Part shown: positions 1-40,963 of the stretch, in pieces
Layout: the number at the start of each line of letters is the position of its first letter
How positions within the stretch are numbered: position 1 is the stretch's first letter
From: an uncultured Ruminococcus sp.
Lineage (GTDB): Bacteria > Bacillota > Clostridia > Oscillospirales > Acutalibacteraceae
DNA: 40,963 bases
Direction: 5' to 3'
NCBI GenBank assembly: GCA_902802105.1
Contig: CADCKR010000024.1
Location: forward strand, 1 to 40,963
Program-made: the position numbers and the translations under genes
The notes under the pieces: model-generated
Database searches by the model: none
Told to the model about the DNA's origin: nothing
The model's input: only the letters and a program-made list of their open reading frames with translations

Positions 1-224
1 AACGCCGCCGCGGCAAGTAAATCAGCGTCTGCTAAAGAAGTTTCGGCAAAAGACCGCTAATTTATGTTCTTCTACGGCACTATCTGACGAATGAGCAGAA
101 CAAAGCGAGTGTAAACGAGCGGAGCGGACAGGGGAGCGGCAGCTTGCCGCAATGAGCAGAACAAAGCGAGTGTAAACGAGCGGAGCGGACAAGGGTGCGC
201 AGGCTCTGCGCAAAAAAATTTTTT
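1..224 (-). repeat. Mosaic intergenic repeat, locus 1 (inverted)
   Basis: Non-coding mosaic repeat. Positions 1-99 are an exact reverse complement of 18014-18112 and hold the ~68-bp block. Two identical 40-bp blocks follow at 90-129 and 151-190; the first overlaps the 99-bp match. They are separated by a GC hairpin (136-150, GCGGCA-GCT-TGCCGC). A second hairpin lies at 197-211 (GCGCAG-GCT-CTGCGC), followed by A7T6. Short ORFs crossing this stretch only translate the repeat. Positions 225-320 hold two GTCACTT-like direct repeats (229-246) and the ribosome binding site of the next gene; no convincing promoter was seen. Confidence 0.85.
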
Positions 225-320
225 ATAGTCACTTTGAAGTCACTTAAGGATTGTAAAATGACTACAGAAGGCAAGAGAAAGCCGAAACATGACAATAAAA
301 ATGCATAAGGAGTGCTTTAT

Positions 321-992
321 ATGGAAATTTTAAGAACAGAAAACCTTGTAAAAACTTATGGCAGCGGTGAAAACGCCTTCAATGCAGTAGATGGTATATC
401 TATGAGTGTTGAACAGGGTGAGTTCGTTGCAATAGTCGGACAGAGTGGCAGCGGTAAGAGCACACTTATGCATATGCTCGGCGGTGTTGACAGACCGACA
501 AGCGGCAGCATATTCATTGACGGCAACGAGATAAACAAGATGAACAGCGACAAGATGGCGATCTTCCGCAGAAGACAGATCGGTATAGTCTATCAGTTCT
601 ACAACCTCATTCCTATCCTTACGGCAGAGGAAAATATAACACTTCCGATGGAGCTTGACGGTAAGGCCGTAGACAGAGAAAGAGTTGACGAGATAATGAA
701 CGCTCTCGGCATCGCTGACAAGAAAAAGAATCTTCCTAATCAGCTTTCGGGCGGTCAGCAGCAGAGGGTCTCTATCGCAAGAGCAATAATTAACAATCCG
801 GCTATCCTGCTTGCAGACGAGCCGACCGGAAACCTCGATTCAAAGGCAACTGACGATATCGTAAGCATCCTTAAGATGACAAATAAGACCTTCCATCAGA
901 CGATAATCATGATAACCCATAACCTTGAGATAGCCAAGGAGGCCGACAGGATAATCCGCATAAGCGATGGAAAGCTTGCAGGGGAGGAATAA
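321..992 (+). CDS. ABC transporter ATP-binding protein (MacB/LolD-type)
   Basis: A 223-residue nucleotide-binding subunit that powers the FtsX-type permease encoded 3 bp downstream. Walker A is GQSGSGKST (residues 40-48, Lys46), the signature is LSGGQQQR (about 143-150), and Walker B with its extension is ADEPTGNLD (about 166-174). The GNLD ending is typical of the MacB/LolD/BceA class. The ATG at 321 is chosen because AAGGAG lies at 307-312; a GTG at 312 in the same frame overlaps that site and is unlikely to be used. Pairing with a large permease and a nearby two-component system resembles BceAB-BceRS or Vex-Vnc modules for antimicrobial peptides. The substrate cannot be told from sequence. 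Confidence 0.93.
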   Translation: MEILRTENLVKTYGSGENAFNAVDGISMSVEQGEFVAIVGQSGSGKSTLMHMLGGVDRPTSGSIFIDGNEINKMNSDKMAIFRRRQIGIVYQFYNLIPILTAEENITLPMELDGKAVDRERVDEIMNALGIADKKKNLPNQLSGGQQQRVSIARAIINNPAILLADEPTGNLDSKATDDIVSILKMTNKTFHQTIIMITHNLEIAKEADRIIRISDGKLAGEE

Positions 993-995
993 GCC

Positions 996-3908
996 GTGAA
1001 ACTGTTAAGAAAGCTGACTATTAAAAATCTGCTGATGAATAAAAGCAGAACGATAGTTTCTATAATAGGCATAGCTCTTTCTGTGGCGCTTATTACCACT
1101 GTGGCGTGTATCGTATCAAGTATGGATGCTTCCAGTGTTTATACAGCAATGATTTCAAGCGGCGATTATGATATCTATATGATGAGTGATGAGAGTCTGA
1201 CAAAGGATGACATTGCTGCGATAAAGACAAACCGCAATGTAAAGGATGTATATACTCTCGAATTTATCAAAACATATAAACTGACTGATCCTAAATTTCA
1301 GTATGTAAGCAATTTCAATTTGTATGGAACTGACCAGAAAACCCTGAACGCAAGCTGTATCGAGTTTGAAAGCGGACGTTTTGCAGAAAATGAAAACGAG
1401 ATCGTTATTTCGGCTTCGTTGAACCGCTACTCCAATAAGGAATATAAATTGGGAGATACTCTTCAGGCTGAATACGGAAAGCGTGTGCTTAAAAAGGGGA
1501 TACCGCAGTTTCAATATTTCTATGATTTGTTCGGCGGCTATGATATCCCTGAGGATTTTACAGGCACCTTCGGCGACGCTGAGGAATGGAAAAAAGAGGG
1601 CGTAAAGGAATTCAAGATAGTTGGTATACTCAAGGAGGAAGTAGGCTTCCTTTCATCGGATAATTATTCCAGTTCTTTATTCTTCACAGATACCATAAAG
1701 GTATATACATATAAGGAAATCGAAAACACAAATGTCTTATATGTCGATCTTTGGGAAAACGCAGAGAGTGAATATGCTTCCGTCCTTGCGCAGCTCATCG
1801 GCTTTGATGAAAATGATATCAGAAGCATTGTTGATAATTCTAATTTCTTCATAGGCGATGAAAGCGAATTCGGAAAGCGGATCGAACAGAGCCTTAAAGA
1901 CAGCAATAGTCCTTATGTGTCTTTTGGCATAAACCGTGAACTGCTCAGAGCAAAGGGATATTTGAAGGATGATTCCTCGGGCTTCACTCCGTCGTCATTC
2001 CTGGTAATGTTTGTAGGTATGCTGATCGTAATGCTCGCAAGCGTATTCATCATACGCAACAGCTTTGAGATATCCATTACGGAGAAGATACGTCTTTACG
2101 GTATGCTTTCATCGGTGGGAACGACACCTAAACAGATAAGGCAGAACGTGTTCTTTGAGGCTTTCGTACTGGGCGTTATCGGCATTCCGCTCGGAATACT
2201 GACAGGAATTGGCATAACAGTAGCGCTGATAGCATTCGCATCAAGCGTGCTTTCAGATCAGCTCGGCTCATACAAGCTTATCTTTGCCGTTAATTTTGGA
2301 GCTATAGCTCTGGCGATCGCAGTTGGTATTGCGACAATACTGTGCTCGGCAGCTACTTCTGCAAAAAAAGCCTCAAAGACCTCTCCGATGGAGGCTATAA
2401 GAAGCAGCAACGATATCAAGATCTCGGCAAAGCAGGCAAAGAAGGGCTATGCTGTGCCTAAGTGGATATCAAAGGTATTCGGCGCAGGCGGAAGCATTGC
2501 ATGGAAGAATATGAAGCGCAGCCGCAAGCAGTACCGCGCAACAGTAATTTCCATCATAATCAGCGTGTCGCTCTTCCTTGGCATAAACTCCGTGGTTGAT
2601 TTCACGATCAGAGGTCTTATGAGCCAGGATTACTATGCAATAGCAAATTCTGAGTACAATGTGATTATTGGCGTATATGCGGCGAATGAGTCCGGAGAAG
2701 AAGAAGGGATCCCCGCCAAAACTGAGGAGCAGTATTTTGAAAAAATAACCTCTGATCTGGGTGTGAGCAATTACAGGTTCCATTATTACTCCTGCGATTT
2801 TGAATTTTCTGTTACAGACGATCAGATCTGTGACGAGGTAAAGTTCGGAGGCTTGTATTATGATCGTATTTCCAGCAACACAGTAAAGGACGGCAAGGTG
2901 TCCTATCAGTTTATGGCTGTTGACAAAAAAAGCTTTATGAAGCTTTGCGATGAAGCCGGCCTGAAATATGAGGACTGTAAGGATAAGGGCTTTATCTGGA
3001 ACTACAATATAATGGATATTGGAGAAGACAATGATAGAATGCCGCGCCCTGAACCCGTAAAGCTTTTCAAGGATCCGGTAGGAATGGTTCTCAAGGGTGA
3101 ATGCGTATATGAAGAAGAAGTATACGAAGATCTTCCCGAGACAAGCGAAAACGATGAAGCAGATGGATATGAAGATGACTATTATCAGAATGTAAAGACC
3201 ATAGAGCATAAATATAACGCAGAGATAGAGATAGCAGGAACGATAGAGAAGGTGCCGGCTTCGGCTGGATTATCATCTATTTACAACAATAGAGCTATAG
3301 TTGTTACCACCGAAAAATTCGAGGAGTTTTTCACGAATCCGAGCTATGCAGAAATAGATGTAAGCACCTCAGATCCGAATGGTCTTGAGGACAGGGTATC
3401 TGAAAGTATTTTCCAGGGTAGCACACCTATCACGAACATTACAAACTACTCAAAGCTTGTAAATGATATGAAGTCCTCTCTTCTTGTTATTCAGGTGTTC
3501 GTTTACGGATTTATTGCTGTGATCTCGCTTATAGGCGTTACGAATATGTTCAATACCGTTACCACGAACATGAAGCTCAGACAAAAGGAGTTTGCTATGC
3601 TGAGATCTATCGGCACAACAAGCAAGGAACTTCACATGATGATACTTCTTGAAAGCGCACTTTATACCTTCAAGTCGCTTATGCTCGGTATTCCGATAGG
3701 CTTGATCGGAGGCTTGCTGATAACCTGGCCTATGAGCAATTCGTTAAATTCGGCAGGCATAAATGATGTTTATTTCCGTGTGCCATGGATCCCGATGCTG
3801 ATGTGCATACTGGTAGTGCTGCTGCTTCTCTTTGCGATAATGAAATTCTCTATTGCAAAGTTCAACAAGCAGAACATTATTGAGACCATCCGCAACGATA
3901 ACATTTGA
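996..3908 (+). CDS. ABC transporter permease, FtsX/MacB-like, large extracytoplasmic domains
   Basis: A 970-residue membrane subunit, partner of the ATPase just upstream. It starts at GTG 996, with GGGGAGGA at 981-988 inside the end of the ATPase gene. It appears as two FtsX-like halves. TM1 is about 20-42, a soluble domain spans about 43-330, and TM2-4 are about 331-353, 386-415 and 427-452. TM5 is about 515-537, a second outer domain spans about 540-827, and TM6-8 are about 828-856, 890-913 and 930-955. The repeated motif LRSIGTT / LSSVGTT follows the FtsX-domain helices in both halves. An acidic Glu/Asp-rich stretch lies near residues 705-730. The large outer domains fit mechanotransmission or peptide-sensing permeases. 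The transcript ends at the hairpin just downstream. Confidence 0.9.
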   Translation: MKLLRKLTIKNLLMNKSRTIVSIIGIALSVALITTVACIVSSMDASSVYTAMISSGDYDIYMMSDESLTKDDIAAIKTNRNVKDVYTLEFIKTYKLTDPKFQYVSNFNLYGTDQKTLNASCIEFESGRFAENENEIVISASLNRYSNKEYKLGDTLQAEYGKRVLKKGIPQFQYFYDLFGGYDIPEDFTGTFGDAEEWKKEGVKEFKIVGILKEEVGFLSSDNYSSSLFFTDTIKVYTYKEIENTNVLYVDLWENAESEYASVLAQLIGFDENDIRSIVDNSNFFIGDESEFGKRIEQSLKDSNSPYVSFGINRELLRAKGYLKDDSSGFTPSSFLVMFVGMLIVMLASVFIIRNSFEISITEKIRLYGMLSSVGTTPKQIRQNVFFEAFVLGVIGIPLGILTGIGITVALIAFASSVLSDQLGSYKLIFAVNFGAIALAIAVGIATILCSAATSAKKASKTSPMEAIRSSNDIKISAKQAKKGYAVPKWISKVFGAGGSIAWKNMKRSRKQYRATVISIIISVSLFLGINSVVDFTIRGLMSQDYYAIANSEYNVIIGVYAANESGEEEGIPAKTEEQYFEKITSDLGVSNYRFHYYSCDFEFSVTDDQICDEVKFGGLYYDRISSNTVKDGKVSYQFMAVDKKSFMKLCDEAGLKYEDCKDKGFIWNYNIMDIGEDNDRMPRPEPVKLFKDPVGMVLKGECVYEEEVYEDLPETSENDEADGYEDDYYQNVKTIEHKYNAEIEIAGTIEKVPASAGLSSIYNNRAIVVTTEKFEEFFTNPSYAEIDVSTSDPNGLEDRVSESIFQGSTPITNITNYSKLVNDMKSSLLVIQVFVYGFIAVISLIGVTNMFNTVTTNMKLRQKEFAMLRSIGTTSKELHMMILLESALYTFKSLMLGIPIGLIGGLLITWPMSNSLNSAGINDVYFRVPWIPMLMCILVVLLLLFAIMKFSIAKFNKQNIIETIRNDNI

Positions 3909-3940
3909 TTACGAGTTTTATCCAATATACCGACCACCCC

Positions 3941-3987
3941 GAAACATCGGCGGTTCCCGCAAGGAGCTGCCGATGTTTCATTTTTAG
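3941..3987 (+). terminator. Rho-independent terminator of the ABC operon
   Basis: A perfect 11-bp stem (3941-3951 with 3969-3979, GAAACATCGGC/GCCGATGTTTC) with a 17-nt loop is followed by ATTTTTAG. It lies 33 bp past the permease stop and separates the transporter from the two-component genes. Confidence 0.85.
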
Positions 3988-4243
3988 CGCCGAATCGGGA
4001 GCGGCAGCTTGTCGTCCGTAGAATCAGGTGCATTCGCAGTCTTTTGACGAAGCTTCTTTAACAGACGCTGGTTTATTCGCTCTGGCGGTATTGACTACAG
4101 TATGTGTTGAACAAGAAGCGAATCGGGAGCGGCAGCTTGCCGGCAGATCAAATTCGGCGGTTTTAGGAAGGGGGTCCGGGGGAGAACCCTTTTTCCGCCG
4201 GAAAAAGGGTTCCCCCGTTTCAGCGGTTTTAGGAGGGGGGGTC
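3988..4243 (+). repeat. Mosaic intergenic repeat, locus 2
   Basis: The order is a degenerate GC hairpin block (about 3993-4015), one ~68-bp block (about 4016-4085), one GTATGTGTTGAACAAGAAGC block (about 4088-4128), then the hairpin GCGGCAGCTTGCCG near 4129-4143. After that comes a 36-bp block (4147-4182) that matches 11861-11896 at 33 of 36 positions, and a long hairpin (4178-4216). A shorter copy of CAGCGGTTTTAGGA follows at 4221-4234. Orientation matches loci 4 and 5. No gene is supported here. Confidence 0.8.
4178..4216 (+). repeat. Long perfect hairpin inside repeat locus 2
   Basis: A 12-bp perfect stem (AACCCTTTTTCC 4185-4196 with GGAAAAAGGGTT 4200-4211) has a 3-nt GCC loop. It is extended by GGGGG (4178-4182) pairing with CCCCC (4212-4216) across a 2-nt AG bulge, for 17 bp in all. 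Near-direct repeats of GCGGTTTTAGGA flank it (4157-4168 and 4223-4234). There is no T-tract, so it is not a standard terminator. Confidence 0.8.
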
Positions 4244-4297
4244 CCCGTGTAACTCGCCGGCGCGAAATTGATTTCTGTGGAGTATTATTTGATAACA

Positions 4298-4326
4298 TTG
4301 ACATGGGGGAGTGGAAAGATTATAAT
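4298..4326 (+). promoter_or_regulatory. Consensus sigma-A promoter for the two-component operon
   Basis: TTGACA (4298-4303) and TATAAT (4321-4326) are separated by exactly 17 bp, giving a predicted start near 4333. An ATG at 4303, the longest-frame start of the response regulator, lies inside the -35 box and so cannot be the real start. Confidence 0.9.
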
Positions 4327-4380
4327 AATAGTGACAGTAACGAACCTGAAATGCAGTATTGTGATAAGGAGTGTAGGAAT

Positions 4381-5034
4381 GTGCATATATTATTGGTTGA
4401 GGATAACAGGATAATCTCAAAGGGTCTGGTATATACGCTGAAGTCCAATGGGCATGAGGTGACGCTGTGTGAGGACTGCGAAAGCGCAGTTGCAAGCTCA
4501 GGCGGTGAGTATGACCTTATGATACTTGACGTTACTTTGCCGGACGGCAACGGGTTTGAGCTTTTTAAAGAAATAAGAAGGCTCAATCAGGCGCCGGCGA
4601 TTTTCCTTACGGCGCTTGATGACGAGGATAATATCGTAAGCGGACTGGAGCTTGGCGCTGATGATTACATTACAAAGCCGTTTTCCACAAGAGAGCTGCT
4701 TGCACGTATCAAACGCTTTGATAACGCATCAAACGGCAAGGGAAGCATTCTGACTGTGGGCGATATCTCTGTTGATACGGAAAAGCATATCGTTATGAAA
4801 AACGGCGCTGAGGCAGAGCTTACTGCGCTTGAATACAGGATACTTATTATGCTTATGCAGAACGCCGGACAGGTCGTTACAAGAGAACGTATACTTGAAA
4901 AAATATGGGATATTGCAGGCAATTTTGTGAATGACAATACGCTGACAGTTTACATAAAGAGAATAAGGCAAAAGCTTGATACCGAGCTGATACGCACCGT
5001 GAAGGGCATCGGCTACAGAATGGAGGCAAAATGA
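4381..5034 (+). CDS. OmpR/PhoB-family response regulator
   Basis: A 217-residue DNA-binding regulator, partner of the histidine kinase that overlaps its stop codon by 4 bp (ATGA). The receiver domain starts at once (HILLVEDN). The predicted phosphorylation site is Asp50 (MILDVTLPDG), with the switch Thr near 77 (FLTALD) and Lys99 (YITKPF). The C-terminal winged helix ends in the usual RTVKGIGYRM. The start is GTG 4381: it has AAGGAG at 4366-4371, begins exactly at the conserved domain, and lies downstream of the promoter at 4298-4326. The in-frame ATG at 4303 would add 26 residues but sits in the -35 element. The likely target is the adjacent ABC transporter, by analogy with BceR; this is inference. 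Confidence 0.93.
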   Translation: MHILLVEDNRIISKGLVYTLKSNGHEVTLCEDCESAVASSGGEYDLMILDVTLPDGNGFELFKEIRRLNQAPAIFLTALDDEDNIVSGLELGADDYITKPFSTRELLARIKRFDNASNGKGSILTVGDISVDTEKHIVMKNGAEAELTALEYRILIMLMQNAGQVVTRERILEKIWDIAGNFVNDNTLTVYIKRIRQKLDTELIRTVKGIGYRMEAK

Positions 5035-6239
5035 AGCTGTCATCAAAATTCTATCTGATATTTGCAGCCATTACCCTGTTATTCTCGTTTGCAGGGGCAG
5101 GCGTTATGCAGTTCGGTATATCGGCGGCGAAAAGTGCGGACAGGCTGGCTTATTCTCAGCTGATAGCACTTATAAAAAAGGAATATCCCGATGTTGACGA
5201 AAGAAATATAGTATCAATACTCAACTCGCCTGACAGCAGCGGAAACGCAGATGAGCTGCTGAATAAATACGGCATATCCGAAAAGGATACGATCGTGCTG
5301 CAAAACAGGCAGAATTATGCGGCTGTTATATCCCTTGGGGTATCGGTATGCATCGGCCTTGGCTGTGCTTCGATGATCTGCTTCGGGATATACGTCAGTA
5401 TACGCAAAAGGCAGGACAAAAAGCTCACCAATTATCTGATGAAGATAAACAGCGGAAATTACCGCCTGAACTTTGAAGATATGAAAGAGGATCAGATATC
5501 TGTGCTCAGCAGTGAGATATACAAGACTACCGTAATGCTGAGGGAACAGTCGGAACGCTCCGTGACAGAAAAGCAAAAGCTAAAGGACTCACTCTCGGAT
5601 ATTTCGCATCAGCTCAAAACGCCGCTGACCTCAATAATGATAATGCTCGACGGCATACTTGAGGGCGATATGCCGGAGGAGCTGAAAAGGGAATTTCTCG
5701 GCGATATAAGGAACTCGATAACGCACCTGACATTCCTTACGCAGTCTATGCTGACGCTTTCAAAGCTTGATGCAAATACTATCACATTCCACGAAGAAAA
5801 GGTGCGGCTCAGTGATATAATAAATATCAGCATATCGAATACCTCTGCGATAGCACAGGACCAGGGTGTAGAGGTAAAGGGCGAATGTCCGGATATTACC
5901 ATCGAATGCGACATGAAATGGGTGTGTGAGGCTGTTACAAATATCGTGAAGAACTGCATAGAGCATACTAAAAAGGGCGGCTCTGTAACACTCATGGCGG
6001 AAGAAAACCCGCTGCTTATCAAGCTGACGATCGAGGACACGGGCTGCGGTATCAAAAAGAAGGATCTGCCGCATATATTCGAGCGTTTCTATAAGGGCAG
6101 CAATTCAAGCGATACAAGCGTCGGCATCGGTCTTGCACTTTCAAAAAGCATAATAGAGAAGTGCGGAGGATATATCAGTGTGCAGTCAACTGAGGGCAAG
6201 GGAAGCAAGTTTACCATCAAATTTTTCAAAACGATATGA
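5031..6239 (+). CDS. Sensor histidine kinase, membrane-bound
   Basis: A 402-residue kinase translationally coupled to the response regulator. TM1 is about 7-29. A short outer segment of about 65 residues lies between the helices, and TM2 is about 94-116. A HAMP-like linker leads to the dimerisation box with His193 (SDISHQLKTPLTS). The N box is NIVKNCIEH (about 306-314), then G1/F boxes DTGCGIKKKDLPHIFERFY and G2 box GIGLALS. The small sensor region is larger than that of true BceS intramembrane kinases (about 10 residues), so ligand sensing may be direct. It is followed after 16 bp by the S41-like gene, probably in one transcript. Confidence 0.93.
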   Translation: MKLSSKFYLIFAAITLLFSFAGAGVMQFGISAAKSADRLAYSQLIALIKKEYPDVDERNIVSILNSPDSSGNADELLNKYGISEKDTIVLQNRQNYAAVISLGVSVCIGLGCASMICFGIYVSIRKRQDKKLTNYLMKINSGNYRLNFEDMKEDQISVLSSEIYKTTVMLREQSERSVTEKQKLKDSLSDISHQLKTPLTSIMIMLDGILEGDMPEELKREFLGDIRNSITHLTFLTQSMLTLSKLDANTITFHEEKVRLSDIINISISNTSAIAQDQGVEVKGECPDITIECDMKWVCEAVTNIVKNCIEHTKKGGSVTLMAEENPLLIKLTIEDTGCGIKKKDLPHIFERFYKGSNSSDTSVGIGLALSKSIIEKCGGYISVQSTEGKGSKFTIKFFKTI

Positions 6240-6255
6240 TCCGGAGGTTGTCTTT

Positions 6256-8331
6256 ATGAAAGAGGTTTTCAAAAGGCTGACTTCGCTTGTCAGTGCGGCT
6301 GCATTGACGTTCGGCTTGTCTGCGCTGGCGCAGGTATGTGCTGCGCCGGGACCGTCAGCGGAAAAGCGTGATGTGCCGGTATACCGCAAAAGCATGGATG
6401 AAAGCGAAACTGTAGAATGTGTGTTCTTTTCGGATATGCCAAATGTGCCGTATATGTCAATGGAGCTTTACTATAAAACCTTTCTTGACGGTGAAATGAC
6501 GGTTACAAATTCAGGCGGCGGGATATATACATACCGTGAAGCAAAATGCGGCGACACCGCAGAAGTCAATGTGCTGAACGACAGCTTCACGGCAGACGAC
6601 CTTGCAAGCTTTTCTTCAACTCCGGTGTATAAAACGGACGGCGGCAGGCTTGTAATGTCGGGGCCGGATGTGTTTGTGCAGGTAGACAGCGTTAAGTATG
6701 ACAAGCCGGCGTCCCCGAAAACTATTGATATGGGCAGATACGGTATTGATATCCGTGAAATGGACGGCGTTGTGTACTATCCGTTCGCAACGCTGAGTGA
6801 CATTTTCGGCAATCTGGATTTTATCACCTCTCTTTATGCTGACGGGCGCATATACTTCATGGCTTATTATGACGATATAAACGGCGGCGATGCGGTAAAT
6901 TCTGACCCTTTGTATCTCAGCTCTCTTAAAAGCGGCAGCAGGGCAGAGGATATTGTTGAAATGACCTATAAAGAGCTTCAGCTTTCGCTCGAATATTTTT
7001 ACGGCTATCCGAGCACCCGCAATGCCTTTGCCGCTGAGATGAAGAGCTCCGGTCTGGACAGCGCACTTTTGCAGGCAGACAGCAAAACAAGGTCGCTGCT
7101 GCTTTCGTCAAGCTCAGGAGAATATCTTGCCGGAATGGACAGACTTTTCAATTACCTTCTTGCAGACGGCGGACATACCGGGCTGGCGGCCGGTCCTGCC
7201 GTAATGCAAGCATTACAAGACAGCAATGTAATGCCGGACTATATGAGCGGCATGAGTGATGCGGACAGCCTGAGAAATGAATATTCCGAAAAATACGATA
7301 AGATCATACGTACACACAATGCCGTCACTGATCAGCGAAGCAGTATACTTGGCAGCGGGAATTATTTCAGCAGCGGCAATACGGCTTTTATCTGCATTGA
7401 CGGCTTTGAGGCCGATTATCAGGGCTGGAAAGATTTTTTCAGCGGCAGCAGCGATATGCCCGATGATACGGTGGCAATAGTATATAAAGGACTGGAAAAG
7501 GCAAGGGCAGAGGGGATAAAAAACGTAGTGCTCGACCTTTCGGCAAATCTTGGCGGCGATACTGTTGTTATGAATGAGATAGCATTAATGATAACAGGGG
7601 ATTCTTCATTCATCTGTCAGAACCTGCTCGGAGATCAGGTGGTTTATCAGGCCATGAATGCAGACCGCGATCTTGACGGCGCTATCGACGGCAATGATGC
7701 TCTTGTGAGCTATGAGGATATGAATTTTGCAGTACTGACAAGCGGAAGCTCGTTTTCGTGCGGAACTCTGTTTCCCTCAATAATGAAGGATATGGGCTGC
7801 ATGATAATAGGAGAGCAGAGCGGCGGCGGCACCTGCGCAGTAATACAAAGAGCTACAGCGGACGGCGTGATATATCGTATGTCGTCCTATGCAAGATTTG
7901 TAAATAAAGATATGCAGACCGTTGATGACGGTGTGCCTGTTGATGTGAAGCTTTTCACTGGCGCTGCGGACAGAACTGCCGACTATTCCGCTTTTTATGA
8001 TATAGAACGTATCGGCAGGGAAATGGACAGCTTTTATGCTTCGTCGGAGCCTTATGTGAGCCGGCCGGAGAAGCCTGAGCAGTCATCGGCATACAGCCGC
8101 CCTGAGCAGAGCGCGGAGAGCACCGTCCAAAGTTTTCCGGAACAGAGCCGCATTGAAGCAAGTACATCAGAACAAAGCTCGCAGTCTCAGGAGCCGTCAG
8201 CTGTGCAGGAGAGAACGGAGAGCGGCAGTGATCTCGGATGGATAAGTACGGTAGTGGTAGTCTTTGTGATATTCGGCATGGCGGCGGCCGCACTTTTTAC
8301 TGTCGGGATCATAGCTGCCCGCAAAAAGTGA
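6256..8331 (+). CDS. Secreted, membrane-anchored S41 peptidase-like protein
   Basis: A 691-residue surface protein. The start is ATG 6256 with GGAGG at 6243-6247; a longer frame opens inside the kinase gene but has no such site. The signal peptide is about 1-34 (hydrophobic SAAALTFGLSALAQ, cleavage near AQVCAA). The C-terminal part resembles S41 (C-terminal-processing/tricorn-like) proteases: NVVLDLSANLGGD about 414-426, a candidate nucleophile Ser501 in SGSSFSCGTLF, then IIGEQSGGGTCAV. The Lys found a few residues later in CtpA (GKG) is Gly here, so catalysis would be tricorn-like or absent. A Ser/Pro/Glu/Gln-rich linker (about 600-655) precedes one TM helix and a short Arg-Lys-Lys tail. Co-transcription with the two-component genes suggests a cell-envelope role. 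Confidence 0.75.
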   Translation: MKEVFKRLTSLVSAAALTFGLSALAQVCAAPGPSAEKRDVPVYRKSMDESETVECVFFSDMPNVPYMSMELYYKTFLDGEMTVTNSGGGIYTYREAKCGDTAEVNVLNDSFTADDLASFSSTPVYKTDGGRLVMSGPDVFVQVDSVKYDKPASPKTIDMGRYGIDIREMDGVVYYPFATLSDIFGNLDFITSLYADGRIYFMAYYDDINGGDAVNSDPLYLSSLKSGSRAEDIVEMTYKELQLSLEYFYGYPSTRNAFAAEMKSSGLDSALLQADSKTRSLLLSSSSGEYLAGMDRLFNYLLADGGHTGLAAGPAVMQALQDSNVMPDYMSGMSDADSLRNEYSEKYDKIIRTHNAVTDQRSSILGSGNYFSSGNTAFICIDGFEADYQGWKDFFSGSSDMPDDTVAIVYKGLEKARAEGIKNVVLDLSANLGGDTVVMNEIALMITGDSSFICQNLLGDQVVYQAMNADRDLDGAIDGNDALVSYEDMNFAVLTSGSSFSCGTLFPSIMKDMGCMIIGEQSGGGTCAVIQRATADGVIYRMSSYARFVNKDMQTVDDGVPVDVKLFTGAADRTADYSAFYDIERIGREMDSFYASSEPYVSRPEKPEQSSAYSRPEQSAESTVQSFPEQSRIEASTSEQSSQSQEPSAVQERTESGSDLGWISTVVVVFVIFGMAAAALFTVGIIAARKK

Positions 8332-8346
8332 TATCGGGGTGAAGAT

Positions 8347-8568
8347 ATGAATATAAGCATCGGTGATATAATTGAAATGAAAAAAGCCCATCCTTGCGGC
8401 AGGGAGAACAATAAGCTGTTTTTGGTGCTGCGCATCGGGATGGACTTCAAGCTGCGGTGTATGGGCTGCGGTCACGAAATAATGCTTTCAAGGCAGAAGG
8501 CCGAAAAGGGTCTGAGAAAGATAGTGACATCAGTGCAGTCGGAGCAGCATGATGATAAGCTGCAATAA
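8347..8568 (+). CDS. DUF951 family small protein
   Basis: A 73-residue cytosolic protein. The start MNISIGDIIEMKKAHPCG and the core LRCMGCGHEIMLSRQK fit the DUF951 family, which occurs across Firmicutes and has no settled function. The CxxC-like pair in MGCG and the HPCG cysteine could bind metal, but this is not shown. A GGGGTGA ribosome binding site sits just upstream. It lies 15 bp after the S41-like gene and 24 bp before prfA, so all three are probably co-transcribed. Confidence 0.85.
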   Translation: MNISIGDIIEMKKAHPCGRENNKLFLVLRIGMDFKLRCMGCGHEIMLSRQKAEKGLRKIVTSVQSEQHDDKLQ

Positions 8569-8592
8569 CAGCGCAGGAGAGTGAGGAAGTAA

Positions 8593-9666
8593 ATGTTTGA
8601 GAAGGTACAGGTTTTTGAGGACAGGTATGAGGAGCTTTCGGAGAAGCTTTGCGATCCTGCAACTGTGAGCGATCCGGAAAAATATGCACAGTGCATGAAG
8701 GAATATAAGTCCGTTGAGCCGCTGGCGCTTAAATATCGTGAATACAAAAAGGCGTCGGCAGATAAGCAGGAAGCAGAGGAGCTTCTGGAGGAAAACTCGT
8801 CCGACAGGGAAATGAAGGAGATGCTTGAAGAGGAGATAGCCTCTCTTGGAGCCGATATTTCCGCTCTGGAGGAGGAGCTTAAAATACTGCTTCTTCCCAA
8901 AGACCCTAATGACGACAGGAATGTTATCATGGAGATACGCGGCGGCGCCGGAGGAGAGGAAGCGGCACTGTTTGCGGCTGTGCTTTTCCGGATGTACAGT
9001 ATGTATGCAGTCAGAAGGGGCTATAAGCTTGAAATAATGAATGCGGCCGATACTGAGCTTGGCGGCTACAAGGAGATAAGCTTTATGCTGACCGGCGAAG
9101 GTGCGTATTCAAGGCTGAAATATGAAAGCGGCGTACACAGGGTGCAAAGGGTACCGGAAACGGAAACACAGGGCAGGATACACACCTCAACAGTTACCGT
9201 TGCCGTTTTGCCCGAGGCTGAGGACGTTGAAGTGAATATTGATCCGACCGAGCTGAAAATTGATACGTTCAGGGCGAGCGGCGCCGGAGGACAGCACATT
9301 AACAAGACGGAATCGGCAATAAGGATAACTCATCTTCCTACAGGTCTTGTTGTGGAATGTCAGGATGAAAGAAGCCAGTACAAAAACAAGGATAAGGCCA
9401 TGAAGGTGCTGAGGTCGCGCCTGCTTGAAGCCGAGCGCGAAAGGCAGCAGAGCGAAGTGGCGGCACAGCGGCACGATCAGGTGGGCACAGGCGACAGAAG
9501 CGAGCGCATAAGAACATATAATTATCCGCAGGGCAGAGTGACAGACCACAGGATAGGACTGACACTGTACAAGATCGATGATATCCTTAACGGTTCTCTT
9601 GATGAAATAATAGACCCTCTTATAACTGCCGCACGTTCATCACAGCTTGGATCTCAGGAAAACTGA
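8593..9666 (+). CDS. prfA: Peptide chain release factor 1
   Basis: A 357-residue class I release factor that recognises UAA and UAG and triggers peptide release at the ribosome. The GGQ motif is at 232-234 ([12 protein letters not shown]). The stop-codon-reading region carries [13 protein letters not shown] followed by TVAVLPE, the RF1 form rather than the RF2 SPF form. There is no sign of an in-frame frameshift site, which RF2 often has. GAGGAAG precedes ATG 8593. The usual neighbour prmC (methylase of the GGQ glutamine) is not next to it; a mosaic repeat follows instead. Confidence 0.97.
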
Positions 9667-9674
9667 CCGTCAGT

Positions 9675-9868
9675 CAGGCGGGACTTTCAAGTGAAAGTCC
9701 TCCGGTCTCGCCTGTCGGCTCGGGCGGCAAGCTGCCGCTCCCAATTCGGCGCAGGCTCTGCGCCAGCGTCTGCTAAAGGAGTTTCGGCAAAAGAACGCTG
9801 ATTTATGTTATGCCTGATGAATAAAAATTCCGCACTTGAATTTTTGGTCACTTAAATGTCACTTTGGG
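9675..9868 (-). repeat. Mosaic intergenic repeat, locus 3 (inverted)
   Basis: A nested hairpin after prfA (9675-9714: outer CAGGCG/CGCCTG, inner GGACTTTC-AAGT-GAAAGTCC) has no T-tract. It is followed by GC hairpins at 9724-9738 (GCGGCA-AGC-TGCCGC) and 9749-9763 (GCGCAG-GCT-CTGCGC). A partial inverted ~68-bp block (about 9763-9810) comes next. A GTCACTT direct-repeat pair at about 9848-9866 resembles that at 229-246 in locus 1, and both lie 60-80 bp before a gene. From 9869 to 9935 only the next gene's ribosome binding site is clear. Confidence 0.75.
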
Positions 9869-9935
9869 AGTTTATTATTTTACCCAGGATAAAGATTTCA
9901 GAAGAGTTGGTATATTGCAAATCGGAGGGGTAGCT

Positions 9936-11012
9936 ATGATAATAAAAAATATGCACTATATTCCGCAGAAGATGTTAAAGCTCAAGATCTTCTTTTCAAT
10001 AATTCTTCTTGTGTTACTTATTGTACAGATATCATCTATATGCAGTATAGTGGGTGCTATGACGGTAGAATACAGGCATATTACCGTCGAAGATATGGAT
10101 GATCTTAAAAGCGGAGAGCTTGTTCAGGGAACGGTTGATGCAAGTGATATCATAATGAATTATCAGGATGCAACGATTTCCGGCAATATTGTAGAGTGTA
10201 TCTCGGTGCTGACAAGCGACAGGAATGTAATAGTTATTGCGGCAAACCCGACGGTTGCACCTGATATGGCTTCTGAGGTGCATAATATTCAGCCAAAGTC
10301 TGACAGCTCCATCAGCTTCAGGGGCAAGGTAGGGAGACTTAGCGATACATACAGGACAAGCCTGATGATGAATATGCTGATGGATAATAAATATAAAGAG
10401 TATAATATTGACGAAAGGAACATTTCGTGGACAGCGATAACTCTTGTTGATAATGATACCGGAAAATGGACAGCGCTTCTTATCGCTTCAATATTAGGGC
10501 TTTTGGCTATTCTTGCAGGTATTTGGTTCCTTCTGAGAAAATCCCTGAACAACATTATTTATGGCCTGCTTGTGCAGAAGGGTGTGCTTGAACCTGAGAT
10601 AAAGGTCAGGAAGGAAGATATTGATCTGCACCAGCTTGACCCGTTCGCAAGCAATGGGGATATCGAAGATAAATTTTACTCAAATGACGATTATGAGACC
10701 GGTGAGATAAACGGAAGCTACAAATTCGCTGATGATCAGGATGAAACGGATACATCATATCAGCAGCCGGTTCAGAGCAGCACTAAGCCTGTCGGGGAAA
10801 AGAATGAGATAAGGGATTTCCTTGCAAGCAGCAGCTTCCTTGCTTCAACAGGTATTTTCGGTCTGGTCGGACACGAGCTTGAAAAGGAGAACAGAACCGA
10901 GGAAAAGGTCGAGTTTTATCAGGGCGGAGTAAACGAGGACGGCAATTTCTATGTGGACAGAGAAGAAAATAATAACGAAGATATTAACGGAGATCAGAGA
11001 CGCAGATATTGA
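9936..11012 (+). CDS. Two-TM membrane protein with acidic cytoplasmic tail, function unknown
   Basis: Not recognised. 358 residues from ATG 9936, which has GGAGGGG at 9924-9930; an upstream in-frame start at 9864 lacks a ribosome binding site. A basic N-terminus leads to TM1 (about 18-40), an outer domain of about 135 residues, TM2 (about 178-200) and a long hydrophilic tail rich in Asp/Glu/Asn/Gln. The next gene encodes a protein of the same plan: an N-terminal PxK/PKVM start, a TM1 ending near a YR motif, an outer domain with SFxG and a run of spaced Met, and TM2 near residue 180. They look like paralogues, probably forming a pair in the membrane. There is no domain on which to base a function. 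Confidence 0.75.
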   Translation: MIIKNMHYIPQKMLKLKIFFSIILLVLLIVQISSICSIVGAMTVEYRHITVEDMDDLKSGELVQGTVDASDIIMNYQDATISGNIVECISVLTSDRNVIVIAANPTVAPDMASEVHNIQPKSDSSISFRGKVGRLSDTYRTSLMMNMLMDNKYKEYNIDERNISWTAITLVDNDTGKWTALLIASILGLLAILAGIWFLLRKSLNNIIYGLLVQKGVLEPEIKVRKEDIDLHQLDPFASNGDIEDKFYSNDDYETGEINGSYKFADDQDETDTSYQQPVQSSTKPVGEKNEIRDFLASSSFLASTGIFGLVGHELEKENRTEEKVEFYQGGVNEDGNFYVDREENNNEDINGDQRRRY

Positions 11013-11027
11013 TAAGGAGAGTACAAT

Positions 11028-11789
11028 ATGACACTGATAAAATACAAGCCGATCAGATTCCCGAAGGTCATGGCGGCAATTTATTTCCTTATAGCTGTTA
11101 CCCTTATATCATCGGTAGTGACACTGATCTCTATTATAAACGATATGGTCACATTTCCCTACCGTGATGTGGAGCATGACAGGATATATTTTGTGAACGA
11201 GGATGAGATGATAAAAAGCGATGTATACAGGAAAGATGTTGTCGCATTCAACTCGGAGATAAAGCTTGATGTTGACTATATAAAGATGCTGGTAAAAACT
11301 CCTGAGAACAAGCTTGTATATATTACCGGTGACAGTGACCACATGGGAGATTATTACGCTCTTGAGCTTATGATGGAGAACCACACCTACGATGATTACA
11401 GCTTTTCCGGCCGTGCCGAAAAGATGGACAGTAATGTTGAGAATGAGATGCTTTCCCTCGTGACAGGCGATATGCTTTCCGAAAACGGCGTTACCGTTGA
11501 TGATATCTCTGATATTTATATCAGGATGGATTGCTACTGTACCCCGCCTGATGGAGATGACATAAAAAATGCCGTTCTGAGATGCGTCTTTATTCTGCTC
11601 CTGCTGCTTATAGCTCTCTGGCCTGTTGTGCGCAACGGGATATATCATTCCCGCGTAAAGAAGGGCATTATGCAGACTGATCCTCGTGAGCTTGAATATA
11701 AGGGACTTGCTCCGATAAAGCCCGCTCAGCTGTACCATACGGAAAAGGACGACTTTTGGCTGATAGACAACACGGAAAGCAATTCTTGA
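11028..11789 (+). CDS. Two-TM membrane protein, paralogue of the preceding gene, function unknown
   Basis: Not recognised. 253 residues; ATG 11028 follows AAGGAG by a normal distance, 15 bp after the preceding stop, so one operon. TM1 is about 10-35, the outer domain about 36-182, TM2 about 183-203, and the cytoplasmic tail is short (about 50 residues). The shared layout with the upstream protein, including FPYRDV against VEYRHI after TM1 and YSFSG against ISFRG in the outer domain, supports duplication. It lacks the long acidic tail of its partner. A weak hairpin follows 20 bp downstream. Confidence 0.75.
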   Translation: MTLIKYKPIRFPKVMAAIYFLIAVTLISSVVTLISIINDMVTFPYRDVEHDRIYFVNEDEMIKSDVYRKDVVAFNSEIKLDVDYIKMLVKTPENKLVYITGDSDHMGDYYALELMMENHTYDDYSFSGRAEKMDSNVENEMLSLVTGDMLSENGVTVDDISDIYIRMDCYCTPPDGDDIKNAVLRCVFILLLLLIALWPVVRNGIYHSRVKKGIMQTDPRELEYKGLAPIKPAQLYHTEKDDFWLIDNTESNS

Positions 11790-11809
11790 AATTTTACGTC
11801 AGGCAGTAT

Positions 11810-11848
11810 CACAAAATTACAATAGAGGATAATTTTGTGTAGTATTTT
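11810..11848 (+). terminator. Possible AT-rich terminator hairpin
   Basis: A perfect 10-bp stem (CACAAAATTA 11810-11819 with TAATTTTGTG 11830-11839) and a 10-nt loop are followed by TAGTATTTT. The stem is AT-rich, so termination would be weak; it could also be an operator-like palindrome. Confidence 0.45.
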
Positions 11849-11860
11849 GCTCTCAAATAT

Positions 11861-12318
11861 ATCAAATTCAGCGGTTTTAGGAAGGGAGTCTGGGGGCAGC
11901 GCAGAGCCTGCGCCGGCGAGCCGCCGGTGCCATGTCCGCTCCGCTCGTTTACACTCGCTTTGTTCTGCTCATTGCGGCAAGCTGCCGCACCCATGTCCGC
12001 TCCGCTCGTTTACACTCGCTTTGTTATTCTCATTCTGCAGATAGTCCCGTAGAAGCTGGTGCATTCGCAGTGCTTTGCAAAGACTTTATTTACAGACGCT
12101 GGTTTATTCGCCGCCCGTAGAAGCAGTTGCATTCGCAGTGCTTTGCAAAGACTTTATTTACAGACGCTGGTTTATTCGCCGCCCGTAGAAGCAGTTGCAT
12201 TCGCGGTGCTTTGCAAAAACTTTTTTTACAGACGCTGATTTACTTGCCGCGGCGGTACGGACTACAGTATGTGTTGAACAAGAAGCGAATCGGCACCGGC
12301 AGCTCGCCGGCGGCTCGA
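11861..12318 (+). repeat. Mosaic intergenic repeat, locus 4 (largest)
   Basis: The order is a 36-bp GCGGTTTTAGGAAGGG block (11861-11896, near-copy of 4147-4182), then hairpins at 11899-11913 (GCGCAG-AGC-CTGCGC) and 11913-11927 (CCGGC-GAGCC-GCCGG). The 40-bp block follows at 11934-11973 (exact reverse complement of 90-129), then a hairpin at 11974-11988, and a variant 40-bp block at 11995-12034 with changes near its end. Three tandem ~68-bp blocks (12046-12249) come next, then one GTATGTGTTGAACAAG block (about 12253-12292) and a CCGGC-AGCTC-GCCGG hairpin near 12297-12312. Small ORFs here are translations of the repeat. 11790-11860 holds only the hairpin listed above. Confidence 0.88.
12046..12249 (+). 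repeat. Three tandem copies of a 68-bp repeat block
   Basis: Units start at CCCGT at 12046, 12114 and 12182, so the period is exactly 68 bp with no spacer. The first two copies are almost identical. The third differs at scattered positions (for example AAAAACTTTTTTTACAG in place of AAAGACTTTATTTACAG). Single copies of the same block occur in the other four loci. Confidence 0.9.
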
Positions 12319-12329
12319 CAAGCAGGTTC

Positions 12330-12358
12330 TTGACAAAGACGAAAATGACGGTTATAAT
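12330..12358 (+). promoter_or_regulatory. Consensus sigma-A promoter upstream of tsaC
   Basis: TTGACA (12330-12335) and TATAAT (12353-12358) are separated by exactly 17 bp. It begins about 12 bp after the end of repeat locus 4, so the repeat is upstream of, not within, the tsaC transcript. Predicted start near 12365. Confidence 0.85.
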
Positions 12359-12565
12359 AACGGCAATAACGATAATTTTACCGACCCGTTCACAGGACGG
12401 TGATCGTCGGGCAAAAAATCGGGCAGCCGTCAGTAAAGCTTTAATATAAAAAGGCTCTTAACGCTGCAGGTCTTTTGACGGGCTTGCAGCTAAATTTTGT
12501 TGTTATGCTCCCGGAACAGAATGGAGTTATATCAGCATATCAACTTTTGGCAAAGGAACAGGAAG
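12359..12565 (+). other. tsaC leader region, 5' UTR of about 200 nt
   Basis: No gene seen. It can fold a compound stem near 12390-12420 (CCGAC ... GTCGG enclosing CCGT ... ACGG) and a 6-bp stem GCTGCA (12473-12478) with TGCAGC (12485-12490). The latter is followed by TAAATTTTGTTGTT, which is weakly terminator-like. A regulatory role is possible but unproven; it matches no riboswitch class I recognise. Confidence 0.4.
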
Positions 12566-13594
12566 ATGAAAATGCAAACATTGATGCTGAGTACGGAAGA
12601 AATAGATAAGGCAGCACAGATCATACGTGAGGGCGGTCTTGTGGCGATGCCTACGGAAACAGTGTACGGTCTTGCGGCAGATGCCTATAACGGCAAGGCG
12701 GTAGCAAATATTTTCAGGGCAAAGGGACGCCCGATGGATAATCCGCTTATAGTGCATATTGCCGATATCTCTCAGATATACGGCCTTGTGCGAGAGTTCC
12801 CTGAAAAGGCAAGGATACTTGCGGATAAATTCTGGCCGGGGCCGCTGACCATGATACTGCCGAAGTCTGAGCGCATACCCGATGAAGTCAGCGCCGGACT
12901 TGATACTGTGGCTGTGCGCTGTCCGTCTGACCCTTATGCGCGTAAGCTCATAAGTCTTTCATCACCTCTTGCGGCACCCTCGGCAAATCTTTCCGGCAGT
13001 CCGAGCCCTACAACGGCGCATCATGTTTTCAGCGATATGAACGGCAGGATAGATGCAATAATTGACGGCGGAGAATGCGATGTCGGCGTGGAATCTACTG
13101 TTATCACTCTTGCTGTGCAGCCGCCGAGACTGCTCAGACCGGGCGGCATTACACTTGAACAGCTCAGGGGTGCAATAGGCGAGGTAGTGCTTGACGATGC
13201 TGTGCTCAATCCGCTCAAAAGCGGCGAAAGGGCAGCAAGTCCGGGAATGAAATATAAGCATTATGCGCCGCAGGCTGAACTGACGCTTCTTAAAGGCAGC
13301 GAAGAGAGCTTCCTTAAATTCGTTAACGGTATGAAGGACGGAAAGACAGCCGTTCTGTGCTATGATGAGGATATCCCAAGGCTTGAACTGCCGTTTATTC
13401 CGCTTGGCAGGGCTATGGATCATGATGTACAGGCAAGCAGGCTTTTTTCTGCCCTGAGAGAAGCTGACGACAAGGGCTTCAAAAGGGTATATGCGCATTG
13501 CCCGCATACGGACGGAGTAGGCCTTGCGGTATATAACCGTATGATAAGGGCGGCAGGCTTTAAAGTGATAGAGCTTGATGATAAGACGTCATAA
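12566..13594 (+). CDS. tsaC: L-threonylcarbamoyladenylate synthase, Sua5 type
   Basis: A 342-residue enzyme that makes threonylcarbamoyl-AMP from threonine, bicarbonate and ATP, the first step of tRNA t6A37 formation. The YrdC core has the conserved MPTETVYGLAAD, AKGRPMDNPL (nucleotide-binding KGRP) and APSANLSGSPSPT. The extra C-terminal domain (about 210-342, with SPGMKYKHYAP linker motif) marks the longer Sua5 form. ATG 12566 is preferred with AAAGGA upstream; ATG 12572, two codons in, is also possible. Longer in-frame starts lack a ribosome binding site. It heads a run with coaE and a lytic transglycosylase. The symbol sua5 is equally used. Confidence 0.93.
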   Translation: MKMQTLMLSTEEIDKAAQIIREGGLVAMPTETVYGLAADAYNGKAVANIFRAKGRPMDNPLIVHIADISQIYGLVREFPEKARILADKFWPGPLTMILPKSERIPDEVSAGLDTVAVRCPSDPYARKLISLSSPLAAPSANLSGSPSPTTAHHVFSDMNGRIDAIIDGGECDVGVESTVITLAVQPPRLLRPGGITLEQLRGAIGEVVLDDAVLNPLKSGERAASPGMKYKHYAPQAELTLLKGSEESFLKFVNGMKDGKTAVLCYDEDIPRLELPFIPLGRAMDHDVQASRLFSALREADDKGFKRVYAHCPHTDGVGLAVYNRMIRAAGFKVIELDDKTS

Positions 13595-13640
13595 GCCTAA
13601 GAGAAAGTCTGACAAAAATATTTATTTCGGGGTGAAGGTC

Positions 13641-14249
13641 ATGGTAATAGGTCTTACAGGACAGACAGGCGCCGGAAAAAGCACTGTGGCAAGGCTGGCA
13701 GCAGAGATGTCGTGCTGCGTGGTGGATTGTGATGCCGTTGCAAGAGAAGCACTTTCTCCCGGGTCAGATTGTCTGAAAAGACTTGCAGAGCTTTTCGGAT
13801 GTGATATAATAAATGAGGATGGCTCATGCAGAAGAAGGCTGCTTGCGTCAAGGGCTTTTGCGGATAAGGAAAAGACCGCCCTGCTCAACAGTATTACTCA
13901 TCCCTGGATAATACAGCGTTCAAGCGAATATATTGAACAGTACAGGCAGAAATCGGATGCACCGATAATATTTGATGCGCCTTTGCTCTATGAGAGCGGC
14001 GGAGATGCACTGTGTGACTGTGTGATAGCTGTTATCGCGCCGCTTGATGTCAGGCTTGACAGGATAATGAAGCGTGACGGCATAACCCGCGAAGAGGCAA
14101 TGCTGAGGATAAACGCCCAGCAGGATGACGAGTTCTATATATCCAGAGCGGATCATATCATAGACGGTTCAGAGCCTCTTGCGCAGGTGAGAAAAAAGCT
14201 TATAAAGCTCCTTGAAGAAATAAAAAGAAAAAACAAAAATGAGGTGTGA
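13641..14249 (+). CDS. coaE: Dephospho-CoA kinase
   Basis: A 202-residue kinase that phosphorylates the ribose 3'-OH of dephospho-CoA, the last step of CoA synthesis. The P-loop is GQTGAGKST (7-15), followed by the acceptor-site DCDAVAR and, further on, FDAPLLYE, typical of the family. The lid region has RIMKRDGITREEA. ATG 13641 is chosen because GGGGTGA precedes it and the domain starts right there; a longer frame begins inside the end of tsaC. The stop codon is followed within 2 bp by the next start, so translation is probably coupled. Confidence 0.95.
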   Translation: MVIGLTGQTGAGKSTVARLAAEMSCCVVDCDAVAREALSPGSDCLKRLAELFGCDIINEDGSCRRRLLASRAFADKEKTALLNSITHPWIIQRSSEYIEQYRQKSDAPIIFDAPLLYESGGDALCDCVIAVIAPLDVRLDRIMKRDGITREEAMLRINAQQDDEFYISRADHIIDGSEPLAQVRKKLIKLLEEIKRKNKNEV

Positions 14250-14250
14250 A

Positions 14251-14829
14251 ATGAAAAAAATAACCCTGAGATCCGTTATCGTGATAGCGGCAGTACTGGC
14301 TGTGATCGTTTGTATAGCATTTATGTTCAGAGCGCTGAACATAAAAGTAACAAAGGATTCATTCCCTCTGAAATATGAAGAGATAATAGATGCTGCATCC
14401 GAGAAATACGGAGTTGACAAAGCGCTTATCTACGGCGTTATAAAGACTGAGAGCGATTTTGACCCCAATGCCAAGTCTTCGGCAGGTGCGATCGGGCTTA
14501 TGCAGCTGATGGATGACACATTTGTGTGGATGCAGACATATTATAAGGATGAGAATGACTATGTTTTTGAGGATCTTTACGATCCGGCGCTGAATATCGA
14601 CTACGGCGTTGAGGTGCTGTCGGTGCTACTTAAAAGGTACGATGGCAACGAGGATGCTGCGATCTGCGCATATAACGGCGGTGCAGGTCATGTGGATAAA
14701 TGGCTGAAGGATCCTCAGTATTCGGATGACGGCAAGACGCTCAAAAAGGTCCCGTTTGCCGAAACGGAAAATTACCGTCATAAAGTCGCAAGAAATAAGA
14801 GCATTTACAATCAGCTCTATTTTTCATAA
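14251..14829 (+). CDS. Lytic transglycosylase (SLT family), membrane-anchored
   Basis: A 192-residue peptidoglycan-cleaving enzyme. An N-terminal hydrophobic segment (about 8-27) acts as signal anchor and the SLT domain spans about 42-185. The catalytic Glu is at position 67 (VIKTESDF), with the family motifs SAGAIGLMQLM and AYNGGAGHV. It cleaves the MurNAc-GlcNAc bond to give 1,6-anhydroMurNAc in this family. ATG 14251 has GAGGTG (14241-14246) overlapping the coaE end; an ATG at 14239 has no ribosome binding site. It sits 1 bp after coaE, so it is co-transcribed, though the functions are unrelated. Confidence 0.92.
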   Translation: MKKITLRSVIVIAAVLAVIVCIAFMFRALNIKVTKDSFPLKYEEIIDAASEKYGVDKALIYGVIKTESDFDPNAKSSAGAIGLMQLMDDTFVWMQTYYKDENDYVFEDLYDPALNIDYGVEVLSVLLKRYDGNEDAAICAYNGGAGHVDKWLKDPQYSDDGKTLKKVPFAETENYRHKVARNKSIYNQLYFS

Positions 14830-14872
14830 AAAAGCGGTCAGTTGATCCCGCATAACGACAGGAGAGATAATA

Positions 14873-16297
14873 ATGACAGAAGAGATCAAGGAAGAAAAGA
14901 AGGAAAAAACAGAGACCGAGCTGCTCAAGGAAAAGCTGCTCATCAAGACCGAAAGCGGAGCCAAAACCCTTGAACCGGAGGAGATAGCAAAGGCTGATGA
15001 GTTCTGCAAGGGCTATACTGCTTTTCTTGACAATGCAAAGACGGAGCGCGACGCAGTAGACTATACTCTGAAAGCCGCTCTCGGCGCAGGGTTTACGGAG
15101 TATGACCCGACAAAGGACTATAAGCCGGGCGACAGGGTATATCTGAACAACCGCGGCAGGGCGCTGATACTTTGCGTCATTGGCAAAAACGGCACGAAAA
15201 ACGGCGTAAGGCTTGGTATCGCTCACATTGATTCACCAAGGCTCGACCTTAAGCCGAACCCGCTTTATGAGAGCAATGACCTTGCTATGTTCAAGACGCA
15301 TTACTACGGCGGCATCAAAAAGTATCAGTGGCCGACAGTTCCGCTTGCGCTTCACGGAGTTGTTGCGCTTAAAGACGGCACTGTAGTCAGGGTGCGCATC
15401 GGCGATGAGGAAAGCGAGCCCTGCTTTGTTGTTACGGACCTTTTGCCGCATCTTGCAGCAGATCAGATGTCCAAGGTAATGACAAAGGCGTTCAACGGCG
15501 AGCTGCTCAATGTGCTTATCGGCAGCAGACCCTTCCGTAAGGACAAGGAAAGTGAGTCTGTAAAGCTCAATATTATGAACATACTCTATGAGAAGTACGG
15601 ATTTACTGAGGCTGATTTTGTTTCAGCAGAGCTTACGATGGTTCCGGCAGGCAAGGCGAGGGACGTAGGTTTTGACAGGAGCATGATCGGTGCATACGGT
15701 CACGATGATAAGGTGTGCGCTTATCCGGCAGTAATGGCGGCGTTTGATACTGAGGTGCCGGATCAGACGATTATTTCTGTGCTCACCGACCGTGAGGAGA
15801 TCGGCAGTGACGGAGCTACAGGCATGAAATCCACCTATATGGCTGATTTCATCGCTGATCTTGCCAAGGTTGACGGCATGGAGCTACGTCATGTAATGGC
15901 AAAGACGACCTGTCTTTCGGCGGACGTTAATGCGGCTTTTGACCCGACCTATGCATCGGCCTATGAAGCAAACAACGCCTGCTTTATAAATAACGGCGCC
16001 GTTATCACCAAGTATACCGGCAGCGGCGGCAAATACAGCACTTCGGATGCTACTGCTGAGTTCGTAGCAAAGATCAGGAGGATACTTGACGATAAAAAGG
16101 TGCTCTGGCAGACAGGAGAGCTTGGCAAGGTCGACGGCGGCGGCGGCGGAACTATAGCAAAGTTCGTTGCAAACCTGAATGCGGATGTTGTTGACCTTGG
16201 CGTACCTGTGCTGTGTATGCACGCGCCTTTTGAGATCGTCTCAAAGATAGACGTTTACGAAACCTACAGGGCGCTGTTTGAGTTTTATAATGCGTGA
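14873..16297 (+). CDS. M18 family aminopeptidase
   Basis: A 474-residue zinc aminopeptidase that removes N-terminal residues, often acidic ones, from peptides in the cytoplasm. Metal and catalytic motifs of the M18 family are present: IAHIDSPR (first His ligand), DREEIGSDGATG (catalytic and ligand Glu/Asp), and CMHAPFEI near the C-terminus (last His). The N-terminus is lysine/glutamate-rich and probably flexible. AGGAGAG precedes ATG 14873. It is 43 bp after the transglycosylase, probably the last gene of the tsaC operon, and is followed by a hairpin. Confidence 0.93.
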   Translation: MTEEIKEEKKEKTETELLKEKLLIKTESGAKTLEPEEIAKADEFCKGYTAFLDNAKTERDAVDYTLKAALGAGFTEYDPTKDYKPGDRVYLNNRGRALILCVIGKNGTKNGVRLGIAHIDSPRLDLKPNPLYESNDLAMFKTHYYGGIKKYQWPTVPLALHGVVALKDGTVVRVRIGDEESEPCFVVTDLLPHLAADQMSKVMTKAFNGELLNVLIGSRPFRKDKESESVKLNIMNILYEKYGFTEADFVSAELTMVPAGKARDVGFDRSMIGAYGHDDKVCAYPAVMAAFDTEVPDQTIISVLTDREEIGSDGATGMKSTYMADFIADLAKVDGMELRHVMAKTTCLSADVNAAFDPTYASAYEANNACFINNGAVITKYTGSGGKYSTSDATAEFVAKIRRILDDKKVLWQTGELGKVDGGGGGTIAKFVANLNADVVDLGVPVLCMHAPFEIVSKIDVYETYRALFEFYNA

Positions 16298-16313
16298 GCC
16301 TGATAAAGAGCTT

Positions 16314-16359
16314 TGCATCGGCGTAAAGCCCGATACTTTACACCGGTGCATGATATCTT
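16314..16359 (+). terminator. Probable terminator after the M18 peptidase
   Basis: A long imperfect stem: TGCATCGG (16314-16321) pairs with CCGGTGCA (16343-16350) with one G-U pair, and GTAAAG (16323-16328) pairs with CTTTAC (16336-16341). It is followed by TGATATCTTTT. The weak T-tract lowers confidence. Confidence 0.5.
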
Positions 16360-16506
16360 TTGCGGAAAAGAAGAATGATCCCTGCCATATTTTTGGAAGA
16401 GTGTGTATATGATGGAAATATACAGCAAAAGACTGCCGGTACATAAATTTTTATTATGCAAATTCCTTATTTTGCGTAACAATACTGTAATAAAAAGGAT
16501 TTTATA

Positions 16507-16535
16507 TTGACAATCTGCCTTGTTTGTATTATGAT
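16507..16535 (+). promoter_or_regulatory. Sigma-A promoter of murA
   Basis: TTGACA (16507-16512), a 17-bp spacer, and TATGAT (16530-16535). The predicted start near 16542 gives a leader of about 160 nt containing a small hairpin GGAGCC-TGC-GGCTCC at 16651-16665. Apart from this and the terminator hairpin at 16314-16350, I see nothing in the 407-bp gap 16298-16704. Confidence 0.8.
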
Positions 16536-16704
16536 AACAAAAGAGTGGGTTTATCTTTTGCGTTAAATATTAATGCTTGTTTAGTGCAAGTTCCACAAAT
16601 CGGACACTGCCATACAGCATAGTATGACGGTGCTTTTTCGACTATACATAGGAGCCTGCGGCTCCGAATACTCATATAACCAAGCTTATAGGGAGTGTTG
16701 CAAT

Positions 16705-17985
16705 TTGAAACAGATCGTTGTAAACGGAGGCAGAAAGCTTAACGGTTCAGTGCATATCAGCGGCGCAAAGAATGCAGCCGTGGCCATTATTCCTGCCGTT
16801 ATCCTTTCCGACGGTGTCTGCCGTATCGAAAATATCCCTAATATAATGGATGTTAACCTGATAGCGAATATTCTGCATGAGATGGGTGCGAGAGTCAGCA
16901 GAGTGAACAAGACCACACTTGATATTGACCCTTCCTATATCAGACGACCTGTTGCCGCTTATGATATCGTCCGCAGGATGAGAGCTTCGAGCTATCTGTT
17001 AGGAGCTTTGCTCGGCAAGTTCTCAGAAGCTCAGGTCGCTCTGCCAGGCGGCTGTGATTTCGGTGTAAGACCTATAGATCAGCACCTCAAGGGCTTTGCT
17101 GTTCTGGGTGCAAAGCACAGTGTTGTACAGGGCATGATAAATGTAAAGGCAGAACGCTTGACAGGCGGGCACGTCTATCTTGATGTGGTGTCTGTGGGCG
17201 CCACTGTGAATATAATGCTTGCTGCTGTCAGAGCAGAGGGCAGGACTATCATCGAGAACGCCGCAAAAGAACCGCACATTGTTGACCTTGCGAACTTCCT
17301 TAACTCAATGGGCGCAGATGTCAGGGGTGCAGGCACTGATGTTATCAAGATAAACGGCGTAAAGCACCTTAACGGTACGACATATTCCATCATTCCCGAT
17401 CAGATCGAGGCAGGTACATACATGGTAGCTGCCGCAGCAACAGGCGGGGATGTTATAGTTCAGAATGTTATAACGAAGCATCTGGAGTCGATCACGGCAA
17501 AGCTCCGTGAGATCGGCGTTCAGATCGACGAGTACGAGGACGCTGTAAGAGTGCGCAGAACAGGCGAGCTCAGGCGCTGCAATGTAAAGACCATGCCTCA
17601 TCCCGGTTTTCCGACGGATATGCAGCCGCAGATCGCGGCTCTGCTTTCTATCGCACAGGGCACGAGCATCGTGACAGAGGCGGTGTGGGATAACAGGTTC
17701 CGTTATGTTGAGGAGCTGAAGCGCATGGGCGCAGTTATCTCTGTTGACGGCAAGGTCGCTGTCATTGAGGGTGTAAAGGAGCTTAACGGCGCACCTGTAA
17801 AGGCGACTGACTTGCGTGCCGGTGCAGCCATGATAATTGCCGCACTTGCAGCCAACGGCACGACACACATTGAAGATATTGAGCATATTGAGCGCGGATA
17901 TGAGGATATTGTTGAGAAGCTCACGGGTCTTGGCGCTGATATCCGTCTTATATATACAGACGATCCGATAGCGCGAAGAGCTTGA
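16705..17985 (+). CDS. murA: UDP-N-acetylglucosamine 1-carboxyvinyltransferase
   Basis: A 426-residue cytoplasmic enzyme that transfers enolpyruvate from PEP to UDP-GlcNAc, the first committed step of peptidoglycan synthesis. The start is TTG 16705, with AGGGAG upstream; it gives the canonical MKQIVVNGG N-terminus, whereas an in-frame ATG at 16624 has no ribosome binding site. SGAKNAA (about 20-26) carries the conserved Lys-Asn pair. Cys117 in LPGGCDFGVRPIDQHL is the PEP-reactive cysteine targeted by fosfomycin, so the enzyme has the sensitive Cys form. The late motif PHPGFPTDMQPQ is intact. The gene runs directly into repeat locus 5, whose first hairpin starts 3 bp past the stop. Confidence 0.95.
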   Translation: MKQIVVNGGRKLNGSVHISGAKNAAVAIIPAVILSDGVCRIENIPNIMDVNLIANILHEMGARVSRVNKTTLDIDPSYIRRPVAAYDIVRRMRASSYLLGALLGKFSEAQVALPGGCDFGVRPIDQHLKGFAVLGAKHSVVQGMINVKAERLTGGHVYLDVVSVGATVNIMLAAVRAEGRTIIENAAKEPHIVDLANFLNSMGADVRGAGTDVIKINGVKHLNGTTYSIIPDQIEAGTYMVAAAATGGDVIVQNVITKHLESITAKLREIGVQIDEYEDAVRVRRTGELRRCNVKTMPHPGFPTDMQPQIAALLSIAQGTSIVTEAVWDNRFRYVEELKRMGAVISVDGKVAVIEGVKELNGAPVKATDLRAGAAMIIAALAANGTTHIEDIEHIERGYEDIVEKLTGLGADIRLIYTDDPIARRA

Positions 17986-17987
17986 AC

Positions 17988-18394
17988 GGGTGCGCAGAGC
18001 CTGCGCGCCCATATCTGCTCATTCGTCAGATAGTGCCGTAGAAGAACATAAATTAGCGGTCTTTTGCCGAAACTTCTTTAGCAGACGCTGATTTACTTGC
18101 CGCGGCGGCGTTCGCGGCGGCGTTGACTAAGGTATGTGTTGAACAAGAAGCGAATCGGGAGCGGCAGCTTGCCGCCCGTAGAAGAAGGTGCATTAGCGGT
18201 GCTTTGCAAAAACTTTCTTTTACAGACTCTGGTTTACTATTCTGTGCGGAATGAACTAAGGTATGTGTTGAACAGGCAGCGAATTGGCACCGGAGGCTCG
18301 CCGGCGAATCGTAAGCGCAGACTATGCGCCGCTGATTTACTTTCTCTGGCGGCGCTGACTGCGGTTGTGCTGAACAAACAGCGTGACCATAAAA
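17988..18394 (+). repeat. Mosaic intergenic repeat, locus 5
   Basis: It opens with a 10-bp, 3-nt-loop hairpin (17988-18010, GGGTGCGCAG-AGC-CTGCGCGCCC). The ~68-bp block lies in 18014-18112 (exact inverted copy of 1-99). A GTATGTGTTGAACAAG block follows (about 18118-18160), then a hairpin at about 18161-18175, a second ~68-bp block (about 18176-18245) and a second GTATGTGTTGAACAGG block (about 18249-18288). A hairpin (about 18291-18305) and a degenerate third copy (to about 18394) end it. The two blocks thus repeat as a unit of about 130 bp. No gene is supported between murA and 18510. Confidence 0.85.
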
Positions 18395-18440
18395 GTTGAA
18401 GGTGTATGATTGTGGAATTATTTCGCTTTTGACTCTCCGC

Positions 18441-18470
18441 TTTACATTTTGATTTTAGTTTTCGTATTAT
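18441..18470 (+). promoter_or_regulatory. Candidate promoter for the walJ-like gene / rlmH
   Basis: TTTACA (18441-18446) and TATTAT (18465-18470) are separated by 18 bp, one mismatch each to consensus, about 40 bp before the ATG at 18510. It follows repeat locus 5. Confidence 0.5.
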
Positions 18471-18509
18471 TATTATTATAAAAACGGTATGAGCAAAGGT
18501 GGTGAAAAG

Positions 18510-19243
18510 ATGGCGAGGTTGTGTCCGCTTTTCAGCGGAAGCTCGGGAAACAGCTATTATCTGGTGTACTGCGCGATAATAACATAAGCGTTGATAGGAT
18601 CAGAGCTATTTTTATCACCCATGAGCATACAGACCATGTGAGTGCCCTGAGAGTGTTTTCAACAAGATATAAAATTCCCGTGTATGCTTCGGGCGGTACT
18701 GTGGCGGCTCTGAAGCAAAATTCGGTTATCAATGATAAGGTCGATATACATACGATAACGCCTGACGGCATCGAGCTTGAAAATATGTCTGTGCGCACGT
18801 TCAGGATATCTCACGACTGTGCTGAGGGCTGCGGCTATTATTTTGAAACGCAGGACGGGCGCAGGACGGCTTTTGCAACGGATACGGGGATAATCACCCC
18901 TGAGATAAAGTCTGCTCTGACAGGCTGCGACACCGTTGTGCTGGAGTCTAACCATGATGTCGGTATGCTCAGGTACGGTGCATATCCGTATATACTTAAA
19001 AAGCGCATACTTTCGGATACAGGGCACCTTTCAAACGATGTTTGCGCACAGACCTGTGCCGAGCTTGTCGGTTCGGGTACGACACGGCTGCTTCTTGCAC
19101 ATCTGAGCCGGGAAAATAATGTGCCTGTGCTTGCAAAGCAGACGGCTCTTTGCGAGCTTAAACAGAAGGGCATGAAAATGAATGTTGACTTTATGCTCTC
19201 TGTCGTTCCGGAGGTATCATCCGGAGAGGCCGTAATATACTGA
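18510..19243 (+). pseudogene. WalJ/YycJ-like metallo-beta-lactamase-fold protein, frame broken near the 5' end
   Basis: Two frames are needed. From ATG 18510 (GGTGGTG upstream) the frame reads MARLCPLFSGSSGNSYYLV, the family N-terminus, then stops at TAA 18585-18587. The rest of the protein, LRDNNISVDRIRAIFITHEHTDHVSALRV to the end at 19243, is in another frame. About 20 residues expected between YYL and LRDNNI, including the (I/V)DAG strand, are missing. This fits an out-of-frame deletion of roughly 58 bp. The metal site THEHTDH and later motifs (FATDTGI, ESNHD, TGHLSN, LAHLS) are intact, so the event is recent or an assembly error. A GTG at 18521 keeps the long frame open but has no ribosome binding site. 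In Bacillus, yycJ also lies near rlmH. Family role: a WalRK-linked phosphodiesterase/nuclease-like protein. Confidence 0.75.
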
Positions 19244-19268
19244 GCATGGCTTTCGGGAGTAACAGGCT

Positions 19269-19751
19269 ATGATGAACATAAGTATTATATGTGTGGGCAG
19301 GCTTAAAGAGCGCTTCTGGACTGAGGCCTGCGGCGAATATGCAAAAAGGCTCAGGGGCTTCTGTAATTTTACGATAACGGAGGTCGATGAGGAAAGAATA
19401 CCGGATCAGGCTTCTCAGGCGGGCATCAGGAATACACTTGAAAAAGAGGGAAAACGCATTCTCTCTGCCGTGCCGAAGGGAGCTTTCATCATTGCTATGT
19501 GCATCGAGGGCAGACAGCAGACCTCTGAGGGGCTTGCGTCCCGGCTTGAAGAGCTTGCTGTAAACGGCTGCGGAAGCGCAGCTTTTGTTATCGGCGGTTC
19601 GTGGGGGCTTTCGGATGAAGTAAAAAGAGCGGCAGGAATGCGGCTTTCCATGTCTGAAATGACCTTTCCGCACCAGCTTGCAAGGGTAATGCTCTGCGAG
19701 CAGATATACAGGGCTTTTCAGATCATCAGCGGAGGGAAGTATCACAAATAA
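19269..19751 (+). CDS. rlmH: 23S rRNA (pseudouridine1915-N3)-methyltransferase
   Basis: A 160-residue SPOUT methyltransferase that methylates pseudouridine 1915 in helix 69 of 23S rRNA in assembled 70S ribosomes. The length matches the family. The SAM-binding knot motif GGSWGLSDEV and the typical ending MTFPHQLARVML ... EQIYRAF ... GGKYHK are all present. GGGAG lies upstream of ATG 19269; the next codon, ATG 19272, is an equally good start by homology (MNISIICVG). It is 25 bp after the walJ-like gene and probably shares its transcript. Confidence 0.95.
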   Translation: MMNISIICVGRLKERFWTEACGEYAKRLRGFCNFTITEVDEERIPDQASQAGIRNTLEKEGKRILSAVPKGAFIIAMCIEGRQQTSEGLASRLEELAVNGCGSAAFVIGGSWGLSDEVKRAAGMRLSMSEMTFPHQLARVMLCEQIYRAFQIISGGKYHK

Positions 19752-19795
19752 GAAAGGAGAGGATCCCACAGAGAGGCTTTCTCTGCGGGCAGGCT

Positions 19796-20716
19796 ATGGA
19801 ATACGTACTTACTACAAACAAGCTTACAAAAAAATACGGGCACGTTGCCGCGGCCAAGGATATCGACATCAACATAAAACGCGGCGAGATATACGGTCTT
19901 ATCGGCAGGAACGGCGCAGGCAAGACCACGATAATGCGTATGCTGAGCGGTCTTTCAACGCCTACGAGCGGCAGCTATACGCTTTTTGGCAAGGAGGGAA
20001 AGGATGTCAGGGGAGAAATGCACAAGGTAGGAGTGCTTATCGAGGCTCCGGGCATTTATCCTAACATGAGCGCTTTTGACAACCTGAAAATAAAGTGCAT
20101 CGGTCTTGGCGTTTACAAGCCTGATTATGTAAAAGATCTGCTTGAGCTTGTTGGTCTTTCTGAAACGGGCAAAAAGAAGTCCGGCGCATTTTCTCTCGGT
20201 ATGCGCCAGAGGCTTGGCATCGCGCTTGCTCTTGCAGGCGATCCGGAGCTTATTATCCTTGACGAGCCGATAAACGGCCTTGACCCGCAGGGTATCGTTG
20301 AGATAAGAAATACTCTTGCAAAGCTCAGGGACGAACGCAAGATAACGATCATGATATCGAGCCATATCCTTGAAGAGCTTGGCAAGCTTGCGGATTCCTA
20401 CGGTATAATAAACGACGGTCTTCTCATAGATGAATTCACTAAGGAAGACCTGCACATGAAGAGCGGAAAAAATACATATATCGTTACGGACAGCAACGAA
20501 AAGGCGCTGTCGCTTATAAAGGCTTCCGGCATAACGGACGCAAGCCTTGTGAACGAGGGCTCAAAGATCCACATAAGCGATGAGCTGAGCAGGGAGAAAA
20601 ACATAGTAAAGCTTCTTGTGAACAATGATATATTTGTAAAGGAAGTTGTAAGCGAGGAATTTTCGCTTGAGGATTACTTCCTTAAAGTCACGGGAGGAGG
20701 AAAAGACAATGTTTGA
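19796..20716 (+). CDS. ABC exporter ATP-binding protein, BcrA/lantibiotic-immunity type
   Basis: A 306-residue ATPase. Walker A is GRNGAGKTT (37-45, Lys43), the signature is the divergent FSLGMRQRLG, and Walker B is LIILDEPINGLDP with SSHILEEL as the H-loop. The signature and the C-terminal extension of about 90 residues are typical of BcrA-like subunits of ABC-2 exporters for bacitracin or lantibiotic self-protection, but such pairs are widespread and the substrate here is unknown. The ribosome binding site is weak (GGGCAGG); a stronger AAAGGAGAGG lies about 30 bp upstream, and the hairpin CAGAGA/TCTCTG (about 19769-19785) between them could tune translation. It overlaps the permease by 8 bp. 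Confidence 0.92.
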   Translation: MEYVLTTNKLTKKYGHVAAAKDIDINIKRGEIYGLIGRNGAGKTTIMRMLSGLSTPTSGSYTLFGKEGKDVRGEMHKVGVLIEAPGIYPNMSAFDNLKIKCIGLGVYKPDYVKDLLELVGLSETGKKKSGAFSLGMRQRLGIALALAGDPELIILDEPINGLDPQGIVEIRNTLAKLRDERKITIMISSHILEELGKLADSYGIINDGLLIDEFTKEDLHMKSGKNTYIVTDSNEKALSLIKASGITDASLVNEGSKIHISDELSREKNIVKLLVNNDIFVKEVVSEEFSLEDYFLKVTGGGKDNV

Positions 20717-21524
20717 TCTGTTCAGGATGGAGCTTTTCAAGCTTCGCAAGCACAAGCTGACATGGGGTGCGGCTATCGTCTGCTTTGTGGTAACGTTCGT
20801 ATTGCCGCTTATCGGAAAGCTGTTTGCGGGCATACTTTATAACATAGTAAAGGACAGCGGTGAGGCGCAGTCTGTGGCGGAAGCAAAGAATCTCGTTGAT
20901 GCCTTCAATAGTCCTCTGGAATTTTCTTCGCTGCTGAAAATGCCGTTCGGCGGTATTTCACTGGTGCTTATACTTGTTTTCGTTTCGGCTTCAAGCTTTT
21001 TGTTCCTTGATATCGGCGGCGGCTACATAAAGAATATTGCAGGTCAGATACCGAGCAGGGGACATTCTTGCTACGGCAAGTATGCGGTCGTATGCTTACA
21101 GGGGCTTCTGTGTATGCTCAGCGCCTTTTTAGGCGGCGTCATCGGTACTCTTATCGTGAGAGGTATAAGCTTTGACAGCGATATTCCCGCAGGAATTCTT
21201 GAATTTGCCCTTAAATGGCTTATACTCTGCGGCATTGATGCGGTGCTGCTGCTGTTTACTACAGGTCTTGGAAATAAAGTCCTCGGCATAGTTATGGCGG
21301 TCATCTTTGGCACAGGCGCATTGGGAATGATATATATGCCTTTAAGCTTCGGCATAAGAGCACTGTTCCGTCTGGAGGATTTTGAGCTTGGCGGATATAT
21401 GCCCGATCAGATGATCTCTGCAAGCCCGATGAATGTATGGGCTTCGCTTATCGGCGGCGCTGTTATGATATGCGTGTTCCTCCCGCTTACAGTAATGTTG
21501 CTCAACAAGAGAGACGTTAAATGA
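20709..21524 (+). CDS. ABC-2 type transporter permease
   Basis: A 271-residue membrane partner of the overlapping ATPase. ATG 20709 is chosen because GGGAGGAGG lies at 20692-20700; the longer frame from 20667 has no ribosome binding site. The N-terminus MFDLFRMELFKLRKHK is the usual amphipathic start before TM1 (about 19-40). Hydrophobic segments follow at about 76-100, 120-145, 155-178, 180-205 and 240-265, giving six TM. It lacks the large outer loop seen in the FtsX-type permease at the window start. It ends 6 bp before a terminator. Confidence 0.9.
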   Translation: MFDLFRMELFKLRKHKLTWGAAIVCFVVTFVLPLIGKLFAGILYNIVKDSGEAQSVAEAKNLVDAFNSPLEFSSLLKMPFGGISLVLILVFVSASSFLFLDIGGGYIKNIAGQIPSRGHSCYGKYAVVCLQGLLCMLSAFLGGVIGTLIVRGISFDSDIPAGILEFALKWLILCGIDAVLLLFTTGLGNKVLGIVMAVIFGTGALGMIYMPLSFGIRALFRLEDFELGGYMPDQMISASPMNVWASLIGGAVMICVFLPLTVMLLNKRDVK

Positions 21525-21530
21525 TATTTT

Positions 21531-21570
21531 CCCGTTCGCCGTTTTTGTGGTGAGCGGGATCTTTTATTTG
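21531..21570 (+). terminator. Rho-independent terminator after the ABC-2 exporter
   Basis: A 10-bp stem, CCCGTTCGCC (21531-21540) with GGTGAGCGGG (21549-21558), pairs fully as RNA with two G-U pairs. An 8-nt loop closes it and ATCTTTTATTTG follows. Confidence 0.8.
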
Positions 21571-21640
21571 TGAGTATTGCTATTTTTTGGGTGCTATTAT
21601 TGTACGAAACGACAATTTTTTTAATTTTTTTAATTTCTCT

Positions 21641-21668
21641 TTCAAAAAACTGTGCATTATGTTATAAT
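21641..21668 (+). promoter_or_regulatory. Extended -10 promoter of the glucokinase gene
   Basis: TATAAT (21663-21668) is preceded by TG one base upstream (21660-21661), an extended -10. A weak -35 TTCAAA lies at 21641-21646 (16-bp spacer). The flanking region is strongly A/T-rich. Predicted start near 21675, about 32 nt before the ATG. Confidence 0.75.
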
Positions 21669-21706
21669 ACATACGCAGAAATATTTTTATCTGGGAGGAA
21701 AAGCTT

Positions 21707-22660
21707 ATGTATTATCTTGGTATTGATCTTGGCGGAACCAATATTGTTGCCGGTGTTGTTGACGAGGATGGTAATATCATAGTAAAGGCAAGCTGTAAGA
21801 CAAATCTCCCCCGTTCACAGGAGGAGATCTGCGATGATATGGCAAGTGTCGCTCTGAAGGCACTTGAAAGCGCAGGACTTACAAAGAATGACGTTAACTA
21901 CGTTGGTATCGGTGCTCCCGGTGCAGTTAACGGCGCTACAGGTGTTATCGAGTTTACCAGCAACTTCGGCTTCCACAACTGGGCTGTCGGCGATATGATG
22001 AAAGAGCGTCTTGGCCTTGACGTCTATGTTGAGAACGATGCAAACGCTGCCGCATACGGCGAGTTCTGCGTTGGTGCTGCAAAGGATGCAAACGATGCTA
22101 TCGTTATCACTCTCGGCACAGGTGTCGGCGGCGGCATAATCATCGACGGTCAGATCTACAGCGGCTCAAACTATGCAGGCGCAGAGCTTGGCCACATGGT
22201 TATCCATCACGGCGGCCGTCAGTGCCCCTGCGGCAGAAAGGGCTGCTGGGAGGCTTATTCATCAGCTACCGGCATCATCAACATGACTAAGGAAGCTATG
22301 ATAAACCCCTACAACAAGGATTCTATCCTCTATAAGATGATAGACGGCGATGTTTCAAAGATCGACGGCAAGACTGCTTTTGATGCTATGCACGCAGGCT
22401 GCCCTGTAGGTAAGGCTATCGTTGATGAATATATTGCATATCTCGGCACAGGTATCGTTAATATCATCAACATATTCCAGCCTGAGATCCTCTGCATCGG
22501 CGGCGGCGTAAGCTATCAGGGTGCAGCTCTTATTGATCCTCTGAGAAAGATCGTTGAAGCTGAGCGCTACACCAAGCACAACGACAGACAAACTGAGCTT
22601 TGTCTGTGCCAGCTCGGAAACGATGCCGGACTTATCGGCGCAGCATTCCTTGGCAAGTAA
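21707..22660 (+). CDS. glk: ROK family glucokinase
   Basis: A 317-residue sugar kinase that phosphorylates glucose at C6 with ATP, feeding glycolysis. Motifs: the ATP-binding GIDLGGTNIVAGVVD at the N-terminus, GIGAPGAVN, the sugar-binding ENDANAAAYGE, and TLGTGVGGGIIIDG. The ROK zinc site comes from GHMVIHHGG followed by CPCGRKGCWEAY. GGGAGG precedes ATG 21707. Codon use is biased as in highly expressed genes (frequent GGC, ATC, AAG), like fba and rpoBC nearby. It stands alone between its own promoter and a terminator. ROK kinases can accept other hexoses, so glucose is the probable rather than proven substrate. Confidence 0.92.
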   Translation: MYYLGIDLGGTNIVAGVVDEDGNIIVKASCKTNLPRSQEEICDDMASVALKALESAGLTKNDVNYVGIGAPGAVNGATGVIEFTSNFGFHNWAVGDMMKERLGLDVYVENDANAAAYGEFCVGAAKDANDAIVITLGTGVGGGIIIDGQIYSGSNYAGAELGHMVIHHGGRQCPCGRKGCWEAYSSATGIINMTKEAMINPYNKDSILYKMIDGDVSKIDGKTAFDAMHAGCPVGKAIVDEYIAYLGTGIVNIINIFQPEILCIGGGVSYQGAALIDPLRKIVEAERYTKHNDRQTELCLCQLGNDAGLIGAAFLGK

Positions 22661-22720
22661 GGCTGCTGCCTTATAAACTCAGTATTGGATCACGGAAATC
22701 GCTCCTGTCACCCTGCCCCT

Positions 22721-22859
22721 TCCCAAAACCGCCGTATTTCAATGCGTTTGGGATCAGAATGCTGAGAAAAGATCGTGAACTCAGGGGCATGATGCAAAAT
22801 TCTGAAAATTGATCTCAGTGGTATCAAAGCACTCTCCCGTTTGCGGAGGGTGCTTTTTT
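22721..22859 (+). terminator. Terminator region after glk, with upstream hairpin
   Basis: The terminator proper is 22828-22859: AGCACTCTCC (22828-22837) pairs with GGAGGGTGCT (22845-22854) with one G-U pair, followed by a run of T. A second hairpin (TCCCAAA 22721-22727 with TTTGGGA 22747-22753) lies 5' of it. In the whole 573-bp gap 22661-23233 no gene is seen: it holds this terminator, the rpoB promoter and the rpoB leader. Confidence 0.85.
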
Positions 22860-22947
22860 GCACTGCTAAAAGCATCACACGCCGCCGGGTGTATCTTTTA
22901 CATAGCTGATTTGAAATTTTGTGTAAAACGTAGAAAAACGCCGCAAA

Positions 22948-22990
22948 AACAGCGGCTCCTGCCATAAATGCTTGACACAGAGCCGCTGTT
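22948..22990 (+). promoter_or_regulatory. 11-bp inverted repeat across the rpoB -35 element
   Basis: AACAGCGGCTC (22948-22958) and GAGCCGCTGTT (22980-22990) are perfect inverted repeats, 21 bp apart. The -35 box (22972-22977) lies between the arms and the right arm fills most of the -35/-10 spacer. It could be an operator, a cruciform, or a weak terminator for upstream readthrough (only TTGTTG follows). Confidence 0.6.
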
Positions 22991-23000
22991 GTTGTATAAT
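22972..23000 (+). promoter_or_regulatory. Consensus sigma-A promoter of rpoBC
   Basis: TTGACA (22972-22977), 17-bp spacer, TATAAT (22995-23000). Predicted start near 23007, about 227 nt before the rpoB ATG. Confidence 0.92.
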
Positions 23001-23006
23001 CATAGA

Positions 23007-23233
23007 ATGCACATAGTAGAAGAGTGCCCTCTTTTGGGTGCTTCTTAAATGAAGCTTACGAAAATATTACCATACTTGAACCCAAAAATCAAGTGTTTTT
23101 TCGCAGCAGAACAATGATGCGGACAGATGCTCCTGTCGGCTCAGAAGGCAAGTCCTGCCGCAGCTTCATTATGCCGTGCTGCCTTGTATGGTCAGGGTAT
23201 TCGGGAATGCAACTAATTGAATGGAGTGATAAT
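23007..23233 (+). promoter_or_regulatory. Structured rpoB leader with attenuator-like hairpin
   Basis: About 227 nt of untranslated leader. GTGCCC (23024-23029) can pair with GGGTGC (23036-23041). GCTTC (23040-23044) can instead pair with GAAGC (23051-23055). ACTTGA (23074-23079) pairs with TCAAGT (23089-23094) before G and T6 (23096-23101), an intrinsic-terminator shape. The loop of that hairpin, ACCCAAAA (23080-23087), is complementary to TTTTGGGT (23032-23039), so alternative folds are possible. Further short stems follow (GACAG/CTGTC near 23123-23140). An in-frame extension of rpoB to 23024 lies wholly in this leader and is not credible as coding. Confidence 0.5.
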
Positions 23234-26200
23234 ATGGTAAACGCCAGACCCGTGCGTTTGGGTAAAACCGAGCGAATGAGCTTTTCTCACACCGACGAGA
23301 TCATTGAAATGCCTAACCTTATCGAGATCCAGAAGGATTCGTATAAGTGGTTCCTTGAAAAGGGACTTAAAGAGGTATTTGAAGACGTTTCGGGTATTAC
23401 CGATCATTCGGGAAATCTTGTGGTGAGCTTTGTAGACTACAAGCTTGAAACTGATAAGCCGAAAAATACCATAGCTGAATGTAAAGAGAGAGACACTACC
23501 TATGCGGCGCCGCTCAAGGTAAGGGTAAGGCTTCACAATAAGGCTGCTGTCAACAGCATGGAGGCTATCAAGGAGTCCGATGTTTATTTCGGCGACTTCC
23601 CGCTGATGACTCCGAGCGGTACCTTCGTTATCAACGGAGCGGAGCGCGTTATTGTATCTCAGCTTGTAAGGTCGCCGGGTGTTTACTATAAAATGGACCA
23701 CGACAAGACAGGCAAGGAGCTTTTCAGTTCGACGGTCATCCCGAACAGAGGCGCATGGCTTGAATATGAAAACGACATAAACGATGTTTTCTATGTTCGT
23801 ATCGACAAAAACAGAAAGCTTCCGGTCACGGTGTTCATAAGGGCTCTTGGCCTTGGCACCGACCGTGAGATAATAGATTTCTTCGGTGAGGACGAAAGAA
23901 TACTTGCTACGCTTGAAAAGGATCCCACCGATAATAAGGACGATGCACTGAAGGAAGTATACAGAAAGCTCCGTCCGAGTGAGCCACCTACAGTAGAGAG
24001 CGCTCAGGCACAGATAGATATGCTCTTCTTCGACCCCAGACGCTATGATATGTCAAGAGTCGGAAGATATAAGTTCAACAAGAAGCTCGGCATATCCAAC
24101 CGTCTTGGCGGCCGTGTGCTTGCAGAGCCTGTAGTCAGCCCGCTGACAGGTGAGATACTTGCAGATGCAGGTGAATTCATCTCCAAGGAAAGAGCTATGG
24201 AGATCGAGAACGAGGGCGTTACAGTCGCTTATGTTCTCAACCACAACGATCGCCCTGTCAAGATCATCTCAAACGGCATGGTGGATATAAAGAAGTACAT
24301 CAGTTTTGATCCTGAGGAATGCGGCATCAATGAGAGAGTACGCTTTACGGTGCTTCAGGAGATACTCGAAAGCTGCAGCGACGAGGCAGAGCTGAAAAAG
24401 ACCCTGCGTATGCGCAAGGATGAGCTTGTTCCCAAGCACATAATCATTGACGATATTTTCGCAACCATCAACTACATGAACTCACTTGCCTGCGGAGTGG
24501 GCACAACAGACGATATCGACCATCTCGGCAACAGAAGGATACGCTCTGTCGGCGAGCTGCTCCAGAATCAGGTAAGAATAGGCTTTTCAAGACTCGAAAG
24601 AGTTATCCGTGAAAGAATGAGTCTTCAGGCATCAGACCTTAACTCACTTGCACCAAACGCACTTATCAATATCCGTCCGGTGACTGCGGCTATAAAGGAA
24701 TTCTTCGGTTCGTCTCCGCTTTCACAGTTCATGGATCAGAACAACCCGCTTGCAGAGCTTACACATAAAAGACGTCTTTCGGCACTCGGCCCCGGCGGTC
24801 TTTCAAGAGACCGCGCAGGATTCGAGGTACGTGACGTTCACTATACGCACTACGGCAGAATGTGTCCTATCGAGACTCCTGAAGGCCCGAACATCGGCCT
24901 TATCTCATATCTTGCTACTTTCGCAAAGATAAACGAGTACGGACTTATCGAGGCTCCCTTCCGCAAGGTGGATAAGGCAAAGGGCATAGTCACCGATCAG
25001 GTCGAGTATATGACCGCAGACATTGAGGATAATTACATCGTTGCTCAGGCAAACGAGCCTCTTGATGCGGAAGGCCACTTTATGAATGCAAAAATAGTCG
25101 GCCGTTACAAGGATGAGTTCGTTGAAGTAGAGAAGAGCAAAGCTGACTATATGGACGTATCGCCTAAGATGGTCGTATCAGTCGCTACCGCAATGATCCC
25201 CTTCCTTGAAAACGACGACGCAAACCGTGCTCTCATGGGCTCGAACATGCAGAGGCAGGCAGTGCCGCTGCTTTCAACAGAGGCGCCCATTGTCGGCACA
25301 GGTATGGAATATAAGGCAGGCGTAGACTCAGGCGTTTGTATCCTCAGTGAGGAAGCAGGCGTTGTCAAATACGTCAGCGCAGATCAGATCAGAGTACAGT
25401 ATGATTCGGGCAGAGTGCAGAACTTCCAGGTCACAAAATTCCTGCGCTCCAACCAGGGTACCTGCATCAATCAGGTGCCGATAGTATCAGTAGGCCAGAG
25501 AGTCGAGAAGAACGAGGTACTTGCAGACGGTCCTGCAACCTGCAACGGTGAGATCAGCCTTGGCAAGAACGCTCTCATCGGCTTTATGACATGGGAAGGA
25601 TACAACTACGAGGACGCAGTACTTCTCAACGAGAAGATCGTCCGTGACGATGTGTACACCTCTATCCATATAGAGGAATATGAAACAGAAGCAAGAGATA
25701 CCAAGCTCGGTCCGGAGGAGATCACAAGAGAGATACCGAACATCGGTGACGACCAGCTCAGGGATCTTGACGAAAACGGCATAATCCACATAGGCGCAGA
25801 GGTCCATGCAGGCGATATCCTTGTAGGCAAGGTAACTCCCAAGGGAGAGACGGAGCTTACGGCAGAGGAAAGACTGCTGAGGGCTATCTTCGGAGAGAAG
25901 TCGAGAGAGGTGCGTGATACCTCTCTGAGAGTGCCTCACGGCGAATACGGCATCATAGTTGACGTTAAGGTGTTTACCAAGGAGGACAGCGGCGATGAGC
26001 TTGCACCCGGTGTAAACAAGGTGGTGCGCTGCTATATCGCACAGAAGAGAAAGATACAGGTCGGCGACAAGATGGCAGGCCGTCACGGAAACAAGGGTGT
26101 TGTTTCGCGCATACTTCCAGAGGAGGATATGCCTTTCCTTCCGGACGGCAGACCGCTTGATATCGTGCTCAATCCTCTGGGCGTGCCTTCGCGTATGAAT

Positions 26201-26995
26201 ATCGGTCAGGTGCTTGAAGTACATCTTGGCTATGCGGCAAAGGCTCTCGGCTGGAAGATCATGACGCCTGTGTTTGACGGTGCGCATGAGCAGGATATTT
26301 TCCAGTGCTTCCGTGACGCCGGCATAAGCGAGGACGGCAAGATATGGCTTAAAGACGGCCGTACAGGCGAATACTTCGATAATCCCGTAACAGTCGGATA
26401 TATGTATTACCTCAAGCTCCATCACCTTGTTGATGATAAGATACACGCGCGTTCCACAGGTCCGTATTCACTTGTTACGCAGCAGCCTCTGGGCGGTAAG
26501 GCTCAGTTCGGCGGCCAGCGCTTCGGAGAGATGGAGGTATGGGCTCTGGAGGCTTACGGCGCGGCTTACACTCTGCAGGAGATACTTACCGTCAAGTCTG
26601 ACGATGTAGTGGGCAGAGTAAAGACCTATGAGTCTATCGTTAAGGGTCAGAACATTCCCAAGCCCGGCATCCCCGAATCCTTCAAGGTGCTCATCAAGGA
26701 GCTCCAGTCGCTTGCCCTTGATATCAGAGTGCTCGACAGAGATCAGAATGAGATAGATCTCCAGCTTGATCTTGACGATGATATGGATGTTGTCACAGAC
26801 AAGGAACCGGAAGGCGATGACGGCTCAGCATACAGCGAGAAGAATATTCTTGAAGACGATAATCCCTACGGCTATCAGATCACAGACGAAAACGGCGACG
26901 AGTTTGTTTATGACGATGAGGAAGAGGATTACTACAAGAGCGATGACGATGACAGTCTGTTTGATGATCTGGCAGACCTGGGGGATGACAACTGA
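23234..26995 (+). CDS. rpoB: DNA-directed RNA polymerase beta subunit
   Basis: The 1253-residue beta subunit, forming with beta' the catalytic core of RNA polymerase. ATG 23234 is chosen: GGAG precedes it and [17 protein letters not shown] is the usual Firmicute beta start. The rifampicin region reads [27 protein letters not shown], with no classical resistance change at the Asp, His or Ser positions. The [17 protein letters not shown] and late [21 protein letters not shown] motifs are intact. The last 75 or so residues form a strongly acidic tail (many DDE runs, ending [10 protein letters not shown]). rplJ-rplL, the usual upstream neighbours, are absent; glk precedes instead. rpoC follows after 17 bp. 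Confidence 0.98.
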
Positions 26996-27012
26996 GAGGA
27001 GGACAAGGTTCA

Positions 27013-30000
27013 ATGGAATTCAATGAATTTGAATCAATAAAGATCGGTCTGGCATCTCCTGAACTGATCAGAGCGTGGTCTTACGGTGAGGTAACAAAGC
27101 CCGAGACCATCAACTACCGCACATTGAAGCCCGAAAAGGACGGACTTTTCTGTGAAGCGATCTTCGGTCCTCAGAAGGACTGGGAGTGCCACTGCGGCAA
27201 GTATAAAAAGATACACTTCAAGGGCAGAAAGTGCGACCGCTGCCACGTTGAGATCACGAGATCAAAGGTTCGCCGCGAGAGAATGGGACATATTGAGCTT
27301 GCGGCTCCCGTTTCACATATATGGTACTTCAAGGGCATACCTTCAAGAATGGGTCTTATCCTTGATATTTCACCCCGCACACTTGAAAAGGTCCTCTATT
27401 TCGCTATGTACATCGTCACAAGAGTTGACGAGGACAGTCCTGCTGCGCGTGAACTGACATTACAGCAGTGCCTCAGCGAAAAGGAATATGCCGACATGAA
27501 GGAGAAGTATGAGAACGACTTCGAGGCAATGATGGGCGCAGAGGCTATACAGAAGCTGCTTAAAGGCATCGACCTTGAAACGCTCTCCGAGGCACTGAAG
27601 GAGGAGCTTGAAGGCGCTTCGGGTCAGAAGAGAGTAAGGATACTCAAAAGGCTTGAGGTCGTTGAGTCTTTCCGCCTTTCGGGCAACCGTCCGGAATGGA
27701 TGATACTTGATGTTATACCGGTGATCCCGCCGGATATCCGCCCGATGGTACAGCTTGACGGCGGCAGGTTCGCTACATCTGACCTTAACGACCTTTACCG
27801 CAGGGTGATCAACAGGAACAACCGTCTGAGAAGGCTTCTTGAGCTGAAAGCTCCGGATATCATCATCCGAAACGAGAAGCGTATGCTCCAGGAGGCTGTG
27901 GATGCTCTTATCGACAACGGCAGAAGAGGACGCCCCGTTACCGGCCCCAACAACAGAGCGCTCAAGTCGCTTTCCGATATGCTTAAAGGCAAGCAGGGAC
28001 GTTTCCGTCAGAACCTGCTGGGCAAGCGTGTTGACTACTCCGGACGTTCTGTTATCGTTGTAGGCCCTGAGCTTAAAATGTATCAGTGCGGTCTCCCGAA
28101 GGAGATGGCTCTTGAGCTTTTCAAGCCCTTTGTAATGAAGATACTTGTAGAAAGCGGCTCCGCTCAGAACATAAAGGCTGCAAGAAAGGCAGTCGAGCGC
28201 GCAAAGCCGGAGGTCTGGGATGCACTTGAAAGAGTTATCAAGGGTCATCCGGTAATGCTCAACCGTGCGCCCACACTTCACAGACTCGGCATCCAGGCAT
28301 TTGAGCCTGTGCTTGTAGAGGGCAAGGCGCTGAAGCTCCATCCGCTTGCTTGTACGGCATTCAACGCTGACTTTGACGGCGACCAGATGGCTGTTCACGT
28401 TCCGCTTTCGGCTGAGGCTCAGGCAGAGGCACGTTTCCTCATGCTTGCCGCAAATAACCTGCTCAAGCCCTCTGACGGTAAGCCTGTCACCGTTCCTACA
28501 CAGGACATGGTGCTCGGCTCATATTACCTGACGCTCAATAAGGACGGCGAGCCGGGCGAGGGAAAGATATTCAGAGATACGGACGAGGCTATCATGGCCT
28601 ATGAAACTAAGGTCGTCAGCCTCCATGCAAAGATAAAGGTGCGCCGTGAGGGTGAGTGGAACGGCGAAAAGCGCAGTGTGCTCATAGACACTACAGTAGG
28701 ACGCATCATATTCAACCGTCCCATACCGCAGGATCTCGGCTATGTGGACAGAACAAAGCCCGAAAACTTCATGAAGTATGAGATCGACTTCCTTGTCGGC
28801 AAAAAGCAGCTCGGAAAGATCATTGACGCCTGCATCAAGAAGCACGGCACACAGATCACCTCACGTGTGCTTGACGATGTAAAGTCACAGGGCTACAAGT
28901 ATTCCACCAAGGGCGCTATCACCGTTGCTGTATGCGATGCCGAGATACCGCCTGCAAAGAAAGATATCATTAAGGCTGCCGAGGTCGAGATCGACAAGGT
29001 GACAAAGATGTTCCGCCGCGGCTTTATGTCCGATCAGGAGCGCTATGAGAAGGTGCTTAAGATCTGGGATAAGGCTACAAATGACGTTACAGCGGCTCTC
29101 CAGGGCAACCTTGGACAGTATAACCCGATCTTTATGATGGCTGATTCCGGCGCCCGTGGTTCTATGAGCCAGATCAGACAGCTTGCAGGTATGCGCGGAC
29201 TTATTGCGAATACATCAGGTAAGACCATCGAGATCCCGATCAGAGCTAACTACCGTGAAGGTCTTAATATTCTCGAATACTTCATTTCGTCCCGAGGCGC
29301 ACGTAAGGGACTTGCTGATACAGCGCTTCGTACCGCCGACTCAGGATATCTTACAAGACGTCTTGTTGACGTTTCTCAGGAGGTTATTATCCGTGAGGAG
29401 GACTGCGGCACAACAGACGGTATCGTAGTATATGACCTTATGGACGGCAAGTCTGTAACAGAGTCTATGCACGAGAGACTTCTCGGCAGATATCTCTGTG
29501 AGGACTTCATAGACAGCGAGACAGGCGAAGTGCTTGTTTCAAAGGATAAGCTCATGGACGACCATGACGCAGATATCATTGTCGGCAAGGGCGTTAAATC
29601 CATCAAGATACGTTCTATCATTGACTGCCGCGCAAAGCATGGTGTATGCAAAAAGTGCTACGGTGCCAACCTTGCAAACGGTATGCCTGTTACTATCGGT
29701 GAGGCTGTCGGCATTATCGCTGCTCAGTCTATCGGTGAACCCGGTACTCAGCTTACGATGAGAACCTTCCATACCGGCGGTGTTGCAGGCGGTGAGGATA
29801 TCACACAGGGTCTTCCGAGAGTCGAGGAGCTCTTTGAGGCAAGAAAGCCGAAGCATCTTGCTATCATCAGTGAGATCGGCGGCAAGGTGACATTCGAGGA
29901 GATCAAGAAGAACCGTCATGCAGTAATAACCGATCCTGAAACAGGCGAGAAGAGGGAATATCTTATCCCCTTCGGCAGCAGGACAAAGGTAGAGGAGGGT

Positions 30001-30561
30001 CAGGTCATAGAGGCCGGCGACCTTATCACAGAGGGCTCTGTCAACCCGCATGACGTGCTTACGATCAAGGGTACGGCAGCCGTTCAGGACTACCTTATCC
30101 AGGAGGTACAGCTTGCATACAGATTGCAGGGTGTTGATATCAACGATAAGCACATCGAGGTAATTATCCGCCAGATGATGCGCAAGATCAGGATAGACGA
30201 TGCAGGCTCTACCAATCTCCTGCCCGGCTCACTCGTTGACAAGGGCGAGTTCTATGCCGAGAATGAGATCGTTGAGAAGCGTATCGCCGCAGGCGAAGAG
30301 GGACTTTCATTTGCCACCTACACTCCGCTGCTGCTTGGTATTACAAAGGCTTCACTTGCAACTGATTCCTTCCTTTCGGCTGCATCGTTCCAGGAGACAA
30401 CAAGAGTGCTCACGGATGCTGCCATAAAGGGCAAGTCAGACCCGCTCATGGGTCTGAAGGAGAATGTCATTATCGGTAAGCTTGTGCCGGCAGGTACAGG
30501 TATGCACCGCTACAGCGATGTAGAGATCGAATCGACTTCATCCGAAGCTGTGGGAGAATAA
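27013..30561 (+). CDS. rpoC: DNA-directed RNA polymerase beta' subunit
   Basis: A 1182-residue subunit holding the active-site magnesium. The N-terminal zinc finger is CHCGKY ... CDRCHVE (near residues 60-78). The catalytic loop is [12 protein letters not shown] with Asp453, Asp455 and Asp457. The bridge-helix region [22 protein letters not shown] and the second zinc site ([19 protein letters not shown]) are intact, and the trigger-loop region [13 protein letters not shown] is present. AGGAGG lies between the rpoB stop and ATG 27013. The length is typical of Firmicutes without large insertions. A strong terminator follows, so the operon appears to be rpoB-rpoC only. Confidence 0.98.
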
Positions 30562-30567
30562 TATTAC

Positions 30568-30602
30568 AAAGACCGGTGAACATCAGGTTCATCGGTCTTT
30601 TT
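30568..30602 (+). terminator. Rho-independent terminator of rpoBC
   Basis: A 14-bp stem (30568-30581 with 30587-30600, AAAGACCG ... CGGTCTTT, one G-U pair), 5-nt loop, T-run continuing to 30602. It starts 7 bp after the rpoC stop. Confidence 0.92.
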
Positions 30603-30652
30603 GCGCTGCGGCACATCATGCAAAAAAATATACCCAAAATCAAAAAATAGTC

Positions 30653-30681
30653 TTTATATTTTTTGCGTTTTGTTGTATAAT
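30653..30681 (+). promoter_or_regulatory. Promoter of fba
   Basis: TTTATA (30653-30658, 4 of 6 to consensus), 17-bp spacer, TATAAT (30676-30681), in a very A/T-rich stretch. Predicted start near 30688, about 63 nt before the ATG. Confidence 0.75.
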
Positions 30682-30750
30682 AAACACAGGTGTATGCGGA
30701 AGGATATTTTTCCCATACAACAAAAAATATCATTTTGGAGCGTGATTACT

Positions 30751-31617
30751 ATGGCATTAGTAAATGCAGCAGAAATGCTGAAAAAGGCAAAGGCAGGTCA
30801 TTATGCAGTAGGTCAGTTCAACATCAACAACCTTGAGTGGACAAAGGCTATCCTTCTTACAGCTCAGGAGCTTAACTCTCCTGTTATCCTTGGTGTATCT
30901 GAGGGTGCAGGCAAGTACATGACAGGCTTCAAGACTGTTGCAGCTATGGTCAAGGCTATGGATGAGTCTCTGGGCATTACTGTTCCTGTTGCTCTCCACC
31001 TCGATCACGGTACATACGAGGGCTGCTACAAGTGCATCAAGGCCGGCTTTACATCTATCATGTTTGACGGCTCACACTATCCCTTTGAGGAGAACCTCGC
31101 TAAGTCTCAGGAGCTTGTTAACGTAGCTCATCAGCTCGGTCTTTCCATCGAGTGTGAGGTCGGCTCTATCGGCGGCGAAGAGGACGGCGTTGTAGGCATG
31201 GGCGAATGTGCAGATCCCGATGAGTGCAAGACTATCGCAGATCTCGGCGTTGATATGCTTGCAGCAGGTATCGGCAACATTCACGGCAAGTATCCTGAGA
31301 ACTGGAAGGGCCTTTCCTTCGAGACTCTTGATGCTATCCAGGCTAAGACAGGCGAGATGCCTCTCGTTCTTCACGGCGGTACAGGTATCCCTGCTGACAT
31401 GATAAGCAAGGCTATCTCTCTCGGTGTTTCCAAGATCAATGTTAACACAGAGTGCCAGCTTTCATTCCAGGAAGCTACAAGAAAGTATATCGAAGCAGGC
31501 AAGGATCTCCAGGGCAAGGGCTTCGATCCCAGAAAGCTTCTCGCTCCCGGCTTTGAGGCTATCAAGGCTACAGTCAAGGAGAAGATGGAGCTCTTCGGTT
31601 CAGTCGGCAAGGCTTGA
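30751..31617 (+). CDS. fba: Class II fructose-bisphosphate aldolase
   Basis: A 288-residue zinc aldolase that interconverts fructose 1,6-bisphosphate with DHAP and glyceraldehyde 3-phosphate. Key parts: HLDHGTYEG with His83, catalytic Asp85 and His86 near the zinc; DGSHYPFEENL; the later zinc His in IHGKYP; and LHGGTGIP with the last His and phosphate-binding Gly residues. ATG 30751 has GGAG 13 bp upstream (TTTTGGAGCG) and the family N-terminus MALVNAAEML; the long frame upstream runs through the promoter and is not coding. Codon bias is strong, as expected for an abundant glycolytic enzyme. It forms a single-gene transcript between its promoter and a strong terminator. Confidence 0.96.
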   Translation: MALVNAAEMLKKAKAGHYAVGQFNINNLEWTKAILLTAQELNSPVILGVSEGAGKYMTGFKTVAAMVKAMDESLGITVPVALHLDHGTYEGCYKCIKAGFTSIMFDGSHYPFEENLAKSQELVNVAHQLGLSIECEVGSIGGEEDGVVGMGECADPDECKTIADLGVDMLAAGIGNIHGKYPENWKGLSFETLDAIQAKTGEMPLVLHGGTGIPADMISKAISLGVSKINVNTECQLSFQEATRKYIEAGKDLQGKGFDPRKLLAPGFEAIKATVKEKMELFGSVGKA

Positions 31618-31644
31618 TCTGAATTTATCCGCATAAAAAACATC

Positions 31645-31679
31645 AGGTGCAGCATCTTTTGTGATGCTGCACCTTTTTC
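31645..31679 (+). terminator. Strong terminator between fba and gatD (convergent)
   Basis: A perfect 12-bp stem (AGGTGCAGCATC 31645-31656 with GATGCTGCACCT 31663-31674), 6-nt loop, then T-rich TTTTCT. An A-run 5' of the stem (31634-31640) gives a T-run on the other strand, so it may also serve the minus-strand gatD transcript. Confidence 0.92.
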
Positions 31680-31717
31680 TCTCTTAATGATGTGAAATAT
31701 TAAAATACTGTTTCGGC

Positions 31718-32434
31718 TCAGTCTTTGCGCAGGGAGAGTAATTCTTTTATAGTGATATCATATCCGGCGGTTTCATATACGAGATGATCTCCGGAGAGCT
31801 TACGGTCTTCGCCGGCAGCCAGTCCGGCTATGTAAAGGAGAAAATGAGGGTTCTTTATAAGCACAGGACCGGTAAGGTGGGTGCCGAAGAAATTGTTCCT
31901 CCTTATGCCCTCACTGTCACCGCCGTTTTTGTTGCCAAGCCCCATTTTTACGGTGAAAAGCGGTGTGTCGATGCCGTCGATCTCACTGCACTTGTTGATG
32001 AAGCCGACAAGCTCCTTGTCCGTAAAACCGGCACTGAAAACAGCATCGGCAGTATTGCGGGTCTTGTTCTGTTCGGTTACGGTGAAATCAAAAATCCCAA
32101 GCCCCTCATAAGTGTTCCCTTTTGCGTCGGTTATGCTCTTGCCGAGCATCTCAAAGGAATTTCCGGTCATAAGTATCACCTTGCCGGAATCAATGCAGGC
32201 TTTCAGGTCGTCCTTGTATCTGCGCATATCTTCAAGCACAGCATTTCTGTTTCTTTCGGTGCCTGAGCCTATGTAAATAATATCATAATCGGAAAGCACC
32301 GCATCGTCAGCGAATGAAAGCTTGTCTGTACTGCATCCGATGCCGTTTTTTTCAAATGTGCGCACCAGAGCGCTCACGTTTGCATAATCCCCGTAGAGAT
32401 TCATTATATCATAATAAAGGTGAAGTATTTTCAT
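31718..32434 (-). CDS. gatD: GatD-like glutamine amidotransferase partner of MurT, canonical Cys and His missing
   Basis: 238 residues, 12 bp downstream of murT with AAGGAGG overlapping the murT stop. In the MurT-GatD complex GatD supplies ammonia from glutamine for amidation of the lipid II D-Glu. Overall similarity to GatD is clear: MKILHLYYDIMNLYGD, IIYIGSGTERNR, and GLGIFDFTV. The nucleophile elbow, ICGGYQFLG in Staphylococcus aureus, reads MTGNSFEMLG here, with Gly91 at the Cys position. The conserved GTYLHGP reads GTHLTGP, with Thr188 at the His position and a His two residues earlier. Glutaminase activity by the classical Cys-His mechanism is therefore doubtful. The gene is otherwise intact. 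Confidence 0.82.
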   Translation of the reverse strand: MKILHLYYDIMNLYGDYANVSALVRTFEKNGIGCSTDKLSFADDAVLSDYDIIYIGSGTERNRNAVLEDMRRYKDDLKACIDSGKVILMTGNSFEMLGKSITDAKGNTYEGLGIFDFTVTEQNKTRNTADAVFSAGFTDKELVGFINKCSEIDGIDTPLFTVKMGLGNKNGGDSEGIRRNNFFGTHLTGPVLIKNPHFLLYIAGLAAGEDRKLSGDHLVYETAGYDITIKELLSLRKD

Positions 32435-32446
32435 AGTGCGGCCTCC

Positions 32447-33763
32447 TTATACAAGACTGAGGAATTTGCCCTTATCCGAGAAGCAGGTTATCGTGTAGAT
32501 ATATTCATCCCTGTCGCTGTCGAGATAATGGTAAGCGTCCTCAATGCTGCTGAATACCTTTATGCGCTGCTGAGGTATGTCCGTATAGGAAAAGCGCACT
32601 GCAAGGTCGTTGCAGTATGTTCCGGCAAGCACGATCTCATGTACGTTATCGCAGCCGAGCATCTCAAAGTCGATATCCCAGAGCCACGAAACATCGCTTG
32701 TGAAGTACTTCCGGCTTACTGCGTCAACGATTATCAGTACGTCACAGCCGCGCTTGTCCGCACAGGCAACGCTCATTGAAAGATCGTATGAAATGCTGTT
32801 TTCGTGCTTTGCAACAAGCAGAGTGCCCATTCTTTTGCCTACATTGAACGAAACGACCCTGCCGTTCTTCATAACATAATCGCTCAGGTCGGATGCGATC
32901 TTTTCTGCGCTTATGCCTGCCACAGAGCCTACGGTAAATGCCGCAAGAATGTTGTAGATATTATAGAGCGATCTGAGGGCAAGGGATATATTATATTTGC
33001 CGTCAATGGTCATTTCGCCTTTTTCAAGATCGACAGAGGTAACGGTGTATTGAGTGCCGTGCCTTTTGTAGCCGCATGAAGCGCACTCATAATGTCCGAT
33101 ATGGTTATAGTGGCGCGTGCTGTATGTAAGCGGCTTTTTGCAGTGAGGGCAGTATGCGCCGTCGTTGTATACGCTCTTGTTTTCGGTAAAGTCTGTTGCT
33201 AACTTGTCTGCGCCGAAATAGATGACGTTATCCCTGCCGAAGCCGAAGTGTGATATAAGCGGGTCGTCTGAGTTGAGTATGAGCTGCATTTTGTCGTTTA
33301 TGCTTTCCGAAAGAGCGTTATATACCCACTCAGGGTGTCCGTTCCTTGTCAGCTGGTCACGATACAGGTTAGTCATAACATAGTGCGTAGGAGAAATATA
33401 TCTGAAGGTGTACTTTGCAAAGCGCTCATCGCTTTCGATCAGCAGTATATCGCTTTTTACCCTGCCGGAAAGTGTGGCATTGCACAGCACCATAGTCGTT
33501 ACTCCCTCTATCTGGTTGGAGCCTTCCTTGTTCCATGCGACCTTTTTTCCGTTCTGTGTAAGCACATGGGCTATCATCTCAACGGTAGAGGTCTTTCCGT
33601 TGCTGCCGGTAACTGCGATTATATACTCCGGCAGCTTTACCCGGCTGAGAACATCCGGACATATCCTGAGTGCGAATTTGCCCGGCAGGCTGCTGCCCTT
33701 GCCGACTAATTTTCCTACGACCCTCAGAAATTTGCATACCACTATAGCAAGAAATCTTTTCAT
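32447..33763 (-). CDS. murT: Lipid II isoglutaminyl synthase, MurT subunit
   Basis: A 438-residue Mur-ligase-like subunit that uses ATP to activate the D-Glu carboxylate of lipid II for amidation to D-isoglutamine. The P-loop is VTGSNGKTST (about 51-60, Lys57), with NKEGSNQ nearby. A four-Cys zinc ribbon (CPHC ... CASC, about 210-240) interrupts the central domain, as in known MurT. The C-terminal DUF1727-type domain carries SWLWDIDFE. The N-terminus has a hydrophobic, basic start that may touch the membrane. It is the first gene of the murT-gatD operon on the minus strand. The promoter was not identified with confidence. Confidence 0.94.
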   Translation of the reverse strand: MKRFLAIVVCKFLRVVGKLVGKGSSLPGKFALRICPDVLSRVKLPEYIIAVTGSNGKTSTVEMIAHVLTQNGKKVAWNKEGSNQIEGVTTMVLCNATLSGRVKSDILLIESDERFAKYTFRYISPTHYVMTNLYRDQLTRNGHPEWVYNALSESINDKMQLILNSDDPLISHFGFGRDNVIYFGADKLATDFTENKSVYNDGAYCPHCKKPLTYSTRHYNHIGHYECASCGYKRHGTQYTVTSVDLEKGEMTIDGKYNISLALRSLYNIYNILAAFTVGSVAGISAEKIASDLSDYVMKNGRVVSFNVGKRMGTLLVAKHENSISYDLSMSVACADKRGCDVLIIVDAVSRKYFTSDVSWLWDIDFEMLGCDNVHEIVLAGTYCNDLAVRFSYTDIPQQRIKVFSSIEDAYHYLDSDRDEYIYTITCFSDKGKFLSLV

Positions 33764-33819
33764 ACAAAGCTTCCGTCCTTCCTCTTTTTCCTTTCCTCGT
33801 TTTCGGATAATTTATGAAC

Positions 33820-33856
33820 AAACAAAAATCGGCCGGCATAAAGCCGGCTTCTTTTT
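33820..33856 (-). terminator. Terminator of the Na/Pi cotransporter gene
   Basis: A perfect 6-bp GC stem GCCGGC-(5 nt)-GCCGGC at 33832-33848. Read on the minus strand it is followed by CGATTTTTGTTTG. It separates the transporter from murT. Confidence 0.65.
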
Positions 33857-33882
33857 GATCGAAAAAAAGTTTCCCCGAAAAA

Positions 33883-35523
33883 TCAGACTCTCTGCGGTGA
33901 AAGCGAGAATGCGATGTTTGTGCTGTGGTCGGCTATTCTCTCCAGATTTGTCAGAAGCTCCATAAAGAGAGTACCGATCATTGCATTGCATTCGCCCTTG
34001 CTGAGTCTTTCGATATGATTATCCTTGTACTGCTCGGTCTTGTCGTCGATATCCTGCTCGTTGTTGCTTATCCTTTCAAGCAGCAGCGGGTCGTCAGACC
34101 TCTCAAAGAACAGGTCGAATGAATCGGTGATAACGCTCTCTACAAGAGCCGAAAGATCCTTTATCTCCTCAATGGCCTTCTCGCTGAACGCCTCATTGTT
34201 TTCGATTATCCTTGAAGCTATCTCGCAGATATTCTCGGCGTGGTCGCCTATGCGCTCGATATCGCTTACTATATGATAATAGGAGCCTATTTTAAGAAGG
34301 TCATGGTCTTCAAGCGGCAGACCGTTTATCTGTACAAGGAACGAGGTGATGCTGTGGTTAAGATAGTCAATTACTTCCTCGTTTTCTGAGACCTTGGTTA
34401 TTATCTTGTCGTCCTTATTTAGAAGAGCCTCCATAGACATCTTGAAGTTCTTATTGGAAAGAACGCTCATGCGGTTGATCTCTTTGGTTACCTGATTTAC
34501 AGCGATAGGCGGGGTCTTGAGAAGGCGCTGGTCAATAAATTTGAGCCGGCAGGCTTCTTTTTCCTCTTCATCCTTGCCGCCGGGGATTATCAGGCAGGAG
34601 ATTTTTGTAATGAGGTTTACGCAGGGCAGCAGCACGATGGTTGCCACTACAGTAGAGATTATGTGTACAAACGATATCTGCAAAGAGACGTTTTTGGGGA
34701 ACATCGTCTGCACAAGCGAGGTGAACGGCGTAAGCAGCGTTATGACAGTGAATATTGCCGTTCCGAATAAGGTAAACAGGACATAAGAAAGTGCGGTGCG
34801 CTTTGCGTCCTTGGTTGCGCCTATTGACGATATAACAGCCGTTACGCAGGCGCCGATGTGTATGCCGTAGATCATAAAGACGGAATCACCGAGCATGAGT
34901 GCGCCCGCAGCACCGAGAGCCTGCAAAATACCGACGCCGGCCGAGGAGCTTTGTATAAGCGCTGCAAAAGCGATACCGAAGAGAATGCCGAGAAAAGGAT
35001 TGCTGATAGAGCTGATAAGCTGCTTGAACACATCAGATTCGGCAAGTGGTTTAAGGTTAGAGCTCATGGTTGTCATGCCGAAAAACAGTATACCGAAGCC
35101 GGCGATTATCTGACCGGCATATTTTGTGTTGTTTTTCTTGCTCAGCACTACCATGAATGCGCCAATGAAGATAAATACGGGTGCATACTGCGAAAGGTTG
35201 AACGACAGTATAAGGCTTGTTACCGTAGTACCAATGGTAGCGCCCATCAGCACTCCCATTGCCTGGCTAAGCGACATAAGGCTTGCGTTTACAAAACCAA
35301 CGACCATTACCGAAACAGCCGTTGAGCTTTGTATTATTGCTGTGACAACAATGCCCACAAGAGCACCGAGCCAGCGGTTCGATGTGATCTTTTCAAGTAT
35401 TTTCCTAAGCTTTGCGCCTGCGGCAAGCTCCAGACCGTCGCCGAGAAGCTTCATGCCGTAGAGGAATAATCCGAGTCCTCCAAGGGCAAGAATTATTTGA
35501 GAAACAGTCGAATCAACGGGCAT
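33883..35523 (-). CDS. Na+/phosphate cotransporter family protein with PhoU-like C-terminal domain
   Basis: A 546-residue membrane protein. The start is at 35523: GGAGG (35531-35535 on the complement) lies upstream, whereas the longer start at 35541 would place that site inside the gene. Two inverted repeats of the NptA/PNaS type carry the paired motifs IIQSSTAV (about 63-70) and LIQSSSAG (about 195-202), each among several TM helices in the first 310 residues. The C-terminal 200 residues are soluble and helical, resembling PhoU (RIGDHAENI, RIADHSTNIAF), as in YjbB/NptA-like proteins. Expected role: sodium-driven phosphate movement, or regulation of anion flux; direction unknown. There is no pst/pho gene nearby. 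Confidence 0.9.
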   Translation of the reverse strand: MPVDSTVSQIILALGGLGLFLYGMKLLGDGLELAAGAKLRKILEKITSNRWLGALVGIVVTAIIQSSTAVSVMVVGFVNASLMSLSQAMGVLMGATIGTTVTSLILSFNLSQYAPVFIFIGAFMVVLSKKNNTKYAGQIIAGFGILFFGMTTMSSNLKPLAESDVFKQLISSISNPFLGILFGIAFAALIQSSSAGVGILQALGAAGALMLGDSVFMIYGIHIGACVTAVISSIGATKDAKRTALSYVLFTLFGTAIFTVITLLTPFTSLVQTMFPKNVSLQISFVHIISTVVATIVLLPCVNLITKISCLIIPGGKDEEEKEACRLKFIDQRLLKTPPIAVNQVTKEINRMSVLSNKNFKMSMEALLNKDDKIITKVSENEEVIDYLNHSITSFLVQINGLPLEDHDLLKIGSYYHIVSDIERIGDHAENICEIASRIIENNEAFSEKAIEEIKDLSALVESVITDSFDLFFERSDDPLLLERISNNEQDIDDKTEQYKDNHIERLSKGECNAMIGTLFMELLTNLERIADHSTNIAFSLSPQRV

Positions 35524-35542
35524 ATCAAGTCCTCCAAACATA

Positions 35543-35640
35543 CACCGTCACATTGCGGTGTTTTTTAACTATTATCTCTTTTTCTGACTATCTTAATAAT
35601 ATTACAATAACGTGCCGTTAATATTCTCTAAAAGAATATT
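35543..35640 (-). promoter_or_regulatory. Upstream region of the Na/Pi gene with two inverted repeats
   Basis: A perfect 8-bp palindrome AATATTCT-CTAAA-AGAATATT (35620-35640) could be an operator or leader hairpin. A second hairpin ACACCG ... CGGTGT (about 35543-35561), followed by T6 on the plus strand, sits just 5' of the gene. It would terminate any plus-strand antisense transcript. A promoter is only weakly suggested by TTGACT upstream on the minus strand. Confidence 0.45.
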
Positions 35641-35713
35641 ATTTTTTTCTATTATTACCACAAAACACTTTAGTCAAGTGGTCATTTATTGGTAAATAGG
35701 TATTACGGCAGAA

Positions 35714-36955
35714 CTAATTTTTTTCATTGTCCCTGTATTTCTGAATAAGCTTTTCCATCAAAGCATAGACCTTTGCAGCGGAATCACCGTTGCTGTGGTT
35801 CTTTACAGCCGCGCGCATAGCCGCTAACTTGTCACGGTTGCTGAGCAGATCGGTGATAATGTCTGTGCAGGTCTTGTCCTTGTTTATCTTTACAGCCATG
35901 CCGTTGCGCACAAGGAAGTCTGCGTTCTGCACCTCCTGTCCGGGGATAGCCTTGAATATAGCCATCGGCAGACCTGTTGCGATAGCCTCTGTAACGGTAA
36001 GGCCGCCGGGCTTGGTCACGATAAGGTCAGACATCTGCATATACTTTTCCACATCATCGGTATAATACAGCAGCTTGGTGGGCTTTGAGGGCTTTCTTTC
36101 GCGGGAATTGTGGTAGTTGCTCTTCTGCTGCTTCATCTGCTGCTTCATAGAGGGATAAAGCTTGTTCAGCTCATAGAGGGTGTTGTTAAGGTCTATTTTG
36201 CTGAGATATTTTTCAAAGGTCTCATAGAGCTTTTCGTTTTTTCCTGTAATGGCTATGATCTGGAAATCAGCTTTGCTGCGCACTATTTTGTGGTACACCT
36301 TGAGTACGTCCGTAACGCCGAAGGAGCCGGCCATAAGCAGCAGGGTAGGCAGGTCGGGGTCTAACTGTTCCTCCTCAAAGGCCTTTGCGCGGTCTATTTT
36401 GGTGAGAAACCTGCTTTTGATCGGTATGCCGTAGGGGAAAAGCACATCCTTATGTACGCCTCTTTCGATCATCTGCCCGACCATTTCCTCACTTGAAAGG
36501 ATATATGCGTCAACGCCTTCGTTGATATATGTTTTATGCACCGCAAAATCGGTGAGTATGCTTACAAGAGGAAAGTGCATATTTTCTTTGGTCTTGACCG
36601 CTGCCGCGATCTCAGTCGCAAAGGAGTGGGTAGTGACTACCACATCAGGCCTGAAATTTTCTATGGCAGGCTGGAGCTTTCTTCTCAGGCCGCCGAGAGC
36701 AGCCTCAAAGGATTTGTTGAAGGGGGTATTCTTGTCTGTGCTTTTATACATTCCGCCGAAGAGCTTAGGCGTTTTGGTGGCCATATACACATAGCCGTTA
36801 GTCACAGCCTTGTTCAGCATAGGACTGACGTATTGTATTGTGTCATAGATCTCTACAACGGAATCGGGATCCTTTGACATGATATATTCCTTCAAAGCCT
36901 GCGCAGCCCTCATGTGGCCGCCGCCTGTAGTTGCCGACAGCAAAAGAACTCTCAT
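35714..36955 (-). CDS. Glycosyltransferase, MGDG synthase/UgtP-like (diacylglycerol glycosyltransferase family)
   Basis: A 413-residue peripheral membrane enzyme with a GT-B fold. The N-terminal MGDG-synthase domain starts LLLSATTGGGHMRAAQAL, with TTHSFAT and SILTDFAVH. The C-terminal GT28-like domain has the UDP-sugar motif TKPGGLTVTEAIATGLP. A basic, Gln/Lys/Arg-rich insertion (about 265-300) lies between them. Members add glucose or galactose to diacylglycerol to make glycolipids and lipoteichoic acid anchors. The sugar and number of additions cannot be read from sequence. GAGGT precedes ATG 36955 on the minus strand. It is a single-gene unit with its own promoter, transcribed away from the lysine operon. 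Confidence 0.88.
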   Translation of the reverse strand: MRVLLLSATTGGGHMRAAQALKEYIMSKDPDSVVEIYDTIQYVSPMLNKAVTNGYVYMATKTPKLFGGMYKSTDKNTPFNKSFEAALGGLRRKLQPAIENFRPDVVVTTHSFATEIAAAVKTKENMHFPLVSILTDFAVHKTYINEGVDAYILSSEEMVGQMIERGVHKDVLFPYGIPIKSRFLTKIDRAKAFEEEQLDPDLPTLLLMAGSFGVTDVLKVYHKIVRSKADFQIIAITGKNEKLYETFEKYLSKIDLNNTLYELNKLYPSMKQQMKQQKSNYHNSRERKPSKPTKLLYYTDDVEKYMQMSDLIVTKPGGLTVTEAIATGLPMAIFKAIPGQEVQNADFLVRNGMAVKINKDKTCTDIITDLLSNRDKLAAMRAAVKNHSNGDSAAKVYALMEKLIQKYRDNEKN

Positions 36956-37006
36956 TTTATGACCTCACTTTCATTTTCTTTTTGTGAAACATTACATTAT
37001 ATACAT

Positions 37007-37035
37007 ATTATACAGCATAAGACTTGTTATTTCAA
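37007..37035 (-). promoter_or_regulatory. Promoter of the UgtP-like gene (minus strand)
   Basis: On the minus strand TTGAAA (37035-37030), 17-bp spacer, TATAAT (37012-37007). A second TATAAT-like hexamer lies about 11 bp further downstream. Predicted start about 45 nt before the ATG. Confidence 0.8.
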
Positions 37036-37118
37036 TAAATTTCCATAGAAAATGATAGAATTATTATATGATCCTGAGCGCTGATGCAAAAGTAATAAAA
37101 TAAATAGCTTTTAACCCG

Positions 37119-37147
37119 TTGACAAGTCGGCAATGAGATGGTATAGT
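37119..37147 (+). promoter_or_regulatory. Promoter of the lysine operon
   Basis: TTGACA (37119-37124), 17-bp spacer, TATAGT (37142-37147). Predicted start near 37154, about 18 nt before the riboswitch aptamer. Confidence 0.85.
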
Positions 37148-37171
37148 ATTAATAATTGAAAATTCGTTTCC

Positions 37172-37341
37172 GGATAGAGGCGCGGTAACTGCGTGTAGAC
37201 GGGGGGAGACTGCCAGGGTCGATGAATCCCGATGAATAGCTTTGCCGCCGAAAAGCACGGCTGTGGCCGGCTGTGCTTTGGTCGTGTGTCACAGTGATAC
37301 AGGACTGTCATCATGCGGTACTGCGTGATGGGGAGCTATCG
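37172..37341 (+). ncRNA. Lysine riboswitch (L box) controlling asd-dapA-dapB
   Basis: The aptamer opens with GATAGAGGCGCG (37173-37184) and has the conserved GCCGAAAAGC (about 37244-37253). A long GCACGGC ... arm follows, then TGGTCGTG, then a stem CATCATGCGG/ACTGCGTGATG, and it closes with GGGGAGCTATC (37330-37340), pairing GATAG with CTATC. This matches the L-box layout known from lysC of Bacillus. Lysine binding is expected to favour the terminator at 37393-37417. The rest of the 533-bp gap 36956-37488 holds the two divergent promoters and the expression platform. Confidence 0.92.
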
Positions 37342-37355
37342 TTGATCTTCTGATT

Positions 37356-37417
37356 TTTGTACTGTTATCATTTTCAGAAAATGACAGCTTCCGACCGGCC
37401 GATAACCGGTCGTTTTT
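37356..37417 (+). terminator. Riboswitch expression platform and terminator
   Basis: GACCGG (37393-37398) pairs with CCGGTC (37406-37411), followed by G and T5 (37413-37417). Just upstream CTGT ... CATTTT (about 37360-37373) pairs with AAAATGACAG (about 37377-37386) and may belong to the alternative fold. A further GCTCC/GGAGC hairpin (37442-37455) lies close to the asd ribosome binding site. Confidence 0.75.
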
Positions 37418-37488
37418 ATTTGGGAACGTGATTTCAACGCTGCTCCGACCGGAGCTGGCCTGATTATTTTTTATAAGGAGACAGGAAA

Positions 37489-38565
37489 ATGGAGAAAAAG
37501 TATAACGTAGGTATTATCGGAGCAACCGGCATGGTAGGACAGAGATTTGCAACACTGCTTGAAAATCATCCCTGGTTCAATGTAAAGCTTCTTGCAGCAA
37601 GCGCACGTTCGGCAGGCAAAACCTATGAGGAGGCTGCAGGCGGCCGCTGGGCTATGAAGACTCCTATGCCGGAGTCAATGAAGAATATGATAATAATGGA
37701 CGCTTCAAAGGTCGAGGAGATCGCTTCACAGGTGGATTTCGTTTTCTGCGCCGTAGACATGAAGAAGGACGAGATACGCGCTCTTGAAGAGGCTTATGCA
37801 AAGGCTGAGTGCCCTGTAGTATCCAACAACAGCGCTCACCGCTTTACACCTGATGTTCCTATGGTCATTCCGGAGATCAATGACGACCATCTTAAAATAA
37901 TCGAGGCTCAGAGAAAGCGTCTCGGCACAAAGAGAGGCTTTGTTGCAGTCAAGTCGAACTGCTCTCTCCAGAGCTATGTTCCGGCTATCCACCCGCTGAT
38001 GAAGTACGGCGTAAAGAGAGTGCTTGCCTGCACATATCAGGCTATCTCAGGCGCCGGCAAGACCTTCGAGAGATGGCCTGAGATGGTAGACAACCTTATC
38101 CCGTATATCGGCGGCGAGGAGGAGAAGTCCGAGCAGGAGCCGCTCAAGATCTGGGGTACTATCGAGAACGGTCAGATCGTAAAGGCTGCATCTCCCTCCA
38201 TCACGGCACAGTGCCTGCGTGTGCCTGTTTCAGACGGCCACACGGCTGCGGTTTTCGTAGACCTTGAGAACAAGCCCTCTATGGAGCAGATCATCAATGA
38301 TTGGGAGACCTATAAGGGCAAGCCGCAGGAGCTTGAGCTTCCGAGCGCACCCAAGCAGTTCCTGCACTACTTCACAGAGCCTGACAGACCGCAGATCAAG
38401 TCTGAGAGGAACCTTGAAAACGGCATGGCTGTTTCCATCGGCAGACTCAGAGAGGATACACAGTACACCATAAAGTTTGTATGTATGTCACACAACACCC
38501 TCAGAGGTGCTGCAGGCGGCGCTGTACTTCTTGCAGAGCTTCTCTGCGCCGAGAATTACATCTGA
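37489..38565 (+). CDS. asd: Aspartate-semialdehyde dehydrogenase (archaeal/fungal-type)
   Basis: A 358-residue NADPH-dependent enzyme that reduces aspartyl phosphate to aspartate semialdehyde, the branch point to lysine, threonine and methionine. The nucleotide-binding motif is GIIGATGMVGQRF (about 8-20), the catalytic Cys158 is in KSNCSLQSYVPA, and the downstream VPVSDGHTAAVF includes the active-site His. Length, KSNCS context and the SNNSAHRF motif place it in the archaeal/fungal-type branch rather than the common shorter bacterial type. TAAGGAG precedes ATG 37489. It is the first gene of the riboswitch operon; an aspartokinase gene is not in the window. Confidence 0.95.
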   Translation: MEKKYNVGIIGATGMVGQRFATLLENHPWFNVKLLAASARSAGKTYEEAAGGRWAMKTPMPESMKNMIIMDASKVEEIASQVDFVFCAVDMKKDEIRALEEAYAKAECPVVSNNSAHRFTPDVPMVIPEINDDHLKIIEAQRKRLGTKRGFVAVKSNCSLQSYVPAIHPLMKYGVKRVLACTYQAISGAGKTFERWPEMVDNLIPYIGGEEEKSEQEPLKIWGTIENGQIVKAASPSITAQCLRVPVSDGHTAAVFVDLENKPSMEQIINDWETYKGKPQELELPSAPKQFLHYFTEPDRPQIKSERNLENGMAVSIGRLREDTQYTIKFVCMSHNTLRGAAGGAVLLAELLCAENYI

Positions 38566-38668
38566 TGGCTCTGTCTTATCGGAGATACCTTCATAAAAAA
38601 GCCTGCATGGTGTTAATATCAATGAGAGAATAATATAATATAAGAGAAAATATCAAGGAGGAAACTAC

Positions 38669-39559
38669 ATGGCAGACCACATTTTTAAGGGTTCGGCAGT
38701 CGCTATCGTTACACCTATGTTTGATGACGGCAAGGTCAATTATGAAGAATACGGCAGGATAATCGACTTCCAGATAAACAACGGCACCGATGCTATCGTT
38801 GCCTGCGGCACTACGGGCGAAAGCGCAACACTTTCACCGGAGGAGCACAGTGAGGTCATCCGCTATACCGTTGAAAAGGTCGCAAAGAGAGTGCCTGTTA
38901 TCGCAGGTACGGGCAGCAATGACACAGTTTTCGCTGCCGAGCTTTCAAAAGAGGCAGAGGAGCACGGGGCAGACGCTATACTTTCTGTAACGCCCTATTA
39001 CAACAAGACCTCTCAGAGCGGTCTTGTGCGCCACTACAACTATATTGCAGACCGCATCAACATTCCTATGATCGTTTACAATGTTCCTTCAAGAACAGGC
39101 TGCAACATCAAGCCTGAGACCTACAAGGAGCTTTCAAAGCACCCGAATATAAAGGCTACCAAAGAGGCAAACGGCGATATTTCCGCGCTGGTGAGAACGA
39201 TGGCTCTCTGCGGCGATGACCTTGATGTTTACAGCGGTGAGGACAGCCAGGCATTCAGCATTACCTCTATGGGCGGCTTGGGCGTTATCTCTGTTTTTGC
39301 CAATATATGCCCGAGAGAGTGCCACGAGATGATGGCTCTTGCGCTCAGCGGCGACTTCAAACAGAGCTTTGCTATGCAGAAGTACTATATTGAGCTTATG
39401 GACATGATGTTCTCAGACGTTAACCCCATTCCCGTAAAGGCTGCCATGAATGTACTGGGCTTCAAGTGCGGTCCGTGCAGAATGCCTCTTGCGCCGATGA
39501 GCGAGAGCGGCTATGCTGCCCTTGTTGAGTGCATGAAGAAGTACGGACTTATAAAGTAA
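38669..39559 (+). CDS. dapA: 4-hydroxy-tetrahydrodipicolinate synthase
   Basis: A 296-residue aldolase that condenses pyruvate with aspartate semialdehyde, the first step specific to lysine and diaminopimelate. The Schiff-base Lys165 lies in IKATKEANGD. CGTTGESATLS gives the Thr-Thr pair of the proton relay, and VTPYYNKTSQ carries the Tyr. Arg in VPSRTGCN fits substrate binding. AAGGAGG precedes ATG 38669. The 103-bp gap after asd contains a TATAAT hexamer (38634-38639) without a good -35, so an internal promoter is only possible. A 10-bp hairpin separates it from dapB. Confidence 0.97.
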   Translation: MADHIFKGSAVAIVTPMFDDGKVNYEEYGRIIDFQINNGTDAIVACGTTGESATLSPEEHSEVIRYTVEKVAKRVPVIAGTGSNDTVFAAELSKEAEEHGADAILSVTPYYNKTSQSGLVRHYNYIADRINIPMIVYNVPSRTGCNIKPETYKELSKHPNIKATKEANGDISALVRTMALCGDDLDVYSGEDSQAFSITSMGGLGVISVFANICPRECHEMMALALSGDFKQSFAMQKYYIELMDMMFSDVNPIPVKAAMNVLGFKCGPCRMPLAPMSESGYAALVECMKKYGLIK

Positions 39560-39570
39560 GTAAGAGGTCA

Positions 39571-39604
39571 CATACAGCGGCAGTGTTTTTGCTCCCGCTG
39601 TATG
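39571..39604 (+). other. Intercistronic hairpin between dapA and dapB
   Basis: A perfect 10-bp stem CATACAGCGG (39571-39580) with CCGCTGTATG (39595-39604) and a 14-nt loop that contains TTTTT. No T-run follows, so transcription probably continues. It may affect mRNA stability or the dapA:dapB ratio. Confidence 0.65.
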
Positions 39605-39639
39605 GTCAATGATAAATTAGACGCTAAGGAATGAAAAAA

Positions 39640-40395
39640 ATGACGAACATTATTATGACAGGCTGCTCAGGAAAGATGGGTACAAGCATAATCGCTGCTG
39701 CATCAGGCAGGAATGACGTTAAGATCGTTGCAGGTGTAGATATTGCAGCGCCGAAGAATGCGGAATTTATTTATGCGCCGTCATTTCAGGAGCTTGATTG
39801 CGAGGCAGATGTTATCGTAGATTTTTCCAATCCCGCTGTGCTTGATTCTATGCTTGCTTATGCTGCTGCCCATAGGCTTCCTGTGGTAATATGCACAACA
39901 GGCTACAGTGAGGAACAGAAAAAGCAGATAAACGATGCTTCAAAGCAGATACCGATATTCTATTCTGGCAATATGTCGCTTGGCATAAATCTTATTATTG
40001 AGCTTGCCAAGAGAGCCGCAGCCGTGTTTGGCGAGGGCTTTGATATTGAGATAATCGAGCAGCACCACAATCAGAAGCTTGATGCTCCGAGCGGTACTGC
40101 GCTTATGATCGCCGATGCTGTTGCACAGGTAAGGACAGACGCCGAATACGTTTATGACCGTCACTCCTACAGGAAGAAGCGCGACAGGAACGAGATAGGC
40201 ATCCACTCTGTCAGGGGCGGCAATATCGTAGGCGAACACGAGGTAATATTTGCAGGTCAGGACGAGATACTCACGATCAGCCACAGCGCACGTTCAAAGA
40301 CGGTGTTTGCTGTAGGCGCGCTCAATGCGGCTGTTTTCCTCAAAGGCAAGGAGCCGGGAATGTATAATATGTCCGACCTTCTGCAAAGCGTATAA
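39640..40395 (+). CDS. dapB: 4-hydroxy-tetrahydrodipicolinate reductase
   Basis: A 251-residue NAD(P)H-dependent reductase, the second step of the lysine/DAP branch. ATG 39640 is chosen: AAGGA ends at 39630, too close for the ATG at 39631 but well placed for 39640, and MTNIIMTGCSGKMG is the usual start. Motifs: the Rossmann GCSGKMG, CTTGYSEEQ, FSGNMSLGIN, and the catalytic EQHHNQKLDAPSGTA with paired His and Lys. The hydrophobic dimer region EHEVIFAGQDEIL is normal. It is followed after 28 bp by the double-ACT gene. Confidence 0.96.
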   Translation: MTNIIMTGCSGKMGTSIIAAASGRNDVKIVAGVDIAAPKNAEFIYAPSFQELDCEADVIVDFSNPAVLDSMLAYAAAHRLPVVICTTGYSEEQKKQINDASKQIPIFYSGNMSLGINLIIELAKRAAAVFGEGFDIEIIEQHHNQKLDAPSGTALMIADAVAQVRTDAEYVYDRHSYRKKRDRNEIGIHSVRGGNIVGEHEVIFAGQDEILTISHSARSKTVFAVGALNAAVFLKGKEPGMYNMSDLLQSV

Positions 40396-40423
40396 CGCAT
40401 AATAAATTAAGAGGTGACTTATC

Positions 40424-40870
40424 ATGAAACCGACAATAACCGTAAGTGATGACGTAACGTTGATCATTCTGCAAAGTATTCCCGCCAACATGAGTTTTGT
40501 GACTGAGGTGTTTGACAGTATTGCGTCTATGGATATTGACGTAGATATGATATCTCTCACACCTCCGCAGAGCTCAATGACAAGCCTTTCGTTTACTGTA
40601 AGCGATGATGAGCTTGTAAAGATACTGAGCTACACAAAGAAGCTTAACCAGGGCAGCATAAAGCCCATTGTAAGCAGCGGCAACTGCAAGATCACCGTAA
40701 GTGACCCGCAGATGGAGAACTGTCCCGGTGTTGCCGCAAAGGTTTTTGCAATGGCAGCTCAGGCAGGCGCCGACATAAGGCTGATAACAACCAGTGAATC
40801 TCAGATATCTCTCTTGGTTACGAAGTCTGACGCAGACGCTACCGTAGAAGCCATCAGTTCTGCCTTTTAA
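40424..40870 (+). CDS. Stand-alone double-ACT protein, aspartokinase regulatory-subunit-like
   Basis: 148 residues. Two ACT-type repeats can be traced: about 5-70 (TLIILQSIPANMSFVTEVFDSIA ... VDMISL) and about 80-146 (ENCPGVAAKVFAMAAQAGADIRLITTSESQISLLV). The second closely resembles the C-terminal ACT of lysine-sensitive aspartokinases, where residues near ISLLV and the preceding Ser bind lysine. There is no kinase domain and no frame for one upstream, since dapB occupies that space. By position it probably senses lysine or threonine for an aspartokinase encoded elsewhere, like the free beta subunit of Bacillus LysC, but with its own gene. RBS AGAGGTG upstream of ATG 40424. Confidence 0.85.
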   Translation: MKPTITVSDDVTLIILQSIPANMSFVTEVFDSIASMDIDVDMISLTPPQSSMTSLSFTVSDDELVKILSYTKKLNQGSIKPIVSSGNCKITVSDPQMENCPGVAAKVFAMAAQAGADIRLITTSESQISLLVTKSDADATVEAISSAF

Positions 40871-40877
40871 CCTAAAT

Positions 40878-40921
40878 GGGCAAGAAGTCCCCCGCCTCTA
40901 AGGCGGTGGGATGAATTGCCC
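40878..40921 (+). other. Nested hairpin, possible IS200/IS605-type end
   Basis: The outer stem is GGGCAA (40878-40883) with TTGCCC (40916-40921). The inner stem is CCCCCGCC (40889-40896) with GGCGGTGGG (40902-40910), perfect except for one bulged T, loop TCTAA. The arms are separated by GAAGT/ATGAA internal loops. The shape and the AAGTCCC ... ATGAATTG flanks recall the ends of IS200/IS605 elements or the 3' part of a TnpB-associated RNA, but the window ends too soon to test this. It may simply be a hairpin of the lysine operon mRNA. Confidence 0.35.
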
Positions 40922-40943
40922 GTCAGCCGTAAGGCTGACTTTT
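40922..40943 (+). terminator. Terminator at the end of the lysine operon
   Basis: A perfect 7-bp stem GTCAGCC-GTAA-GGCTGAC (40922-40939) followed by T4. It abuts the nested hairpin. A TTGACA hexamer at 40947-40952 may be the -35 of a downstream unit beyond the window. Confidence 0.65.
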
Positions 40944-40963
40944 CCCTTGACAACATAGATAGC

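Follow-up and report, generated by a model that had tools for sequence, protein, structure and literature searches.

Hairpin-ended composite repeats with REP/REPIN-like and BOX-like architecture in a rumen Ruminococcus-type genome

What kind of repeat occupies the gaps between genes at one end of a rumen Ruminococcus-type contig, and does it move? The window, the whole stretch of DNA that was analysed (40,963 nucleotides, positions 1 to 40,963 of the forward strand of contig CADCKR010000024.1 from an uncultured Ruminococcus sp.), has five such gaps, which an initial annotation had read as one family made of 40-bp, 68-bp, 55-bp and 36-bp blocks and short hairpins. We recovered the shared parts in the five gaps, namely the 40-bp and 55-bp blocks, the hairpins and the 68-bp block (six plus-strand copies, 63-97% to the reference), and found that all five carry copies of a composite repeat. 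The single family, however, turned out to be two unrelated families that had been merged, the hairpin-ended composite and a MITE with 16-bp terminal inverted repeats, here MITE D, to which the 36-bp GCGGTTTTAGGA block belongs and which two of the gaps carry in addition.

The canonical composite is about 201 bp long and has a fixed order of hairpin, 40-bp block, one or more 68-bp blocks, 55-bp block and hairpin. Its left part runs from an AGC-loop hairpin through a tail ([AT]CCC or TGCC) and, commonly, RTGTCCGCTC to the 40-bp block and about ten further bases; its right part consists of the 68-bp block or blocks, the 55-bp block ending in GCGAATCGGGA (or GGCA) and a GCT-loop hairpin. With an AGC-loop hairpin on the left and a GCT-loop hairpin on the right, the composite's ends are therefore inverted, the two hairpins pointing in opposite directions and sharing the AGC/GCT loop. 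The consistent order that had been claimed for the parts stands, but their occurrence in both orientations holds for whole composites only: these lie on either strand, while the inner blocks keep one order and orientation in the composites of the 73 clusters described below.

Gap 1 holds composite blocks on the minus strand, in a composite cut by the contig end, leaving the start of a 55-bp block (1-10) and a 68-bp block (11-78); two 40-bp blocks follow at 90-211 (minus strand; block and hairpin search), each with a hairpin after it (GCGGCA stem, 136-150; GCGCAG stem, 197-211). Window positions 1-99 repeat 18014-18112 exactly in reverse orientation, and at the end of contig C4 exactly 99 bases are identical to another copy; an exact 99-base overlap occurs at two of the 15 contig ends tested, the others sharing 0 to 79. 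These identities look like k=99 assembly overlaps, and the perfect identity of gap 1 is therefore no biological evidence. Gap 2, mapped by block search and comparison with a sister species, G019, has on the plus strand (3988-4143) a damaged hairpin, a 68-bp block (4015-4082), a 55-bp block and a tail with hairpin (4119-4143), followed at 4144-4279 (plus strand) by a MITE D with the GCGGTTTTAGGA core, a strong internal hairpin and the right terminal repeat AAATTGATTTCTGTG, as identified by sequence reading, BLAST and terminal-repeat search. Gap 3 (9724-9809, minus strand) is a composite gap only in so far as it contains two hairpins (9724-9738 and 9749-9763) and half a 68-bp block (9764-9809), with nothing more; the copy is absent in L039 and G019. 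Gap 4 is a 561-bp insertion (11768-12328, plus strand; limits approximate, from BLAST ends against G019) comprising the left end of a MITE D, with its terminal repeat from 11771, and then a composite within 11899-12311 (plus strand). The composite has hairpins (11899-11927), a 40-bp block, a hairpin (11974-11988) and another 40-bp block on its left, and three 68-bp blocks (12046-12249), a 55-bp block and a tail with an imperfect hairpin (12286-12311) on its right. Gap 5 carries two composites on the plus strand. The first, within 17992-18175 and absent in G019, is made up of a hairpin (17992-18006), a shortened 40-bp block, a 68-bp block (18035-18102), a 55-bp block and a tail with hairpin (18151-18175); the second (18175-18380) has a 68-bp block, a 55-bp block and imperfect hairpins, together with degenerate remnants of modules.

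MITE D combines the 36-bp block and its hairpin with terminal repeats like CACGGAAATCAATTTT. At the loci examined we found seven copies of 94-213 bp, one of them in the relative L042, with as many as 3 mismatches to the 16-bp repeat allowed at their ends, as well as seven longer terminal-repeat pairs of 501 to 4995 bp, the 501-bp pair being a MITE D with a nested composite. Composites are nested in MITE D in window gap 4, C16 and C46. D2, a MITE D relative (125 bp, one of seven copies), has GTGCCGCAG on both sides, a 9-bp duplication, and on C32 imperfect TCAGCAG[AG]C flanks a D copy on both sides. MITE D and D2 resemble TIR-type MITEs through their CACGGAAATCAATTTT ends, and D2 also through its 9-bp flanking repeat. 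The composite, by contrast, ends in hairpins of unlike stem type and showed no clean target duplication at the junctions compared with G019; MITE D is its nested partner, not the composite itself.

Searching the genome with the blocks, as the initial annotation had proposed, showed that they are not absent elsewhere. BLAST placed the 68-bp block query at 67 places, the 40-bp/hairpin stretch at 50 and the 55-bp/36-bp stretch at 69, some of these last being the complementary arm of the same hairpin, and the 16-mer GTATGTGTTGAACAAG occurs 25 times in the genome versus 0 for a reversed control. Merging the places of the three window queries with the 25 16-mer places gave 73 clusters in total, which we read in 68 sequence stretches oriented by their modules; 59 contain composite modules and 14 do not. 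This 2.0-Mb genome has no fewer than 59 composite clusters, a minimum because the degenerate gap-3 copy escaped the cluster merge and lies outside the 73. The apparent confinement to the left 18 kb proved accidental, with further copies on the same contig at 46.06-46.29 and 54.93 kb; five copies in 18.4 kb exceed a Poisson mean of 0.54, a post hoc comparison whose mean comes from the 59 clusters with gap 3 left out. Tabulated from crude ORF calls, as had also been suggested, the flanking genes are tandem for 28 composites, divergent for 14 and convergent for 3 (45 scored of 59). Several contigs end in composite repeats, and some composite neighbours are terminator-like hairpins.

The end hairpins have three main stems, GCGCAG, GCGGCA and CCGGCG, all with the AGC/GCT loop. 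In 183,618 scanned bases we counted 121 hairpins of the three stems plus one variant; of the 137 stems there that are GC-rich, 6 bp long and closed by a 3-nt loop, 124 have AGC or GCT as the loop sequence. In 1,271,817 bases of relatives' prfA loci, AGC was not prominent among the loops. The end unit spans about 28 nt. It opens with an unpaired tag (CGCGAATC-GG[GC][AT]) and continues into a hairpin with a 6-bp stem and a GCT loop; the left unit in this genome has a variant tag. For 56 distinct tag+hairpin sequences among the matches listed, collected with a pattern that restricts letters without requiring pairing, stem pairing was found in 96.7% of cells versus 76.3% in shuffles, and the covariance analysis that the initial annotation had called for gave a stem covariation score of 0.515 versus 0.177; 0 of 500 shuffles reached either value. 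Sliding the partners abolished the pairing signal. Four of the six stem pairs vary on both sides, a count no higher than in shuffled sequences, 439 of 500 of which reach 4 of 6. An earlier, selected set of 21 tag+hairpin sequences gave 98.4% stem pairing.

The structured part of the composite is this terminal hairpin, and the interior is on average hardly above shuffled sequence. With the end hairpins removed, the inner fold as DNA had z values of -4.6 to +2.5, scattered round zero, in 17 units (six from this genome and eleven from four other species), and as RNA a mean of -0.7 in 13 copies from this genome (range -3.9 to +2.1, three copies below -2). Inner z values near zero therefore do not support a long folded interior in general, and one long conserved interior hairpin was not supported, only some copies showing inner structure beyond shuffled. 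Aligned whole, 13 canonical copies of 194-202 bp had consensus pairing in 669 of 702 cells. Rfam returned no family matches in the gaps, the only match in the window being a lysine riboswitch elsewhere, and an Rfam family identity for the composite is not supported by this result. The suggestion of a structured RNA or DNA signal applies to the terminal hairpins, with their covarying stems, but on average hardly to the interior.

We searched for the tag+hairpin pattern, with one mismatch allowed, in this genome, 36 other species of the same genus and 23 genomes of other families. It occurs at 64 places in this genome, at one or more places in 20 of the 36 other species, six of which have 27-137, and at one place in one of the 23 other-family genomes; the reversed control gave 0 in all 60 genomes. 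Among these 60, the composite interior is found only in its own genome, three same-genus genomes matching the end only: the ends recur in the genus and the interiors are species-specific. In a tag-aligned comparison of 46 sequences from this genome with one to eight each from ten other species, all selected by the unit itself, cross-species identity averaged 0.6-0.9 inside the unit versus 0.24-0.31 beyond it on both sides, and the sequence next to the unit is, in this alignment, no more alike between species than expected by chance. The queries tried gave no support for a spread by way of phages, plasmids or viral contigs: BLAST with window stretches gave no match in plasmids and phages, and one exact hairpin pattern and one MITE D pattern gave none in viral contigs. 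The composites might be functional RNAs or cis-regulatory elements such as terminators and attenuators, held in place by selection, a view with which their mostly intergenic positions, the terminator-like neighbours and the strong hairpin of MITE D agree. Chance-level identity beyond the end unit, the inner z of the 13 copies, the lack of Rfam matches in the gaps and the absence of the composite at nine of ten orthologous sites, described next, make this very improbable.

G019 gave the strongest matches to a 4.9-kb stretch of this genome among 22 of the 36 other same-genus genomes and is syntenic with it, at 72-83% DNA identity in four long stretches. We compared eleven sites, ten with composites, in the insertion-site analysis proposed at the outset, finding the composite absent from G019 at nine of the ten: window gaps 2, 3, 4 and 5, C6:4534, C6:7849, C25:13789, C25:22117 and C32:39268. 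Allowing one mismatch, we also scanned the G019 sequence and detected no composite hairpin at any of the nine. Between flanking matches, gap 2 measures about 387 bp here versus about 107 bp in G019; C25:22117 is bracketed only widely (3.8 kb here, 1.2 kb in G019), and since an inversion relative to G019 has its breakpoint at C25:13789, that composite was compared with two junctions in G019. The eleventh site, C32:27176, has a MITE D alone, and this too is missing in G019. In L039 (RUG14171), gaps 3 and 4 are flanked on both sides and contain no copy, and gap 2 shows none in the 312 bp visible. At C32:31207, G019 has its own composite, with the same kind of ends and a different interior, and a G019 hairpin (one mismatch) at C31:45949 matches window positions 19243-19268, where the window has none. 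The composite copies look like gained sequence, although G019 could have lost some of those that it lacks, and in-place conversion would also give the pattern at C32:31207. The proposal of a conserved, multi-copy element without an ORF is borne out, its presence differing between sister species as that of a non-autonomous mobile or recombining element should.

The copies are not strictly intergenic, as had been thought, because the gap-4 copy, which gives the clearest case of gain, landed inside an ORF. Positions 11767 and 12329 map 11 apart in G019 (the left match only 58% identical). The ORF at 11028-11789 (plus strand; no Pfam match at E 1e-4) now ends in the MITE D terminal repeat, its 3' end displaced by the insertion, as seen by comparison with G019. 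That orphaned end, LDKDENDGYNNGNNDNFTDPFTGR* (12329-12403, plus strand), lies beyond the insertion and is homologous to the intact ends in the other two genomes, matching LDKDDEDGYNNGNNDNS* in G019 and LDKDENDGYYNN in L039; the gap-4 element therefore entered the coding end. No clean target-site duplication was seen at composite ends in the junctions with G019, read by eye.

We favour, with a probability of roughly 0.6, a REP/REPIN-like, BOX-like non-autonomous mobile repeat, because the composite has a fixed order with inverted end hairpins, its stems covary, its end unit recurs in the genus, it is absent at nine of ten G019 sites and its gap-4 insertion splits an ORF. Such a repeat would be mobilised in trans. 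The recognition signal would be the unit of about 28 nt, tag first and then the 6-bp stem with its GCT loop, and two inverted units would bracket an interior of 40-bp, 68-bp and 55-bp blocks that is free to vary. The folded hairpins would be the substrate of a putative trans-supplied factor, conserved in the genus, which would place copies of the sequence between them at new, mostly intergenic sites. Where short sequences are shared, subsequent recombination may then multiply and shuffle the blocks, for example at CTTGCCGC, which is common to the end of the 68-bp block and the end of one hairpin type. If this is right, tagged-palindrome repeats also exist in a Ruminococcus-type genus of the rumen, where tag and mobiliser differ from those studied so far; the same ends with different interiors in many sister species would form a natural experiment, and the spread of REPs without RAYTs would be testable through gene content versus hairpin copy number.

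Against mobility stand the lack of clean target-site duplications at the junctions compared with G019, the failure to find a mobilising enzyme (Y1_Tnp is absent from this genome and three of six other hairpin-rich species), and a flanking-gene arrangement that is not as reported for REPs, whose gene context is predominantly unidirectional and convergent according to passages of PMC3733652. Without any transposase, the hairpins could be recombination or template-switch points in replication, host repair copying blocks between intergenic sites and converting them in place. In favour of this, no enzyme was found and no clean duplication was seen, module junctions share short sequence, one orthologous gap (C32:31207) holds different composites, and one composite sits at an inversion breakpoint relative to G019. 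We nevertheless judge this unlikely, whole composites being absent at nine G019 sites and one insertion lying inside an ORF, while a single 28-nt end signal kept across species is more than repair needs.

The enzyme search centred on Y1_Tnp (PF01797), which is absent from this genome (89.5% complete); of six other hairpin-rich genomes, G007, G019 and G027 have it, whereas G013, G026 and G035 (79-80% complete) lack it. It also occurs in G003 and G018, with 8 hairpin places each, and in the hairpin-free G002 and G017; stop codons interrupt the G018 match and the best of those in G007. Eight Y1 loci of other species were read, of 20 match places, two of them also at greater length. None is bracketed by perfect-stem units, and a perfect-stem scan of the eight gave a single hairpin, which lies in G019 some 330 nt away from the gene. 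A Y1 transposase as the simple explanation was not supported, given its absence from this and three other hairpin-rich genomes and the Y1 loci without bracketing units, a result that incomplete assemblies limit. The inverted tagged hairpins, which are the REPIN architecture in passages of PMC3116915, and the Y1_Tnp matches in G027, G019, G007, G003 and G018 would suit ordinary REPINs mobilised by an IS200/IS605-type Y1 transposase or RAYT that is missing from the assembly; given hairpin-rich genomes without the domain, hairpin-free genomes with it and a single perfect-stem hairpin in the eight Y1 loci read, we think this improbable. A more specific form of the mobile-repeat reading, possible but doubtful, is a new class of mobile hairpin, a genus-wide system outside Y1/RAYT, in which the shape of the tagged 28-nt hairpin, with one loop on several stems, would be what a putative enzyme recognises before it moves whatever lies between two of them, leaving fixed ends and species-own interiors.

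Whether the repeat matches a described element, as the initial annotation had asked, is answered in part: its architecture resembles that of the catalogued REP/REPIN/BIME and BOX repeats, but Rfam has no match in the gaps and membership in any of these kinds is not shown. In the open-access papers searched, judged by titles and abstract starts, the repeats are not described for Ruminococcus or Ruminococcaceae, four hairpin 15-mers searched as text had no match there, and in passages of PMC10589994 Ruminococcus is mentioned together with a CRISPR repeat, the palindromes being named in the title of a reference alone. The main text of a REP survey has no match for Firmicutes or Clostridi (PMC3733652). 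Like REP/REPIN/BIME repeats, as passages of PMC3733652 and PMC3116915 present them, the composite joins a short tag to a palindromic hairpin in inverted pairs, at high copy number and with species-level variation. Its palindrome is short, has a high copy number and carries unpaired tag bases on one side, and in this genome inverted doublets bracket a spacer, which differs between species. CGTC REPs have no known transposase in passages of PMC3733652, as with the composite here. The composite differs in its tag, CGAATYGG[GC][AT] and not GTAG or CGTC, in its several stems with one loop and its long multi-block interior, and in that a RAYT (Y1) gene flanked by the repeats was not found in these incomplete genomes. 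With the REP tag and RAYT both wanting, it is therefore not filed as a member despite its REP/BOX architecture. Cyanobacterial small dispersed repeats, which are very small and insert into other repeats, are likened to it by description alone. BOX elements of Streptococcus pneumoniae are reported with TIR and target duplications in passages of PMC3049150, whereas the composite ends in GC hairpins with an interchangeable stem and no duplication was seen. BOX and the composite are alike, in the same passages (PMC3049150), in nesting with other repeats and in a fixed order with a variable number of middle blocks, boxA-boxB(n)-boxC corresponding, in architecture only, to 40-bp, (68-bp)n, 55-bp.

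BLAST with block queries, together with a hairpin scan, found no copies of the composite (the ~201-bp non-coding repeat) or of MITE D, a separate TIR-type element, in window 18400-40963. This right half includes rpoB, as well as a lysine riboswitch (37167-37346) upstream of an aspartate-semialdehyde dehydrogenase gene (37489-38565).

In seven composites elsewhere in the genome (C5:40965, C6:7849, C8:12034, C14:14164, C25:35439, C43:10635 and C49:8908), a CT/CA-rich run similar to ACTCCACACTCCTAACTAATTTTCT, located immediately before GTATGTGTTGAACA, takes the place of part of the 68/55-bp blocks. At C4:56579-56996, a 68-bp block contains a hairpin-like 15-mer with a copy of CGCTG on each side, as if the 15-mer had been inserted with a 5-bp duplication.

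MITE D2, a 125-bp relative of MITE D on contig C1 (L179 893-1035), immediately adjoins MITE D and has the 9-bp flanking repeat GTGCCGCAG. Comparison of C25:12700-32600 (L319) with C1 of the syntenic sister species G019 also showed a ~14-kb inversion between the two species, with a composite (C25:13789-14140) at one breakpoint and the other breakpoint near a MITE D copy (L319 about 15735-15830).
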